Origin: Portulaca oleracea
Taxonomy: Eukaryota > Streptophyta > Magnoliopsida > Caryophyllales > Portulacaceae
Direction: 5' to 3'
DNA: 64,000 nucleotides
Assembly (NCBI GenBank): GCA_029582165.1
Contig: CM055877.1
Coordinates: 41,542,249-41,606,248, forward strand
Under the pieces are notes generated by a model. That model did no database searches. It worked only from the letters and a program-made list of their open reading frames with translations, and was not told the origin of the DNA. Of this stretch, positions 1 to 64,000 are shown piece after piece; within the stretch, counting starts at the first letter, position 1, and the number at the start of each line of letters is the position of its first letter. A program made the translations under genes and the position numbers.

Positions 1-966
1 TAGTAGAGTAGTTAGGCGTGTGGTAGAATAGAGTAGGAGTCAAGTTATGTAATCCTATATTAGGATGGCTTATTTTGTAACTAATCCATCTTGGATTAGG
101 AAAGCCAAATCAAACTAGGATAAGGTGATTGTAACCATCTCCCCTTAGGATAAGGAATCCTAATCCAAGAGGAAGATAGAGTAGTAGTAGACGTGTGGAA
201 GACTTAGCTTGCACGCCAAGCTAGGGCTTACTAGAAGCCCTAGGGTTGGTTCTAGTATAAATAGCCTAGGCTTTGTAATCTTTTCAACACATGAGTTTAG
301 AGATATGAATCAAGCTTTGAGCTTACCCCCTCGAGTGTTTGGATAAACCCTCAACCCCTCTTCTATTGTATCTTGGTTTTGTACCAAGTGGTTTAGGAAG
401 AACTTGATCCTAGGTTACGGTCTGGATCAAGAAACCCTAGGTTGTCCTTCTTGTGGATTCAAGTAGGAAATCTAGCTCTATCCCCATTATCTTCTATCTA
501 ATAGAAGATAATATCTACCCCCATCTCACCAATCCAACGCCACCCTCACCCCTCCATACCCCCTCAATTCGTCCACCTTCCTTTTCCCCTCTCACAAAAT
601 AGCTCAACCAACTCCCTCTCTCCATAACAACTCATAACAACTTTCTCTCTCCTCCAACAACCTCTCAACTCTCATCCTCCCTTCAAACCTCACGCCACCC
701 CCCTCTTTCTCTCCCCTCCTTCACGTCAACCCTCCCCCTTTCACCATCCAAGAATCCACCTTTTCCCGTTCAAGATTCAACCCTCCTTGAATCTTGAAAC
801 CACAAAAGCCCTCACGGCAAAATTCCCTCCCTCTTTCCTCTTACCTCACGTGAACCACCCTAACCCTAACCCTAATTTCACGTGAAGCCTCCCACTCATA
901 GATCGTTTTCACGTCTCCCCTATGATGTGTAATTGATCAACCATACTCTTGATCCCATTATACATC
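1..966. other. Non-coding flank with LTR-like promoter and pyrimidine-rich stretch
   Basis: No coding region is visible. A TATA-like word (TATAAATA, 256-263) sits in GC-poor sequence followed by sequence reminiscent of the R/U5 part of a plus-strand LTR. I could not find a second LTR copy or a primer-binding site, so this is only a guess. From about 520 to 900 the plus strand is strongly C/T-rich, like a plant 5' leader or a decayed polypyrimidine repeat. The copia element to the right stops abruptly at about 967, so a deletion or insertion breakpoint lies there. Confidence 0.35.
858..875. repeat. Three telomere-like CCCTAA units
   Basis: Three tandem copies of CCCTAA(C) lie inside the pyrimidine-rich stretch. 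The usual plant telomere unit is CCCTAAA, so these units differ at the last base. The array is too short to be a telomere and is best read as a short interstitial or telo-box-like motif. Confidence 0.5.
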
Positions 967-2959
967 ACTAAGTCTATATAAGGACCTTATAAGTTTACAA
1001 ACTTTCTTTTTTTGACCTTCAACAACAAACCCTTCGGGTTGTTCCACATACACCTCCTCTTCTAGTTCTCCATTTAAGAATGCCGTTTTGACATCCATTT
1101 GATGGATAACTAGCTTATGGATAGTAGCTAAAGCCAACAATACACGTATTGAGGCTATCCTAGCCATCGGTGCATATGTATCAAAGTAGTCAATACCATA
1201 CTTTTGAGTAGAGCCCCTTACAACCAATCGGGCTTTATACCTCTCAACGGTACCATCCACTTTCCTTTTCCTTTTAAAAATCCACTTAGAGGTAATTGGT
1301 TTACTTCCCTGAGGAATGTCAACCAATATCCAAACATTGTTTTCCATTATAGAATCAATCTCATCTTGTACCGCTTCTTTCCACAAAGAAGCATCATGAG
1401 ATTGCATAGCTTCTTTAAAAGTTTTAGGATCCTTATCTATGTTGTACATACATAGGGTCTTACTTTCAATTGAGTCCCTTAAACCTTCTACTAAATAAAC
1501 ATAGAAGTCCAAACCAAAATCCTTTGGTTTCCTTGATCTTTTACTCCTTAATTCAATACTTTCATCTTCTTCATCATGAGTAACATCATGACTCAAAAGA
1601 TCATCCTGTATGGATATACCCTCATGATTTTCATCTTGAGGCTCAAGTAGAGGAACAATATCTTGAGTTATATCTTTAGGTCTAGGAATTGAAGAGAACC
1701 TAGTCTCATCGAAAATTGCATCTATTGATTCCATAACAGTGTTCACCGAAATGTACTCATTTGGCTCAACCACCAAAAACCTATAAGCTTTGCTATCTTG
1801 AGCATAGCCTATAAAGATGCACTCAATTCCTCTTTCACCTAACTTTCTTTTCTTAGGTTCCGAGACCCTTACAATGGCCCTACAACCCCAAATTTTAAAA
1901 CACTTTAGACTTGGCTTTCTTTTGTTCCATAACTCATACGGGGTACTAGAATTCCCTTTGAATGGAACTCTATTCAAAATATAACAAGCCGTTAGCATGG
2001 CTTCACCCCAAAATCCATTACTTAAACCGGAGTTAGACAACATAGAATTTACCATTTCTTTTAAGGTTCTATTTTTCCTCTCCGCAACCCCATTTTGTTG
2101 TGGTGTATAAGGGGCGGTTGTTTCATGAACAATCCCCGTTTCTTGGAAAAACTTTGGATCATAAAATTCCCCTCCCCTATCGGATCTTAAAGTTTTAATC
2201 AAGGTCTCACATTGAAGTTCACTTCTAGTTTTGTAAACTCTAAACTTTTCAAATGTTTCATCTTTAGAACTCAAAAGATAAACTTGACAATATCTAGAAT
2301 AATTATCAACGAATGTTACATAATACTTCTTACCAGCCATAGAAGGTGTACTATGAAAATCTCCTAAATCACTATGAATTAAATCAAGCAATTTAGAAGT
2401 TCCTTTTATACTCGAGAATGAACTTTTAGTGATTTTATTAAGCATGCATGTCTTACACTTTTCTATGTCATCATTCAACTTAGGAATCAAATCAAGATTA
2501 GACATGTCCTAATCTAGCATGCCATAGAAAAGAATTATTCAAACTAGACACATGCATATAAGCGGAAATCATGCCATCTTTATTACTTTTCGCATTCAAT
2601 TTAAATATCTCTCCATAAGCATATCCCTTCCCTACAAAAGTCTCACCCTTGGAAAGTACATAGTTATCTCCATCATAAACTTGCATAAAACCAAACTTGC
2701 TAAGGAGATAGCCGGATACAAGATTCTTACAAACTTCAGGAGCTAAATACACATCATTTAAAAGCAAAGATTTACCGGAAGTGAAAACAAGTTCCACTTG
2801 CCCAATACCTTCAACTTTAACCGGATGGTTGTTGCCCATGTAGAGTTTCACACCATCATCCGCCGGTTTTGAATGTCTTGAACAAACTCTTGTCGATGCA
2901 AACATGCCTTGACGCACCCGAGTCTATGTACCAATCATTACAACCAATGGATACCATGG
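967..2959 (-). pseudogene. Copia element H: protease, integrase and truncated reverse transcriptase
   Basis: This is the pol part of a Ty1/copia polyprotein read on the minus strand. In order it shows the aspartic protease motif WYIDSGAS near 2920, the pre-integrase zinc region ending WHARLGH near 2510, an integrase core with all three acidic positions visible (HSDLGD, SDRGGEF, NGVAERKN), and the start of the copia-type reverse transcriptase (KTAFLNGELEEEVYVEQPEGF). The frame breaks around 2870-2917 and again at 2498-2505, where a few residues of the zinc region are lost. Similarity stops at SLYRL, about position 967, before the catalytic YVDD and RNase H, so the 3' third and the downstream LTR are missing. 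It lies directly downstream of the H gag and LTR. Confidence 0.9.
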
Positions 2960-3825
2960 TAATATGATCCTTAATCATGGCTACAAAGGAATTGGGTTCC
3001 TTCTCCTTACTTTTGCCCTTAGATGTATCTTTGTTCAAAAGACCATGCTTCTTTTTCCATTGGTAACACTCTCTCTTAGTGTGCCCCGGTTTGCCACATT
3101 CCCAACAAACTTGCTTAGGCTTTTGAATTCCCTTGCTAGATTTGTTGTGGCTCTTGTTCTTATTCTTGTTTCCCTTATTCTCTTGCACCATATGGACCTT
3201 AGATTGCTCTTTGGAACCATCTTGTAGGCGTAACTCCTCTTCAATCCAAAGATGGTTAGCCAAACCTTCTAGAGACATAGCCTCTTTTCGGTGCATGAGA
3301 GTTCTTTTAGTCTCATTTCAAGAAGAAAGTAACTTGTCAATAATAGAGGATACGATTATAGATTCATCCATGTTCAAATTGTGTTGCTTGAAGTTACTCA
3401 AAATACGTTGAATCTCATGGAATTGATCTAGAATTTTCCTATTATCATCCATCTTAAATTTCATGAACTGACTAACAAGAAAATTCTTACTTGACGCATC
3501 TTCCGATATGTACTTTGCTTCAAGCATCTCCAAAAGCTTCTTTGTCGTCTCCACATCTTCCATGGGCACCTTGTCTTTTCCTTATTCCATGCCTCCATCA
3601 CCCGTGGAAATCTTGCCGATTGCATCCTCTTTTGGAGACTCCTCGGTTGTCACCTTCTCGGCCGAAGGTTCTTCACCTTGGGAAATCTCAATGTTAAGCA
3701 CATATGCCACATTGAGAGTCGTTAGCAAGAAATTCATCTTGCTTAATTTGCCAACATCGGAAATCCACTCATTCAAAGCGCTCTAGCTTTTGGAAATCGC
3801 TAGACATATCACGAAGTGAGGCCAT
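2960..3825 (-). pseudogene. Copia element H: gag with CCHC zinc knuckle
   Basis: This is the capsid/nucleocapsid region of the same copia element. The start ATG at 3823-3825 lies about 20 bases inside the LTR. The N-terminal part carries the copia gag signature (KLSKMNFLLTTLNVAYVL). The middle (3318-3569) is a UBN2-type gag segment, and the C-terminal end has a zinc knuckle C-W-E-C-G-K-P-G-H-T-K-R-E-C near 3090. The frame is broken near 3777, near 3575 and near 3300, so no intact product is possible. The usual copia tRNA-Met primer site is not visible between LTR and gag, which suggests that part was altered or lost. Confidence 0.85.
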
Positions 3826-4073
3826 TACTAAATAGTTCTTAAGATTGTTGGAGGAAAGGGAGTAAACGGTATATAAAGCAATAGAAACTCGCTTGGATAA
3901 CGCTAATAGTCGTGGCCTAGTACTCACTTTCCTTAAGAACTATTTACTATACCGTAAATGTTCAAAGGGATAAAACTTAGCTCTTGTAACACTCAAGAAA
4001 TAGATTCTTAATACCGTTTGAATGAAGGTGTGATTAGGTTAGAATGGTGTGTCTAAAATAGCTTGGAATGTCT

Positions 4074-4085
4074 CTTATTTATAGG
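4074..4085 (-). promoter_or_regulatory. TATA box of H LTR
   Basis: The minus strand reads CCTATAAATAAG here, about 185 bases downstream of the palindrome array and within the LTR. This is the expected place for the retrotransposon core promoter. No other candidate is as good in this LTR. Confidence 0.6.
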
Positions 4086-4277
4086 AGACTTCCACCCTCT
4101 TAGGATACCCTAGTCAAAGGATAATCAAGAGACTTAATGGAGAATCATATCCTTAATATGACCTTGACCAAGTCAAGTCATACAGCTGTTGGAATATCAT
4201 TATCGTGCTTAATTACAATATCAAACACTAATTACACGAAATCATATAGTCGTTAGCATTTAAAACACTTATGGGTT

Positions 4278-4430
4278 CCAACACGGTCCGTGTTGGATCA
4301 ACACGGTCCGTGTTGGGTGCAACACAACCCTTGTTGTTCCAACACGACCCGTGTTGAGCCTAGGAATGTTTCCTTTGCTCTCTGAAGACCAACACGACTC
4401 GTGTTGGTCCCAGACTCACCCGTGTTGATC
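4278..4430. repeat. Palindrome array in H LTR (CAACACGGNCCGTGTTG type)
   Basis: About six copies of a palindromic word lie in 150 bases. The first (4278-4296) is CCAACACGGTCCGTGTTGG with perfect 9-bp arms. The second is 4299-4315. Weaker copies lie at about 4319-4336 and 4339-4358. The copy at 4387-4409 has perfect 11-bp arms around one central C. A half-decayed copy ends near 4430. The array sits in U3, upstream of the TATA box. Confidence 0.85.
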
Positions 4431-4590
4431 ATATTCTTGACGTTTCACTTGTATGTGATCCTTGTACTTATAATATAATATATAATTCTTTAGGCTATAT
4501 AATTATCTTATACTCTTGAAATATTTCCAACAATTGAGAATCACTCATGTATAACTGCAGTCTAGACAAGAATGAAGATGTGATTAGCTT

Positions 4591-4753
4591 AGAATCTATT
4601 TCTTGAGTGTTACAAGAGCTAAGTTTTATCCCTTTGAACATTTACGGTATAGTAAATGATTCTTAAGGAAAGTGAGTACTAGGCCACGACTCTTAGCGTT
4701 ATCCAAGCGAGTTTCTATTGTTTTATATACCGTTTACTCCCTTTCCTCCAACA
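4591..4753 (+). repeat. Inverted copy of the last 163 bases of the H LTR
   Basis: This stretch is the reverse complement of 3846-4008 with only a few differences, and both copies are 163 bases long and end at the same LTR terminus (TCCAACA). Immediately left of it, 4571-4593 matches 4021-4043 in direct orientation. The two LTR pieces therefore switch strand within about 20 bases. This looks like a template-switch or inversion product rather than an ordinary LTR of an independent insertion. Confidence 0.85.
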
Positions 4754-5438
4754 GCTTGAATCTTGCTCGGAAGAAATAAACTTTGAAAACTATTTTCCAA
4801 GATATTTTTTCACATGCAAACTTACTGTTCAAATTGCCCTAAAGTGTTGAAATAATAAACATAAAGCCTCATGGCTCCACTTGAAAGTAAAGGTGAAACA
4901 ACAAGAAACAACCAACTTTGAAGGACTAGTACCATTTTGTAGCTTTTAAAGCTACCAAAGCAATATGGTTCATTTCTCAGGTTGGCCAGGAAAGGAAGAA
5001 AAACAAATACGGCTACATGCAAAAAGCAAACTCGCGCAAGCTAACTGATCCCCAACTACGGTGAATCAAAAAGGTAGTTTCCAAGAGACTCATTCATGAT
5101 ATCCATAGAACATTTAAAAAAAAAACATTCATACCACATCCAATATTGTAACAATACCATAAGTAATCACGGGAAGGCGTGGAAGAAGAATGGGCAAAAT
5201 AATGACATGTACGATCAGTAGATCTTAAGGTAGCCATTGTTTGATCAGATGATAATCCAGATATACTCACACTTCCATAGTAGGAACCACTCAAAATTAA
5301 TTGTTAGTCACCCAAAGATATACAGGTCACAGGACAAGGATGCATCTTGCAAGGTTTAGTAAATCACCAAAATTAGCGTTTATTTTACCAAAGTTTCTAT
5401 ATGGTTTAAGACCACTTTGGCTGAAGGGTTTATTTATA
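4754..5438 (-). pseudogene. WD-repeat-like gene remnant (minus strand)
   Basis: Between the inverted LTR piece and the Helitron, the minus strand has open stretches at 5094-5294 and 4822-5022. Around 5330-5200 it reads VTCISLGD, a stop, then LSGSYYGSVSISGLSSDQ and ATLRSTDRT. That resembles a repeat blade of plant F-box/WD-40 proteins. The frame carries a stop near 5300 and no splice-consistent gene model could be completed. The identification rests on a short motif-level resemblance; it could also be part of another beta-propeller gene. The other open stretch is not recognised. Confidence 0.35.
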
Positions 5439-5627
5439 TCAAGACTTCATTATAAAAGCAACTAATTTGGGTTGTGTCCCAAATGTTAGTTTTCTATTAT
5501 GCCCTTGACTTGAAATATTAATTTCACTCTCAACATATTTTGTGCCCTCAGATAAGTTTTCCTAATCCCACTCTTCTTTTTCTCTCCTCCCCTGTTCTCT
5601 CTCTACCTTCCCTTATCTAGAGAGAGA

Positions 5628-5774
5628 ATGACCACCGCTACCAACAGCAGCAGCAGTGGCGGCCTGCTCTCTGTCGTCGGCTCCTTAGTGAGCCGCTTCC
5701 AGCAGCTATGTCCACTCTTCTTACCACGCTATTATCATCGAACATCAAGTCTGCTATTGCTGATTAAGGGTTAA
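5628..5774 (+). other. Short ORF, possible captured first exon
   Basis: A 48-codon ORF (MTTATNSSSSGGLLSVVG...) begins after a pyrimidine-rich, 5'-UTR-like stretch (5560-5625). Its codon use is GC-richer than its surroundings, and it is serine/glycine-rich and then hydrophobic. I do not recognise the product. Its position just inside the Helitron 5' end suggests a captured gene start. Confidence 0.3.
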
Positions 5775-6512
5775 AAGAATTCGTCAGATTATCAAATTTA
5801 AGATGTAAGAAATATTTTGTTTTAGTTTTGTTGAAATTGAAATTAGGGTTTTTGGCATTAGCAGAATAAATTTAACGTGATTGATTTCTAAATTCAGATT
5901 ATTCTTATTTTCCCGTCTTGTCGATTTTCTGATTAATATTTTGGGGTTGCATGTCAAATTTATGATGTCTATTGTTGACTTTGTTGTTTCTAATTCTCTT
6001 CCATCTGTCCAGAATTCATTTTAGGTTTAGATTGGAAATACAGAGAATCAATGCATGCAGAGCATTTCAGAAAAAAACCAGTCCCATAAAATAATCCAAG
6101 GTGTTTGGATTCGCCACAACTAATAAGTCATATTTGTCATCATGGTTGCGAACCCATTTTGGTTATCTTGTCACAGGTGAGAATTAGGGATCACCCATCA
6201 CTTTAGTCCATGTTGGTGTGATATCGAAAGTTAATTTTTATGGTTATAATGGTGTTTGTAGGTTGCCCAAATTTTCATAGTCTTTTCACCTAAGTTGTTT
6301 ATTTGCGCACCACATGTTCCATATTACTCCTTAGTGAATCTTCCCCCTTTTTATATATATATTTTTAAATTTTACTTCATCAATGGTTTTCACCCATTTT
6401 AATGATTATATGATTGATGTTTGATAAATATATTGACTATACCGTCATCATTCTCATCATGTTCACTTATATATCCTTGATCAGGGTCAGTCATTTATCC
6501 TTCTCTTGGATT

Positions 6513-7664
6513 CAGTGGCGGATCTACACTTTGAAATTAGGGGTGTCCAATTAACAATATTTTGCATGGTGTAGAAAAATTGGACACCTTTATTAATATT
6601 TTACGCATTTTTTAGGGTGTCCACTTAACATAAACATATAATAATTTCCTAAAATATAATAAACTGTTTAAATTTTTTTCGGGGTTAAGGGTGTCCATGG
6701 AGAGTGCTTGGATAAAATTGCCACTAAACTTTTGAAAAATTACAAATTTGCCACTCAAAATTTTCATGTCATCAGAATGCCATTAATCTTTGTTAACTGT
6801 GTAAAAAATGCCAATTTACCGTTGTTTACCTGCTACAGCAGGTTGTTTGCAGGTGAGGGTGTTTAATTTCATAATTATGCATTAAAATTTCCCCCACCAA
6901 AATAACCTACCTTAATTAAACCCTAATTTCTTCATCTTCTTCTTTCTTCTTCATCTTCATCTTCATCTTCTTCTTTCTTCTTCATCTTAAATTATGGGCT
7001 CAAAAAATTCATCCACCCCAATTAATTACCCTTCCCCTATATTTTTACAGCATAAATTAACTGCTCTCCTTCCCCACCGGTTCTTCATCTTCTTATGTCT
7101 TCTTCACCCACTTCACTTTCTTCAATTCTTGGCTCAAAAAATTAGGGCTTTTAATCCACTTCTGAATCCACTTCACTTTCTTCAATTCTTCACTTCACTT
7201 TCTTCACTTTCTGAATCCCTTGTTGGTTCATCTTTATTCCAGTCCAATTCAGTCATATGAGTGACATATGAGTGACATGCAATAGATGAATTGGACGATG
7301 CCATTGCAGATTCTGGGTTGAAATTAGAGTTTTTTTGAGGTTAGAAATGAAGAAGGAAGAAGAAAGCTCCAATTTTTGGTCAAGAATTGAAGAATAAGAG
7401 GTGGAGGACAGAGCTCTATCATGGCGATGGGTTACGCAGAGTGAAGAAGTTTTGGAGGAAGAAGATGAACCTGCAGATTACCGCCTGTAGCAGGTAAACA
7501 GTCGGTATAGTGGCATTTTCTAAACAATTAACAGAGATTAATGGCATTCTGATGACATGAAAATTTCGGGTGGCAATTTTGCAATTTTTTTTAAAGTTTA
7601 GTGGCATTTTTATCCAAGCACTCTGTCCATGGACACCCTTGAGTATAATGGGGCTCCGCCCCTG
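6513..7664. mobile_element. hAT-type MITE, interrupted by a Mutator-type element
   Basis: The ends CAGTGGCGGATCT and (reverse complement of the right end) CAGGGGCGGAGCC form imperfect terminal inverted repeats. They are flanked by a perfect 8-bp target duplication CTTGGATT (6505-6512 and 7665-7672), as expected for hAT elements. Without the nested element and its duplicated target, the MITE is about 220 bases long and has no coding capacity. Confidence 0.85.
6702..7623. mobile_element. Non-autonomous Mutator-like element with long terminal inverted repeats
   Basis: The termini GAGTGCTTGGATAAAATTGC and its near-complement at the right end begin inverted repeats of roughly 150 bases. A perfect 10-bp target duplication TGTCCATGGA lies at 6692-6701 and 7624-7633. 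Long TIRs, a GAG start and a 9-10 bp duplication are Mutator-like traits. The interior has CTT/CTTCAT microsatellite runs (about 6930-6990) and an 88-codon low-complexity ORF (6994-7260) that does not resemble a transposase. Confidence 0.85.
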
Positions 7665-8460
7665 CTTGGATTAATATTCCATTGTGTTTTTAGAAATCGC
7701 AACAACTGTGATTGAACTAAGAATGCTTTCCTTGTCTGGAATGTCTTCACTTACTGGTTCCTTATATGAGTTGTCGTCAGCCGCTACATTGATTTGTTCT
7801 TCATTCCCATGAGTTAACTGCATATTTTATATATTAACAGGACCTTCAACCAACTGCTCATCAGTCATCACTATGGGTAGTTTGCACCGAAGGCTGCTTA
7901 TCATTGATGTTTGCTTGTCTTTCTCCATTTTCTTATGTATTTCCCAAGTTTGAGCTGCCAGTGAATAGCTCCCCTTTCAAAATTTCAGTTTGTCCAGGCA
8001 GCTCTATTCAAATCTTTAATTACCTATTTACCTATTCTTAAAGTAAAGATCAAATGCAAGCATCTTTTTATTTATTGATTGATTTCCTACATCAGAAACT
8101 CAAGAATGCCATTTGTATGTTTATATCTCAGATCTCCTATTTGACTTTTGTGTATATATACTCTAATCTCTTATCATTGTAAACAAATTCTAGACATTAA
8201 AAATGCAGCTGGTATACATACTGCAACTGCTATGGATGTTGCACTGGTTTCTTAGTTGCTGAAACAATTTATTGACTTCACTACTTTGTTCAATGAGGTA
8301 ATAATGTAATTAAGCAGCCTTTGAGAAATTAAATATGGGTTTGTGTTTAGTTTGATTGGTGGTGATTGATGACTTGTGATTCATGAATGTTGGCATGGTT
8401 CTATTATGATGTTTAAATTTTAAAATAACAATGAAAAAATCGGGTGAAAATTGAATGATC

Positions 8461-8744
8461 AATTCAACCAATTGGTATCACTAAAGATGGGAGCAACCCA
8501 AAATTTGTAGTTGAAGGTGTGACCCTTTTCTTTGAAGATTCTGAGAGGCTTATCAATGAACCTATTAAAATTTTGTAAGTCTTTTTCTTAATCAATTTGC
8601 TCTCTTTTTAATATTTGTTTGTCTGTAGAAATTAAATGATAATGGATGATAGTTAACCTATTAATCACACTTTCATGCAGAGAGCAAGAGAATGTAGCCT
8701 TCTTGAAGATTGATACCCAAGTCAACCAAGGGAAGCAGTTCCAG
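8461..8744 (+). pseudogene. Two conserved-looking exons with a clean GT-AG intron, unidentified
   Basis: The first exon piece (to 8574) reads ...KFVVEGVTLFFEDSERLIN... and ends at the donor TT|GTAAGT. The intron (8575-8680) ends TTTCATGCAG. The second exon (8681-8744) continues the same frame as EQENVAFLKIDTQVNQGKQF and ends at a new donor CAG|GTACCA. The phase-2 junction keeps the frame open across the intron, which argues for real former coding sequence. I do not recognise the protein. A stop lies just upstream of the first piece, so the fragment is incomplete. Its location inside the putative Helitron suggests capture. Confidence 0.5.
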
Positions 8745-10910
8745 GTACCAATCTTTTTCTTTTATTAAAAAAACCTTGTAATTATTGTTTATTTAGCTGA
8801 CAACTAGATTGAAATTTGACCATATAATGGACTGTCCTAATCTCATTTGTCAAGATTAATCTAAAACTCTTGGGTCTTACTCCACAATCAAACTTTCTTG
8901 TTGTTAACAGTCGTTACTCTAAGATGGAAAATTGCTAATTTTGATTTTATTTGTTCGTCAAATGTGTGTATGGGTCAAGTTAGAGTTTAGTATGTGAATA
9001 ATGTGGGTAAATAATGCCCATATGTGAATTTGGTGCTCAGTTTGATTTAGTACTCTTGCATGTCAATAAAAAAAATATGCGTATGAAAGACTAAGAGCAT
9101 AAAGATTTAATGGCGATATGTCAATGGGCTGAGTTTTATGTTAATAGTTCGATTTCGTTTCTATTCTGCACTTTTGGTTGTAGAATAGTTAATGAGATAT
9201 TATGCAAGTGAATAGTTGACCTAAGTCTGAAAATTTGATTATCCAATAATGCACTACATAGCAAGCTAGCAATGAATTATGGATCTGGGCCATCTTGCTA
9301 TTGCTGAAGCAAATTTAGTGTCTATTAGGTTTGTGTTTGGACAAGTAATGTTGGATATGAAGAGCTTTTGGTAATGGCAACAAGGTGTTCTATTTTCTAA
9401 CAAGTAAGAGTCAACCATTACTGATAGAACTTTAACCGTTACTTAACTACTTATATGGAGCATGATATTACTTAAAATAGCATTCAAACTAGCATGATAT
9501 TACTCAAAATGAGGATTTACATCCGAAAATTACGTTCTTTTTTTTTTTTTACTTGCCAATTCTAATGTTGTGAATTTGTTTTACTTCTCTAATTTTATTG
9601 TTTTATTATGCAACATTGACTATTAATAGAAAAGATCACATGTTTAGGAAGCATCTACAAAATTAGGTTTAGCCATGTTAGTAGCTCCGTCTAATGACAT
9701 CTTCTTATTTGATTTACTGGTTACGATGTTGTGATTTTTCTGTTACTCAAGCAAATTTGATTATCTAATTATGAAGCTTTTTCTAAACTCATTTTGTATA
9801 ATATATAGTCTTTTCTGTTACTACCTACATTAGGTTGATTGGACATGTAATTGTAATGATATGTTTCTTTTTTGTTATTCAAGCCAATAAGCCATTTTAA
9901 GATTTTTTTACGGCTGTGGCAATTTATTGGTTGTAGTATAACTCTCGATAGGATGATATATTTTATTCCTTCCGCAGATCTACCTGCAAGTAATGGATAA
10001 TTATGTAATCTTTACTTTGGTGGTTTTTTTTTTTTTTTTTGGTGTGTTGTTTTCTTAGTTTATAGGTATATCAATTTCACATTTCAATAGTTGAGTTACT
10101 AATGAGTTGTACAGGCTTGCTAGGCATTGTTAGAGGATGCTTACATCGGAATGACTTTTAATGTTGCTAAATGATAGTATAAGACACAACTTTATCTAGC
10201 AAGCATGCTGAACTTGAGGTATTTTTGTGATCCTTTGCTTTTTTAACCATATATATGTTTTCTATCCATATATATACTTTGTACTAGCCTATAAGAAAGA
10301 AGACATTCAGGCAACCTTCAACAGTAACACTTTGAAATTGTAGTTGTGGCTACTAATTCATATAGAAATATGACTTATTGATATCTTCATGTTGCTTGTT
10401 ATAAGTTTCTTAATCTTAGTTTTTCCTTTTCTATGTCCAACAAAGAGCCAATGTACCTACAAGTTCGGGCTCACTTTAGTGAGATATAATTGAGTGACCA
10501 TTTCCCAGTGCTTGAGTTCCAACATGGTCTTGAAGGGATCTAATGCAAGAAAAACTATAGAGTTTACTACCCTTTTCTTTACAGAAATACTGCAATGGTA
10601 CCTCACCTGTGACTCAGGCAGGCAAGGATGGTGCGTTTGGAAGATGTTGCATGATAGTGTACCAAGGATGCTGATTAACCAAAAATGCCCAGTGAAGCTC
10701 TCCTACCTTTATAGTGTTTTACTATTTGTGGCATGAAGACAGACTTGTAATTACTCTATGAAAACACGGAGATTTTAACATTTTGACATTTAGTATAAGT
10801 TAGGATTAAGAACTGAAGGGTTAATCTAGAATTGTCATTATAATTTATATTTCGTTAACATATTGTTTGATTAATAAGTAGTACAGTTTACATTTATAAT
10901 TGTCGGGTCA

Positions 10911-10941
10911 GCGCGTGCGGAGCACGCGCTGGCCATACTAG
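10911..10941 (+). other. Helitron 3' terminal hairpin and CTAG end
   Basis: GCGCGTGCGGAGCACGCGC can fold into an 8-bp stem with a GGA loop. Twelve bases later the sequence ends in CTAG, followed by T. This is the classical 3' terminator of plant Helitrons. Confidence 0.75.
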
Positions 10942-12822
10942 TTCATATTAAAGAGGCTCAGAGATGCTCGATTGGTCTTGGGGTTGTATAATGAGCCCAT
11001 TGATTTTCAAAGGAATCAAACCTTCTGTGATTGAAATTTAAAACGCTAGAAAAAGGAACGTAAGAAGAATAAGGGGGTTGTATTTGGGATTTCAAAATTC
11101 TGGAAGCACGAGACTGTAATATTTTCAAACTTACAGCGCTTGAGCTCAAATGCACAACTTCTATCATTAAAATTTAAGATGCCAGAATAAGGGGTTTGTA
11201 TTTGGGATTTTAAACTGAAATTTAAGTCATGGGCTGGATTCATTTGACAGGTAACTAAGAACTGTTGGTACCTATCCAGTAATGCTTTTCACTAAGCATG
11301 AGAGTAAGAACTGCTGGTACATATTCTGGGATTTTTATGATCATAATCTTACAACTCACATATTATGGAGTTTTTGTTATTCAAAGGTTTCTAAAATTGG
11401 AACAAACTTTGTTTTTAAATTGAATCTCATTTTTGCTTTGGTAATGCCTTTTCTTGTTGATTTAAAAGGGCACCAAGTTCCATGTTATTTGGTCTACCTA
11501 TCCTTTGTTATCTGAACATGCAAAGTTGGATATCTCCTACTATTGGTGGCTTTGTTCCATGTGAGATTCGATGAAGTTGCATTGAGGAGCATATACTACA
11601 TTGATGATTGTTATCACATTTACAGAATGCTACATGAGTTTCAGTAAGCTATCATATTTCAATTAGTCTTACTTGAAATTAATATCTATTACCTAATCTT
11701 GTACCCACATATGGGAGTTCATGGAAGTACCAAAAAGTAAGTATAGCTAGGAAGGAGGAGTATACATCATATACATTTATGTACGGATATAAAGGCATGC
11801 AATGCTTGTATCAAAAGAGGGATTCAAACACAGAAAAAGAGAGCATAAAGAGGTGAAGTTTCGGGTTTTATTATATTAGATGGCCTTACTTGACAAATAA
11901 GTTGTAGGTTGTAATTTATTCGTTTCAAATAATAATTGCCTCTTGGTGAATGGTGATGGCAAATTGCCCCCTAAAAAGTTATAGTTTGGAAATTATTAAT
12001 TAGTACACAATAATATGAGTTAGCAAAACTCTTTTACACTATTAAACGTTGATATATATGCTTATCATATCTTACATTTGCATAAGTATCACCCATCATA
12101 AATCTTAGACAATTTTTATATTGGAAATATGTGATAAAATGAAAAGAACATAATTAAATAGAATGAAATAGACTGGAAAGAGCGAATGAGAAAAAAAAGT
12201 TATGTCTTTGCATTATAATCGCTTTTTTTCTTAATTTTTTCCTATTGCTTTGTTCAACTTCAACATATGCTACAAAGTCCATAGACTCTTATGTTCTTGC
12301 AGTATGACAACAGGAAGCCACTACCCAGCAGCCACCAGCACCCAACCACTGCCCGACAGCAACAACAGTGGCAGCTAGCGGCAGCCATCACCATTATATT
12401 TATTGAAATTTGGTGTGTCTGAGTCATGTTCCCTATTAATGAACTGAACTGTCAAAGTGATCGAATGCAGTTTGAAGAAAAGTGTTTTTGTTTGGGGTAT
12501 AGATTGTTTCAGAGTTTTTGTTAATGTTTTGACTGTCTTTGCTTAGAATTTGTGCCATTCCTGAATTTGTCCGTGTTGTTGATAAGTTAAGATTAAACAC
12601 TTGAAATCAATGGAAGATTTTGAGGAACAGTATGTTTCACAAAGTACCACTCCAGACAAGGTTAGTTTTCTGGTTCATAAGAGCTTCTTCAATATGTAAC
12701 CCCTAAAGTTGTGTCGTCTTTGATTTTAAAGTTATCTGGGTATGCTTTGATATCATTCACATTGAAAGTGCCCAGTTTCATAACTTATATCTGCTAAGAT
12801 TGTAAGTTGGTGTTGCTATTAG
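10942..12822. other. Intergenic DNA, no recognised gene
   Basis: A degenerate direct repeat is visible at 11030-11100 and 11165-11225 (GAAATTTAA... then GGGGTTGTATTTGGGATTT). A short open stretch at 11545-11650 ends in a possible donor, and an ATG at 12610 starts 17 codons (MEDFEEQYVSQSTTPDK) ending at a donor-like AAG|GTTAGT. Both may be exon remnants of unknown genes. Otherwise the region is AT-rich and unremarkable. Confidence 0.4.
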
Positions 12823-13008
12823 CTATGTTACTCCGACCCTTCATTTTCCTTGCCGTACCCGTGTCGGACCCTTGATACCCGGACAAGGGTACGAAACTCG
12901 ACCCTTCAAATTACAATGAAAATGTGTAAAGTTTCTTTAAAATAGCCGAGTCTGACACCCATATCCGTGTCCAATATGGACACGCATACCCGAGTCTGAG
13001 TAACATAG
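12823..13008. mobile_element. Small MITE with CTATGTTACTC ends
   Basis: The left end CTATGTTACTCCGAC and the right end GTCTGAGTAACATAG (tip GAGTAACATAG) are inverted repeats enclosing 186 bases. The interior has repeated GGACCC/ATACCCG-type words. The flanks share GCTATT, but the alignment of the duplication is ambiguous, so I do not assign a superfamily. There is no coding capacity. Confidence 0.6.
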
Positions 13009-13466
13009 GCTATTTGCGTATTATTGCTACATAGCTATGGTTGATGAAGGATAGTATTATTAGCTCTTTTTACAACTTAATGAATTGGATGAGTTACATT
13101 GTTAGAGATTGATTCTAATTGCTTAACTTGTCTTCAATTGAATTAGAATTGCGAGGCAGTGAACATAATGTCCACTTTAGATTTTTTATGTGTTTAGTAA
13201 ATAAGAAAATTAAATATAATCTGATTCCAGCGACTATGTAAACTTATATTCAACAGATGACATATGTAGGAACTAGAAAGTAGTTATGTTAGGGGTTTAA
13301 GCTTATGTTGGTTATTAGGAGACTTTTAGAATATGTGTTTATTAGATGGCTTGTTCAAAATGAGATAAATTCCAGATTGCAGCAAGTTATAGAAGGGATC
13401 AACTTTGAAACAACAAGCTGGAATACCTATTTAATCATACACATTTGTGCAATAATTTACTAAGCC
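13009..13466. other. Intergenic, nothing recognised
   Basis: AT-rich sequence without motifs, ORFs or repeats that I can support. It leads into the glyoxalase-like fragment. Confidence 0.4.
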
Positions 13467-13625
13467 ATGGGATATGGTCACATAATCACAGACGGTTACC
13501 TCTTTGAGATTGGTTCGATTGAAGGTGGAACTACTGTGATAGATTTTGTCAAGAACCTTGATGGTTATCTCTTTGAGCTCATCCATAGAGGTCCAACTTA
13601 TGAACCGCCATGCACACACACACAA
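13467..13625 (+). pseudogene. Glyoxalase I (lactoylglutathione lyase) exon fragment
   Basis: The frame reads MGYGHI, then GGTTVIDFVKNLDGYLFELI and HRGPTYEPP. This follows the plant glyoxalase I pattern GFGH...GG(K/T)TVIAF(V/I)(K/E)DPDGY.FEL..RGPTPEP, which includes the metal-binding Glu of FEL. The normal enzyme detoxifies methylglyoxal-glutathione adduct. Only about 45 codons remain, part of the loop between the two blocks appears lost, and the usual continuation (LCQVMLRVGDLD) is replaced by low-complexity sequence. It is a gene fragment or processed remnant with no visible neighbouring exons. Confidence 0.6.
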
Positions 13626-14109
13626 ATGAAGTGTAAGTGCAAAAGATTTTTTAGATCTAGTAACTCTGTCATGTTGACCTAACATAAAGAATTAATTAAA
13701 AGTATTACAAAGTTCATCAACTAAGAATGAAAATAGATAGCAAAAAACAATGAGTAAAAGGACATAAGCAAGAAAATAGAAATAGAGACAAAAGATAAGA
13801 AGAAAGGTAACAACCAAAAAAATAACAATGAAACCAGATAATGAATCAGTTGATAAAATATGGAAAATAATGAATAAGTAGCGCAAATATTCAATTTAAC
13901 TCATGCCTAGCATGTTGCTGTATCTTCTGTTCTATTTGTGGTTTGAAGACCATAAACTGTTTTTTTTTAACTAATCACTTAAGTTACCAAAGAACTGTAT
14001 TTATCCAAAATATTAACCATCAAGGTTTGCCTAATACCAAAAGTGCATTGAAATTGGATATGGTTTCAGAAACATGTGTAAAATTCACACCCCCCCCCCC
14101 CCCCAAAAA
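13626..14109. other. Intergenic with a poly-C run
   Basis: AT-rich, no gene recognised. A run of 15 C lies at 14090-14104 directly before the first foldback element. Confidence 0.45.
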
Positions 14110-14669
14110 GGTTTTTGGATGATAATATACCAACCTTTGGGGGTGTTGGATTGTAATATACCAACCTTTATTATTGGACAATAATATCCCAACCTTTATG
14201 CCTAGGTGACATTATTATACCAACAGTAACTAAGGGGATGGTGAACCGATCTCCATGAGCGCTAACGTGGCTGGTGAAGGGAAAAAAATTGTCCCAAGCC
14301 AATAACCCCATTAACCCCTTAGTTTTTCTCACTAAACCACATTAAAAGACATTGGTTGGTTGTGTGTCACGTTAGTATGAAAACTGGTTCACCACCGGGT
14401 TAGTCACTGTGTTAGAGGCGATTTCTTTTAATGTGGGTTAGTGAGAAAAGCGGAGGGGTTAATGGGGTTACTGGGCAAGGGTCAGTTAATTTCCCTCCGC
14501 TTGTCACGTCAGAATAAAGATCAGTTAACCAGTCACCACCTCCTTAGTCACTGTTGGTATAATAATATCACCTAAGTATAAAGGTCAGAGATATTGTTGT
14601 CCAATAACAAAGGTCAGTACATTACAATCCAATACCCCCAAAGATTGGTATATTGTGATCCAATATCCC
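14110..14669. mobile_element. Foldback/MITE element, copy 1
   Basis: The left arm (GGTTTTTGGATGATAATATA...) and the reverse complement of the right arm (GGGATATTGGATCACAATAT...) pair over roughly 200 bases, including the inner words CCAACAGTAACTAAGG and its complement. The element can therefore form a long hairpin. No transposase and no clear target duplication were found. A second copy lies at 15062-15552. Confidence 0.75.
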
Positions 14670-15061
14670 TTTAATTATTGAAATTGTAAAATTGACAAAT
14701 AAAATGGGATAAGGTAGTTAGGACATTTGACACTCATTTAGGGAGGGAGGTAGTACCTCTTCTAATAATTCTATGTAATATTGATATATCTTTTATCTAA
14801 TTTCTTTTCAATTCATATAAATGCGTTTGGTGCATACATTATGTTACATTTTTTTTTATAAACAACTTTTTAATATATCAATTTTAAATTTAAATTTTGC
14901 AGGGGTTTATAAATTAAAATTTAAATGAACCGCAAATGACTTAGAAGGCTCCATCATACCCAATTTGAATAAAACTCAACATCAAATATCAATACTAACT
15001 TGCATGTATGGAAATTTATACTGCAAGAGTAAACAACAAAAATAAGAGCATATTATTCTAA
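14670..15061. other. Spacer between two foldback copies
   Basis: AT-rich sequence with no gene or motif that I can support. Confidence 0.4.
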
Positions 15062-15552
15062 GGGTTTTTAGATGATAATATACCAACTTTTAGGGGCGTT
15101 GGATTGTAATATATCAACCTTTACTATTGGACAACAATATCCCTAACCTTTATTCTTAGGTGACATTATTATACCAACAGTAACTAAGGAGGTAGTAAAC
15201 CAGTCTCCATGCGCGCTAACATGGCTGGCGAAGGGAAAAAAATGGTCTCAAGCCTATGACCTCATTAACCCCTTAGTTTTTCTCACTAAGCAGCATTACA
15301 AGATATTGGTTGGTTGTGTTTCACATCAGTACGAAGACCGGTTCACTACCCCATTGGGGAAGGGCCGATCATTTTCCCTCCGCCTATCATGTCAGAATCG
15401 AGACCAGTTAACCAGTCACCACCCCCTTAGTCACTGTTGGTATAATAATCTCACCTAAGTATAAAGATCAGGGATATTGTTGTCCAATAATAAAGGTCGG
15501 TATATTACAATCCAATACCCCCAAAGGTTAGTATATTGTCATCCAATATCCC
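15062..15552. mobile_element. Foldback/MITE element, copy 2
   Basis: It is homologous to 14110-14669 in the same orientation, with GGGTTTTTAGATGATAATAT at the left end and a matching inverted right arm ending CCAATATCCC at 15552. It is about 70 bases shorter in the loop region. There are no coding regions. A poly-A run follows immediately on the right. Confidence 0.75.
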
Positions 15553-15566
15553 AAAAAAAAAAAAAC

Positions 15567-15598
15567 ACAGACACAGACACAGACACACACACACACTC
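15567..15598. repeat. AC/ACAG microsatellite
   Basis: Short run of ACAG then AC dinucleotides directly downstream of the foldback copy and a poly-A run. Confidence 0.7.
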
Positions 15599-17699
15599 AC
15601 AACAAAAATCCAAGAGTAGGTTTCCAAATATGCTTGGTCGTACATAACTCCTAGCAAATAAGACTCAACACAGCTAGCAGAAACAGAATTAAATCCAACG
15701 CCATAGATGAACACATAGAACTTAGCTTGGAAACAACTTGGTATTAACAGTAAGGTGCAAATGGTTGAAAAATGAGTAAGAATATCAATCCCAACTTCCA
15801 TCTATCCATCAATGACCTTCCATACCACTCTTGATAGATTTAGATACCAAAATAACCATGAGAACATCAAAACCCAATAGAGATAACAAACAAAATTGGT
15901 GCCGAAATGCGAGTCAGATTATACATCTAGCAGTCAAACAGAAAGACAGATAGATAGCATATCAACAGAAAGTGCCCACTTGAATGAGTTCTGATGTAAG
16001 CTCTAATACCAATGTGATCATATTTGCTATTAAAGACTGGATCTTTATGATAGTATAAGGCCCTAGGATCAAATTAAGTACATGAAAGTCAAGTTTCAAC
16101 ATGAAATGACCAAGCTATTACATCAAAATCACCATAGAGTATGTCTGAATCAGAGGGTATTACTATGATGTTATGAGGTCCAGACTGCATTCTATGGTCT
16201 CTAATACCACATGAGGACTTTACCCTACTGACTTATCATAGATGAAAGAGCATAACCCGACCTAATAGCTAAAGGCTCACGTAAAATCACAAGGAAATAG
16301 TAGCATGCTTTCCCAAAACATAAAATAGGATATGATCTTCAGTAAAGAGTTGATGTCTGGTTTGTTCTTTTATGCTTCAACTTTTGTTCTAGTTTGGATA
16401 TCAATACTATTTTTAAAATTTAATTAAGCTACCAAAGAAGTTTATCTATTAAAATATTAACTGTAATGAAAACTAACTCGAATTAAATATCTAGAACTCA
16501 ACACAGATCCTCTTGCCCCAATTCAACATTAATACAGCCAAGGTGACAATCTTTACGATTTTTAAGTACTATACTAGTGCAACTTTGTCCCTCTATTTGG
16601 TATACCAGTCCATGTAAGGTGCAAAAATATGTTGGCTTCAAAGTGAAGAAACGAAAAGGTTGATTGCACCTATAGGACTAGATGAAAGCACAAGAATTAG
16701 ATGAACAGTGGGGCAAGAGGGCATGAAACTATTGAAATCTAGAGTCAAAGACAAAGCTTATTTATTAAATAGTGAACACACAAGATATAGATTCATTAAA
16801 TCAAATCAACAAAACAAGAAACCCAATCACTCATGAGGCAATGAAACATAGAGGTTTCACCTTGAATCAATAAATCCTAATGAAAATCGCGCCTGATAAC
16901 TTCCCAAACCCTAGATACGTTCCCAAACACCAGATAGAATATGAAAATACATCAAGTATCTAGCAATATTAAACACATTGTGTTGGTTAGTTAGCAGAAA
17001 GAACAAGATGACTCGATAAGATACTGTGTTGGTAATCAAAACTTGAAAGTACATCAATTTGAAATTTCCGAATATGAAAATAGATAGACACCTGACTCGA
17101 ACTAGAAGAGTTTACGACGAAGAACAACGACAGGAGATTGATGTATGAATTTATGAATTTCTGTCAATGGTAAACACATTGAGCTGGTGAAATTCTTTCA
17201 ATATCCATTCGAATTATAATATCAATATTCGCAACTTGTATTTAGGGCGAAAAATTGTAATTACCTTCAATGAATTGCTAGCGACCGCTCAAACTCAAAC
17301 CCAGTAGATACCAAACGCAATTCATGGTGAAGAAGCACATCAGTAGATCGATTTTATAGATCAGACAAATTCGAAACCTCCTCAGAGAAGAGCTCACGAT
17401 TTCACATTAAAAAATTTGGGTAGACTGGGAAAAGGGAACCGAGCAAGACAAGTGAGAGCAGCAACAAGAAAAAGGAGCAGTATGCCAGTGTTGGCGTGAC
17501 TTTGACTGGGAAAATGAAAGAGTAGTGATAGAAAACACAACTTAGGGCTTTTTTCTTAAAATTGAAAAAAAGGGTAATAGGAGGGAATGCAAAAATTGGG
17601 CTCAAAAAAATAGAGGGAATGTATAATAATTAGCTGAAACAATGGGAGGGAACATATAATTTGGTAGAAAAATTTCATCTTCCTGCTTCTTTGAAAATT
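15599..17699. other. Intergenic, with a copia-like primer-site remnant
   Basis: The only retro-like signal is at 16000-16012, where the minus strand reads TTGGTATTAGAGC, one or two bases away from a tRNA-Met primer-binding site. No LTR pair or gag/pol is recognisable around it, so it may be a decayed TRIM or LTR fragment. The rest is AT-rich without supportable genes. Confidence 0.35.
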
Positions 17700-17861
17700 A
17701 TTAAACATCTTTTGTAGCATTTTAAGTTCTTTGCTACAACAGACCCTCTCTTTTGTGGCAAAATTGTATATGCTACTATTGTTTCAAAACTTATTACATA
17801 TTGTAGCAATTATATATTTGCTACTAATAAATTGCTACAAAACATTGATTTTCTTGTAGTG
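17700..17861 (-). mobile_element. Terminal end of a CACTA (En/Spm-type) transposon
   Basis: The minus strand starts CACTACAAGAAAA at 17861, the canonical CACTA terminus. It is followed by subterminal repeats of the TTTGTAGCAA/TTGCTACAA type (about 17715-17845). The opposite terminus was not found, so this is either one end of a larger element or a fragment. It abuts the 3' non-coding region of element E, which stops exactly here. Confidence 0.7.
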
Positions 17862-18190
17862 AGTCTCACAGTTTTAAAAGAATGTGAAAGAAACAAGGAT
17901 CTCATTAAGCACTTAACGAAGGGAAAATAAACAAATGAGTCATTACAACACTTGAATTTAGGGACGATAATGCTCATACTGGTTTCTTTTAAGAAGATCA
18001 AGAAAGTTTTCGAAGCATTGACTACACAATCCTAGACACAAAGCAAAAACTAAGGAAAAACGAAAAGTTTAGAGGTTTTTCACCCCTTTTTTTTCTCCTT
18101 TTTCACACAACATTTTTCAAAATTTTAGCAAAAACTAAGAAAATAAAAAATAAAATGCTAGGTGGTCTACCCTTGAACATGAAAATATCT

Positions 18191-18231
18191 CCCCCACTCC
18201 CACACAAAACGCCACAATGTCCTCATTGTGG
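18191..18231 (-). other. Hairpin plus polypurine-like tract (element E, left part)
   Basis: CCACAATGTCCTCATTGTGG (18212-18231) has perfect 8-bp arms and a TCCT loop. On the minus strand it is followed by TTTTGTGTGGGAGTGGGG (about 18193-18209). The same pair recurs in A and B. Confidence 0.7.
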
Positions 18232-18852
18232 GAAGGGTGTCACAAGGAAGGTAGAGAACCTAAGAAAAGAATATATACAAAACCTCTATCATATAAAAAG
18301 TGATGGCGACCCAAGCCCACACGGCTCCAACAACAAGATAATCCAACATTCACACACAAGGGGTTCGCTTCCTAAAAGGAAAAATCAAGCATGCAACAAA
18401 GATCAAGAATATATACACTCAAAGAGAAGGCGGAAGGAGGTTACCTCAAGATCTTTAATTAAAATCAACTCGATGCGCGATCCAAAAGAACCAAGCTCAA
18501 GGTTAGGAAATTCAATTTAAACTCACCTAATTGCTTAGAACTTGGCATGCAAGACTACACATATATACAACATGTACATTGACAATGACTTGCCTCAACC
18601 CTGAATCTCACTCGTTGAGGCGGGAATTGAGGATGAAATACTTGCCTATCCCAGTCCTATATTCAATGAGATCAAATATAAACCATACCACCCTACCATA
18701 AAAACCCGAGGAAAATACTTTAACACAAGGATTAGAACCATGCTAAGACAAGGACATAACAAACCTAACAAAGTCAACCACATATGCCATCATCTGATTT
18801 CGCAAAATCAAAACAGCGACCATCTTCCCATCAAAACCCAAATAAAATACAA

Positions 18853-18876
18853 CCCCCCCCCCCCCACACTTACTTC
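18853..18876 (-). other. Internal polypurine-like tract after env-like ORF of E
   Basis: On the minus strand it reads AAGTAAGTGT followed by 13 G, about 60 bases after the env-like stop codon. The true polypurine tract of element B (53039-53058) has the same form, AAGTGT followed by a G run. Here no LTR follows, so this is an internal tract. Confidence 0.55.
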
Positions 18877-18937
18877 AACAAGTAGAAGTTGTGCATAATC
18901 AATGGAAGAGATGAGTGGGGGCGGGGATACTTACAGA

Positions 18938-19039
18938 TCATTGATTGGATCCTCCCGAAGTAGGGTATGGGGAATATGGGAAAAAGGTTTGGTAGTACGG
19001 ATTTATATAATCAACCGACGCCGGAGTGTTGTTAGCGAC
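18938..19039 (-). pseudogene. C-terminal end of env-like ORF of element E (after insertion A)
   Basis: About 33 codons rich in Tyr, Pro and Ser run into a TGA at 18938-18940. They continue the env-like ORF that is interrupted at 34765. When insertion A and one 5-bp target copy are disregarded, the reading frame is compatible across the junction. That is the main evidence that A inserted into E. The homologous ORF in element B is shorter at its C-terminus. Confidence 0.65.
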
Positions 19040-20473
19040 TGTTCGGTTGTGGTAATTTGGGTTTAAAAGTAGGGGTAATCGTATCCACAGGGATGATGTG
19101 TTAGGTTACTAGGAAATTGGTTTGGTAAGGTTTCAATTGCTGAAAGCAGTAAATAATTAAAGTAACTAAACTAATCAAGATTGAAAGCAATAAAAATTAA
19201 GGAAAACAAGAACTCAAAGATGAACTAAACCTAATTTAGCATGAAGTAAATCTCTAACTAATAAAGCAATTTAAAACAATCAAGAACGATGAATGTAAAT
19301 ACTAAACTAATTACTGAAATTAAGGAAACCAAATTATACCTAGCATTCATGATACTAATCTTGAATCTTGAATCTTAAAATCTTGAATCTCGAATCACGA
19401 ATCTTCTCCCGAACAAACAAGAAAAAGCGTGATTTGGATTACTAAGACTACTGGAATCCTCACCTGAAGGGAGAATTCGAGGAACCTTAATCTTCCGCTT
19501 CACTAAAAATCGGAATTTGGTGTGGTTATACTAGAAAAATGGAAAAATAACCGAAAGAACACAAGAACTTGAAGAAGAAAATTTCATTAATCTAGAAAGG
19601 TTCAATTACAATCGAGAACCAAAAGAAAACTTAAGGAAATTCATCCTAAACCTAGGTAAACTAAAGACTAATTCTAACTAAAATAAAAACTAAGTAAAAA
19701 CTAATATGTCTCTAGCGAAAATATATAGGGTTAATATAGAAAAGAATTAGGGAAGGAAAAATAATAAAATAAAAACTCTCAAAACCCTAGCTAGCCGCCG
19801 CACAAATTTTTCGAACTCCAGCTGAGCGTCGCGGGCGCGACTCATAGGGTCGCGAGCGTGACCCTATTCTGTCCCATCGTCCGTTTTCGCTTCAGATGGA
19901 TGTCGCGGGCGAGACGCATAAATGACTCGGGCGAGACATTGATCTGTTTCAGTCGTTTCCGTTGCTCTTCATCGTTGTTCGCGGGCGCTATCCCAACTGT
20001 CGCGGGTGCGACATGGTAATGACTCGGGCGAGTCACTGTCATTCACGGGCTAGTCTAGCTCTTGTCTGCAGCTGGTCGCAGGTGCGACGTAGAGGGTGGC
20101 GGGCGCGACCCTTGGTAATGACTCGGGCGAGTCACGGTCTGGCTCGAGCGAGTTGGCGTTCTGCCCCAATGTCTTGGCGATGTGTTGGTTGCCCCATAAT
20201 CAAGTAACGGGCGAGTCATATTTCAACTCGGGTGTGACCATCTTCTGTCCGACACTTTCCTCTGTTTTGCTTTGGTTTTCGACTCGGGTCTCTGGTTGGC
20301 TCGGGATATCGCTCGGGATCCCCTAAAAAGCCAAAATTAAGCCCCATTTCCTTATATCCCTTTATTTTCCTACAAAACACAAAATCATCATATCAAATAT
20401 ATAATACCGGGGCTAAAACAAGCAAAAATAGCCTATAAAAGATATAAAATTCGGCTCGGAACGAGACTAAACA
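19040..20473 (-). repeat. 3' LTR of Athila-like element A
   Basis: It pairs with the 5' LTR at 33282-34764 over its whole length with few differences. On the minus strand it opens TGTTTAGTCTCGTTCC at 20473 and closes CCACAACCGAACA at 19040. A TATA-like CCCTATATAT lies at about 19721-19730 (minus strand), with the palindrome array upstream of it. The LTR lacks a tandem duplication of about 45 bases seen in the 5' copy near 34100-34190. Confidence 0.9.
19828..20315. repeat. Palindrome array in A LTR (GTCGCGGGCGCGAC / GACTCGGGCGAGTC)
   Basis: Roughly fifteen palindromic or half-palindromic words are built on a GGG centre. Examples are GTCGCGGGCGCGAC (19828-19841) and TGACTCGGGCGAGTCA, present twice in near-perfect form around 20020-20035 and 20117-20132. 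Decayed variants include GTCGCGGGTGCGAC and GACTCGGGTGTGAC. In LTR orientation they occupy U3 upstream of the TATA-like box. The same array is present in the 5' LTR at about 34077-34600. Confidence 0.85.
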
Positions 20474-20486
20474 ACACTCCCACACA
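20474..20486 (-). other. Polypurine tract of element A
   Basis: On the minus strand TGTGTGGGAGTGT directly precedes the LTR start. It is preceded by GCTCAAGGCGAGC, another small inverted repeat. Its position immediately upstream of the 3' LTR fits the plus-strand primer. Confidence 0.7.
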
Positions 20487-21996
20487 AGGGTTTTGCTCGC
20501 CTTGAGCAAACTAAAAACAAAGAAAAGGACTAGAAAAAGAAATTAAAAACCCTAATTCACTTTCGCAGGAATCGCGGTTGCATTTAACATATGCAACAAG
20601 CCCTTTAAACCCCTTGGCAGCCCAAGTGGACGAGGAAGGTCTCGTGAGGGTTTATAATAACTATACCCACAAAAGCCAAAGAAAAAGAAAAGAAAAAGTA
20701 GACTCAGATTAAAAGGAAACGACTCAAGAAAGAAAAAGGAAAATGAAGAAAATGGGTTACAAATACAACTGAACACCCCCTCAGGCTAACCAATCAAACA
20801 CATCAATCCATCAAGCAGTTACCAAGATCAATCTGGAAGAGAACAAAATCTGTGTACAAATAGATAGAATGAAGTTTTCGAAATTAAGTAGAGAGAACAA
20901 GTATTTTACATGTGAAAAACCGCCAACAGACTTAAGATGAATGCAAATATGCGCTATTGGTTATGGACGTAGGCCAGTCCAAAGAGCAAACCTCACTTTA
21001 GGATAAAAATTGAACGCTCAAACACTCAAATTTGAATGTGTATGTGGGTTTTTCTCATACTCAGACCAAAAGAAACAACCTACCATAGGCTTGGTAAGAA
21101 TCTCGCTCTCCACTGCTAGTATGCAAATACACAAGTGACAATCAAGAGGACTTTTAGGGTTGTAACGAGGCTTAGGTTAGGGGAAAGGAGTGGTAATACT
21201 TGGACATGAGGAGTTAAAAGAGCCATGCTTGGATTGATTTTCAACAAAGACTTGCTCTCAACTCACCTTCTTGCTTAATGTACGAAAGGAACTCACTTTT
21301 CTCCCTCATTGATGTCAACCACCTCAACTAATCCTTACAACCATGTCAAAGCTTTCAGAACTTTAAATTGAATCTCCCTAACCACCCTTGTCTCTTTTTC
21401 TTTTTTTTTTCTTTTTTTTTCTATTTTTCTACTTCTCTTTTTATTTTGGTGGGTGATCAAGGGAGAAGAAAAACATAAAATATAGCTTTGACCTCAATAT
21501 ATGTCAAAAGAACATCATAACCAATTGGCTAACTCATAATAATTAGGATATGTAATGTGTCCCAATTCAATTAAATTCAAAAATACTCTCAATTCCATTC
21601 ACAGCAACACCGAACCAATTTTCGCTCCTGAAATAATGAATTCTCAAACATCGAAGCAAGGCAAAAGGTAGGAATTAATAAAGGCCATGGCTTGTATTAT
21701 CAGGGTTTCGTCATAAAAAGAAGGGTAATCAAAGGCTAGGCGGCGCTAAAGAACGGTAATAATATTGTTAGGGAGGCTATTTGGCTATGTAGTTCAATAC
21801 AGAAAAGAATGCCTCAATCATATTGTCACAATATGTAATGCAAAGATGCGGTCTCAAGCAAGATGCAAAATAAGTTCTAGAGGTGCAACTAGTGGTGGAG
21901 TCACTCAGGAAATAAAAAAAAAGTGATAAAAATCATCACCGAAGGTGTTCCAGACAGGCTAATGCTAATTGATAAAAATAGTAAGGCACTTGTGCC

Positions 21997-22036
21997 ACCC
22001 CACTCCCACACAAAAACTCTACAATGTCCTCATTGT
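21997..22036 (-). other. Hairpin plus polypurine-like tract (element A, copy 1)
   Basis: ACAATGTCCTCATTGT (22021-22036) has 6-bp arms. On the minus strand it is followed by TTTTTGTGTGGGAGTGGGG. This is the same arrangement as in E and B. Confidence 0.7.
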
Positions 22037-22110
22037 GAATAAGGCGACACCACACAAAAGAAAAAGCAAACAAAAGAAAAGAAAAAAAAAACTCAAGCCA
22101 GCATGTATGC

Positions 22111-22152
22111 CTCCCCCACTCCCACACAAAAAGGCTAACAATGTCCTCATTG
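22111..22152 (-). other. Hairpin plus polypurine-like tract (element A, copy 2)
   Basis: CAATGTCCTCATTG (22139-22152) with the tract TTTTTGTGTGGGAGTGGGGG on the minus strand at about 22112-22131. It lies about 120 bases from copy 1, so the module is tandemly duplicated in A. Confidence 0.7.
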
Positions 22153-22411
22153 GAATCAGAAATAGAGATAAGCAAGCACGCGATGGAAAGGAAAAGAAAC
22201 ACACCAAAAGAAAATAAAATAAAAGAGGGAAAAGAAGGTTAACTCACTAACTGTAAAAGAAGACAAGGAAAGATATTACCTGGATGGTTTCTTGCCAAAA
22301 GTTTCAATCCTTCTCTCTTGACAAAGCAAAGTTAGGAGAAGCACCCAAGAAAAATCAAGAAAAAGAAGGGTCAGATATACAATATATACAAGAATCTCAA
22401 CTTACCTTCCT

Positions 22412-23595
22412 TCAAACACTAGGTGGGTCGTGGAATGTGACACATTCCACGTCAGCAGTATCAGGAAACTCTAAGAAGGGCTTCAACCGGTGCCCATTCA
22501 CTTTCCACACAGAATTGTTGGATGGGTCCTTGATCTCAACCACTCTTGAAGGATATATTTGAGTCACAATAAAGGGTCCAGTCCACCTAGATCTCAACTT
22601 TCCAGCAAACAAGTGTAATCGAGAATCATAAAGGAGTACCTTTTGTCCCGGGTAGAAGGTCTTTCTATGAATGATCTTATCGTGTAAGATTTTAGACCTC
22701 TCCTTACTCAATCGCCCATTTTCATAGGCCTCTCTCCTTGACTCCTCAAGCTCACAAAGTGTAAGTCTCCTCACCTCACCAGCTGCTGACTAATCAAGGT
22801 TAAGGGTTTTTAAAGCCCACCAGGCTTTATGTTCAAGTTCAACCGGTAAGGGACAGAGCTTCCCAAAAACAGCTCTATAGGGTGACATCCCAATGAGGGT
22901 TTTATAGTCCGTTTGGTAGGCCCACAAGGCATCAATCAGCTTAACAAACTAGTCCTTCCTATTCCTAGACACAATTTTCTCTGAGATCTGTTTAATTTGC
23001 CTATTGAAGAATTCTGCTTGACCATTAGACTGTGGATGGTAAGCATGGTGAGCCTATGCTGCACTGAGTACCTCTTCAGTAAGGCCTCAAAGGATCTATT
23101 GTTGAAGTGGGTTCCCAGATCACTAATAATGGCTCTAGGCATTCCAAATCTAGAAAAGATGTGTTCTCTAAGGAATTTGGTCATTACCTAAGCATCATTT
23201 TTCCTAGCCTCTACCCACTTAGACACATAATCAACAGCTAGGAGAATATATTCATTCCCAAAAGAATTAGGGAATGGTCCCATGAAATCAATACCCCATA
23301 CATCAAACACATCAACGAAAATCTCAGGTTGTAAGGGCATCATATCTCTCCTAGTAATCTTTCCCAAACTTTGGCACCTAGGGCACCTTTGGGCATAGTC
23401 ATGAGCATCTCTAAAGATAGTGGGCCAGTAAAACCCACTCTGTAAGACCTTGTAAGCTGTTTTCTTTCCACTATAATGTCCCCCCACAAGGTTGGTCATG
23501 GCAAAAAGAGAGGACATCCATAATGGATTCATCAGGAACACATTTCCTAAGTATTTGGTCAGGGCAATATTTAAACAAATAAGGGTACCTCCCAT
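22412..23595 (-). pseudogene. Element A: gypsy integrase
   Basis: This is Ty3/gypsy integrase of the Athila type. The zinc region (ending CPRCQSLG) is at the high end and the core follows with GIDFMGPF and IISDLGTHF, the first two acidic positions. The frame then shifts, so the region that should hold the third acidic residue (near 23020) is out of frame. The C-terminal part (22774-22412) is open again with KLRSRWTGPF and VNGHRLKPFLE, the usual GPF/Y-type integrase tail. Stops near 23190, 22930 and 22790 and the frameshift make it non-functional. A homologous copy is at 63424-64000 in element E. Confidence 0.85.
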
Positions 23596-25504
23596 TCAAA
23601 ATTCTTCACAATGTGAAGAAATCTGTCCCTGTCATGCATATCCCAGTCACTAGGCATCTCTCCAATTACCTTAAAGTTCACAATATCAGCAAACCAAGGT
23701 TCCACTCCCATACTAAAGAGTTGCTCATCAGGAAACTGAGTAGCAATAGGGGTGGTTTTCAAAGTATCAGGCACAATCCTAAAAAGTTGGTCAGCTACAA
23801 GATTCTCAGCTCCTTTTCTGTCTCTAATCTCACAGTCAAATTCTTGCAACAACAAGACCTACCTAACTAGCCTAGGTTTGGAATCTTTCTTTTCCATCAT
23901 ATACCTAATAGCTGAATGATCAGTGTAAATTATCACTTTAGCGCCAAGCAAGTAAGGTCTGAATTTCTCAAAGGCATACACAACAGCTAGAGATTCTTTT
24001 TCAGTCACAGTGTAATTTAATTGAGCATCATTCAAGGTGTGGCTAGCATAATGAATAACAACAGGTTTCTTATCAATTCTCTGTCCTAGCACAACACGTA
24101 CATCATAATCAGATGCATCACACATAATCTCAAAAGGTTCTCCCCAGATGGGAGGTTTGAGAACAGGAGGGGAAATAAGGGCATCTTTACGTTGATTAAA
24201 GGCCCTCATACAATCATCAGAAAAGTGAAAAGGTACCTCCTTACCTAACAGTGAAGACAAGGGCTTAGCAATTTTACTGAAGTCTTTTATGAATCGCCGG
24301 TAAAAACCGGCGTGTCCTAAGAATGAATGGACTTCCTTTACAGAGGTTGGAGGGGATAAATTCTTAACTAAGTCAATCTTGGCCTTATCTACCTCAATCC
24401 CATCCTTAGAAATCACATGCCCTAAAACTATACCCTTTTTCACCATAAAGTGACATTTTTCCCAGTTCAGGGTCAAATTCTTTTCCTGGCATCAACTCAG
24501 CACGCGATTCAGGTTAGCTAAGCAAGCATCAAAAGAGGTACCAAACACAGAAAAGCTATCCATAAAAATTTCCACACATTCCTCCACTAAGTCAGAAAAT
24601 ATTGAAATCATGCACCTCTAGAAGGTTGCAGGGGCATTACACAAACCAAAAGGCATCCTTCGAAAAGCAAAGGTGCCAAAAGGACAAGTGAATGTGGTCT
24701 TTTCTTGGTCACAAGGGGCAATAGAGACTTGGGTATAACTAGAATAACCATCTAGAAAACAGTAATACTCATGCCCTGCAAGTTTTTCAAGCATTTGATC
24801 CATGAAAGGGAGGGGAAAGTGGTCCTTCCTAGTGGCTTTGTTCAGTTTTCTATAATCAATGTAGATCGCCAACCAGAAGGGACACGAGTAGGAACTAACT
24901 TTCCCTGTTCATTCTCAACTACAGTTAAACCAGCCTTCTTAGAGACTACATGGATTGGGCTCACCCACTTGCTATCAAAGATTGGGTAGATAATATCATG
25001 GTCTAGCCACTTAAGGATTTCTTTCTTAACTACCTCCTTCATCTGTGGGTTTAGTCTCCTAAGGGGGTCTCTATGTGTAGCATTTTCATCTTCTAGGAAG
25101 ATTCGATGCTGAACAATGGAAGGGCTAATCCCCTTAATGTCTCCTAATGTCCACCCTAAGGCTCCCTTGTTCTTTCTCAGAACCTCAATTACTTGGTTTT
25201 CCTGGTCCTTACCTAAGTCAGAAGCAATGATTACTGGGTAGGTCTCACTAGGGCCAAGAAAAGCATATTTCAGCTCAGAAGGGAGGGGTTTCATCTCAAG
25301 TGTGGTGGATGAAGGTGGTTCAGGCTCAACTATCTCAGGCGTGGTTTGAGATGCAAATAAAGATTCATATGGCACATCACCATCAAACACATCAGAATCA
25401 CACAAAGAATTTAAATCATCAGGATTAATTCCTAGTGCAGTCAACTCATCAGCAAAAGACACATCAACACAGTCAGGTTGCTCACTATCAACAAAATCAC
25501 TCAC
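23596..25504 (-). pseudogene. Element A: reverse transcriptase and RNase H
   Basis: Minus-strand gypsy RT and RNase H in several open pieces. RT blocks seen are YIDYRKLN, FLDGYSSY, PFGTFAFRRMPFGLCNAPATF, then [12 protein letters not shown] and [19 protein letters not shown]. RNase H follows ([40 protein letters not shown]). The catalytic box near 24565-24575 reads FMDSFSVFG rather than the FMDDFSVFG expected in this family, so the second catalytic aspartate is lost. Stops and frame changes occur near 24860, 24615, 24480 and 23858. Confidence 0.88.
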
Positions 25505-25519
25505 CCAATTAAGGGTACT

Positions 25520-25801
25520 CTACTCATGCTCATCAAAATCTAAGGGTGACTTTTGCAGGTTAAAAATATCCAGTTCCAAAGTCAGATTCCTAAAGGTCAA
25601 TTTCATTCTACCATCCTTACAGTTAATCCAGGCATTAGAAGTAGCAAGGAAAGGGCGACCTAGAATAACAGGAATCTCATCGCTAGTACTCTGAACTCTA
25701 GCAGTTTCTAGTACTACAAAGTCAACAGGAAACACAAAATCCCCAACCTTAATCAGAACATCCTCCACTACCCCCTTAGGTACTCTAGTGGACCTGTCAT
25801 C
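25520..25801 (-). pseudogene. Element A: C-terminal part of protease
   Basis: It continues the aspartic protease interrupted by the solo LTR. It reads DDRSTRVPKGVVEDVLIKVG and then EIPVILGRPFLAT, the conserved ILGRPFL block of plant gypsy proteases. It ends 16 bases before the RT-bearing frame. Confidence 0.85.
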
Positions 25802-25806
25802 CAATT

Positions 25807-27173
25807 TGATGTATGCAAGCTCACAAAGATCAGAGTATTGAACTTACAATACACCACACAGAAACACACACACTGCTGATGACTTCAAACAAAGCTAATT
25901 GAATGCAATTAGCTGGAATAGATGACAACCCTACAAGGAATTAAAAGGATAGTCTTGTAGTCATTCTGATACAGGCTCACCACAAAATAAACACAAGTGC
26001 AAGGACTTAGTTACCTCAGCAGATACAAGGACACCACCAATGAAGCAAGTGAGCTCTACACACACCACCAGGGTTGCCAACTCCTGGATACTGAAGTAGA
26101 TTTAACCGAATTGAGAGTTTGCTGACACTCACAAACGAGAGGCTCAACTAAGGCACTCAGAATGCTATTGAAAATATCACTGATTGGTTTCCAAGCTGCT
26201 GAATACAACACTATATATAGCTAATCCTAAGACAGTTTGATTAGAGGCATTTAATTAGAGTAACCTACTAATCTCCCTTCTAATCTAGCTACTGAACTAA
26301 AACAAATACATTACATTACATCCTATTCTAGCTAATACAATCCGGATACATTTGAAAATAAAAGAAAAAGCAATGCTGGCTTCTGATTGGACCAAAGCCC
26401 CAAAGGGTGGCAATTCTGACCAATCAAGGCCTTTGCTAGCTGGGAGGGTAATTCTAAGTTACCTCAGTAAGTTTCCCGGGCTTTTCTTAAACTAGATGTA
26501 ATCTCAATAGCTTAAGGAAGGCTGTGAAAGACTTAAATAACCCTCATTGTAGCTGAAATAAATAACTTGGCCTCAGAACTGAGGTTTTGGAAAAACTGAT
26601 AACAAATAACCTTGTAGGGTTGCTTGTTCTGGTGCTTGTAATTTATGGCTTCTTTGCTTGAACATGCTTGAACATGCTTGGGACTTGAAAATTGCATGTC
26701 AAGGAACAAAAATATCCTAGGGACCTTTGGCTGAATCTCACTCAATCCATAGATACAGAATTGAGAAAGATGCCTGCTTGGACTGGTTTTGCTGGGAACT
26801 AGATTTGGCCTGGATAGCCAATGCTGGTGGAATGAGTGGTTGTGCTGGCCAGGACTTGCCTTACCAAGGTGTAGCAAGCCTGGATGGATGATGTGTGTGG
26901 ACTGGTGGTTGCTGTGGACTCGTTGATCTGTTGCTGAGGATGGAAGCCTGCTATTTCTGCTGGAATTGCTCCAACAAGCCGATTTGCTTTGAGTTTACCT
27001 GGGCTTCCTTGACAATCTTTGGTCTTGAACATCTTTGTGTATCCTCCTTGGGTGATGAAGATGATGTAGAAGCTACTTGTGCTGCTGCTGTTGCTGAATC
27101 ATCTCCATGCTCCTGGTCTGAACTTGTTGATGATGCTTGATCAACTGTTGGGCTTGCTGAATGGTCTCCATCA
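25807..27173 (-). repeat. Solo LTR of the element D family inside A protease
   Basis: The 1367-base stretch begins TGATGTATGCAAGCTC and ends GGTCTCCATCA on the plus strand. It is flanked by a perfect 5-bp target duplication CAATT (25802-25806, 27174-27178). It matches the two LTRs of element D (36374-36707 plus 54841-55863; 60391-61754). No internal sequence is present, so this is a solo LTR left by LTR-LTR recombination. A TATA-like CTATATATAG lies at 26211-26220 (minus orientation). Confidence 0.92.
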
Positions 27174-28009
27174 CAATTGCGATACTATCCTATTAGGCTT
27201 TAGTTCACCTAATCCCAGCATCTCATACACATGTAAAGGCAACAGATTCACACTAGCTCCTAGGTCAAGCAATGCCCTTTCCATCAAACTATCACCTATG
27301 GTAATAGAGATAGTGGGGCATCTAGGGTCTTTGTACTTAAGAGGCATCTGGTTCGGCAGAATAGAACTGACATTCATGGCTAAGAAAGCTTTCTTGGGCA
27401 CTTGGGTTGCCTTCTTGGTAGTACAAAGCTCCTTAAGGAAGTGGGCATATCGAGGGATCTGTTGAATAGCATCTAAAAGAGGTATGTTCACCTTAACCTA
27501 AGAAAAAGTCTCCCCAATTTTGTCAAGAAATTTTTGGTCCTTACTCCCCCTTAACCTCTGAGGATAAGGTGGAGAGGGTTTGTAAGCCCCTTGAGATGGT
27601 GACTAGTCAAAGGGTTGGTTTTGGACAAGGTTTTGGTGTGAGGAGGCTCAACTATAACAGTTGGCCTTCCTCCCTCTAACTCATCATCAACATGCTCATC
27701 AATAGATTCATCAGTCACAGTCTTTTCATTACACACATCAGAAGATTCCAATTGCACTTTATTATCTATCTCTTTCCCAGAACGAAGAGTAATAACAGCA
27801 TTCAGACCTCTAACCTGACTAGGGTCACAAGATGACGAACTTGAAGCTTGCCCATTGGGGTTTGCCTCAGGTTGTGCAGGAAAAGATCTTCTATCTCTAT
27901 TAACTAGCATCATTTGAGAAAATTGATCATTCATTTGTTTTAACACTTTCTCAATATCACTCTTCATGGAGTTCTTAACTTCTCTCAGGCCAATCTTTAA
28001 TTCCCTAAT
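27174..28009 (-). pseudogene. Element A: gag C-terminus and N-terminal protease
   Basis: The upper part (27967-27551) is a hydrophilic gag/linker region (MKSDIEKVLKQMNDQFSQMM, then Ser/Thr- and acid-rich). After a stop near 27492, the protease begins (PKKAFLAMNVSSILPNQMPL) and shows the catalytic block ALLDLGASVNLLP near 27240. The DLGAS form of the aspartic motif is usual in Athila-like proteases. The right end at 28009 is cut by insertion X; the left end by the solo LTR. Confidence 0.82.
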
Positions 28010-28974
28010 ATAACGCCACCAGGTTACTAACCACTAGATTAAGCTAATGATATACCTAATCCAATGATTAGCAGCGGATAAACACCTGGGAGTGTTACCA
28101 CCGTCCACGAAGGTGGACAAGGCTAAGACTAAAACCCAACAAAACAACCAAAACATAAACCATTTCAAACTTATCATCAAGACATAACTTAACTGGAACC
28201 ACCTCAAGACAACATAACACAACCCAATAAAACTTATACAAGCCAAACTATCACAAATTTCTCTTATGTCTTTCATAAAGAGTCTTTAACCACCTTCAAT
28301 CTCCTTAAGAAGCTTTAGGGTTTCGTCCTTCCGGGGCTTTTCCCTTCTCCTTTGCCGAGATACCTAAAACGAAAACATAAAACTTCGAGAAGTGAGTTAA
28401 ACTCAGTATGTATGCCCCTAATAACGTAATAATCTTTTCATAACTCATTTTAGTGATTTAGCGCAGTTCCAAAACATTAAAAACAATATAAATAAAAAAC
28501 ATACAATAAAAGGTAGCATAACTTACAAAGCTTGACCATACTTAACCTGTACATGGGGAATATAACTTAACCTTTACTTAAATCACAACTTAAATGAAAA
28601 TTCTTTTCAGTTCTTCCTTGTAAAAGTAACATACATAATCATAATCTTAAAATAATATACCACTAAAAGTAATATGACGTAGTTTCAAAAGAATTTAAAT
28701 CATACATGACTTACATAACACACAAAGCCATAACATAAATTTGACCTTAACCCTTATAAACTAAGAATTATAAACATTTTGGGCATGTAAGTCATAAAGC
28801 TTTACTATGGGTAAAAAGACTTGAGTAACTTAAGAAACTTAAACTTGGTTATCCAGTTATTATTCTGAAGGTCCCCTACTTGCGATCATTGGCTAAGCCT
28901 CCATATGCGCATACCCGGATCGATAGGGAGATCCGGTTGATAGATAAATATCCTACTGGCCAGATTTTCATGGC

Positions 28975-29130
28975 AGGCACTAACTATAATCCCTTGGGTG
29001 CACTAAGGCACATACATGATTTACATGGGGTGCACTTTAGGCACCATAGGCATATTTTCCCTGGTGTGTGCAAGGCACGATCAAGCATGGGGTGCTCTTC
29101 GGCACGATTATGCATGGGCGGGGGCCTTTA
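28975..29130 (+). repeat. Degenerate tandem repeat GGGGTGC(A/T)CT..GGCAC
   Basis: Four to five imperfect units carry GGGTGCACT-AAGGCAC, GGGGTGCACTTTAGGCACC, GTGTGCAAGGCACG and GGGGTGCTCTTCGGCACG, spaced about 30-40 bases. GC content is higher than in the surroundings. Function unknown. Confidence 0.6.
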
Positions 29131-31370
29131 TTAAAAATTTTAGAAACTTGGAACTTAAACCTTAAAAATTTGATTCAATTAGACCCTTAGCAAATCTCAT
29201 TCATAACTTTGAGGATACCTCCAAAATCTCTTGGGTGTAAGTCACTCTTGTAATGGATCATAACTCATGAATTACCCATAGTATAAAAGTATTAACTCAA
29301 CGTAATACGTTTTAGCGTAAGAGACGAGTAAAATAAGACCTTAAAGTAAATTGTAAATTAACTTGATAATTTGATCATGATATTTAAAAAAATTCATAAC
29401 ACTTGCATAAACTTTAAACACAAATTATAAGAAATTTCATGTAAGCATGAACGATTAAAAAGACATATAAGACTTGGTATAAAAAGAATAAATGAAGCAA
29501 TTATGCATAAACATCAGGGATATACGTACCTGGGACTTTACAATTACACACTGGACGGGCAGAGACTTGAACAGTTTGAGTGCAACGATCTCTTGGAGGG
29601 ACTTAGAAAGAGGAAAAAACATAAATTAGAATTCAACTTAGATGGGGAATGGAGGATAGTTTAATAAAACCTATTCGTGGCTTGCCAATAACTCATTTCT
29701 CTAAGAAGCACTAAAGAGATCATAACTCTTTCCACAAAAGCATAAGAGGACTTTTCGGAAAGCTTGAAACATTCACAACAACTTTATAGTTTGCCCCGAA
29801 GACCAAAAACATGGTTAGGAAGGTCAAAACTTATATTTCCCTAATCTGCCCAGAAAAATAAACATGTCGACCAAGGTTTTTCGGAATACCATAACTTGGG
29901 TTATACTAATCGGTTTGGGGCCTGTAAGCTGTCTACAGAAAGCTCGTGGTTCATACTTTAACTTTCATTTTAACCACAAGTTAATTTGAGCATGGGAAAG
30001 GGTCGGATTTTGACCAACAATACTGGCAGTCCCAAAAATACATTCTGGAAAACTCAGATTTTTGCTTTCCCTATAAAAGCTCACAACTCTCTCTCCCGGT
30101 ATCCTATGAACGCAAATCATACCATTCCGGAAAGCCCAGAATTCCCCGTACAACTTTCATGTTCAGCTCTTAAACCATAAAACCCTCTAACCATTCGTAA
30201 AATGTACATTTATAAACTGACGTAAGAAATTCCCAATTTTGCGCGACTTTACAAATTTGGCCATAAATCCTAGTATACATGTCGAAACGACGAACCGTAA
30301 AAACCGGGTGTTAGCTAAAACTTTACCTATTCATGCCATAAAATAGCTCAAAATCCTATTTCATTTCTTCTGGAATTTCAGAAACCGACCAGAATGCGAT
30401 ATTACTTCACGAACCCACTTGCATGCATGTTTAACTCACTAATTTACCTTAATCCCTCTCCAAAACATGCCTCCAACCAAGAACACAAATTTCCAGGATT
30501 ACAAGCATAAAGAAAACCTATCATCTCTTACCAAATCCCACACATGCAAAGCTCCTTTCATCATACCTCATTCTCATAGACATTACACTTTACAAATTCA
30601 ATATTAAAAGTCATAGAAATCATCTTTTTGCTAACCAAATCCCAATCTAAACACATGCATCTATACTTTAGCTACAAGCTTAATTTCTCATAAGGAGTTA
30701 AACCTTCTAAATCACATGCATGTCACAATATACTAAGACAATACCAATTCAAGACATAAATCATCAATTTTTCTTCATAAACTTACCCAATTCACACTTT
30801 AGTACTTGGATTCCTTCCACCACCACCTATTGAACCTAGGTATCACTTGATTAATATCTGAAAATATGAAAGGAACCCCTAAAATTATATTATAACCATA
30901 TAAAACTCTAAGAGAGTGAGTGTGGAAGATGGAAACAACTACCACAAAAAGGGAGAGAGAAGATAAGATAATGATGATGAGGGTGGTGGGGCGGAGGTGT
31001 TGCGGCGGCCAGGACAACGCCGGCGACGGCTGGCAATGGCCAGGTGGCCGGCGGCTGGTAGAGCGACGGCAGGCAGGGGCCCCGTGAGAGAGACAAATGA
31101 GTAGGAGTGAATGGGAGAAAGGGTGAGTGAAGGGTTAAGAACTTCAAACCAAGGATCAACATTACTCCCATCATATTTATAAACTAGGCCCAACTAATCT
31201 CCTCCCTCTTTTCTTCTTGACCGACCATCTAAGGCCCAACCAACAATATTTTACCAAATTTTATCTTAATTTCCTCCTTCTACTTATACTTATATCTCCC
31301 TAAACTCAATTTATTTAAACTGATTATACAGTAAAAATACTATCGGTAACCTACGAAAACCCAAATAAAT

Positions 31371-31484
<114 letters not shown>

Positions 31485-31805
31485 CCTTATGGTCTTACAT
31501 AATTATTTTTACCTTGACTTGGGTAAAAGATTGGAATAAAAAGGAGGATCCGATAAATCGGTCTAAGGAATGAATACATATACGATCATGATCACCATAA
31601 ATTATCGGAAGAGAAATATCAAGAAAGGAAAATTTAGACTGATATACTTGACGATCGTTGCACTGTTCAAGTCCTGCAAAACACACGCTTGGTTAGAAAA
31701 ATGGAACACGCGCTTTTAATTAATTGTGATTTATCATGAACCTTGATTATCTACACTAATAAGTACGTATTAAGGGGAGATTTTCTTCGGGTTGTTACAC
31801 CTAAT

Positions 31806-33072
31806 TTCCCTCTCATGCCTATCCTCATTAGTCTACCCTGGTGGAGGTTGGGTTTGGGCAATTTGGGGTTAGATAGGTGGCCCTCTAGGAGCTTGATAAG
31901 CTACCTGGGGTGGTGGTCGATTTTGAGGAGGAGGATTTCCTTGGAAACCCCCTCCTTGACTAGGTGGTCTCAACACATTCTGATTCTCGAGGCCATAGGA
32001 GAGTAAGGGGTGCTTGCGCATCCCCTGGTGCTGGTAGGGTTGGTACTGGTTAGGCCTATAGTTATGATGCATAACATTCACATTTTCAATACTAGCAGCT
32101 AATTGTTGAATATAAATAGGACAAGTAGAATAAACATGGTCAACACTTTGGCACAAGGCACATGACACAGGTGGTGGGGGAACAAAAGCAGCAATCTAGT
32201 CATAAGAGTTAACCTGAGCACATGTTTTAGGTTGTGAAGTAGCTAATTGTTGTTGGGCTAAGGTTTTAATCATATTTTCAAGAGAAGCGAACCTAGCCTC
32301 GTACCCTGTACTCTCACTCACAACATGTACACCCCCTAGCATTAGACAATTGAGCACCTAAGGATTCATCTCTAGTGGTTCCCCATTGCATTTCCCTTTC
32401 AGACATGCTTTCTAAGAAATCCCAGGCCTCATCAGCAGCTTTATCCATAAAACCCCCCTGACACATTGACTCTAGTGTAACTCTAGTATCATGGTCGGCA
32501 CCCTCATACATGATGTGACACAGTCGTACCAAGTCAAGACCATGATGAGGGAATTGGGACAGCAAGTTTTTGAAACGTTCGAAAGCTTTCCAGTAAGGCT
32601 CTCCTATGTCCTCTCTAAATTTTAAAATTGAATTCCTCAGTTGAGTAGCTAAGGAGTTTGGAAAAAACCTTTTCATAAAAACTTTTAGAAAACAATCCCA
32701 AGAATTAATGGACCAAGGTTTGATGCTATACATCCACCGCTTAGCGGTGTCCCCTAGAGCAAAAGGTATGTACTTTAAAAGTACATAGTCTAATGGGACC
32801 CCTGGTGGAGTTATCATGCTAATGTATTTTTTGTACTTTGCGGTCCATATGAGTGCTAACCCAGTACCTGTGAAAAGTGGTATGTTCTGGGTGTAGTGCT
32901 GCATAGGGTTAAAGGTCACTCCTGTAGGCAGGTTGGGAAGTACAAAACATGATGGTGGTGGGTCATAAGATGGGTATAACTGGTTATAAAGGGTTACCCT
33001 AGGTGGAGGTGGTGGCGGTGCTTCTTCAGACATCTTTGGTGATTCTACCGAGAGTTCCTCCTTCCTGACCAA
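31806..33072 (-). pseudogene. Element A: gag (capsid) with CCHC-like motif
   Basis: The open part 33072-32314 starts with an ATG about 190 bases after the primer-binding site. It contains the retrotransposon-gag domain: FALGDTAKRWMYSIKPWSIN, WDCFLKVFMKRFFPNS, FREDIGEPYWKAFERFKNLL. A Pro-rich N-terminus (EEAPPPPPPRVTLYN) precedes it. After a frame change, 32168-31869 holds a zinc-knuckle-like C-A-L-C-(x4)-H-(x4)-C and a Pro/Gln-rich tail. It is cut at 31805 by insertion X. Several stops make it non-functional. Confidence 0.85.
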
Positions 33073-33262
33073 TCTTTGACTACCAGGACTACGAACCCAA
33101 ACCTCAGGTTGATGTTCTTTCCGTTTTTTCCTTGAAGTCTCAATTTTTTTTATTTTTTGGTTTTATAATTTTTTTTGGTTTTTTTGTTTTTGAAAACTAA
33201 TCTAAGAAAGCAGTTAAACTATTCACAAACAAACCAATAACCTAATCTACCAAATAACGCCA
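33073..33262 (-). other. Leader of element A between primer site and gag
   Basis: About 190 bases on the plus strand are strongly T-rich with TTTTTGG runs (33140-33190). No other motif is seen. Confidence 0.5.
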
Positions 33263-33280
33263 TCCCCGGTAACTACGCCA
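33263..33280 (-). other. Primer-binding site of element A (tRNA-Asp type)
   Basis: The minus strand reads TGGCGTAGTTACCGGGGA, one base downstream of the 5' LTR. It matches the complement of the 3' end of plant tRNA-Asp (TGGCGCCGTTGCCGGGGA) with three mismatches. tRNA-Asp priming is common in the Athila/Tat group, which supports the lineage call. Confidence 0.75.
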
Positions 33281-33281
33281 T

Positions 33282-34764
33282 CGTTTGGTTGTGGTAATTT
33301 GGGTTTAAAAGTAGGGGTAGTCGTATCCACAGGGATGGTGTGTTAGGTTACTAGGAAATTGGTTTGGTAAGGTTTCAATTGCTGAAAGCAGTAAATAATT
33401 AAACTAACTAAACTAATCAAGATTGAAAGCAATAAAAATTAAGGAAAACAAGAACTCAAAGATGAACTAAACCTAATTTAGTAAGAAAGTAAATCTCTAA
33501 CTAATAAAGCAATATAAAACAATCAAGAACGATGAATGTAAATACTAAACTAATTACTGAAATTAAGGAAACGAAATTATACCTAGCATTCATGATACTA
33601 ATCTTGAATCTTGAATCTTAAAATCTTGAATATCGAATCACGAATCTTCTCCCGAGAAAACAAGAAAAAGCGTGATTTGGGTTACTAAGACTACTCAAAT
33701 CCTCACCTGAAGGGAGAATTTGAGGAACCTTAATCTTCCGCTTCACTAAAAATCGGAATTGGGTGTGGTTATACTAGAAAAACGGAAAAATAACGGAATG
33801 AACACAAGAACTTGAAGAAGAAAATTTCATTAATCTAGAAAGGTTCAATTACAATCGAGAACGAAAGAAAACTTGAGGAAATTCATCCTAAACCTAGGTA
33901 AACTAAGGACTAATTGTCTAATTCTAACTAAAATAAAAACTAAGTAAAAACTAATATGTCTCTAGCGAAAATATATAGGGTTAATATAGAAAAGAATTAG
34001 GGAAGGAAAAATAATAAAATAAAAACTCTCAAAACCCTAGCTAGCCGCCGCACAAATTTTCCGGACTTCAGCTGACCGTCGTGGGCGCGATGCATAGGGT
34101 TGCGGGCGCGACCCTCTTCTGTCCCATCGTCCGTCTTCGCTTCAGCCCGCGACCCTCTTTTGTCCCATCGTCCGTCTTCGCTTTAGATGGATGTCGTAGG
34201 CGAGACGCATACATGACTCGGGCGAGACATGGATATGTTTCAGTCGTTTCCGTTGCTCTTCATCGTTGGTTGCGGGCGCTATCCCAACTGTCGCGGGTGC
34301 GACATGGTAATGACTCGGGCGAGTCACTGTCATTCACGGGCGAGTCTAGCTCCTGTGCGCAGCTGGTCGCAGGTGCGACGTAGAGGGTGACGGGCGCGAC
34401 CCTTGGTAATGACTCGGGCGAGTCACGTTCTGGCTCGAGCGAGTCGGCGTTCTGCCCCAATGTCTTGGCGATGTGTTGGTTGCCCCAGAATCAAGTCACG
34501 GGTGAGTCATATTCCGACTCGGGTGTGACCATCTTCTGTCCGGCACTTTTCTCTGTTTTGCTTCGGTTTTTGACTCGGGTCTCGGGTTGGCTCGGGATAT
34601 CGCTCGGGATCCCCTAAAAAGCCACAATTAAGCCCAATTTCCTTCTATCCCTTTATTTTCCTACAAAACACAAAATCATCATATCTAATATATAATACCG
34701 AGGCTAAAACAAGAAAAAATACCCTATAAAAGATATAAAATTCGGCTCGGAACGAGACCGAACA
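33282..34764 (-). repeat. 5' LTR of Athila-like element A
   Basis: Partner of 19040-20473. On the minus strand it opens TGTTCGGTCTCGTTCC at 34764. The palindrome array is at about 34077-34600. A block of about 45 bases (CCTCTTCTGTCCCATCGTCC...) is tandemly duplicated near 34100-34190, making this copy longer. The flanks (ATAGC on the minus strand before it, GTCGC after the 3' LTR) agree at only three of five bases, so the target duplication has decayed. Confidence 0.9.
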
Positions 34765-36183
34765 GCTATGGAGTAGTGATAGAATCCCCAATCTCGCCAA
34801 TATTGATTTTGCTGCCGAAAATAATCTTCGTACCGCTGAAGTTGCGATTGTTGGGCACGAAGGAGAACTTGTTGGCTCTCGAGAAGATTATGTTGACTTT
34901 GGAGCAAAGTCCGTTGCTCTTGGAAGTTAGCACTTAATTGTTCAAGCTGAGTACTAAGATGCTCAAGTGAAATCCCCCGAGATCAGCTTCCACTAGCTTC
35001 ACCTTCTTGCGCATGTCCCTCCTCCTCTTCTTCTCCATCTTCACCCTTTTCCTCATCACCTTCTTCTTCATCACCTGTTTCCTCCACATCAGCATTGGAT
35101 GCATCCGGCCCTCCTACCTTGTGATGGCCTCCATGGTGTTGCCCACATGACCAGTTATGCTCGTTGGTGATGTCTAACCAATGCTTGGCTCGCTCATGGT
35201 CCAAATGGATTGAGGATTTATGAATATCATAACCATGCAAGTAGATGGTGCGTGAGCGGTGGTTGGCAAGGATTCCCATTTTTTGAAGTCGGATTCCATC
35301 AATGGGGTCGGGAAAGTACCTCGGAGTCCACTTGTTAAGATAACCTTCAAAACCCTGCTGTTTGAGGAAGTGGCATATTATGTGCCCCATTCCTATGGTT
35401 GTGATCTGACTCTTGGAGCTTATTTCCCAAAGACAATGGAGAATGCATGATCCGGTATTCACTCGGCGTCCGTGAACGACGTTAAAGATTTGAAATAAAT
35501 CATCCTTGCGGACATTTGGGCGCCCATCATCTCGGCCAAAAACAAAGCTCGTGACGATGCGGTGTAGAATTCTGACTGCCAAATTACAAAAGTATCAGGC
35601 CTTGGAATTCTTTGGACAGTGAAAATTAGTGTCTTGGACTTGAGACCTATTGAACGCACGCCTCCAACAAGTGAGCTTTTTTTCATGGCCTCTTGCTCAT
35701 CAAACTTAGAACACTCTTCATAGTATTTCCTGTCCAAAGGAAACCCAAGTGCTTGGCATAAGTTTTGCACTGTGCACGTCATTTCTTTATTTGCTACACG
35801 GTAGAAAAACTTTGTTCTTGGCGTACCATCATCTTCTACCCTTAAAGAGCTCAGAAATTCAAGCACCGGTTGGTCAACAATGGAATCGTTAATGTTGATA
35901 AACACCTCCCAACCTAAAGTCCTTATGAAGAGGTCGAAACTCGGTTTGCAATATACCGCCTTCACTGTTCCTTCATTGTAAATGTCGGGAGCACAAATTT
36001 TCTGTTGCTTGAACTTCATAAACAGGCTCTTGTGCAATTCTTCATGAAATGTGTCCTTTCATTTCGGGTCAGTCTGGATGAGAGTGGTCAGTTGAGCCTT
36101 GTACCGAGTTTTATCTTGGGCTGATGGTTCGGGTGGTGGAGAAGGAAGATGCTCATCAGTGCAGGCTCGTTTTGACCGACCCA
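34765..36183 (-). pseudogene. Env-like / Athila ORF of element E (main part)
   Basis: The extra ORF of an Athila-like element, read on the minus strand from an ATG at 36181-36183 (MGRSKRACTDEHLPSPPPEP). A stop lies near 36060 and a frameshift near 35580. The body (36037-35459) has the plant-retrotransposon ORF pattern SFDLFIRTLGWEVFIN, PRTKFFYRVANKEMTC, LCQALGFPLDRKYY. Downstream come a block shared with B (LDITNEHNWSCGQHHGG), a strongly acidic stretch (34990-35080) and a Gln-rich segment that is probably a coiled coil. Whether this product is a true envelope or a structural accessory protein is unknown. I see no signal peptide or clear membrane segment. It is cut at 34765 by insertion A. Confidence 0.7.
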
Positions 36184-36373
36184 TTATATGAATCAAATGC
36201 AAAGAATGTCAGGTAGCGACCCAACTAGCACAAACCTTAGACTTAATAAGGAAAACCAACACAAGCAACACACAAATTAAGTAGAAATTTGAACTTGAAC
36301 AACAAAATTTCAAGTGTTACCTGGCATGAAAATCTAGGGAGAACGTGCTGCTACTGTTGAGCCTCAAGTAATG
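36184..36373 (-). promoter_or_regulatory. Leader of the env-like ORF of E with possible splice donor
   Basis: On the minus strand the leader contains a donor-like GCCAG|GTAACA at about 36325 and a T-rich stretch towards the ATG. This is what a spliced subgenomic leader could look like. No acceptor can be assigned with confidence. The leader continues beyond insertion D into 61755-62160. Confidence 0.3.
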
Positions 36374-36707
36374 TGATGTATGAAAGCTCACAAAGATCAG
36401 AGTATTGAACTTACAAAACACCACACAGAAACACACTCATTGTTGATGACTTTAAACAAAGCTAATTGAATGCAATTAGCTGGAATAGATGACAACCTAA
36501 CAAGGAATTAAAGGATAGACTTGTGTTCACTCTGATACAGGCACACCACAGGATAAACACAAGGGCAATGACTTAGTTACCTCAACAAATACAGGCACAC
36601 CACCACTGAAGCAAGTAAGCTCTACACACAGCACCAGGGTTGCCAACTATTGGATACTGAAGTAGATTAAACCAAATGAGAGTTTGCTGACACTCACAAA
36701 CGAGAGG
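36374..36707 (-). repeat. 3' LTR of element D, first part
   Basis: It starts TGATGTATGAAAGCTCAC, matching the D-family LTRs. The outer target copy TAATG (36369-36373) pairs with CAATG at 61755-61759. It is interrupted at 36707 by element B and continues at 54841. Confidence 0.9.
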
Positions 36708-37178
36708 TGTTTAGACCCATTTTTGCGTCTAAATACCGCCTAAATCCTTAGGCTTTTGACTTGTCTCGTAGCTCGTTTTAATAACTTTTAATGCGTTTTG
36801 TTTATTTTTTGTAGTTTCCGAAGGTTTTACTCAATACGATGCTAAATGGGCTATTTTTGCACTAATCTTGGGAATCCCGAGATTCCTTAAGATTCCCCGA
36901 GCCCTGGTCATGTCAAAGGCAGCGTAATCGGAAAGGCCGAGTATGTCGAAAGCGCGGAAACGCAAGTGCAAGCTCCCAAGCGTCAAAGGGTAGCCCCCGC
37001 GACCAATTCCATATCGGGCGCTACGCCCTGAAGTAACCAAGTGGCCGAGATAGACCGTGGCCACGGTCACCATGACCGTAGCCACGGTCAGATTGAAGCC
37101 AAACGCCCAAAAGGAGGAGTTGCAGCCCGAGATGGACCGTGGTCACGGTCAACCTAACCGTAGCCACAGTGAGCATAC
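36708..37178 (+). repeat. 5' LTR of element B (left fragment)
   Basis: It starts TGTTTAGACCCATTTTTGCG and matches 53059-53530 of the 3' LTR with few differences. It contains part of the GACCGTGGCCACGGTC palindrome array (about 37050-37172). It is cut at 37178 by copia element G; the remaining about 1.3 kb of this LTR is absent from the window. Confidence 0.9.
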
Positions 37179-38036
37179 TGTTAGGTTTTAGGTTATCTAT
37201 TTCCTAAACAAATACAGATTAATTGGCGGAAAATTATAACAGTTATAAACAATTAATCAATAACAACTGTAGAGGCTTTAGTAATTATACCTGATCGCTA
37301 ATTCCTGCTGAAGAAGAGGTTGACCTTCCAGATTCCAACGCTGAAACCCTCTACTGAAAAGTCCACGCAGCACTCCGGGAACCCGATTGCTAGATCGACC
37401 CAATCGCGACGAATCTCAATCTAAGATGTATGTGAAAATGTTCGGGAAATAGAGAATGTTTCCTGAAACTTAAACTGCAAACTGAAAGAGAGAGGAACTC
37501 AGGAAATCACCCTGGTATCTCTCTAAGAGTCTTAGGCAGTTGATGGTAGAATAATATCTCACAGAGACCCCTTTATATAGTGTTTAGAAAACCTAGGGAA
37601 AGGGTTCAAAAACCCTAAAGGGCCGAATTAAAACAACGGCGCCTTTCTGGGCCCAACATGGTCCGTGTTGAAACAACACGGTCCGTGCTGGACTCCAGAA
37701 GGTCCAATTAATCGGCCCATGGACACCACGGGCTGTGGTGTCTCAACACGGACTGTGTTGGGTCAACACGACCCATGTTGAACCCAATTTGGTCCGTGTT
37801 GGGCTGATTTCTCACAGAAATCAATTTCCAACTTTTCTAAACGTGATACAATATCATTTAGGTTACATACATTGTTCCAGGGCATTGACTTGTGTGACCC
37901 AGTAGGACCAAATAATATAGTTGTAATTAAACATATTTAATTACTAATTATAGAGGTCTCTAGCAAGACATATAGTTTCTATATTACTTTGGTTTAATCT
38001 CCGTGTATATCGAACATTGTCGGGACATTCCCAACA
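37179..38036 (-). repeat. 3' LTR of copia element G
   Basis: On the minus strand it opens TGTTGGGAATGTCCCGAC at 38036 and closes CCTAAAACCTAACA at 37179, giving TG...CA ends. GTGGGAGAT, a polypurine tract, lies directly upstream (38037-38045). A TATA box (CTATATAAAG, minus strand) lies at 37571-37580. Host target bases CATAC (37174-37178) flank it on the left. The partner copy expected at the other end is missing. Confidence 0.88.
37654..37803. repeat. Palindrome array in G LTR (CAACACGG.CCGTGTTG type)
   Basis: Six to seven units: CAACATGGTCCGTGTTG (37654-37670), CAACACGGTCCGTGCTG (37674-37690), a unit with GACACCACGG and CTGTGGTGTC arms (37722-37742), CAACACGGACTGTGTTG (37744-37760), TCAACACGACCCATGTTGA (37763-37781) and a weaker one to 37803. 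The core word is the same as in copia H. The array lies about 75-230 bases upstream of the TATA box. Confidence 0.85.
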
Positions 38037-41000
38037 ATCTCCCACTTGTCCCACAAGTGTTCGATTCCTTGAATTCCCTTGTCACTTATTGTCTCTAGTT
38101 CGGATAAGGTAAGCTAAAGTCATCCTTATGTAAGACCCGAACGTTCCTCGATCTCCGAGTTTAGGCTTTGAAAAACAGACGATCAACTATTGATTCAACT
38201 CAGCTCGGCCAAGCATTTTCAGTCCAATCTCATCGAGTGACCAACGAGACAACTGTCCCTAATAGGGAGGAAAATGCCATTTTGTTAAGACACATATTCT
38301 CACATGATCCAACTGTAACCCAGATACCGCCTTTATAGCCTACTGTTACGAAAGGCGTTTGACGCGCTCCAAAGTCACAACAGACCATGTAGTCTATGTA
38401 CTGAACTCAGGATTTAGGAATTTTGAGTAGTGAGAGCACCTATGACAATTCCCAACTTAAAGAGCTCCCACTGTGGGTCAGTTCGGTAGTTGTTCTCAAC
38501 AATACCCATGTGATTGATTTATGATGTCATCACATCACTATAATCACGAAACTTGATCGTCACCTCAATCCTACATGCTAATTGTGTTGATATTATCATT
38601 GTTCCTACATGATAATACAATTAGGAACAAGGTCGACTGTCGACCAAGACTAGCGTTTTCAAATTCGCTAATGGGGTTTCAGAAATCGAACCTCATCCAA
38701 TTTCCCATTTTGAATGCGCTAACCTCTTTGGACATTTACATAATTCTAAACCACAATTGATGTAAATTTTGGAATCTTATTCTTAATGATGAATCAACAA
38801 GGTCATAATTCATGAACAATTCATGTAAATTGGACTTGTTAATATTCCGGAATGTGTTTAATACCTATTGCCCATGCATGACTATCATGCTGTAACTACA
38901 ATAGGGGTTTAGTGCATAATACTTGCAATGAACCTCGTACATATACCATCTCACTAATGACCTTTCATACAGGAAGATATTTCCGGAACACATGTTTGGA
39001 TTCATAGTGAGCTTCAGTTCCTTTGCTTGAGTGATGGCTCCTATAATCAAGGCTCTATTTCTCTCGCAAGGCTAGAAACATCACCCAGTTCTAAAAACTA
39101 ACTTCGCAATCCTAACAGTTTTTGCCACAACTTCTTAAGTCGTGCCATACTTGTCTTATTTGTAGAATTAACCGTATGTCATGTTAGGAACTTCTTCCAG
39201 TTCACCTCAATACCACTAAAAACAGATCGTATATTTTTCTCTGACCTTTCAGATAATCATATTTCTCTGCATGAGTGTAGCATCAATGCAACTCTTCACA
39301 CTTAGCTTTTATCAACCACTTTAGACTTAGGACACATCCTTAGTTTTATTTATACATATACAATATATATGTTATGTTGGACTTTGAACATCTCATGGCA
39401 TACATTAATCTCATGCCTGAAGCATGAGTTATATGTCTCATCCTTCTTAGTACTTGTGATTGTTTTGAAACAATAAAATTCCGTAAGAACATGCCATGAT
39501 TTCTGGAAATTAATCCATTCTCGAAGTGAGTTGAACTATTCAACACCTAGTTAACTTTGATTCAAACAATCAAAATCTTTAATCTATCATTATAGATCTT
39601 GTCTCCAAGAAAATTCTTAGCCCCACCAATCCTTCACTTTGAAAATTATTTCCAAGTCAACCTCAGTAGAAGCAACATTGGAATATTCTTCTCAGTAGGC
39701 AGTATGTCAATCACATACAATATCAGAAAACGTATTTCTCCCACTAAACTTCTTGTAAACACAATATTATCTTTGACACTTCCCAGTATGTCAAAACTTT
39801 TTTTTTTTTGATATCCTGGTCAAGAAGGTAAATGATTCCAACTCCTAGAAGCTTCCTTAAGACCACAGATGATCTCTTGAAGTTTACAAGTATTCCAACA
39901 AAAGACCACTCAGTTGTGTCAAGTACACACCTTTCTTCAAAATCTAATTTTGAAGTCAGTCTTTATGTCTATCTGAATGAACCCATGTTTTGCCTTAAAA
40001 CCCTCCTATGCCTGATGGCTCACACCTTCAGACAAATCAACCAAGTTATAAACTTGGTTGAATACATGGAATCCATTTTAGACTTGGTTGCATGGAATCT
40101 TGATTTACTTAAAGCTTCTTTGATGTAGGTAGAGTCATTACTTTCTAAAAGTAACATCTCACGTTCATCCATAGAAGATCGATATCTTTGTGGTTGACGG
40201 AGTTGTTTACCTGACCTTGCTTGGAGTAATGTTCATGACACCTTCTCCTCAACGTTTTGAGAAACTTCAACTGCCTCAACCTTGTTCTTAATTTCCCGAC
40301 CAATAGGAAAAAATTTGATCAAGAATCAAGTAGCGGAGTTTCAGGTGATGATTATAGTGTTTTGTGTCTCTCGAACTTCGGTAAGTTCAAAAACTCTCCC
40401 ACTCTTTCTTTTAGAGAATAACATATTCTCTAAGAAGAAAGCATTTTGAGACACAAACACTTTCCTCTACAACAGTTTGTAGAAGTGATACTCCTTTCTT
40501 TCAGAAAATGGTTCAAGAACCTCTTTTCTCTAGTGCTTCAGATAATCTTTATTCAGTAATTAGAGTTATGGTTAACTGCGTGTATCCCCAAAAGGTAATC
40601 GGCAATGTTGACTCAACCATAATTGATCGCACCATATCTAATAAGGTGTGATTCCTCTTGGATACGCCATTGAGATGTCGTATTCCTAGAAGAGAGAGTT
40701 ATGAAACAATTCCACGTACATTCTCTGGAATGGTCAATGAAATCATGGCTCAAATACTTACCTCCTTAACCTTGTTGAAGGGTTTTGATTTTCTTGCCAA
40801 GTTGGTTTTGTACTTCACTTTGAAACTCTTTGAACATTTCGAAGGATTTGGACTTGTGGCGTTTTAAGTAGATATATCCATATCTACTAAAATCGTCACT
40901 GAAAGTGATGAAATAGTACCGTAAACCTTCTTCTAGCACTAGTGCTCATAGGCCCACATACATCAATATGTTTGCATCCTAATAAGTCATTAGCTTGTTC

Positions 41001-43752
41001 ACCAATTCCAATAAGAGGTGATTTTAGTCATCTTACCCATCAGGCATGCTATATAAACATTGAACTTTTCAAAGTTTAGGTTTTCCAAAATCCTGCACTA
41101 TGCAGTTTCTGAATGCATTTCTGATTAATATGACTTAAGCTTATAGTGCCAGAATTATGTTTCAATTGAGTCATTTGTTCAAACTCTTGACTCAACCATT
41201 AGCATCCTTTCGATCGTATCTAGGTGCTCTCATTGTTTCGCCAAGACTACTTCATTTTGGAAATCTTCAAACTATTTTAACATTCCAGCTTCATATGAAT
41301 CTCATAGACATGAATCACCATGTGTTATTTTATTCATCTTTGAAGTAATCCATCCCTTGTACTTGTGCTCAATTGGACTACATACATCCACATGCATGAG
41401 TGTTTGTTGGCACATTCGCCCTGTCTTGTAAAAGGTACAGTCATGCTTTGCAGGCATCACATGTTTCAAAGTCTTATCATTCAAAATTCTATCACTGTGA
41501 CGCTTCTGAATGTGCTCTGATTTGCATGACTTAATAGATAGTTACAAGTTTATGTTTGAACATGAGTTATTCTTTTCAAACCTTTTGGTTTTGATGTGTT
41601 GTGTGTGTTTATCCGAGATCCTCTCTCTAATTTGAGAGCTCGAAATCAAATTTCTATTTATAATGAGAACATAGAATCACCTATAAATTTCTCTTATAAT
41701 TCTTGAGGATATGGATAAACAATCAACTCTTCATAAGGAGCTACAACTGATTGTATGTTCCTATTTGTAGGCTGACTCTCATCCTTCAAAGCACATCTAC
41801 TTTGCTGTAGATCCTGCACATTTGCATAAATGTGAGTTTCACAGCTGGTATCTTATACTCAAAGTGGGTTTAATAAAGGTAGTGTGTATCATATACGCAT
41901 TTGCCTAGAATTGAAATCATATCTCAAGTCTTTCTTATAGTTATTCATGCTCCCAGTGTCATTTATACATGATTTGGTTGTTAACCGGTTGCTGTCATTG
42001 GTTGGGTATGTACAATTGTTTGTCCTTACCTTTCCATTGACTTCTTGTCTTTGATAGATTTCTTTCACTAAAAGACTATCTTTGGTCTTCAATCTTTTGG
42101 CTAAAGGGGATCTGAGGTTTCTCATGTTTTAAAATAGTCAAATTATTTCAGAACATGAGTGCCAACAATTGGCTCTTATCTAGCTCAACCGAGACTATCT
42201 GGTTATTGGTTTCATATTTATAAATTCTAACTAGTTCGATGAACTTGGTTTTGAGTTGGTAATATTGAAATTCTTCCTCTAATCTTCAAACATTTTGAAG
42301 TTAAAATTGTATGAATACTCTGACATTACATGTATTCATTTGGCTTGATTGACCTCATAATATTGATGCCTAGCTCAATGTTATATCAAAGACATGTTTC
42401 TTTTAATTCGCCCAAGACTGTCTTGTGATAGCGATGCCAATTTAAGGAATTGGTGTAATTGTTTTTCTCTTTCTCAAGGAGAAAACAATATTTTATTAGT
42501 GGTGTATGTTTAAGTGAAAAGACATAAATAATTCTACGAGACAAGTTGGTTCATTTTAGTTATTATTCATCAAAAGAAATTAAACTAATTTTAATTTCAA
42601 ATCAAAACATTTTATCAACTCTCATTTAGTGTTTTAATTTTCCAAGACCCACAAGACTCATGGGCTCAAGTGGACTTTGGCCTAACAAAACTCAATCCCA
42701 TGTTATCTTTGGTGGATCATCTTATGATCGATCATTCAAAATGACTCTTGGCAAGAAATTTGTATCGAATACAATATTTCTCTTCCTCTGCTCTTGGCCC
42801 AAAACTATTTTGATAGCCAATTTGAATTGACCTAGCTCCCACCCTACTTATTAATGATAGACAAATAATTCGCTTTGGCTTTCTTTATTTATCCATCTAA
42901 GTGGTGTTTCGATAGGTTGAGCAATAATTCATTTTGAGAGTAGGTTTTATTATCCTAAGCATGCAATTCTAGGTGAACTCTTTCGAAAAGCATAAAAGGC
43001 ATAATAAAACATGCAATAACAAAATTAAAGCATAAATAAAACCCCTAGTATGGTCACCTAGACTTAATCAACTAATTTAACTAAGCCTTGACAGTCTTCA
43101 AGAAAATCTTCTTGGGTCATGCAACTTCATTGGATGGGCTCCCACTCGAATCATCACCTCCATTGCTGTTGGGCTCCCACTCAACTTGATGTCTCCAATT
43201 ACAACCAATTTACAATTTGGACCTCACAATTGAGTTCTTACATGAATTAAAAATAAACTTAACTGAAATTTAAATTTAAAATTTAATTCAAAGACGGTAC
43301 GCAGACCGTATTTCACCCAACCTTAAGACAGAAACCGAAACCGACTATCTATGGCCATACTAGAAGCACATGTAAACATGTAATATTGCAATAATTATAT
43401 CAAATATAACACATGCTTAAATAACAAATTATAAAGGCATATATATAATTGCAATATAACACATAAGGAAATAAATACTAAATAAAATTTCCTAAAAGGT
43501 TTGCATGATTAATATAATAAACAAAATCCAAATTTTATCTTAGTTACCTAAACAGATTTAGGATTTTATACCTATATATACAAAATACTTGACTTTCCTA
43601 AAATCAAGGAGTCTAACAGATACTATATCTTTCAAAGATATTGTAAGTTTCCTAAACTTTACAAAATAATAGATTTTATGCCCTTTTTCTGATTTAGTAG
43701 TAATAGGATTTAATAATTCATTTCTAAAATTAATTACAAACCCTAAAACACA
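38037..43752 (-). pseudogene. Decayed body of copia element G
   Basis: No long ORF survives, but short minus-strand motifs identify copia pol. These include pre-integrase/integrase zinc remnants (HINQKCIQKLHS near 41100; ACLMGKMT near 41040; HVDVCSPIEH near 41370). The first kilobase next to the LTR (38046-39000) is non-coding. From about 42600 to 43750 no coding is recognisable. The 5' LTR, primer site and gag start are not found; the body meets the env-like ORF of B abruptly at about 43752. One deletion removing G's 5' part together with B's LTR remainder and gag-pol would explain this. Confidence 0.65.
40925..41550 (-). repeat. Duplicated integrase zinc-region segment in G
   Basis: Segments at about 40925-41150 and 41340-41560 are degenerate direct repeats about 415 bases apart. 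Both carry, in the same order, an ATACATC-A-ATG word, a Cys-containing linker and a TTCTGAATG...CTGATT word. Both correspond to the copia pre-integrase zinc region. This may be an internal duplication or a nested related fragment. Confidence 0.5.
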
Positions 43753-44269
43753 CGAAATCGACGGTGTTCGCCTGCGGAAGATGGAATTCTTGGAGAAAAA
43801 CAAGACGCGTACATTCTACCGTCACGGGAACGAGCCCCATTGCGTCGTCGTTCATTTGGGTGACGACAATGCCGAGAAACGTCTAGATGTCACCGACAAA
43901 CGAAATTGGTCGTGCGACCAAACTTATGGGGGTCGTTTTGCGGTGGGTGATCTCGAGGAACCCGAGGAGGAAGGTGACGAAGAAGAAGAGGCAGAGGAAG
44001 AAGATGATGAGGAAGAGGAAGAGGAGGAAGAGGGAGGACAAGCACAAGGGGACGAAGTCGAGCCGAGTCAAGTGCGGGACGCCGCTCTTGAACGCGTCAG
44101 CGAGCAACTCCAGGAGCTTCATGATGAGTTTCAAGAACAACGGGAGCTCATCCAAAACCAACAGACGTTGATTGAAAACTTGCAACGGTTGATCGAGACC
44201 AGACAAGAGATACTTGCTAGCATCCAATCGCAACTCCAACCCCGTCATCCTCCGGGAGGGTCCGCTTGA
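43753..44269 (+). pseudogene. Env-like ORF of element B (C-terminal part)
   Basis: The open frame enters from the junction with G (IDGVRLRKMEF) and ends at 44269. It is homologous to the E env-like ORF: RNWSCDQTYGG here against HNWSCGQHHGG there. It then has a long acidic run (Glu/Asp, about 43950-44035) and a Gln/Glu/Leu-rich stretch with heptad-like spacing that is probably a coiled coil (LERVSEQLQELHDEFQEQ). The N-terminal two thirds are deleted at the G junction. The first in-frame ATG (43781) is internal, not a true start. Confidence 0.65.
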
Positions 44270-46183
44270 GGACCGTTTGTAAGCACTCAACCCCCCACTC
44301 GACCTTTATCATCGCTTTAATTTACTTTATTCTGTGAAGTATAAGTGTGGGGGGGTGCTTCTTCGGGGTTTGGATGCGATGTCTGATGGTTTTGGTGTGT
44401 TGATCTCTCGGTTTCATTTGGCATGTTTTGGCATGATTTTGGGGTTGTTTGGTTATGATGCTCGGGTTTGCCTTGCTTGTTGGTCTTTCATGTGTTGCCG
44501 GGTTATCCTTTAGTTGTTCGATGGTTATTTTTGTGGACCGAGAAGTTTGTTTACTCTTGTTTCGGTTGTATTTTGATCACTGATGATTTGTAAATGAATA
44601 TTGTTGTGATGAATGCAATGAATCAGTCATTTTGGTTGGTATATATGGAGTTTCACCCTTATTTCCCGCCTCAATGAGTGAGACTCAGGGATAAGGCAAG
44701 TCATTGGTAATGTACCTTTTGTAATTAGTTTTGTTTTTCATAGTCTTTTAAGTTAGTTTTTCCTTTCTTTTGTTTTTGGTCTTGCATGCGAGTTCTATCG
44801 ATTGTAAGTCGTCTTTTGCTCTAACATCGTTTTGATTCACTTGAACGACGACTCTGGATCGTTGTTTTAACGCTTTTTGAAGAGTTTGAGGTAATATCTT
44901 TCCACCTTACTCTTTTTACGTGAATTCCTATTATGATCCATCGCATTCTTGGTTTTCTTTTGCGTGGCGAACCCCTGTGAATGTCTGTGTTGGGTTATAT
45001 ATTGCTGTTGGAGCCGTGTGGGCTCGGGTCGCCACCATTTCTACTTGCTAGTTCTTTTGTTTGTGTTTTTGTAGGTTCTCTACCCTTTTCATGTGACTCC
45101 TTCCCACAATAAGGACATTGTGGAGTTTTAAGTGTGTGTGTGTGGGGGGGGGGGGGATATTCTGCTTCAAGGGTAGATCACATAGTCATCTTGTTCCTTG
45201 TTTTCCTAGTTTTTGCTAAAATTTGAAAAATTTTGTGTGAAAAAGGAGAAAAAAGGGAGTGAAAACCTTTTGGTTTTTCTTTTCGTTTTGTCTTTGTTTG
45301 GTTTTGCTTCCTAGATCTCGTCTTCGGAGTTGAGAAGCCGTTCTTAAACTTCTTTAAAGTTAACCGGTTGGAGCATTTTCGACCCTAATTCGGGTTCTAG
45401 TCGAGACTTACCCTTAATAAACTCCTTTCGTTAAGTGTCTAGCGAGACCCCCGTTCCTTTCCCTTTTTGCTGGAACCGGGAGGTTTTAGGAGCTTATGTC
45501 CGAGTTTGTTTTGTTTTCGTTTAGCAAAAGCAAAAGTGCAAAAAGAAAAGAAAGAAAAACTCTCTTAAGATACAATAACCTGAATAAGTGGAGCGTGTCG
45601 CTGTAGACATTAACCACCAACACTTAGCCAACCTACACGGGCCCGGTATTCGTGGTACGACATGGATACCCCTTAACCCTCCTCCCATATCGCTTTGCGA
45701 CGGAGAGGCGAATGGAAAAGACCGTGTTGGGAGGGTATACCCCTTATATGGGCCGTCCGATTCCCGAAAGTAAGGCTAATACCGACTTTTAAAAACCAAA
45801 AAGAAAAAAAAAGAGAGAAAAGAAAAGCAATTATCGTTGGTATTTCCAACTCAAAAAGAAAGAAAAGGAAACGTTTTTGCTTTTTAAAAGAGTGGGGCCT
45901 CCCCTTGCATCACCTACGACCCTCACCAAGCCAAGGGCGACCAAATGCGAGGAAGGGAAACGCTTCTCTTAGTCGTTTCGTTGTTTTCAAATTCGGACGC
46001 GAGTTTTTAGAGTCTTTTGGTTCCCGTTAAAACCTTTTCTTGTGGGGTTTCGCTTGGTACAAGGTGTAGGGAGTTGAAAAATCTTCATGATCAACTTTTA
46101 CCTGAGTTTGGTGTTATGAGATGCTCCTAACGGTTACTTTGGGAGGTTTAATCGCGTTTTTTTTCGGTTTTGTTTTCACTTTC
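44270..46183 (+). other. 3' non-coding region of element B, upstream part
   Basis: Homologous to the E region 18937-17862 in inverse orientation. Landmarks are a G tract after the env-like stop (TATAAGTGTGGGGGGG, about 44340-44356), a hairpin and G tract at 45104-45156, and CTTTCGTTAAGTGTC at about 45425. Short ORFs at 45588-46030 are not conserved in type and are not called as genes. Element C interrupts at 46183. Confidence 0.7.
45104..45156 (+). other. Hairpin plus polypurine-like tract (element B)
   Basis: CCACAATAAGGACATTGTGG (45104-45123) has 7-bp arms. It is followed by TTTTAAGTGTGTGTGTGTG and then a run of 14 G (45143-45156). Same arrangement as in A and E. Confidence 0.7.
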
Positions 46184-47124
46184 TGAAGAGCTCCGGGTTC
46201 CATTCTCCACTTTGGTGATCTCCGCCAAGCGAGCCGCTTCAACCAACTCGAGCCTTGAGTTACAATTTCCGGTCACTTCTGGAATTGCGAGGCTAGTCTC
46301 GGCCATCTAGTGGATGGGCCCCGGGACTCTCTAGGCAGGCCCGCCCAAAGCACCGACCCCGGAGGCCTCGGATCGACCGGCCGTCCGAGATCGGAGAATA
46401 GGAGGTATCGGGGTACGGGTGTAAAACCCCGGAAGCAACAAAGTCCAAGCACAAGAGAGGCGTCATGCAGCAGGTCGTCACGCCCGCGACGCATCAGCCC
46501 AGGTCGTCGCGCCCGTGACCCTCGCCAGGTCACGCCCGTGACTCGTTACGGCATTCTGGGGAAATTGGGAAGAATTTGTCACGCTCGTGACCCTCGCCAG
46601 GTCACGCCCGTGACTCGCTGCGGCATTTTGGGGGAAATTGGGAGGAAGTTCGTCACGCCCGTGACGATTCAGCGTAGCGCCCGCTACGATCGCGCGCCCG
46701 AAAATCGCCTGGAGTTTTCGCTCTGGTCATGCCCGTGACCATCTGGCGTAACGCCCGTGATGACGCTGTTTTGCGTGGTTTATAACGCTGAGTTTTGCTT
46801 ATGTTATAAATTCTTGTTTAGCACATTTCCCAAGGCAGTTTTTGATAATTAATGATATGCTAAAGCATTTCTAGGGTTTCTCCCTATTCTCTCTAAACCT
46901 TGTTTACTTTATCCATTGTTAATGGTGGTGTTGCAAGTGACTCCTTTATTGATCATTTGGTGGATTCTTCCTTTATGATTGTCATGGTGGGGTGTTAGGC
47001 TTTGGTGGTGGAATCTCCTTTATCCAAGGTCATATCCAGTCCCTTTGGTGTCCAAGATTTTATTTGATTGTTCATTCAAGTTACTCAAGCTCGCCCATCA
47101 ATCTTTCCCATCACGACACGCTCC
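46184..47124 (+). repeat. 5' LTR of gypsy element C
   Basis: 941 bases, TGAAGAGCTCCGGG...GACACGCTCCA. It pairs with 51888-52841 at high similarity. The target copy CTTTC (46179-46183) lies immediately left, and a primer-binding site follows. A TATA-like TTATAAATT is at 46804-46812, downstream of the palindrome array. Confidence 0.95.
46476..46771. repeat. Palindrome array in C LTR (GTCACGCCCGTGAC)
   Basis: About ten units with the form GTCACG-CC-CGTGAC or close variants (GTCACGCCCGCGAC, GTCGCGCCCGTGAC, GTCACGCTCGTGAC, GTCATGCCCGTGAC). There is also a related AGCGCCCGCT word. The array ends about 35 bases upstream of the TATA-like box. The 3' LTR has the same array (about 52184-52470), including CGTCACGCCCGTGACG with 7-bp arms at 52184-52199. 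Confidence 0.88.
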
Positions 47125-47139
47125 ATTTGGTATCAAAGC
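47125..47139 (+). other. Primer-binding site of element C (tRNA-Met type)
   Basis: TTTGGTATCAAAGCC directly follows the 5' LTR. It matches the complement of initiator tRNA-Met (TGGTATCAGAGC) with one mismatch. Confidence 0.85.
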
Positions 47140-47465
47140 CCAAGGTTTGCATGAGCTTGAGTTTTGTTCATTCCTCCATTGTTCATTGCTAGTACAGTTG
47201 TATTTTGATTGAAATATTGGTGTTCCCCATCCCTTGTGACTCTAAGTGTGTTGGAGAAATTGTTATTGCTATTGTGTTTGTTGATTTTGATGCATATTGG
47301 AGTTTTGAGGAGGAGTTGGAAAATTTGTGCCCACAAGGTGTTCGATAAAATACCCAAGTGAGAAAAACACAAAGAACCTTTAGCCAAACACAAGCCAACT
47401 ACAAAAAAACCCCCAAACTCCACAAAATATCCAAAACACAATCTGTCCCATACCTTTCCCTCGAT
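47140..47465 (+). other. Leader of element C
   Basis: About 330 bases between primer site and gag start; AT-rich, no coding signal. Confidence 0.55.
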
Positions 47466-48572
47466 ATGGATGGTCACGATGATTCCGATCGAGAGGAACC
47501 TAGCCACCGGAGGAGTTCCCGAGTCCAAGGAATAGAGGACCGACTCGCCACGATGGACGAGAGGTTCATTTCCCTTGAGAATCATAACGCTAACATCAAG
47601 CGGACTCTTCTGGAGATTGCGACACAAATGAACAATTTGACGGTGCAACGTCAAGGGCAACCACAAGTTGAACGTCGGAGGCGTGCACAAAGCCCTATCC
47701 GTCCTCCTCCAAACTTTAAGTCGAGTGACGATGCTAGAGGCTCTCCACGACACCGAATTCGTCGGAATGCGCAAGATCCACTCCCTCGTGACGACTTCCA
47801 GGACGTTAAAATTGACATCCCTGAATTCAACGGCTCCACTGACCCAGATGACTACATCGAATGGATCCAACTAATGGATAGGATCTTCGAGACCAAGGAG
47901 TATGATGATGAGAAGGCTTATAAGATCGCAAGCTTGAAACTCACCAGGGCCGCTTCGCTTTGGTTTGAGAATATGAAGTTGCAACGGGCTCGTGAAGGGA
48001 AGGCGAGGATTTCCACTTGGACCCGGCTTAAGCAAGTGATGAATCGCCGCTTTTTGCCAAACACTTACCGTCATGACGTTCTAAGAAGGCATATGCCCTT
48101 ACCCAAGGCAAACGAATTGTCGGGGAGTACATATCGGAATTCGAGCAACTTCTTATCAAAAGTGGCCTCCAAGAACCTGAAGATCAAACCATGATGCGCT
48201 TTTTAAATGGCTTGGATCCCACCATCGCTAAAAGGGTCGAGATTCAATTTTACTATTCCATGGATGAGTTGTGTAGCTTGGCCCTTCGGGTTGAACGACG
48301 TCGGAAAGAAAGGGCTCTCACCAAACCGATTTCACGCAACTACTTTCCACCGTCAAACCGTCCTCCTCTTCAATCGGCCACACCCAAGCCTAGTGACACA
48401 CCCAAATTCCCTACGACACCCCGAACTGATAAAGGAAAGGGACTTATTTTAGCGTCTCCTACGGGAACAACTCGTCTTGTGAAAGGAAAGAAATGCTTCA
48501 AGTGCCATGGATATGGCCACTTCCAGGCCGATTGCCCAAACCGACGGACCTTGACTCTCAAGGATGTTCAGG
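47466..48572 (+). pseudogene. Element C: gag with CCHC zinc knuckle
   Basis: Start ATG at 47466 (MDGHDDSDREEPSHRRSSR). A heptad-rich N-terminus is followed by the gag domain (YIEWIQLMDRIFETKEYDDE, ASLWFENMKLQRAREGK, LKQVMNRRFLPNTY). A frameshift near 48120 breaks the domain. The second frame continues with FLNGLDPTIAKRVE and a knuckle C-F-K-C-H-G-Y-G-H-F-Q-A-D-C near 48500. An alternative upstream ATG at 47358 is in frame but adds no conserved sequence. Confidence 0.85.
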
Positions 48573-50488
48573 ACATTGACGAGGAATTGCAAGGAGCCCG
48601 GGATGAGCCTGAATTTGTTGTTGAGGATGCATACACTAGTGAAGAAGGGGAAACCGCGGCTGTTTCGCGTGACCAAGGAGGTGCTCTTGTCTTGAGGCGA
48701 GCTTTGCATGTTCAAGAAGCCCCTCTTGACAGAGCCCAGCGGGAGACTATATTCCAAACACGATGCTTAGTTGGGGGTAAGGTTTGTGAGCTTATCACCG
48801 ACGGGGGAAGCTGTACTAATGTGGCCTCTACCTATATGGTTGACAAACTGCCTCATCCCCATCCTTATTCGCTGAAATGGCTCAATGACCGCGAAGGCAT
48901 TAAGGTAACCAATCGTGTCTTAGTGAATTTAACTTTTGGCACTAACTACAAGGATTCTATTGTTTGTAATGTTGTCCCCATGAGCGCGTGTCACATATTG
49001 TTGGGTCGACCGTGGCAATTTGACAAGAAAACCGTTCATAACGGATTGAAGAATACTTACTCCTTTATTCACGAGGGCAAGAGGGTTAAGCTCCTCCCAC
49101 TAGCACCACATGAAATATTACCACCTAAACCTGGGGCGGGAAGTGAGGAGCCCAAACACTTGAGTGAGACACGGGTCGAGCGAGCCCTAAGCAAGGGGAA
49201 GGCCATTTTTGCCTTACTCCTCTTAGAGGCGAAGACATGTGAGGAAGTGACACCTAAACACCCTCTCGTTGCCCCTCTTCTTGCTGAATTTGGAGATGTG
49301 TTCCCCGAAGAGCTCCCACCGGGTCTACCCCCTATTCGAGGTATTGAGCATCAAATCGACCTTATGCCCGGAGCTCCCCTTCCCAACAATGCTGCATATC
49401 TGTGCAACCTGCAAGAAACCAGGGAGTTGCAACGGCAGGTTGATGAGCTTATTTCACGAGGCTATGTTCGAGAGAGCATGAGCCCGTGCTCCGTCCCGGC
49501 CCTCCTGGTTCCGAAGAAAGATTGTACCTTCAGGATGTGTGTAGATAGCCGAGCCATCAACAACATTACCATCAAGTATCGGTACCCTATACCGAGGCTT
49601 GATGACATGCTCGATGAACTACATGGCTCCTGAATTTTCTCCAAGATTGATCTATGGAGTGGCTACCATCAAATCCGTATGAAGGAAGGCGATGAGTGGA
49701 AGACAGCGTTCAAGACAAAGGGGGGATTATATGAGTGGCTTGTCATGCCATTTGGGCTTTCCAACGCCCCGAGCACGTTCATGCGTCTTATGAACGAGGT
49801 ATTGAGGCCCTTTATTGGTAAATTCGTCGTGGTTTATTTCGATGATATTCTAGTATATTCGACGAGTGAAGCGGAGCATATTGTGCATTTGGAGCGGGTG
49901 TTCGAGGTTTTGCGGCAACAACGGCTTTACGACAAGCTGGAGAAGTGCGAGTTTTGCACTTTCCAAGTCACCTTTCTTGGGTATATTGTTTCGGGCTCGG
50001 GTATTTCTATGGACCCTTCGAAGGTGGAGGCCATCTGCTCTTGGCGCTCTCCCTCTACTATCACGGAGGTGAGGAGCTTCCACTGTCTTGCTTCATTCTA
50101 CCGCCGGTTCATGAAGGGCTTTAGTACCCTTACCGCCCCTATTACTGAGTGCATGAAGAAGGGCGCCTTTGAGTGGACCCGAGTGGCCCAAGGAGCGTTT
50201 GAGAAGCTGAAATCCCGACTTTGTGAGGCTCCGGTACTTGCTCTCCCGGATTTCACACAAGCCTTTGAAGTGGATTGCGATGCTAGTGGTGTAGGCATTG
50301 GAGCTGTTTTGATGCAAAACCAACGTCCTATCGCTTATTTCAGTGAAAAACTCAGCGGGTCAAGGAAGAACTATTCCACATATGATAAGGAGTTTTACGC
50401 TCTTGTACGGGCTCTAGATCATTGGTCACACTATTTGAGGCCAAGCCAGTTTGTCCTTCATTCAGATCATAGGCGCTCAAATATTTGA
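48573..50488 (+). pseudogene. Element C: protease, reverse transcriptase and start of RNase H
   Basis: The protease motif LITDGGSCTNVAS is near 48800, followed by HILLGRPWQFD. RT starts with CSVPALLVPKKDCTFRMCVD and RYPIPRLDDMLDELHGS; a TGA stop (49631-49633) follows. RT then continues with [35 protein letters not shown] and the catalytic [12 protein letters not shown] near 49840, both aspartates present. RNase H begins [16 protein letters not shown] with [12 protein letters not shown]. The frame breaks again near 50475 (LHSDHRR). The coding is close to intact, suggesting a young insertion. Confidence 0.9.
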
Positions 50489-52038
50489 ACGGACAACACA
50501 AGCTTAGCTCCCGGCATGCCAATTGGGTTGAGTTCCTTCAAGGATTTAACTTTGTAGCAAAACACAAGAAGGGGAGTGTAAATGTGGTCGCCGATGCACT
50601 TTCGAGGAGACACTCTCTTCTTTCCGTAGTTGAGGCAAGGGTACTTGGGTTTCAGCACTTAAAGGAGTTTTATAAGGAGGATGATGACTTTAAATCACAC
50701 CTCGGTGGTGGTGATGGGCCGTATTTGCTACAAGACGGATTTCTCTTCAAGGGTAACAAGTTGTGCGTTCCAAAATGTCCGTTGAGAAAACTTCTAGTGC
50801 GGGAGGTTCATGGAGGTGGTCTCGCCGGTCACTTCGGTATCAATAAGACCATCGACATGTTAAAGGAGCACTTTTATTGGCCGAAGATGGGAGGCGATGT
50901 GCAGGATGTGGTGTGGAAGTGTATTACTTGTCACCATGCCAACAGCGAGTTCCACCAAGGGCTTTATACACCCCTTTCGGTTCCGAATGGTCCGTGGGAG
51001 GATTTGAGTATGGACTTCATTGTAGCTCTTCCCCGAACCGTGCGTGGCAAAGATGCAATTCTAGTCGTCGTTGACCGCTTTTCTAAAATGGCGCATTTCA
51101 TTGCTTGCAAGAAAACCGATGACGCCACACACATTGCCACACTTTTCTTCCGAGAGGTGGTGCGTTTGCATGGTGTTCCGAGGACTATTGTGTCGGATCG
51201 TGATACTAAATTCATGGGGCTCTTTTGGAGGTCTTTGTGGAAGCTCTTGGGGACGAAGCTTTTATTTAGCACATCGCATCATCCTCAAACAGACGGCCAA
51301 ACTAAGGTAACTAACAAGACTCTCATTACATTACTTCGTGGTCTTGTGAGTCGGAGTCTACGAGATTGGGATGCCAAGTTGTGTGACGCCGAGTTTGCCT
51401 ATAACTGGTCCCCCTCTTTTGCTACGGGACATTCGCCCTTCGAGACTTTCTATGGGGTCAACCCTATAACTCCTATCGAGCTCCTTCCTCTTCCTTTAGA
51501 GTCGAGGGTTTGCTTCGAAGCAAGTGAGAAAGCCGCTGAGATCCAAAAACTTCACCCGAAAATTCGAGAGAAGATCGAGTGCACCAATAAACTTTGTAAG
51601 GCCCGAGCCAACAAGCATCGCCGTGGTATCACGTTCAAACCCGGAGACTTGGTTTGGCTACATTTGAGGAAGGAACGGTTCCCTTCTCAGAGGAGTAATA
51701 AGCTAATGCCACGAAGCGAGGGTCCGTTCAAAGTTTTGGCCAAGATAAATGACAATGCCTACAAGCTTGATCTTCCAGGTGACAACGGTGTTTCCTCAAC
51801 CTTCAACATCGGGAACCTTTCGCCCTACATTGAGGATGTTGAACCCGACGTGGATTTGAGGGCAAATCCTCTTCAAGAAGGGGAGGATGAAGAGGTCCGG
51901 GTTCCATTCTCCACTTTGGTGATCTCCGCCAAGCGAGCCGCTTCAACCAACTCGAGCCTTGAGTTACAATTTCCGGTCACTTCTGGAATTGCGAGGCTAG
52001 TCTCGGCCATTCAGTGGATGGGCCCCGGGACTCTTTAG
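50485..52038 (+). pseudogene. Element C: RNase H end and integrase, reading into 3' LTR
   Basis: The frame starts with the last RNase H block (NVVADALSRRHSL). The integrase zinc region has the His pair in HGGGLAGHFG and the Cys pair CITC (near 50925). The core shows MDFIVALP, IVSDRDTKF and HPQTDGQTKVTNKTL. In this family the last block normally reads QTEV, so the third catalytic residue is Lys instead of Glu. The tail has FKPGDLVWLHLRKERFP and FNIGNLSPYIE; no chromodomain is recognisable. The ORF passes through the polypurine tract (51877-51887) and runs 50 codons into the 3' LTR before its stop at 52036-52038. Confidence 0.9.
51877..51887 (+). other. Polypurine tract of element C
   Basis: AGAAGGGGAGGA-type purine run immediately left of the 3' LTR, inside the integrase ORF (encoding EGEDE). 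Confidence 0.85.
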
Positions 52039-52841
52039 GTAGGCCCGCCCAAAGCACCGACCCCGGAGGCCTCGGGACCGGACCGGGTCGTCCCGAGACT
52101 GGAGAATAGGAGGTACCGGGGTGCGGGTGTAAAACTCCGGAAGCAACAAAGTCCAAGCACAAGAGAGGCGTCATGCAGCCGGTCGTCACGCCCGTGACGA
52201 CTTTGGTCGCGCCCGCGACGCATCAGCCCAGGTCGTCACGCCCGTGACCCTGGCCTGGTCACGCCCGTGACTCGTTACGGCGTTTTGGGGGAAATTGGGA
52301 AGAATTCGTCACGCCCGTGACTCGCTGCGGCATTTTAGGGAAAATTGGGAGGAAGTTCGTCATGCCCATGACGATTCAGCGTAGCGTCCGCTACGATCGC
52401 GCGCCCGAAAATCGCCTGGAGTTTTCGCTCTGGTCACGCCCGTGACCATCTGGCGAAACGCCCGTGACGACGTTGTTTTGCGTGTTTTGCTTGGTTTAAA
52501 ACGCTGAGTTTTGCTTATGTTATAAATACTTGTTTAGAACATTTCCCAAGGCAGTTTTTGATAATTAATGATATGCTAAAGCATTGCTAGGGTTTCTCCC
52601 TATTCTCTCTAAACCTTGTTTACTTTATCAATCGTTAATGGTGGTGTTGCAAGTCACTCCTTTATTGATCATTTGGTGGACTCTTCCTTTATGATGGTCA
52701 TGGTAGGGTGTTAGGCTTTGGTTGTGGAATCTCCTTTATCCAAGGTCATATCCAGTCCCTTTGGTGTGCAAGTTTTTATTTGATTGTTGATTCAAGTCAC
52801 TTAAGCTTGCCCATCAATCTCTCCCATCACGACACGCTCCA
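51888..52841 (+). repeat. 3' LTR of gypsy element C
   Basis: 954 bases, TGAAGAGGTCCGGG...GACACGCTCCA, followed by target copy CTTTC (52842-52846), identical to the left copy. Indels relative to the 5' LTR lie mainly in the palindrome array. The first about 150 bases are coding for the integrase tail. Confidence 0.95.
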
Positions 52842-52846
52842 CTTTC

Positions 52847-53058
52847 CCTCTCTCCTTTTTCTTTCGCTTTTGTGGGTACAGCCGCTACAAACCCTCACGA
52901 GTCCATCTTGTCCACCCGGGCTGCCGGGGGGTTCAAAGGGCTTGGTGCATACGCTAAATGCACCCGTTTCTCTCCCATGACAGCGGAGTTAGTGTTAGTT
53001 AGTTTGTTTTGTTTTGTTTGCTCGGGACGAGCAAAAGTTTAAGTGTGGGGGGGGGGGG
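52847..53058 (+). other. Element B 3' non-coding end and polypurine tract
   Basis: Resumes element B after insertion C. It contains a block shared with element A (GGGTACAGCCGCTACAAACC... against 20570-20700) and the inverted repeat GCTCGGGACGAGC at about 53021-53033. The polypurine tract TTTAAGTGTG plus a G run (53039-53058) abuts the 3' LTR. Confidence 0.8.
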
Positions 53059-54840
53059 TGTTTAGACCTATTTTCGTGTCTAAATACCGCCTAAATCCTT
53101 AGGCTTTTGACTTGTCTCGTAGCTCGTTTTAATAACTTTTAATGCGTTTTGTTTATTTTTTGTAGTTTCCGAAGGGTTTACTCAATATGATGCTAAATGG
53201 GCTAGTTTTGCACTAATCTTGGGAATCCCGAGATTCCCTAAGATTCCCCGAGCCCTGGTCGTGTCAAAGGCAGCGGAATCGGAAAGGCCGAGTATGTCGA
53301 AAGCGCGGAAACGCAAGCGCAAGCTCCCAAGCGTCAAAGGGTAGCCCCTGCGACAAATTCCGTAGTGGGCGCTACGCCCTGAAGTAACCAAGTGGCCGAG
53401 ATAGACCGTGGCCACGGTCACCTTGACTGTAGCCACGGTCAGATTGAAGCCAAACGCCCAAAAGGAGGAGTTGCAGCCCGAGATGGACTGTGGTCATGGT
53501 CAACCTGACCGTAGCCACGGTGAGCATACTGCCCTGCCCAAGGAAGAAGTTGGCCGAAGGAGACCATAGCCACGGTCTCCCATGACCGTAGCCACGGCAG
53601 TTCGAAGGAGCGAAGATTTGCCAACCCTAAATCGCCTACACCGTGCCCACGGTGACTGGGTACCGTGCCCACAGTACAGCGAAGAGAAGAGAAAACTTTC
53701 CTGCCTTACGCAGGACCGTGGCCACGGTCACCTTGACCGTGCCCACGGTCCCCTGCGGACATAGTTTGTCTGTAGTGTTTAACTGATGAGTTTTGAGTAA
53801 CAACCTGAGTTACTATATATTGTTTTAAGTCATTTTAGCAGGGAGGATCTTTATCAATCTTTAGACAATCCTTAATCAGCTTTTACCTAGCTTTTATGAT
53901 ACTTTTAGACTTCTTTTATCACATTCTAAGCTTTGGATTAGAGAGTTAGTGAACATTTTGCTGAGTTATTGATTCTTGTTCTGGATTCTCTCAAGTTTTA
54001 TTTCAAGTTTGAAGATTATTATCATATTTGGAGCATTGGAGCATTTATTATTCAGAGTTTTTGCTTTTTGTCATCAATCAATGAGTATTTCTTAACCCTT
54101 CTCTCTTTTATTTCATAGTTCATCTATTAATCCTTGTTTTGCTTTTGTTGCTTTTATTGATTTTGTTGATTGTTTGTTGTCATCTTGTTTATCTTTTTAA
54201 GCATGATTAATGTTGTTGATGTTAGTATCATGATAGTTAGGATGTTTAGTGGCTAGAACCCTAATGGGTTAGGGAGATATTAAGGGTGCGAATGGGTGAT
54301 TAGGTTTGGGTTAGCAATTTTAGTGAGTAACTAGTTAGGAAATCAACTTCCCAACCCTATCCTTCCCTCAAGTGGGATGTAATTGGGTGTGAAAACATCC
54401 CGACTACATTCAATGCTTGTTGGAAGGTAGGAATTGGGATAGTTAGTGTTCTAGTTCGTGAACGCGAATAGAAACTAACTAGGAAATTCCGTTTAATCGA
54501 CTCCCCAGGTCTGTCTATGGACTTTGGGGAAGTCAATCCGGACTATCCTTGAAAAAGGAAGCCCGATGGGTATTTTCCAACGGAGTTACCATTTGATTTC
54601 CCCTTCTCGTTACTTTCTTGCTGCGAAACCATTTCTCCCGTTTGCATCCCGAAAGTCTCCTGACACCCATTGTCTTACCTGTTGACCGAACTCAGCGTTT
54701 TTGTGTTGTTTTTACCTCAAAAGTCCTTCTCCCCTTTCTTAATCCTAAACCCTACCTAGAGTTAAGTAATTGCTGTGAATGCCCCTAGCTCCCTGTGGAA
54801 GAACGATAGTACCGAGGTCTAACAAACCCTTTGTGCAACA
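53059..54840 (+). repeat. 3' LTR of element B
   Basis: 1782 bases, TGTTTAGACCTATTTTCG...CTTTGTGCAACA. The outer target copies are AGAGG (36703-36707) and AGAGA (54841-54845), one mismatch. A TATA-like ACTATATATTG is at about 53812-53822, downstream of the palindrome array. The U5 side (54240-54840) is GC-richer and has no further repeats. Confidence 0.9.
53404..53750. repeat. Palindrome array in B LTR (GACCGTGGCCACGGTC)
   Basis: About ten units: perfect 16-mers GACCGTGGCCACGGTC at 53404-53419 and 53714-53729, GACCGTGCCCACGGTC (53735-53750), CACCGTGCCCACGGTG (53639-53654), AGACCATAGCCACGGTCT (53561-53578) and decayed variants between. The array ends about 65 bases upstream of the TATA-like box. 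Confidence 0.88.
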
Positions 54841-55863
54841 AGAGACTCAACTATGGCACTCAGAATTCTATTGAAAATATCACTGATTGTGTTTTTAAGC
54901 TGCTGAATACATCACTATATATAGCTAATCCTAAACAGTTTGATTAGAGGTACTTAATTAAAGCAACCTGCTAATCTCCCTTCTAATCTAGCTACTGAAC
55001 TAAATCAAATACATTACATTACATCCTATTCTAGCTAATACAATCTGGATACAATTGAAAATGAAAGGAAAAACAAATCTAGCTTCGGATTGGACCAAAA
55101 TCCCAAAAGTTGGTAATTTCAGCCAATCAGGGCCTTTCCTAGTTGGGAAAGTAACTCTAAGTTACCTCAGTAACTTTCCCGGGCTTTTCTTAAGCTAGAT
55201 ATAATCTCAATAGTTTAAGGAAGGCTGGAAAAGACTTAGATAACCCTCATTGTAGCTGAACAAAATAACTTAGCCTCAGAACTAAGGTTCTGGAAAAACT
55301 GATAACAAACAACCCTTTTGGGATTGTCTGTTATGATGCTTGTAACTTGATGCTTTCTTGCTCGAACATGCTGGGACTTGAATTGCCCTTGGAAAATGCA
55401 TGTCAAGGAACAAAAATCTCCAGGGGAACCTTTGCTGAATCTCACTCAATTCAGAGGTACAGAATTGAGAAAGATGCTTGCGTGGACTGCTTGTGTTGGG
55501 AACTGGAACTGACCTGGATGGCCAATGCTGGTGGGATGAGTGGCTGTGCTAGCCAAGACTTGCCTTCCCAAGGTGTAGCAAGTCTGGATGGATGAAGTTA
55601 GTGGGCTGGTGGTTGCTGTGGACTCCTTGAACTGCTGCTGAGAGTGGAAGCTTGCTGTTTCTGCTAGAAATGCTCCAATAGTTGCTGAGTTTGGTTCGTG
55701 AGGCTTCTGCTTGGCGATCTTTGGTCTTTGAACCTCCTTGGGTGATGAAGATGATGTAGAAGTTGCTCGAGCTTCTGTTGTGGCTGAATCAACCTCCTCC
55801 TCCTGGTCTGAACTTGCTGGTGACACTTGGGCTGCTGTTGGACTAGTTGGATGGTCTCCATCA
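54841..55863 (-). repeat. 3' LTR of element D, second part
   Basis: Resumes the D LTR after insertion B and ends GGTCTCCATCA at 55863. It matches the solo LTR (26150-27173) and the 5' LTR (60730-61754). The part 55446-55863 is also coding for the integrase tail on the minus strand. Confidence 0.9.
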
Positions 55864-56860
55864 TCCTCCCCAGGTTGAGGAAAGTTTGTCCTCAAACTTA
55901 GAAGGTCTTCATGTGTTGGAAAATAGGGCCTTAAGTCTGCTATGTTGAAGGTAGCACTTCCTCCACAGTCTTCTGAGAGATCCAACTTGTAGGCTTTATC
56001 TCCTATTTTCTCTAGGACTTCAAATGGGTCATCTGCTCTAGGAACTAGCTTTCCTTTTCTCTTTGCTGGGAACCTGTCCTTACTTAGGTGTATCCACACT
56101 AGGTCTCCTGGCTGGAAAACCACTTTCCTCCTATGCTTGTTGGCTGAAGTGGCTGCTTGCTCAGAGTACTTGATGATTTTCTCTCTAACCTGCTGATGAA
56201 GCTTCTTGATCTTCTCTGCATGTGTACCTACTTCATAACTGAACCTTACAGAATTGGTTAGTGGAGATAAATCCAAAGGAGTGATAGGATTTCTCCCATA
56301 TACCACCTGAAATGGGGAAAGGCCAGTTGCCTTTGAAGGAGCTCTATTGAATGCAAACTCAGCATGGGGCAAAAGAGTGTCCCGTCCTGTTTTATTTGTG
56401 TTTATCAGTGATCTCAATAGAGTTCCTAGTGTCCTGTTGGCCACCTCTATCTGCCAATCTGTCTGTGGATGGCATACTGTGTTGTACTTAAGTTTTCTCC
56501 CTAGCTTCTTCCATAGAGTCACCCAAAAATGACTTAAAAATTTGGCATGCCTATCAGATACCATGCCCTTAGGGACTCCATGAAGTCTCACCACTTCCTG
56601 GAAGTATAACTCTGCTACTCTCACTGCATCACTGGTGGTATGGCATGGAACAAAATGTGCCATCTTGCTGAATCGGCCTACCACCACCATCACTGAGTCT
56701 CTTCCTCTTTGTGTCCTTGGTAGACCAACAATGAAATCCAAACTTACATCTTCCCATGGACTTGTAGGGACTGGCAATGGAGTATATAACCCTTGAGGTA
56801 GGCTGTGGCTCTTTGCTACTTGACAAACTGCACATCTTTTAACCTAGTGCTCCACATCTT
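55446..56860 (-). pseudogene. Element D: integrase, reading into 3' LTR
   Basis: The zinc region CAVCQVAKSH lies at about 56830 after a stop near 56845. The core is open from 56777: VSLDFIVGLP, MVSDRHAKF and a third block with the expected Glu (DWQIEVANRTL), so the three catalytic acids are all present. The C-terminal part has FQPGDLVWIHLSKDRFP and FNIADLRPYFP. No chromodomain is seen. The ORF crosses the polypurine tract (CCTGGGGAGGA, 55864-55874) and continues for about 139 codons inside the LTR. Closely related to the element C integrase. Confidence 0.88.
55864..55874 (-). other. Polypurine tract of element D
   Basis: Minus strand CCTGGGGAGGA directly before the 3' LTR, within the integrase frame (PGEDDGDHP). 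Confidence 0.8.
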
Positions 56861-58876
56861 TTCTCATTATAGGTCAACAGTAATGCTCCTTCAGCATTAG
56901 AAGGGTTTTCTCAATGACAAAGTGGCCTGCTAGACATCCTCCATGGACTTCTGAAAGTAGTAGCTCCCTGAAACTACTCTTGGGTATGCACAATCTTGCT
57001 CCCTTGAAAGGAAACCCTTAGTCTATATGATACAGACTCTGAGGGCATCCTTGGCACTTCTGGAAAATCTCACCAAAATCTTCATCCTCTTTGTACAAGG
57101 CTTTCAACTGCTCAAAGCCAAGTACTCTTGCATCTAAGACCTGCATTAACAAATACCTCCTTGATAAAGCATCAGCTCCCTTATTCATTTCCCTGACTTG
57201 TGATGGATCATGAAGTGAAACTACTGCATAAACTATACCCAAGCAGCATGCCTGGTGTTGAGTTTGTGCTGTCCTTGAATGAATTTCAAAGCTTCATGAT
57301 CACTGTGCAATTTGAACTCAGCTTCAATTAGGTAGTGCCTCCAGTGTTGAAGAGCTATGATGATAGCATAAGACTCTTTATCATAGGTGCTGTATCTCCT
57401 CTTGGCATAATTCAATTTGTCACTAAAGTAGGCAACAAGTTTGCCTTCCTGGGTTAGGACTGCTCCTATGCCAACACCTGAAGCATCACACTCCACTTCA
57501 AAAACCTTAGATAAGCTTGGCAAAGCTAGGACTGGTGATGATGTAAGCTGTCTCTTAACTTCTTCAAATGCTCTCTATGCTACTGGTGTCCAAGAGAAAC
57601 TTTTGCCCTTCACTAGCTCTGTCATAGGGGCTAGGATGGTGCTAAAATTCCTCACAAACCTCCTGTAAAATGAAGCCAAACCATGAAAACTTCTAATTTG
57701 CTGAATTGAACTTGGAATAGGCCACTCCCTGATTGCTTTGACCTTTTCCTCATCCACTTGAATTCCTATCGCTGTTACAATGTAGCCAAGAAAAGAGACT
57801 TGGCTTGCAAAGAATTGACACTTCTTTAAGTTCCCATACAACTGCTCCTTGCTCAATATCTCCATCACACTCTTTAAGTGGTTAATAAGCTCCAACTCAG
57901 ATTGACTGTAAATAAGTATGTCATCGAAATAGACAACAACACACTTACCAATCAATTGCTTCAGAACTTGGTTCATTAGCCTCATCAATGTGGATGGTGC
58001 ATTTGTCAGGCCAAAAGGCATGACTAACCACTCAAATAACCCTCCTTTTGTCTTGAAAGCTGTCTTCCATTCATTCCCTTCACATATCCTGATCTGGTAG
58101 TAGCCACTTCTCAGGTCAATCTTGGAAAACACCACTGAGCCATGCAGTTCATCAAGCATATCTTCAAGCCTTGGGATTGGATACATGTACTTAACATTTA
58201 TCTTGTTAATTGCTCTACAGTCAATACACATTCTTTGACTGCCATCCTTTTTAGCTACCAGTAAGGCTGGTACTGCAAAGGGGCTCAGACTCTCCCTTAT
58301 CATACCCTTCTCCAGTAACTCATCAACCTGTCTCTGAATCTCATTTGTCTCAGCTGGGGTCATTCTGTAGACAGGTTTGTTTGGCAAGACAGACCCTGGG
58401 ACAAGATCTATCTTGTGCTGTATGTCCCTTTTAGGGGGTAAGCCTGGGGGCATTTGTTCAGGAAAGACATGTAAGTACTGGTTTAGGATAGGTTGAAATA
58501 GGGGGTGGTCATTTTGTGGGGATAGGTCTTCCTCAATGTCAAGCAGAATGATTCCACTTTGCTCTCTAAACTCATGCTGTTCAGCTGACAAAAGGACATC
58601 AAGAGTAGGCTCAACAATAAGGTTCTTGGGTCTTTTTGTGAGCTGGGATGGTCTAAGAAGGGTAAGGGTGATCTTCTTGCTGTTCGGGCATAAAGAATAT
58701 GTGTTTGCTCTCCCATTATGGCTAACAGATCTATCATACATCCAAGGTCTCCCTAACAATAGGTGACAGGCATCCATAGGAATCACATCACACCAAACTT
58801 CATCTCTATAAGTTGAACCAATTGAGAAATTAACAAGGTATTTAGAAGAGATCTTGATACCTTTACTTTGGTTCAA
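56861..58876 (-). pseudogene. Element D: reverse transcriptase and RNase H
   Basis: The main open part is 58876-57575. It contains the end of the protease (HLLLGRPWMYD), RT with CIDCRAINKINVKYMYPIPR, FSKIDLRSGYYQIRI, MPFGLTNAPSTLMRLMNQVL, the intact catalytic [12 protein letters not shown], and [21 protein letters not shown] stop follows at 57575-57577. RNase H (57523-57233) shows [34 protein letters not shown] and FKLHSDHEALKFI, with a further frame change near 57240. The region 57010-56861 (start of the integrase zinc domain) contains several stops. Confidence 0.9.
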
Positions 58877-59217
58877 CCATTGTATGGTATAGGGTCTGGA
58901 TGGGTGCTGGTAGCCAAATTGAGCTTCTTCACCATGGTTTCAGAGGCTGCATTGGTGCAGCTGCCTCCATCAATGATCAAGGAGCAAATTTTCCCACCAA
59001 CTGTGCATCTAGTGTGGAAAATATTCTCCCTTTGTTCTGCTGCTTCATCTACTGCTGAACTGCTCAAGATCCTACTGATCACTAGCATTTCTCCTTCATC
59101 AGGACCTGCTTCAACGTCTTCTTCATCATACACTGGGTCTCCATAGGGTTCTTCATAATGTTCTTCCTCATCAAAAGGCTCAGGATCAAGCAAAAGAGCT
59201 GCCTGAAACTCAGCCAA
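58873..59217 (-). pseudogene. Element D: protease
   Basis: An acidic linker (EPFDEEEHYEEPYGDPVYDE) is followed by the aspartic protease motif SLIIDGGSCTNAASETMV near 58985. The frame changes at about 58875 into the RT-bearing frame. Confidence 0.85.
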
Positions 59218-60335
59218 GGTGATTGCTCTCCTATTTGGACACTCAGATGCTATGTGCCCAAGTCCTTGGCACCTGAAGCATCTTCTTTCTGGGAAGGCTT
59301 AGCTAACAGGGGCTGGGGTTCTTTGTGGGGCATTTTGTGGCTGATTTTGTGGGGGTCTTGGGGTTGGATATCTGGATTGAGTGGGGGTGGGGGTGGATAG
59401 GCTCTTTGTGGGGAAATATAAGGCTTGCTGTAGGGATTTGGCTTGGCTTGGGTGTAAGGCTTGGTTGGGTACCTGCTGCTGTAATCCTTCACTCTAGCTT
59501 TCTTCTGCTGTTCCACTTTGTGAGCCAAAGAGCTCAGCTCATCAAGGGAATCATAAACCTGCAGCTCAACAACATTCTTGATACTTTCATTCAAACCTGC
59601 AAGATATATGACATAAGTTTACACTTCATTCTCTTGCATATTACACTTCCAAAGCAAGTGCTCAAACTCCTTAGTATAGTCTTCCACAGATTTGCTTCCC
59701 TGCACAAAATGTTGTAACTTGAAATAGTTTTCCTTCATGTAGTTATCTGAAAGGAACTTCACTTTCAACTTCTGCCTCATCTCTGCCCAGGTGCTCACCC
59801 TGTCCTCTCCAATCTCCATTCTTCTCTTCTGCAAGTTAGTCCACCAAATAGAAGCATACTTTTTTAACTTCAAGGCTACTAACTTCACTTTATTTCCTTC
59901 TGAAACCTCCTTCAAGTCAAAGACCCTTTCTACTGTCTGTAACCAATCTAAGAAGACATCAGGATCTAACTCCCCTGCATATTCAGGTATATCAATCTTG
60001 AAATCTAGCTTCTCAACCCTCCTGTCTTCCCTCCTTTCTTCCCTTTCACTCTCACTATTTTCCTCAGACTCACTGGTCCCATGTGATCTTCTAACTCTTC
60101 TCCTTCTTCTGTGTGTAGGCCTACGACCTCGACCTCCTCTCCCTGTCCTACTAAAAGGATTCTCACCTTCTCATTCCTCCATCTCTTCATCGGTCTCCTT
60201 AATTAAATCATTTCTATGCAATCTCATATAATACTGCAATTGCTCACTCAAGAATTTCATTTTTTGCTCCACTTCTTCTTTTTCTTTTAAGGTCTGTTCT
60301 AAGACTTCCTGAGGTGTTTTACTAGCTCCGACCAT
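59218..60335 (-). pseudogene. Element D: gag with CCHC zinc knuckle
   Basis: Start ATG at 60333-60335 (MVGASKTPQEVLEQ), about 40 bases after the primer site. A predicted coiled-coil start leads to a TGA stop at 60171-60173. Then comes an Arg-rich stretch (RGGRGRRPTHRRRRRVRRS) and the gag domain (KKYASIWWTNLQKRRMEIGE, FLSDNYMKENYFKLQ, YTKEFEHLLWKC). A second stop lies at 59619-59621 and a frame change near 59285 leads into the knuckle C-F-R-C-Q-G-L-G-H-I-A-S-E-C. Confidence 0.88.
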
Positions 60336-60375
60336 TTCAAACTATAACAAACAACACACTCCAAGATAGAACATT

Positions 60376-60387
60376 GCTCTGATACCA
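60376..60387 (-). other. Primer-binding site of element D (tRNA-Met)
   Basis: Minus strand TGGTATCAGAGC, a perfect 12-base match to the complement of plant initiator tRNA-Met, three bases from the LTR. Confidence 0.9.
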
Positions 60388-60390
60388 AGA

Positions 60391-61754
60391 GGATGTATGC
60401 AAGCTCACAAAGATCTGAGTATTGAACTTACAAAACACCACACAGAAACACACTCACTGCTGATGACTTTAAACAAAGCTAATTGAATGTAATTAGCTGG
60501 AATAGATGACAACCCAACAAGGAATTAAAGGATAGACGTGTGTTCACTCTGATACAGGCACACCACAGGATAAACACAAGGGAAAGGACTTAGTTACCTC
60601 AGCAGATACAAGCACACCACCACTGAAGCAAGTAAGCTCTACACACACCAGCATGGTTGCGAACTCCTGGATACTGATGTAGATTCAACCAAATGAGAGT
60701 TTGCTGACACTCACAAACGAGAGGCTCAACTATGGCACTTAGAATTCTATTGAAAATATCACTAATTGTGTTTTTAAGCTGCTGAATACATCACTATATA
60801 TAGCTAATCCTAAACAGTTTGATTAGAGGCACTTAATTAAAGCAACCTGCTAATCTCCCATCTAATCTAGCTACTGAACTAAATCAAATACATTACATTA
60901 CATCCTATTCTAGCTAATACAATCCGGATAGAATTGAAAATGATAGGAAAAACAAAGCTAGCTTCTGATTGGACCAAAATCCCAAAGGTTGGCAATTTCA
61001 GCCAATCAGGGCCTTTCCTAGCTGGGAGGGTAACTCTAAGTTACCTCAGTAACTTTCCCGGGCTTTTCTTAAGCTAGATATAATCTCAATAGTTTAAGGA
61101 AGGCTAGAAAAGACTTAGATAACCCTCATTGTAGCTGAACAAAATAACTTAGCCTCAGAACTGAGATTCTGGAAAAACTGATAACAAACAACCCTTTTGG
61201 GATTGTCTGTTCTGATGCTTGTAACTTAATGCTTTCTTGCTGGAACATGCTGGGACTTGACTTGTCCTTGGAAAATGCATGTCAAGGAACAAAAAACTCA
61301 TGGGGAACCTTTGCTGAATCTCACTCAATTCAAAGATACAGAATTGAGAAAGATGCCTGCTTGGACTGCTTGTGTTGGGAACTGGAACTGATCTGGATGG
61401 CCAATGCTAGTGGGATGAGTGGCTGTGCCAGCCAGGACTTGCCTTACCAAGGTGTAGCAAGTCTGGATGGATGAAGTTGGTGGGCTGGTGGCTGCTGTGG
61501 ACTCCTTGAACTGCTGCTGAGAGTGGAAGCCTGCTGTTTCTGCTGGAAATGCTCCAACAGTCGCTGAGTTTGGTTCAGCAAGGCTTTCTGCTGAGAATGC
61601 TGGTGCTAAAGTTGCTGCATGAACCTCCTTGGGTGATGAAGATGATGTAGAAGTTGCTTGAGCTGCTGTTGGGGCTGAATCATCCTCCTCCTCCTAGTCT
61701 GAGCTTGCTGGTGACACTTGGGCTGCTGCTAGACTTGCTGGATGGTCTCCATCA
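60391..61754 (-). repeat. 5' LTR of element D
   Basis: 1364 bases ending GGTCTCCATCA at 61754 and followed by target copy CAATG. At 61030-61055 it carries an alternating palindrome cluster GTAACT-CTA-AGTTAC-CTCA-GTAACT followed by CCCGGG. The same cluster lies in the other D-family LTRs (near 26450 and 55150). The TATA-like CTATATATAG lies at about 60793-60803, downstream of the cluster on the minus strand. Confidence 0.92.
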
Positions 61755-62355
61755 CAATGGCTTTAGGGGATGCTTGCACTTGAAGAACCGAGAAGGAGCA
61801 GATTGCAGACTGAGGAGGTGCGATTAGGGCATAACTAACGTGTATCAGAGGGAGGAGATGGAGGATTTTGTGAGGAGTTTAGAGTTTGGACGCGGGTGTT
61901 AGGATTTTAGAGAGAAAATGAGTTGTTTGAGAGGGAAGAATAAGGAAGGAATGAATTAGAAAGAGGAAGAAACGAAATTAAAAATCCCGACAGTTCGCAC
62001 AGAGTTCGATCGATCGCGGGCGCGACCCACAGTGTTGCGGGTGCGACCACCTGAGAAAAAGGAAAAATCAGGCTTGATGTTGTCGCGACTACTACCAATC
62101 CAGTGACACATGCGACTATGTTTTGGAGGAAAAACAAACTGCCTCGTCGCGGCCGTTACAGAATTGGTGTCCGTTGTTACACTGGCCTTCAACGCTAAAT
62201 TTTCTTTTCTTTCCAGCCGGCTGTAGTGGGTGTTACCTTACCCGTTGCACCTGCTACCACCATCTGCCCAAAAATAAAAATTTCTTAGTTTGTCAAAATA
62301 TGACTGAGTCCCAAAACTTTTTGCTTCCTAATTTTTTTCTACACAATCTCAAACA
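61755..62355 (-). other. Element E: region between integrase and env-like ORF
   Basis: On the minus strand this leads towards the env-like ATG at 36183, with D inserted between. It has no long ORF of retroelement type. It contains GATCGCGGGCGCGACC (62012-62027) and GTTGCGGGTGCGAC (62034-62047), the same type of palindrome as in the A LTR, plus weaker copies towards 62150. A CT-rich leader-like stretch lies at about 61900-61980 (minus strand). Confidence 0.5.
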
Positions 62356-62912
62356 GGTTTTTTGTATTTTGGACCCCGAAGTATAGGGTTATTTATTTTC
62401 TGGTCCCACGGTTTTCATTGTTTATTTTTTGGACCCTAAAGTTTATGGATTGAATAAAAAAGGACCTTAAAGTTTGTAGGTTGAAAAAAAGGCTCGTTGA
62501 CTGTTTTTCTTTTTCTTTTCATGTTTGAATTTATCTCCCGATTAGCGTCAAACTTCAAGAGTAAGGTCAAAACTGATATTGAAGCCATAATACACCTCTC
62601 TTATTCATGTCGGAACGAATTAGACCCTAAAGTATCCAGGGTCTAAGTAGTTCTGACATGAATAAGAGAGGTGTATTAGAACTTTAATATTAGTTTTAAC
62701 CTTAGTCTAGAAGTTTGGCGCTAATTGGGAGATAAATTTAAACATAGGAAGAAAAAGAAAAATAGTACAGGGGACTTTTTTTCAACTTACAAAATTTAAG
62801 GTCCTTTTTTATTCAATCCATAAATGTTAGGGTCCAAAAAATAAACAATGAAAACCTTGGGATCAGAAAATAAATATCCCTATACTTCGGGGTCCGAAAT
62901 GCAAAAGACCCC
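62356..62912. mobile_element. Foldback Mutator-like element
   Basis: 557 bases made almost entirely of two inverted arms of about 260 bases each (left GGTTTTTTGTATTTTGGACC; right end GGGGTCC...AAAAGACCCC), with the centre near 62640. A perfect 9-bp target duplication TCTCAAACA lies at 62347-62355 and 62913-62921. The 9-bp duplication and long TIRs favour the Mutator superfamily. No coding capacity. Confidence 0.85.
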
Positions 62913-63423
62913 TCTCAAACATCCTAAAAGCTTCCCTAACACTCTAAAACTCCAATCACCTACTTCTAAGCAAAGCCTCTACAAAATCCTCATCTTGAAT
63001 AAAGTGCCACACACAAAAGAAACAAAAATCACATAAAGGAAAAACTCACCAAAGAAAAGAAAAACACAAGCCGACATGCATGTCACCCCCACTCCCACAC
63101 AATAAGGGCAAACAATCTCCTCATAGTGAGTAGAAATAGAGATAGACAAGCATCCCAGAAGAAAATAAAAAATCACACCAAGAAAAATAAAACAAGCTAC
63201 TCACAAACTGTATTAAAAAGTGAAAGGAAGGATATTACCTGATTAGGTTATAAATGAATCCTCCCATGACTTGTAAATGGAGATTGAGTATACAAATCAT
63301 GTGAAGACTTGGATGCAAGCAATGACTCATTCATTCATAGTTAATTAGGAGAAGCAATAAAGAAAAATCAAGAAAAGAAAAATTAGATGTACAATATGTA
63401 CAAAAGTGTCAAATCACCTTCCT
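62913..63423 (-). other. Element E: post-integrase non-coding region
   Basis: Homologous to 21980-22410 of element A. It has two decayed hairpin/G-tract modules, at about 62970-63000 and 63085-63130 (ACCCCCACTCCCACACAATA with a degraded CAATCTCCTCATAGTG). Confidence 0.65.
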
Positions 63424-64000
63424 TCAAGCAATGGATGGGTTATGGAATGTTACACATTCCATGTCAGCATTATCAGGAAACTCTAAGAAAGGCTTCAACC
63501 TGTGCCCATTCACTTTCCACGCAGAATTGTTAGATGGATCCTTAATCTCAATCACTCCTGAAGGAAACACCAGAGTCACTAAGAATGGTCCAGTCCACCT
63601 AGATCTCAACTTTCAAGCGAAAAGGTGCAAACGGGAGTCACATAGGAGTACTTTTTGTCCTAGGAAAAAGGTCTTTCTATGAATATTCCTATCATGCAAA
63701 ATTTTTGACCTCTTCTTACTCAATCTCCCATCCTCAGAGGCTTCTCTCCTCAACTCCTCAAGCTCACAAAGAGTAAGTCTCCTCACCTCACCAGCTACCG
63801 AAAGATCAAGGTTATGGGCTTTCAACGCCCACCAAGCTCTATGTTCAAGCTCTACAGGTAAGTGACAAGGATTCCCAAAAACAACTCTATAGGGATACAT
63901 CCCAATGGGGGTTTTGTAGGCCATTCGATCGGCCCACAAGGCATCAATCAACTTAAAGGATTAGTCCTTCCTATTCTCGGACACAGTTTGCTCTAAAATT
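63424..64000 (-). pseudogene. Element E: integrase C-terminal half, running off the window
   Basis: Minus-strand gypsy integrase tail: ALWADRMAYKTPIGMYPYRV, LPVELEHRAWWALK, a coiled Arg/Lys/Glu-rich stretch, KLRSRWTGPFLV and WKVNGHRLKPFLE. A stop at about 63613 divides it. It is closely similar to 22412-22960 of element A. The core domain and the rest of pol lie beyond the right edge. Confidence 0.85.

Follow-up and report, generated by a model that had tools for sequence, protein, structure and literature searches.

Palindrome arrays upstream of the TATA-like box in copia and gypsy LTRs of Portulaca oleracea, with words common to several families

Results

We analyzed a window of 64,000 nucleotides (nt) of Portulaca oleracea DNA (assembly GCA_029582165.1, contig CM055877.1, positions 41,542,249 to 41,606,248 of the forward strand; genome size, 1.13 Gb), in which the LTRs of five retrotransposon families, A, B, C, G, and H, carry palindrome arrays (Table 1). 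H is a copia element by its RVT_2 domain. C has the TSD CTTTC and a primer site, TGGTATCAAAGC, at 47128; a Pfam search (E ≤ 0.001) of its open reading frame at 50473 to 52038 identified integrase and SH3_Tf2-1 only. Since no chromodomain was found there, C was left as "another gypsy lineage" and not called a chromovirus. B, which starts at 36708, was inserted into another gypsy LTR and, judged solely by its polypurine tract and termini, is probably gypsy itself. The gypsy LTRs of the interrupted element have no array and hardly any CpG, indicating that not every LTR family has arrays. The five families had been described as unrelated. This holds where tested: H is copia, and the C gypsy RT and the RT found between the LTRs of A share 32% identity. 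Searches among viral contigs with the C integrase and the H pol found no relatives.

Table 1. Features of the window (coordinates within the 64,000 nt)
Feature	Position	Strand	Remarks
H array, U3 of copia LTR	4278..4430	-	CAACACGNNNCGTGTTG units, 4 exact and 2 degenerate; strand from RVT_2/integrase ORFs at 958-3317, minus
H LTR	3846..4532	-	TGTTGG...CCAACA; TATA-like CTATAAATAAG at 4074-4084
H composite, within H array	4378..4396	-	CGTGTTG-NNN-YYCAGARRG
A array, 3' LTR	19828..20315	-	Sense words GTCGCGCCCGCGAC and TGACTCGCCCGAGTCA, with imperfect units
A array, 5' LTR	34077..34600	-	
A 3' LTR	19040..20473	-	Ends approximate; partner LTR at about 33283-34764
A primer site, Athila/Tat type	Starts 33280	-	Degenerate match to TGGCGCCGTTGCCGGGG type
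A gag	32314..33162	-	PF03732
Gypsy RT and integrase between A's LTRs	RT, about 24860-23862; integrase, about 23487-22469	-	Presumably A's, by position
A TATA-like box	Near 19727	-	
G array, copia 3' LTR nested in B 5' LTR	37654..37803	-	Imperfect units; integrase remnant at 40915-40739, minus
G composite	37684..37702	+	Inverted relative to G LTR; one change in half-site
G 3' LTR	37179..38036	-	TATA-like box at 37568-37579
B array, 5' LTR	37050..37172	+	Interrupted by G insertion
B array, 3' LTR	53404..53750	+	GACCGTGGCCACGGTC, CACCGTGCCCACGGTG, and others
B 3' LTR	53059..54824	+	TGTTTAGACC...GGTCTAACA; polypurine tract directly before; TATA-like box at 53811-53822
C array, 5' LTR	46476..46771	+	GTCACGCCCGTGAC and variants; TATA-like box at 46804
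C array, 3' LTR	52184..52470	+	TATA-like box at 52520
C element, gypsy	46184..52841	+	gag, RT, RNase H, integrase with SH3_Tf2-1; LTRs 46184-47125 and 51888-52841
Control gypsy LTR, element interrupted by B	60392..61761	-	No array, CpG-poor; other LTR at 25808-27180

Perfect palindromes (arm, at least 6; spacer, at most 3) were scored in each array interval, extended by 20 bp per side, and in 300 dinucleotide shuffles. The counts were 4 for H (shuffle mean/maximum, 0.28/2), 4 and 3 for the first and second A arrays (0.42/3 and 0.51/4), 3 for G (0.26/2), 5 and 8 for the C arrays (0.48/5 and 0.45/3), and 2 and 4 for the B arrays (0.09/1 and 0.34/3). For the second A array and the first C array, the count of perfect palindromes was not above the maximum of the 300 shuffles. 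Relaxed scoring (arm of 7, one mismatch allowed) gave 4 for H, 10 and 8 for A, 5 for G, 8 and 8 for C, and 3 and 6 for B, numbers that were matched by only 0 to 2 of 500 shuffles. Palindrome clusters beyond those of dinucleotide shuffles are present, in a CpG-rich block of U3, at all eight intervals for which they had been reported. The arm lengths of 6 to 11 bp and unit lengths of 14 to 23 bp given in the preliminary description are correct; its 6 to 15 units per array overstate the number in H, G, and B if poorer units are left out. Nor does the window's G array consist of CAACACGNNNCGTGTTG units as described there: its units are at least one base off, and exact ones were found in other G copies. 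Many array units are imperfect, indicating that symmetry is not strictly maintained. A comparison sample from elsewhere in the genome (60 kb from two spots, as six 10-kb stretches) contained 106 palindromes versus about 88 per shuffle set, showing no large general excess. It held one clear LTR pair, also with GC-rich palindromes, and is too small to yield a genome-wide rate.

The arrays share the layout that had been proposed, lying in U3 and ending before a TATA-like box. In copies of A, B, and C, which come from many contigs, the number of GC-rich palindromes was zero in the four 100-bp bins past the array. The median distance from the last palindrome to the first TATAWA was 89 bp for A (range up to 333; 11 of 16 loci measurable), 70 bp for B (up to 364; 16 of 16 loci), and 72 bp for C (up to 501; 30 of 30 loci). 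Possible absence of the arrays from other family members had been raised at the outset; they are in fact kept across the genome, most weakly in A. All 30 C loci have 3 to 8 perfect palindromes (two loci are the window's own), and all 16 B loci have 4 to 7 (one is the window's own). At least one perfect array-type palindrome was found in 14 of 16 A loci (two are the window's own) and 3 to 9 CGCCCG cores in all 16, most of which, taken singly, were not above their own shuffles. Each of 15 other H copies has at least one unit; five further copies of G were each located via the word itself. The number of C units varies between the two LTRs of one element and between copies.

The words had been thought to differ by family. 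We found instead that several are shared: GTCGCGCCCGCGAC is identical on the element sense strand in A (19828-19841, minus) and C (52206-52219, plus), CGTAGCGGGCGCTACG is present in B copies and CGTAGCGCCCGCTACG in C copies, and the word of H occurs in a gypsy LTR as well. A and C draw on a different set of words (GTCxCGCCCGxGAC and its relatives); no single half-site covers all families. Genome-wide, there are 9,597 exact occurrences of the H 17-mer and 3,526 of GTCACGCCCGTGAC, with none for either reversed control. We sampled 20 sites of the H word, chosen by hand from at least 100 listed places with near neighbors omitted, all within 8.6 Mb of the start of one contig. After array masking, they formed five contexts that do not cluster with one another, one of which, M, is a gypsy LTR. 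M has the primer site TGGCGCCGTTGCCGGGG, of the same type as that of A, which we take to be a mark of the Athila/Tat lineage, and at one M locus (L090) an integrase piece is 59% identical to the integrase between A's LTRs. By these sequence features M is a gypsy element of the Athila/Tat type, and it carries the word of H. The LTR start of another context, K, resembles that of H. Outside the arrays, the similarity of the H, G, and M LTRs was not above that of shuffles.

In most loci of H, K, and M, a constant distance separates the half-site from a non-palindromic companion, YCAGARRG. No fewer than four LTR types (copia H, copia G, K, and gypsy M) have arrays of CAACACGNNNCGTGTTG with this companion. 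The composite of half-site and companion was exact at 11 of the 20 sampled sites and at most one base off at 17; including the window's two copies, it was at most one base off in 7/7 H, 6/6 G, 4/5 K, 2/3 M, and 0/1 N loci. In H, K, and M the composite points the same way as the LTR, and in G the opposite way. The genome contains 3,702 composites versus 1 for the reversed pattern, although the pattern was chosen after these families had been seen. Beyond the palindromes, spacer similarity was modest (best ungapped match versus 200 shuffles). For K-M, none of the 200 shuffles reached the best match (1 when a second M copy was used); for inverted G-M, 1 shuffle did so (24 for another pair of copies). 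Shuffles reached the matches of H-K, N-K, and N-M 3, 4, and 5 times, respectively, and those of H-M, G-K, and H-G 30, 42, and 186 or more times.

The arms of A, B, and C units change in step (z, 4.9 to 6.0, scores that are not probabilities, since units and loci of one family are kin and both LTRs of an element were often counted); in C, one arm position pairs less often than expected. Arm differences in these families are often two-sided, and units with single-sided mismatches are also common. There was little arm covariation in H, G, K, and M (z, 2.7; 134 distinct units), as a fixed half-site would predict, a weak argument because these units had been selected for resemblance to the half-site. 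As RNA, and relative to 60 shuffles, folding was far lower for H (z, -7.6), G (-5.4), the second B array (-8.1), and M (-7.8) and barely lower for the first A array (-1.0) and the C arrays (-0.9 and -2.5).

Discussion

We propose that the arrays are clustered dyad sites for a candidate host DNA-binding protein and would act as an enhancer in LTRs of both superfamilies, having either spread between copia and gypsy elements or been independently selected in each; we consider this reading evenly poised between right and wrong. The arrays and their position, the retention in copies, the shared words, and the companion at a fixed distance are established; from the sequence we infer that a protein binds, that the arrays act as enhancers, and that recombination or template switching spread them. 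The CAACACGNNNCGTGTTG array with YCAGARRG may be one such enhancer. More tentatively, and with the balance somewhat against it, this pair may be a transferable cassette. Recombination or template switching in U3, and not separate selection for one composite site in each family, would then have carried it between LTRs of the two superfamilies in both orientations and tuned unrelated elements of one genome to the same host factor. The inversion of the G composite fits an orientation-independent enhancer. The earlier suggestion of convergence or spread of a regulatory module is a fair reading insofar as the families are unrelated and the layout is alike; the distinct words per family that went with it did not survive.

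The in-step arm changes in A, B, and C fit structure or palindrome copying as well as protein sites. Together with the folding of H, G, M, and the second B array far below shuffles, they favor a module in which palindromes count for their structure, as RNA or single-stranded DNA, and hairpins become small-RNA hot spots, as two papers describe for maize Sirevirus palindromes (PMC10760457 and PMC5311732). We nevertheless regard such a module as unlikely: the first A array and the C arrays fold barely better than shuffles, arrays upstream of the TATA box should be outside the ordinary 5' LTR transcript, and the identical word and its non-palindromic companion recur in both superfamilies. This recurrence also makes hairpin-driven slippage, raised earlier as a possible origin, a poor fit as the sole cause. 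A functionless by-product of replication, with reverse transcriptase switching templates at hairpins and slippage multiplying units and perfecting quasi-palindromes, seems less likely still. It would account for the unequal unit numbers within one C element and among copies and for the frequency of two-sided arm differences, but it leaves unexplained both the same 17-mer with its fixed-distance companion in copia and gypsy LTRs and the end of the arrays before the TATA box across families, and single-sided mismatched units are common.

A scenario in which every family gained its sites independently, for one and the same abundant host factor (or several), with no exchange of DNA, agrees with the lack of detectable homology of H, G, and M outside the arrays and with the weakness of most spacer comparisons. 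However, copying accounts more easily for the fixed spacing of YCAGARRG in H, K, and M and for the opposite orientation in G, even if a composite protein site could do equally well, and we think convergence alone improbable. That the arms mimic LTR termini, as integrase sites, is hardly credible. The H LTR ends, TGTTGG...CCAACA, do recur in the arms of its units, CCAACAC...GTGTTGG, but M, which has the same word and LTR ends TGATGAG...CCTATCA, contradicts mimicry as a general rule.

For clustered host-protein sites, the thousands of identical 17-bp copies offer a ready bait with which the host factor could be identified. Should several gypsy and copia lineages of one plant genome carry arrays, with an identical unit and companion motif common to both superfamilies, then retrotransposon promoters may evolve through exchange of regulatory cassettes or through convergence on a single host factor. 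It also becomes a question whether silencing by the host acts on these families jointly via the same sequence.

The layout itself is already known from Sirevirus copia LTRs. According to Bousios et al. (2010; PMC2829016), their repeated motif (RM) boxes are palindromes in many copies, located in the LTR's upstream half and forming a CpG island, with the array ending shortly before the TATA box (37 bp on average). The window's arrays and the A, B, C, H, K, and M copies similarly have palindromic boxes upstream of TATA in a CpG-dense block, and the H core, CGG-N-CCG, conforms to the CGG-CCG signature reported there. Conversely, the A and C words have CGCCCG, and our arrays are at or below the low end of the eight or more boxes per LTR given in that paper. 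Copia H departs from Sireviruses by its primer site, and G may do so by its polypurine tract: the Sirevirus PBS, TATCAGAGC, is absent after the H LTR, and G has AGTGGGAG, one base off the Sirevirus PPT, AGGGGGAG, with no AGGGGGAG nearby (the H 3' end lies outside the window, and no 5' LTR of G was seen). In Sireviruses this PPT precedes the 3' LTR in multiple copies. Among at least 120 listed relatives of H, most of those with names are "zinc finger, CCHC-type," and two are TNT 1-94.

For Del (gypsy) LTRs, PMC4029996 reports a CpG-rich block of variable length in the 5' half, which our gypsy LTRs resemble, and the absence of the CpG island from the eudicot group; "palindrom-" does not occur in the main text of that paper. 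The U3 of Tnt1 is described as a fast-evolving regulatory module in PMC1838419, and PMC2829016 names the symmetrical box I of Tnt1, symmetrical sites being thought to regulate transcription. The diversity of Tnt1 U3 lies within one group of related copia elements, whereas one array type is found here in copia and gypsy. Among the papers listed in searches by topic, with most subscription journals outside their range, none was seen to describe arrays of this kind in gypsy elements or a word common to the two superfamilies; a search by sequence word returned only an unrelated virus paper.

Palindromic U3 arrays had been regarded as peculiar to a single copia genus, PMC2829016 reporting RM boxes as specific to Sireviruses and as lacking in the other copia elements that it covered. 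Sireviruses are Ty1/copia elements, whereas the arrays described here are found in gypsy A, C, and M and in B, which is probably gypsy, as well as in copia G and in copia H, which lacks the Sirevirus PBS. A further difference from Sireviruses is that words are common to families, one of them to both superfamilies.

Palindrome arrays in U3

The preliminary description had placed palindrome clusters in the U3 regions of five LTR families (H and G, copia; A and C, gypsy; and B), and all eight window intervals (two each in A, B, and C; one each in G and H) indeed held several perfect or near-perfect palindromes, above the dinucleotide-shuffle mean. Counting perfect units only, the second A copy and the first C copy did not rise above the highest count among their own dinucleotide shuffles; with one mismatch permitted, each interval was matched by at most 2 of 500 shuffles. 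The described layout also held: beyond a GC- and CpG-rich block the sequence turns AT-rich and contains a TATA-like box. B is probably Athila/Tat-like, a call based on its termini and polypurine tract alone, and G probably copia, the one marker being a short remnant of integrase (59 residues, 36% identity). No tRNA primer site was recognizable directly after the H LTR (3780-3860).

Elements and inverted repeats in the window; element limits are from self-comparison and boundary reading
Feature	Position	Strand	Remarks
A, LTRs	about 19040-20473 and 33283-34764	minus	self-comparison, boundary reading
A, gag	33162-32314	minus	
Gypsy RT and integrase	about 24860-22469	minus, as A	given to A by position
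B	36708-54824	plus	inserted in LTR of minus-strand gypsy element
Gypsy element interrupted by B	LTR pieces 36375-36707 and 54837-55863; other LTR 60392-61761; pol 60170-55446	minus	
C	46184-52841	plus	TSD CTTTC; nested within B
G copia, 3' LTR	37179-38036	minus	inserted in array region of B's 5' LTR
H copia, 5' LTR	3846-4532	minus	
Inverted copy of H LTR 3' end	3846-4008 vs 4591-4753		directly upstream of H LTR; 98% complementary
Inverted repeat	38037-38080		around G polypurine tract/3' LTR junction
Palindrome of type TTTGCTCGGGACGAGCAAA	53017-53035		directly before B polypurine tract; 5 of the 16 loci of family A (among L037-L052) have a variant
Large inverted repeat	62356-62910		arms 273 nt, 88% complementary, gap 9 nt

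Retention in other copies

A search of the whole genome (1.13 Gb, 63 contigs) gave 2,977 candidates for C, 3,089 for A, 2,644 for B, and 2,547 for H; for each family 40 matches were scored, and 30, 16, 16, and 15 (U3 pieces, for H), respectively, were fetched. Arrays were present in all fetched C and B loci, and every H piece carried at least one unit. At least one perfect array-type palindrome occurred in 14 of the 16 A loci and 3 to 9 CGCCCG cores in all 16; singly, most A loci do not exceed their own shuffles. GC-rich palindromes numbered 34, 85, and 200 in the fetched A, B, and C loci, versus 5, 3, and 19 with one shuffle per locus, and none was found in these loci within 400 bp past the array. 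Absence from other copies, which the preliminary description had named as counting against it, was thus not the case in A, B, C, or H.

One word in copia and gypsy LTRs

GTCGCGCCCGCGAC is common to A and C on the sense strand, GGTCACGCCCGTGACC is present in one A copy, and C and B copies carry CGTAGCG-CC-CGCTACG and CGTAGCG-GG-CGCTACG. Exact matches genome-wide number 9,597 for CAACACGGTCCGTGTTG and 3,526 for GTCACGCCCGTGAC, against 0 for the reversed control of each. From 100 listed places with the 17-mer H word we took 20, each within the first 8.6 Mb of C1. Once the arrays were masked, these sites sorted into five groups: six H-type, five K, five G-type, three M, and one N, which was not identified as an LTR. 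The M locus L091 has LTR ends TGATGAG...CCTATCA, primer site TGGCGCCGTTGCCGGGG, and four units, with a TATA-like box about 45 bp beyond them. Another M member, L090, holds part of a gypsy integrase with 56-59% identity to two gypsy elements of the window, one of these matches being the pol between A's LTRs. Since M carries both gypsy integrase and the H word, one word occurs in copia and gypsy LTRs. Of 14 comparisons outside the arrays, one beat 100 of 100 shuffles, that of the initial 22 bp of the H and K LTRs; M-K downstream parts were equalled by 3 of 100, N-H by 4 of 100, and others by more.

Separately, an arbitrarily chosen stretch, L032, has an LTR pair (2443-3920 and 7026-8471) with GC-rich palindromes ACCTCGGGCTGCCCGAGGT and GCCACGGACCGTGGC and with termini and polypurine tract similar to M.

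Of the 20 sampled sites, 11 have an exact companion motif, CGTGTTG-NNN-YYCAGARRG, and 17 have it with at most one base off, the misses being L093, L100, and L101; in the window it is exact in H and one base off in G. It follows LTR orientation in H, K, and M and runs opposite to the LTR in 6 of 6 G copies. Its 3,702 genomic occurrences, versus 1 for the reversed pattern, measure abundance, not independence, because these same loci supplied the pattern. Other spacer similarity was weak to moderate.

Possible roles of the arrays

The palindromes would be clustered dyad sites for a protein, acting as an enhancer; we consider this the most likely reading, at about an even chance, because the arrays precede TATA, because an identical word and its nonpalindromic companion recur across superfamilies, and because the composite occurs in both orientations. 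A role as hairpin or small interfering RNA structure, which we consider unlikely, has in its favor the covariation of arms in A, B, and C units (observed total reached by 0 of 2,000 re-pairings) and the folding of H, G, B, and M far below that of shuffles; A and C hardly fold below theirs. That the arrays are a replication by-product we regard as somewhat less likely still. Two of dyad enhancer, hairpin structure, and replication by-product may act together, as PMC10760457 suggests for maize copia elements, in which regulation would need the palindromes and small RNAs have the same regions as templates.

Comparison with known elements

Among the literature matches listed in searches by topic and sequence word, none was seen to report such arrays in gypsy elements or their occurrence in both superfamilies. 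Variable 5' CpG islands are described in monocot gypsy Del LTRs (PMC4029996), and modular U3 evolution in Tnt1 (PMC1838419). PMC2829016 describes 13 Sireviruses in which repeated palindromic motifs, eight or more per element with a maximum of 32, cluster before the TATA box and make up CpG islands, and calls these motifs absent from the other copia elements; the G inverted repeat resembles one reported there around the same junction. Palindrome arrays are thus already known in Sireviruses, and the surprising part of our finding is their sharing across superfamilies.
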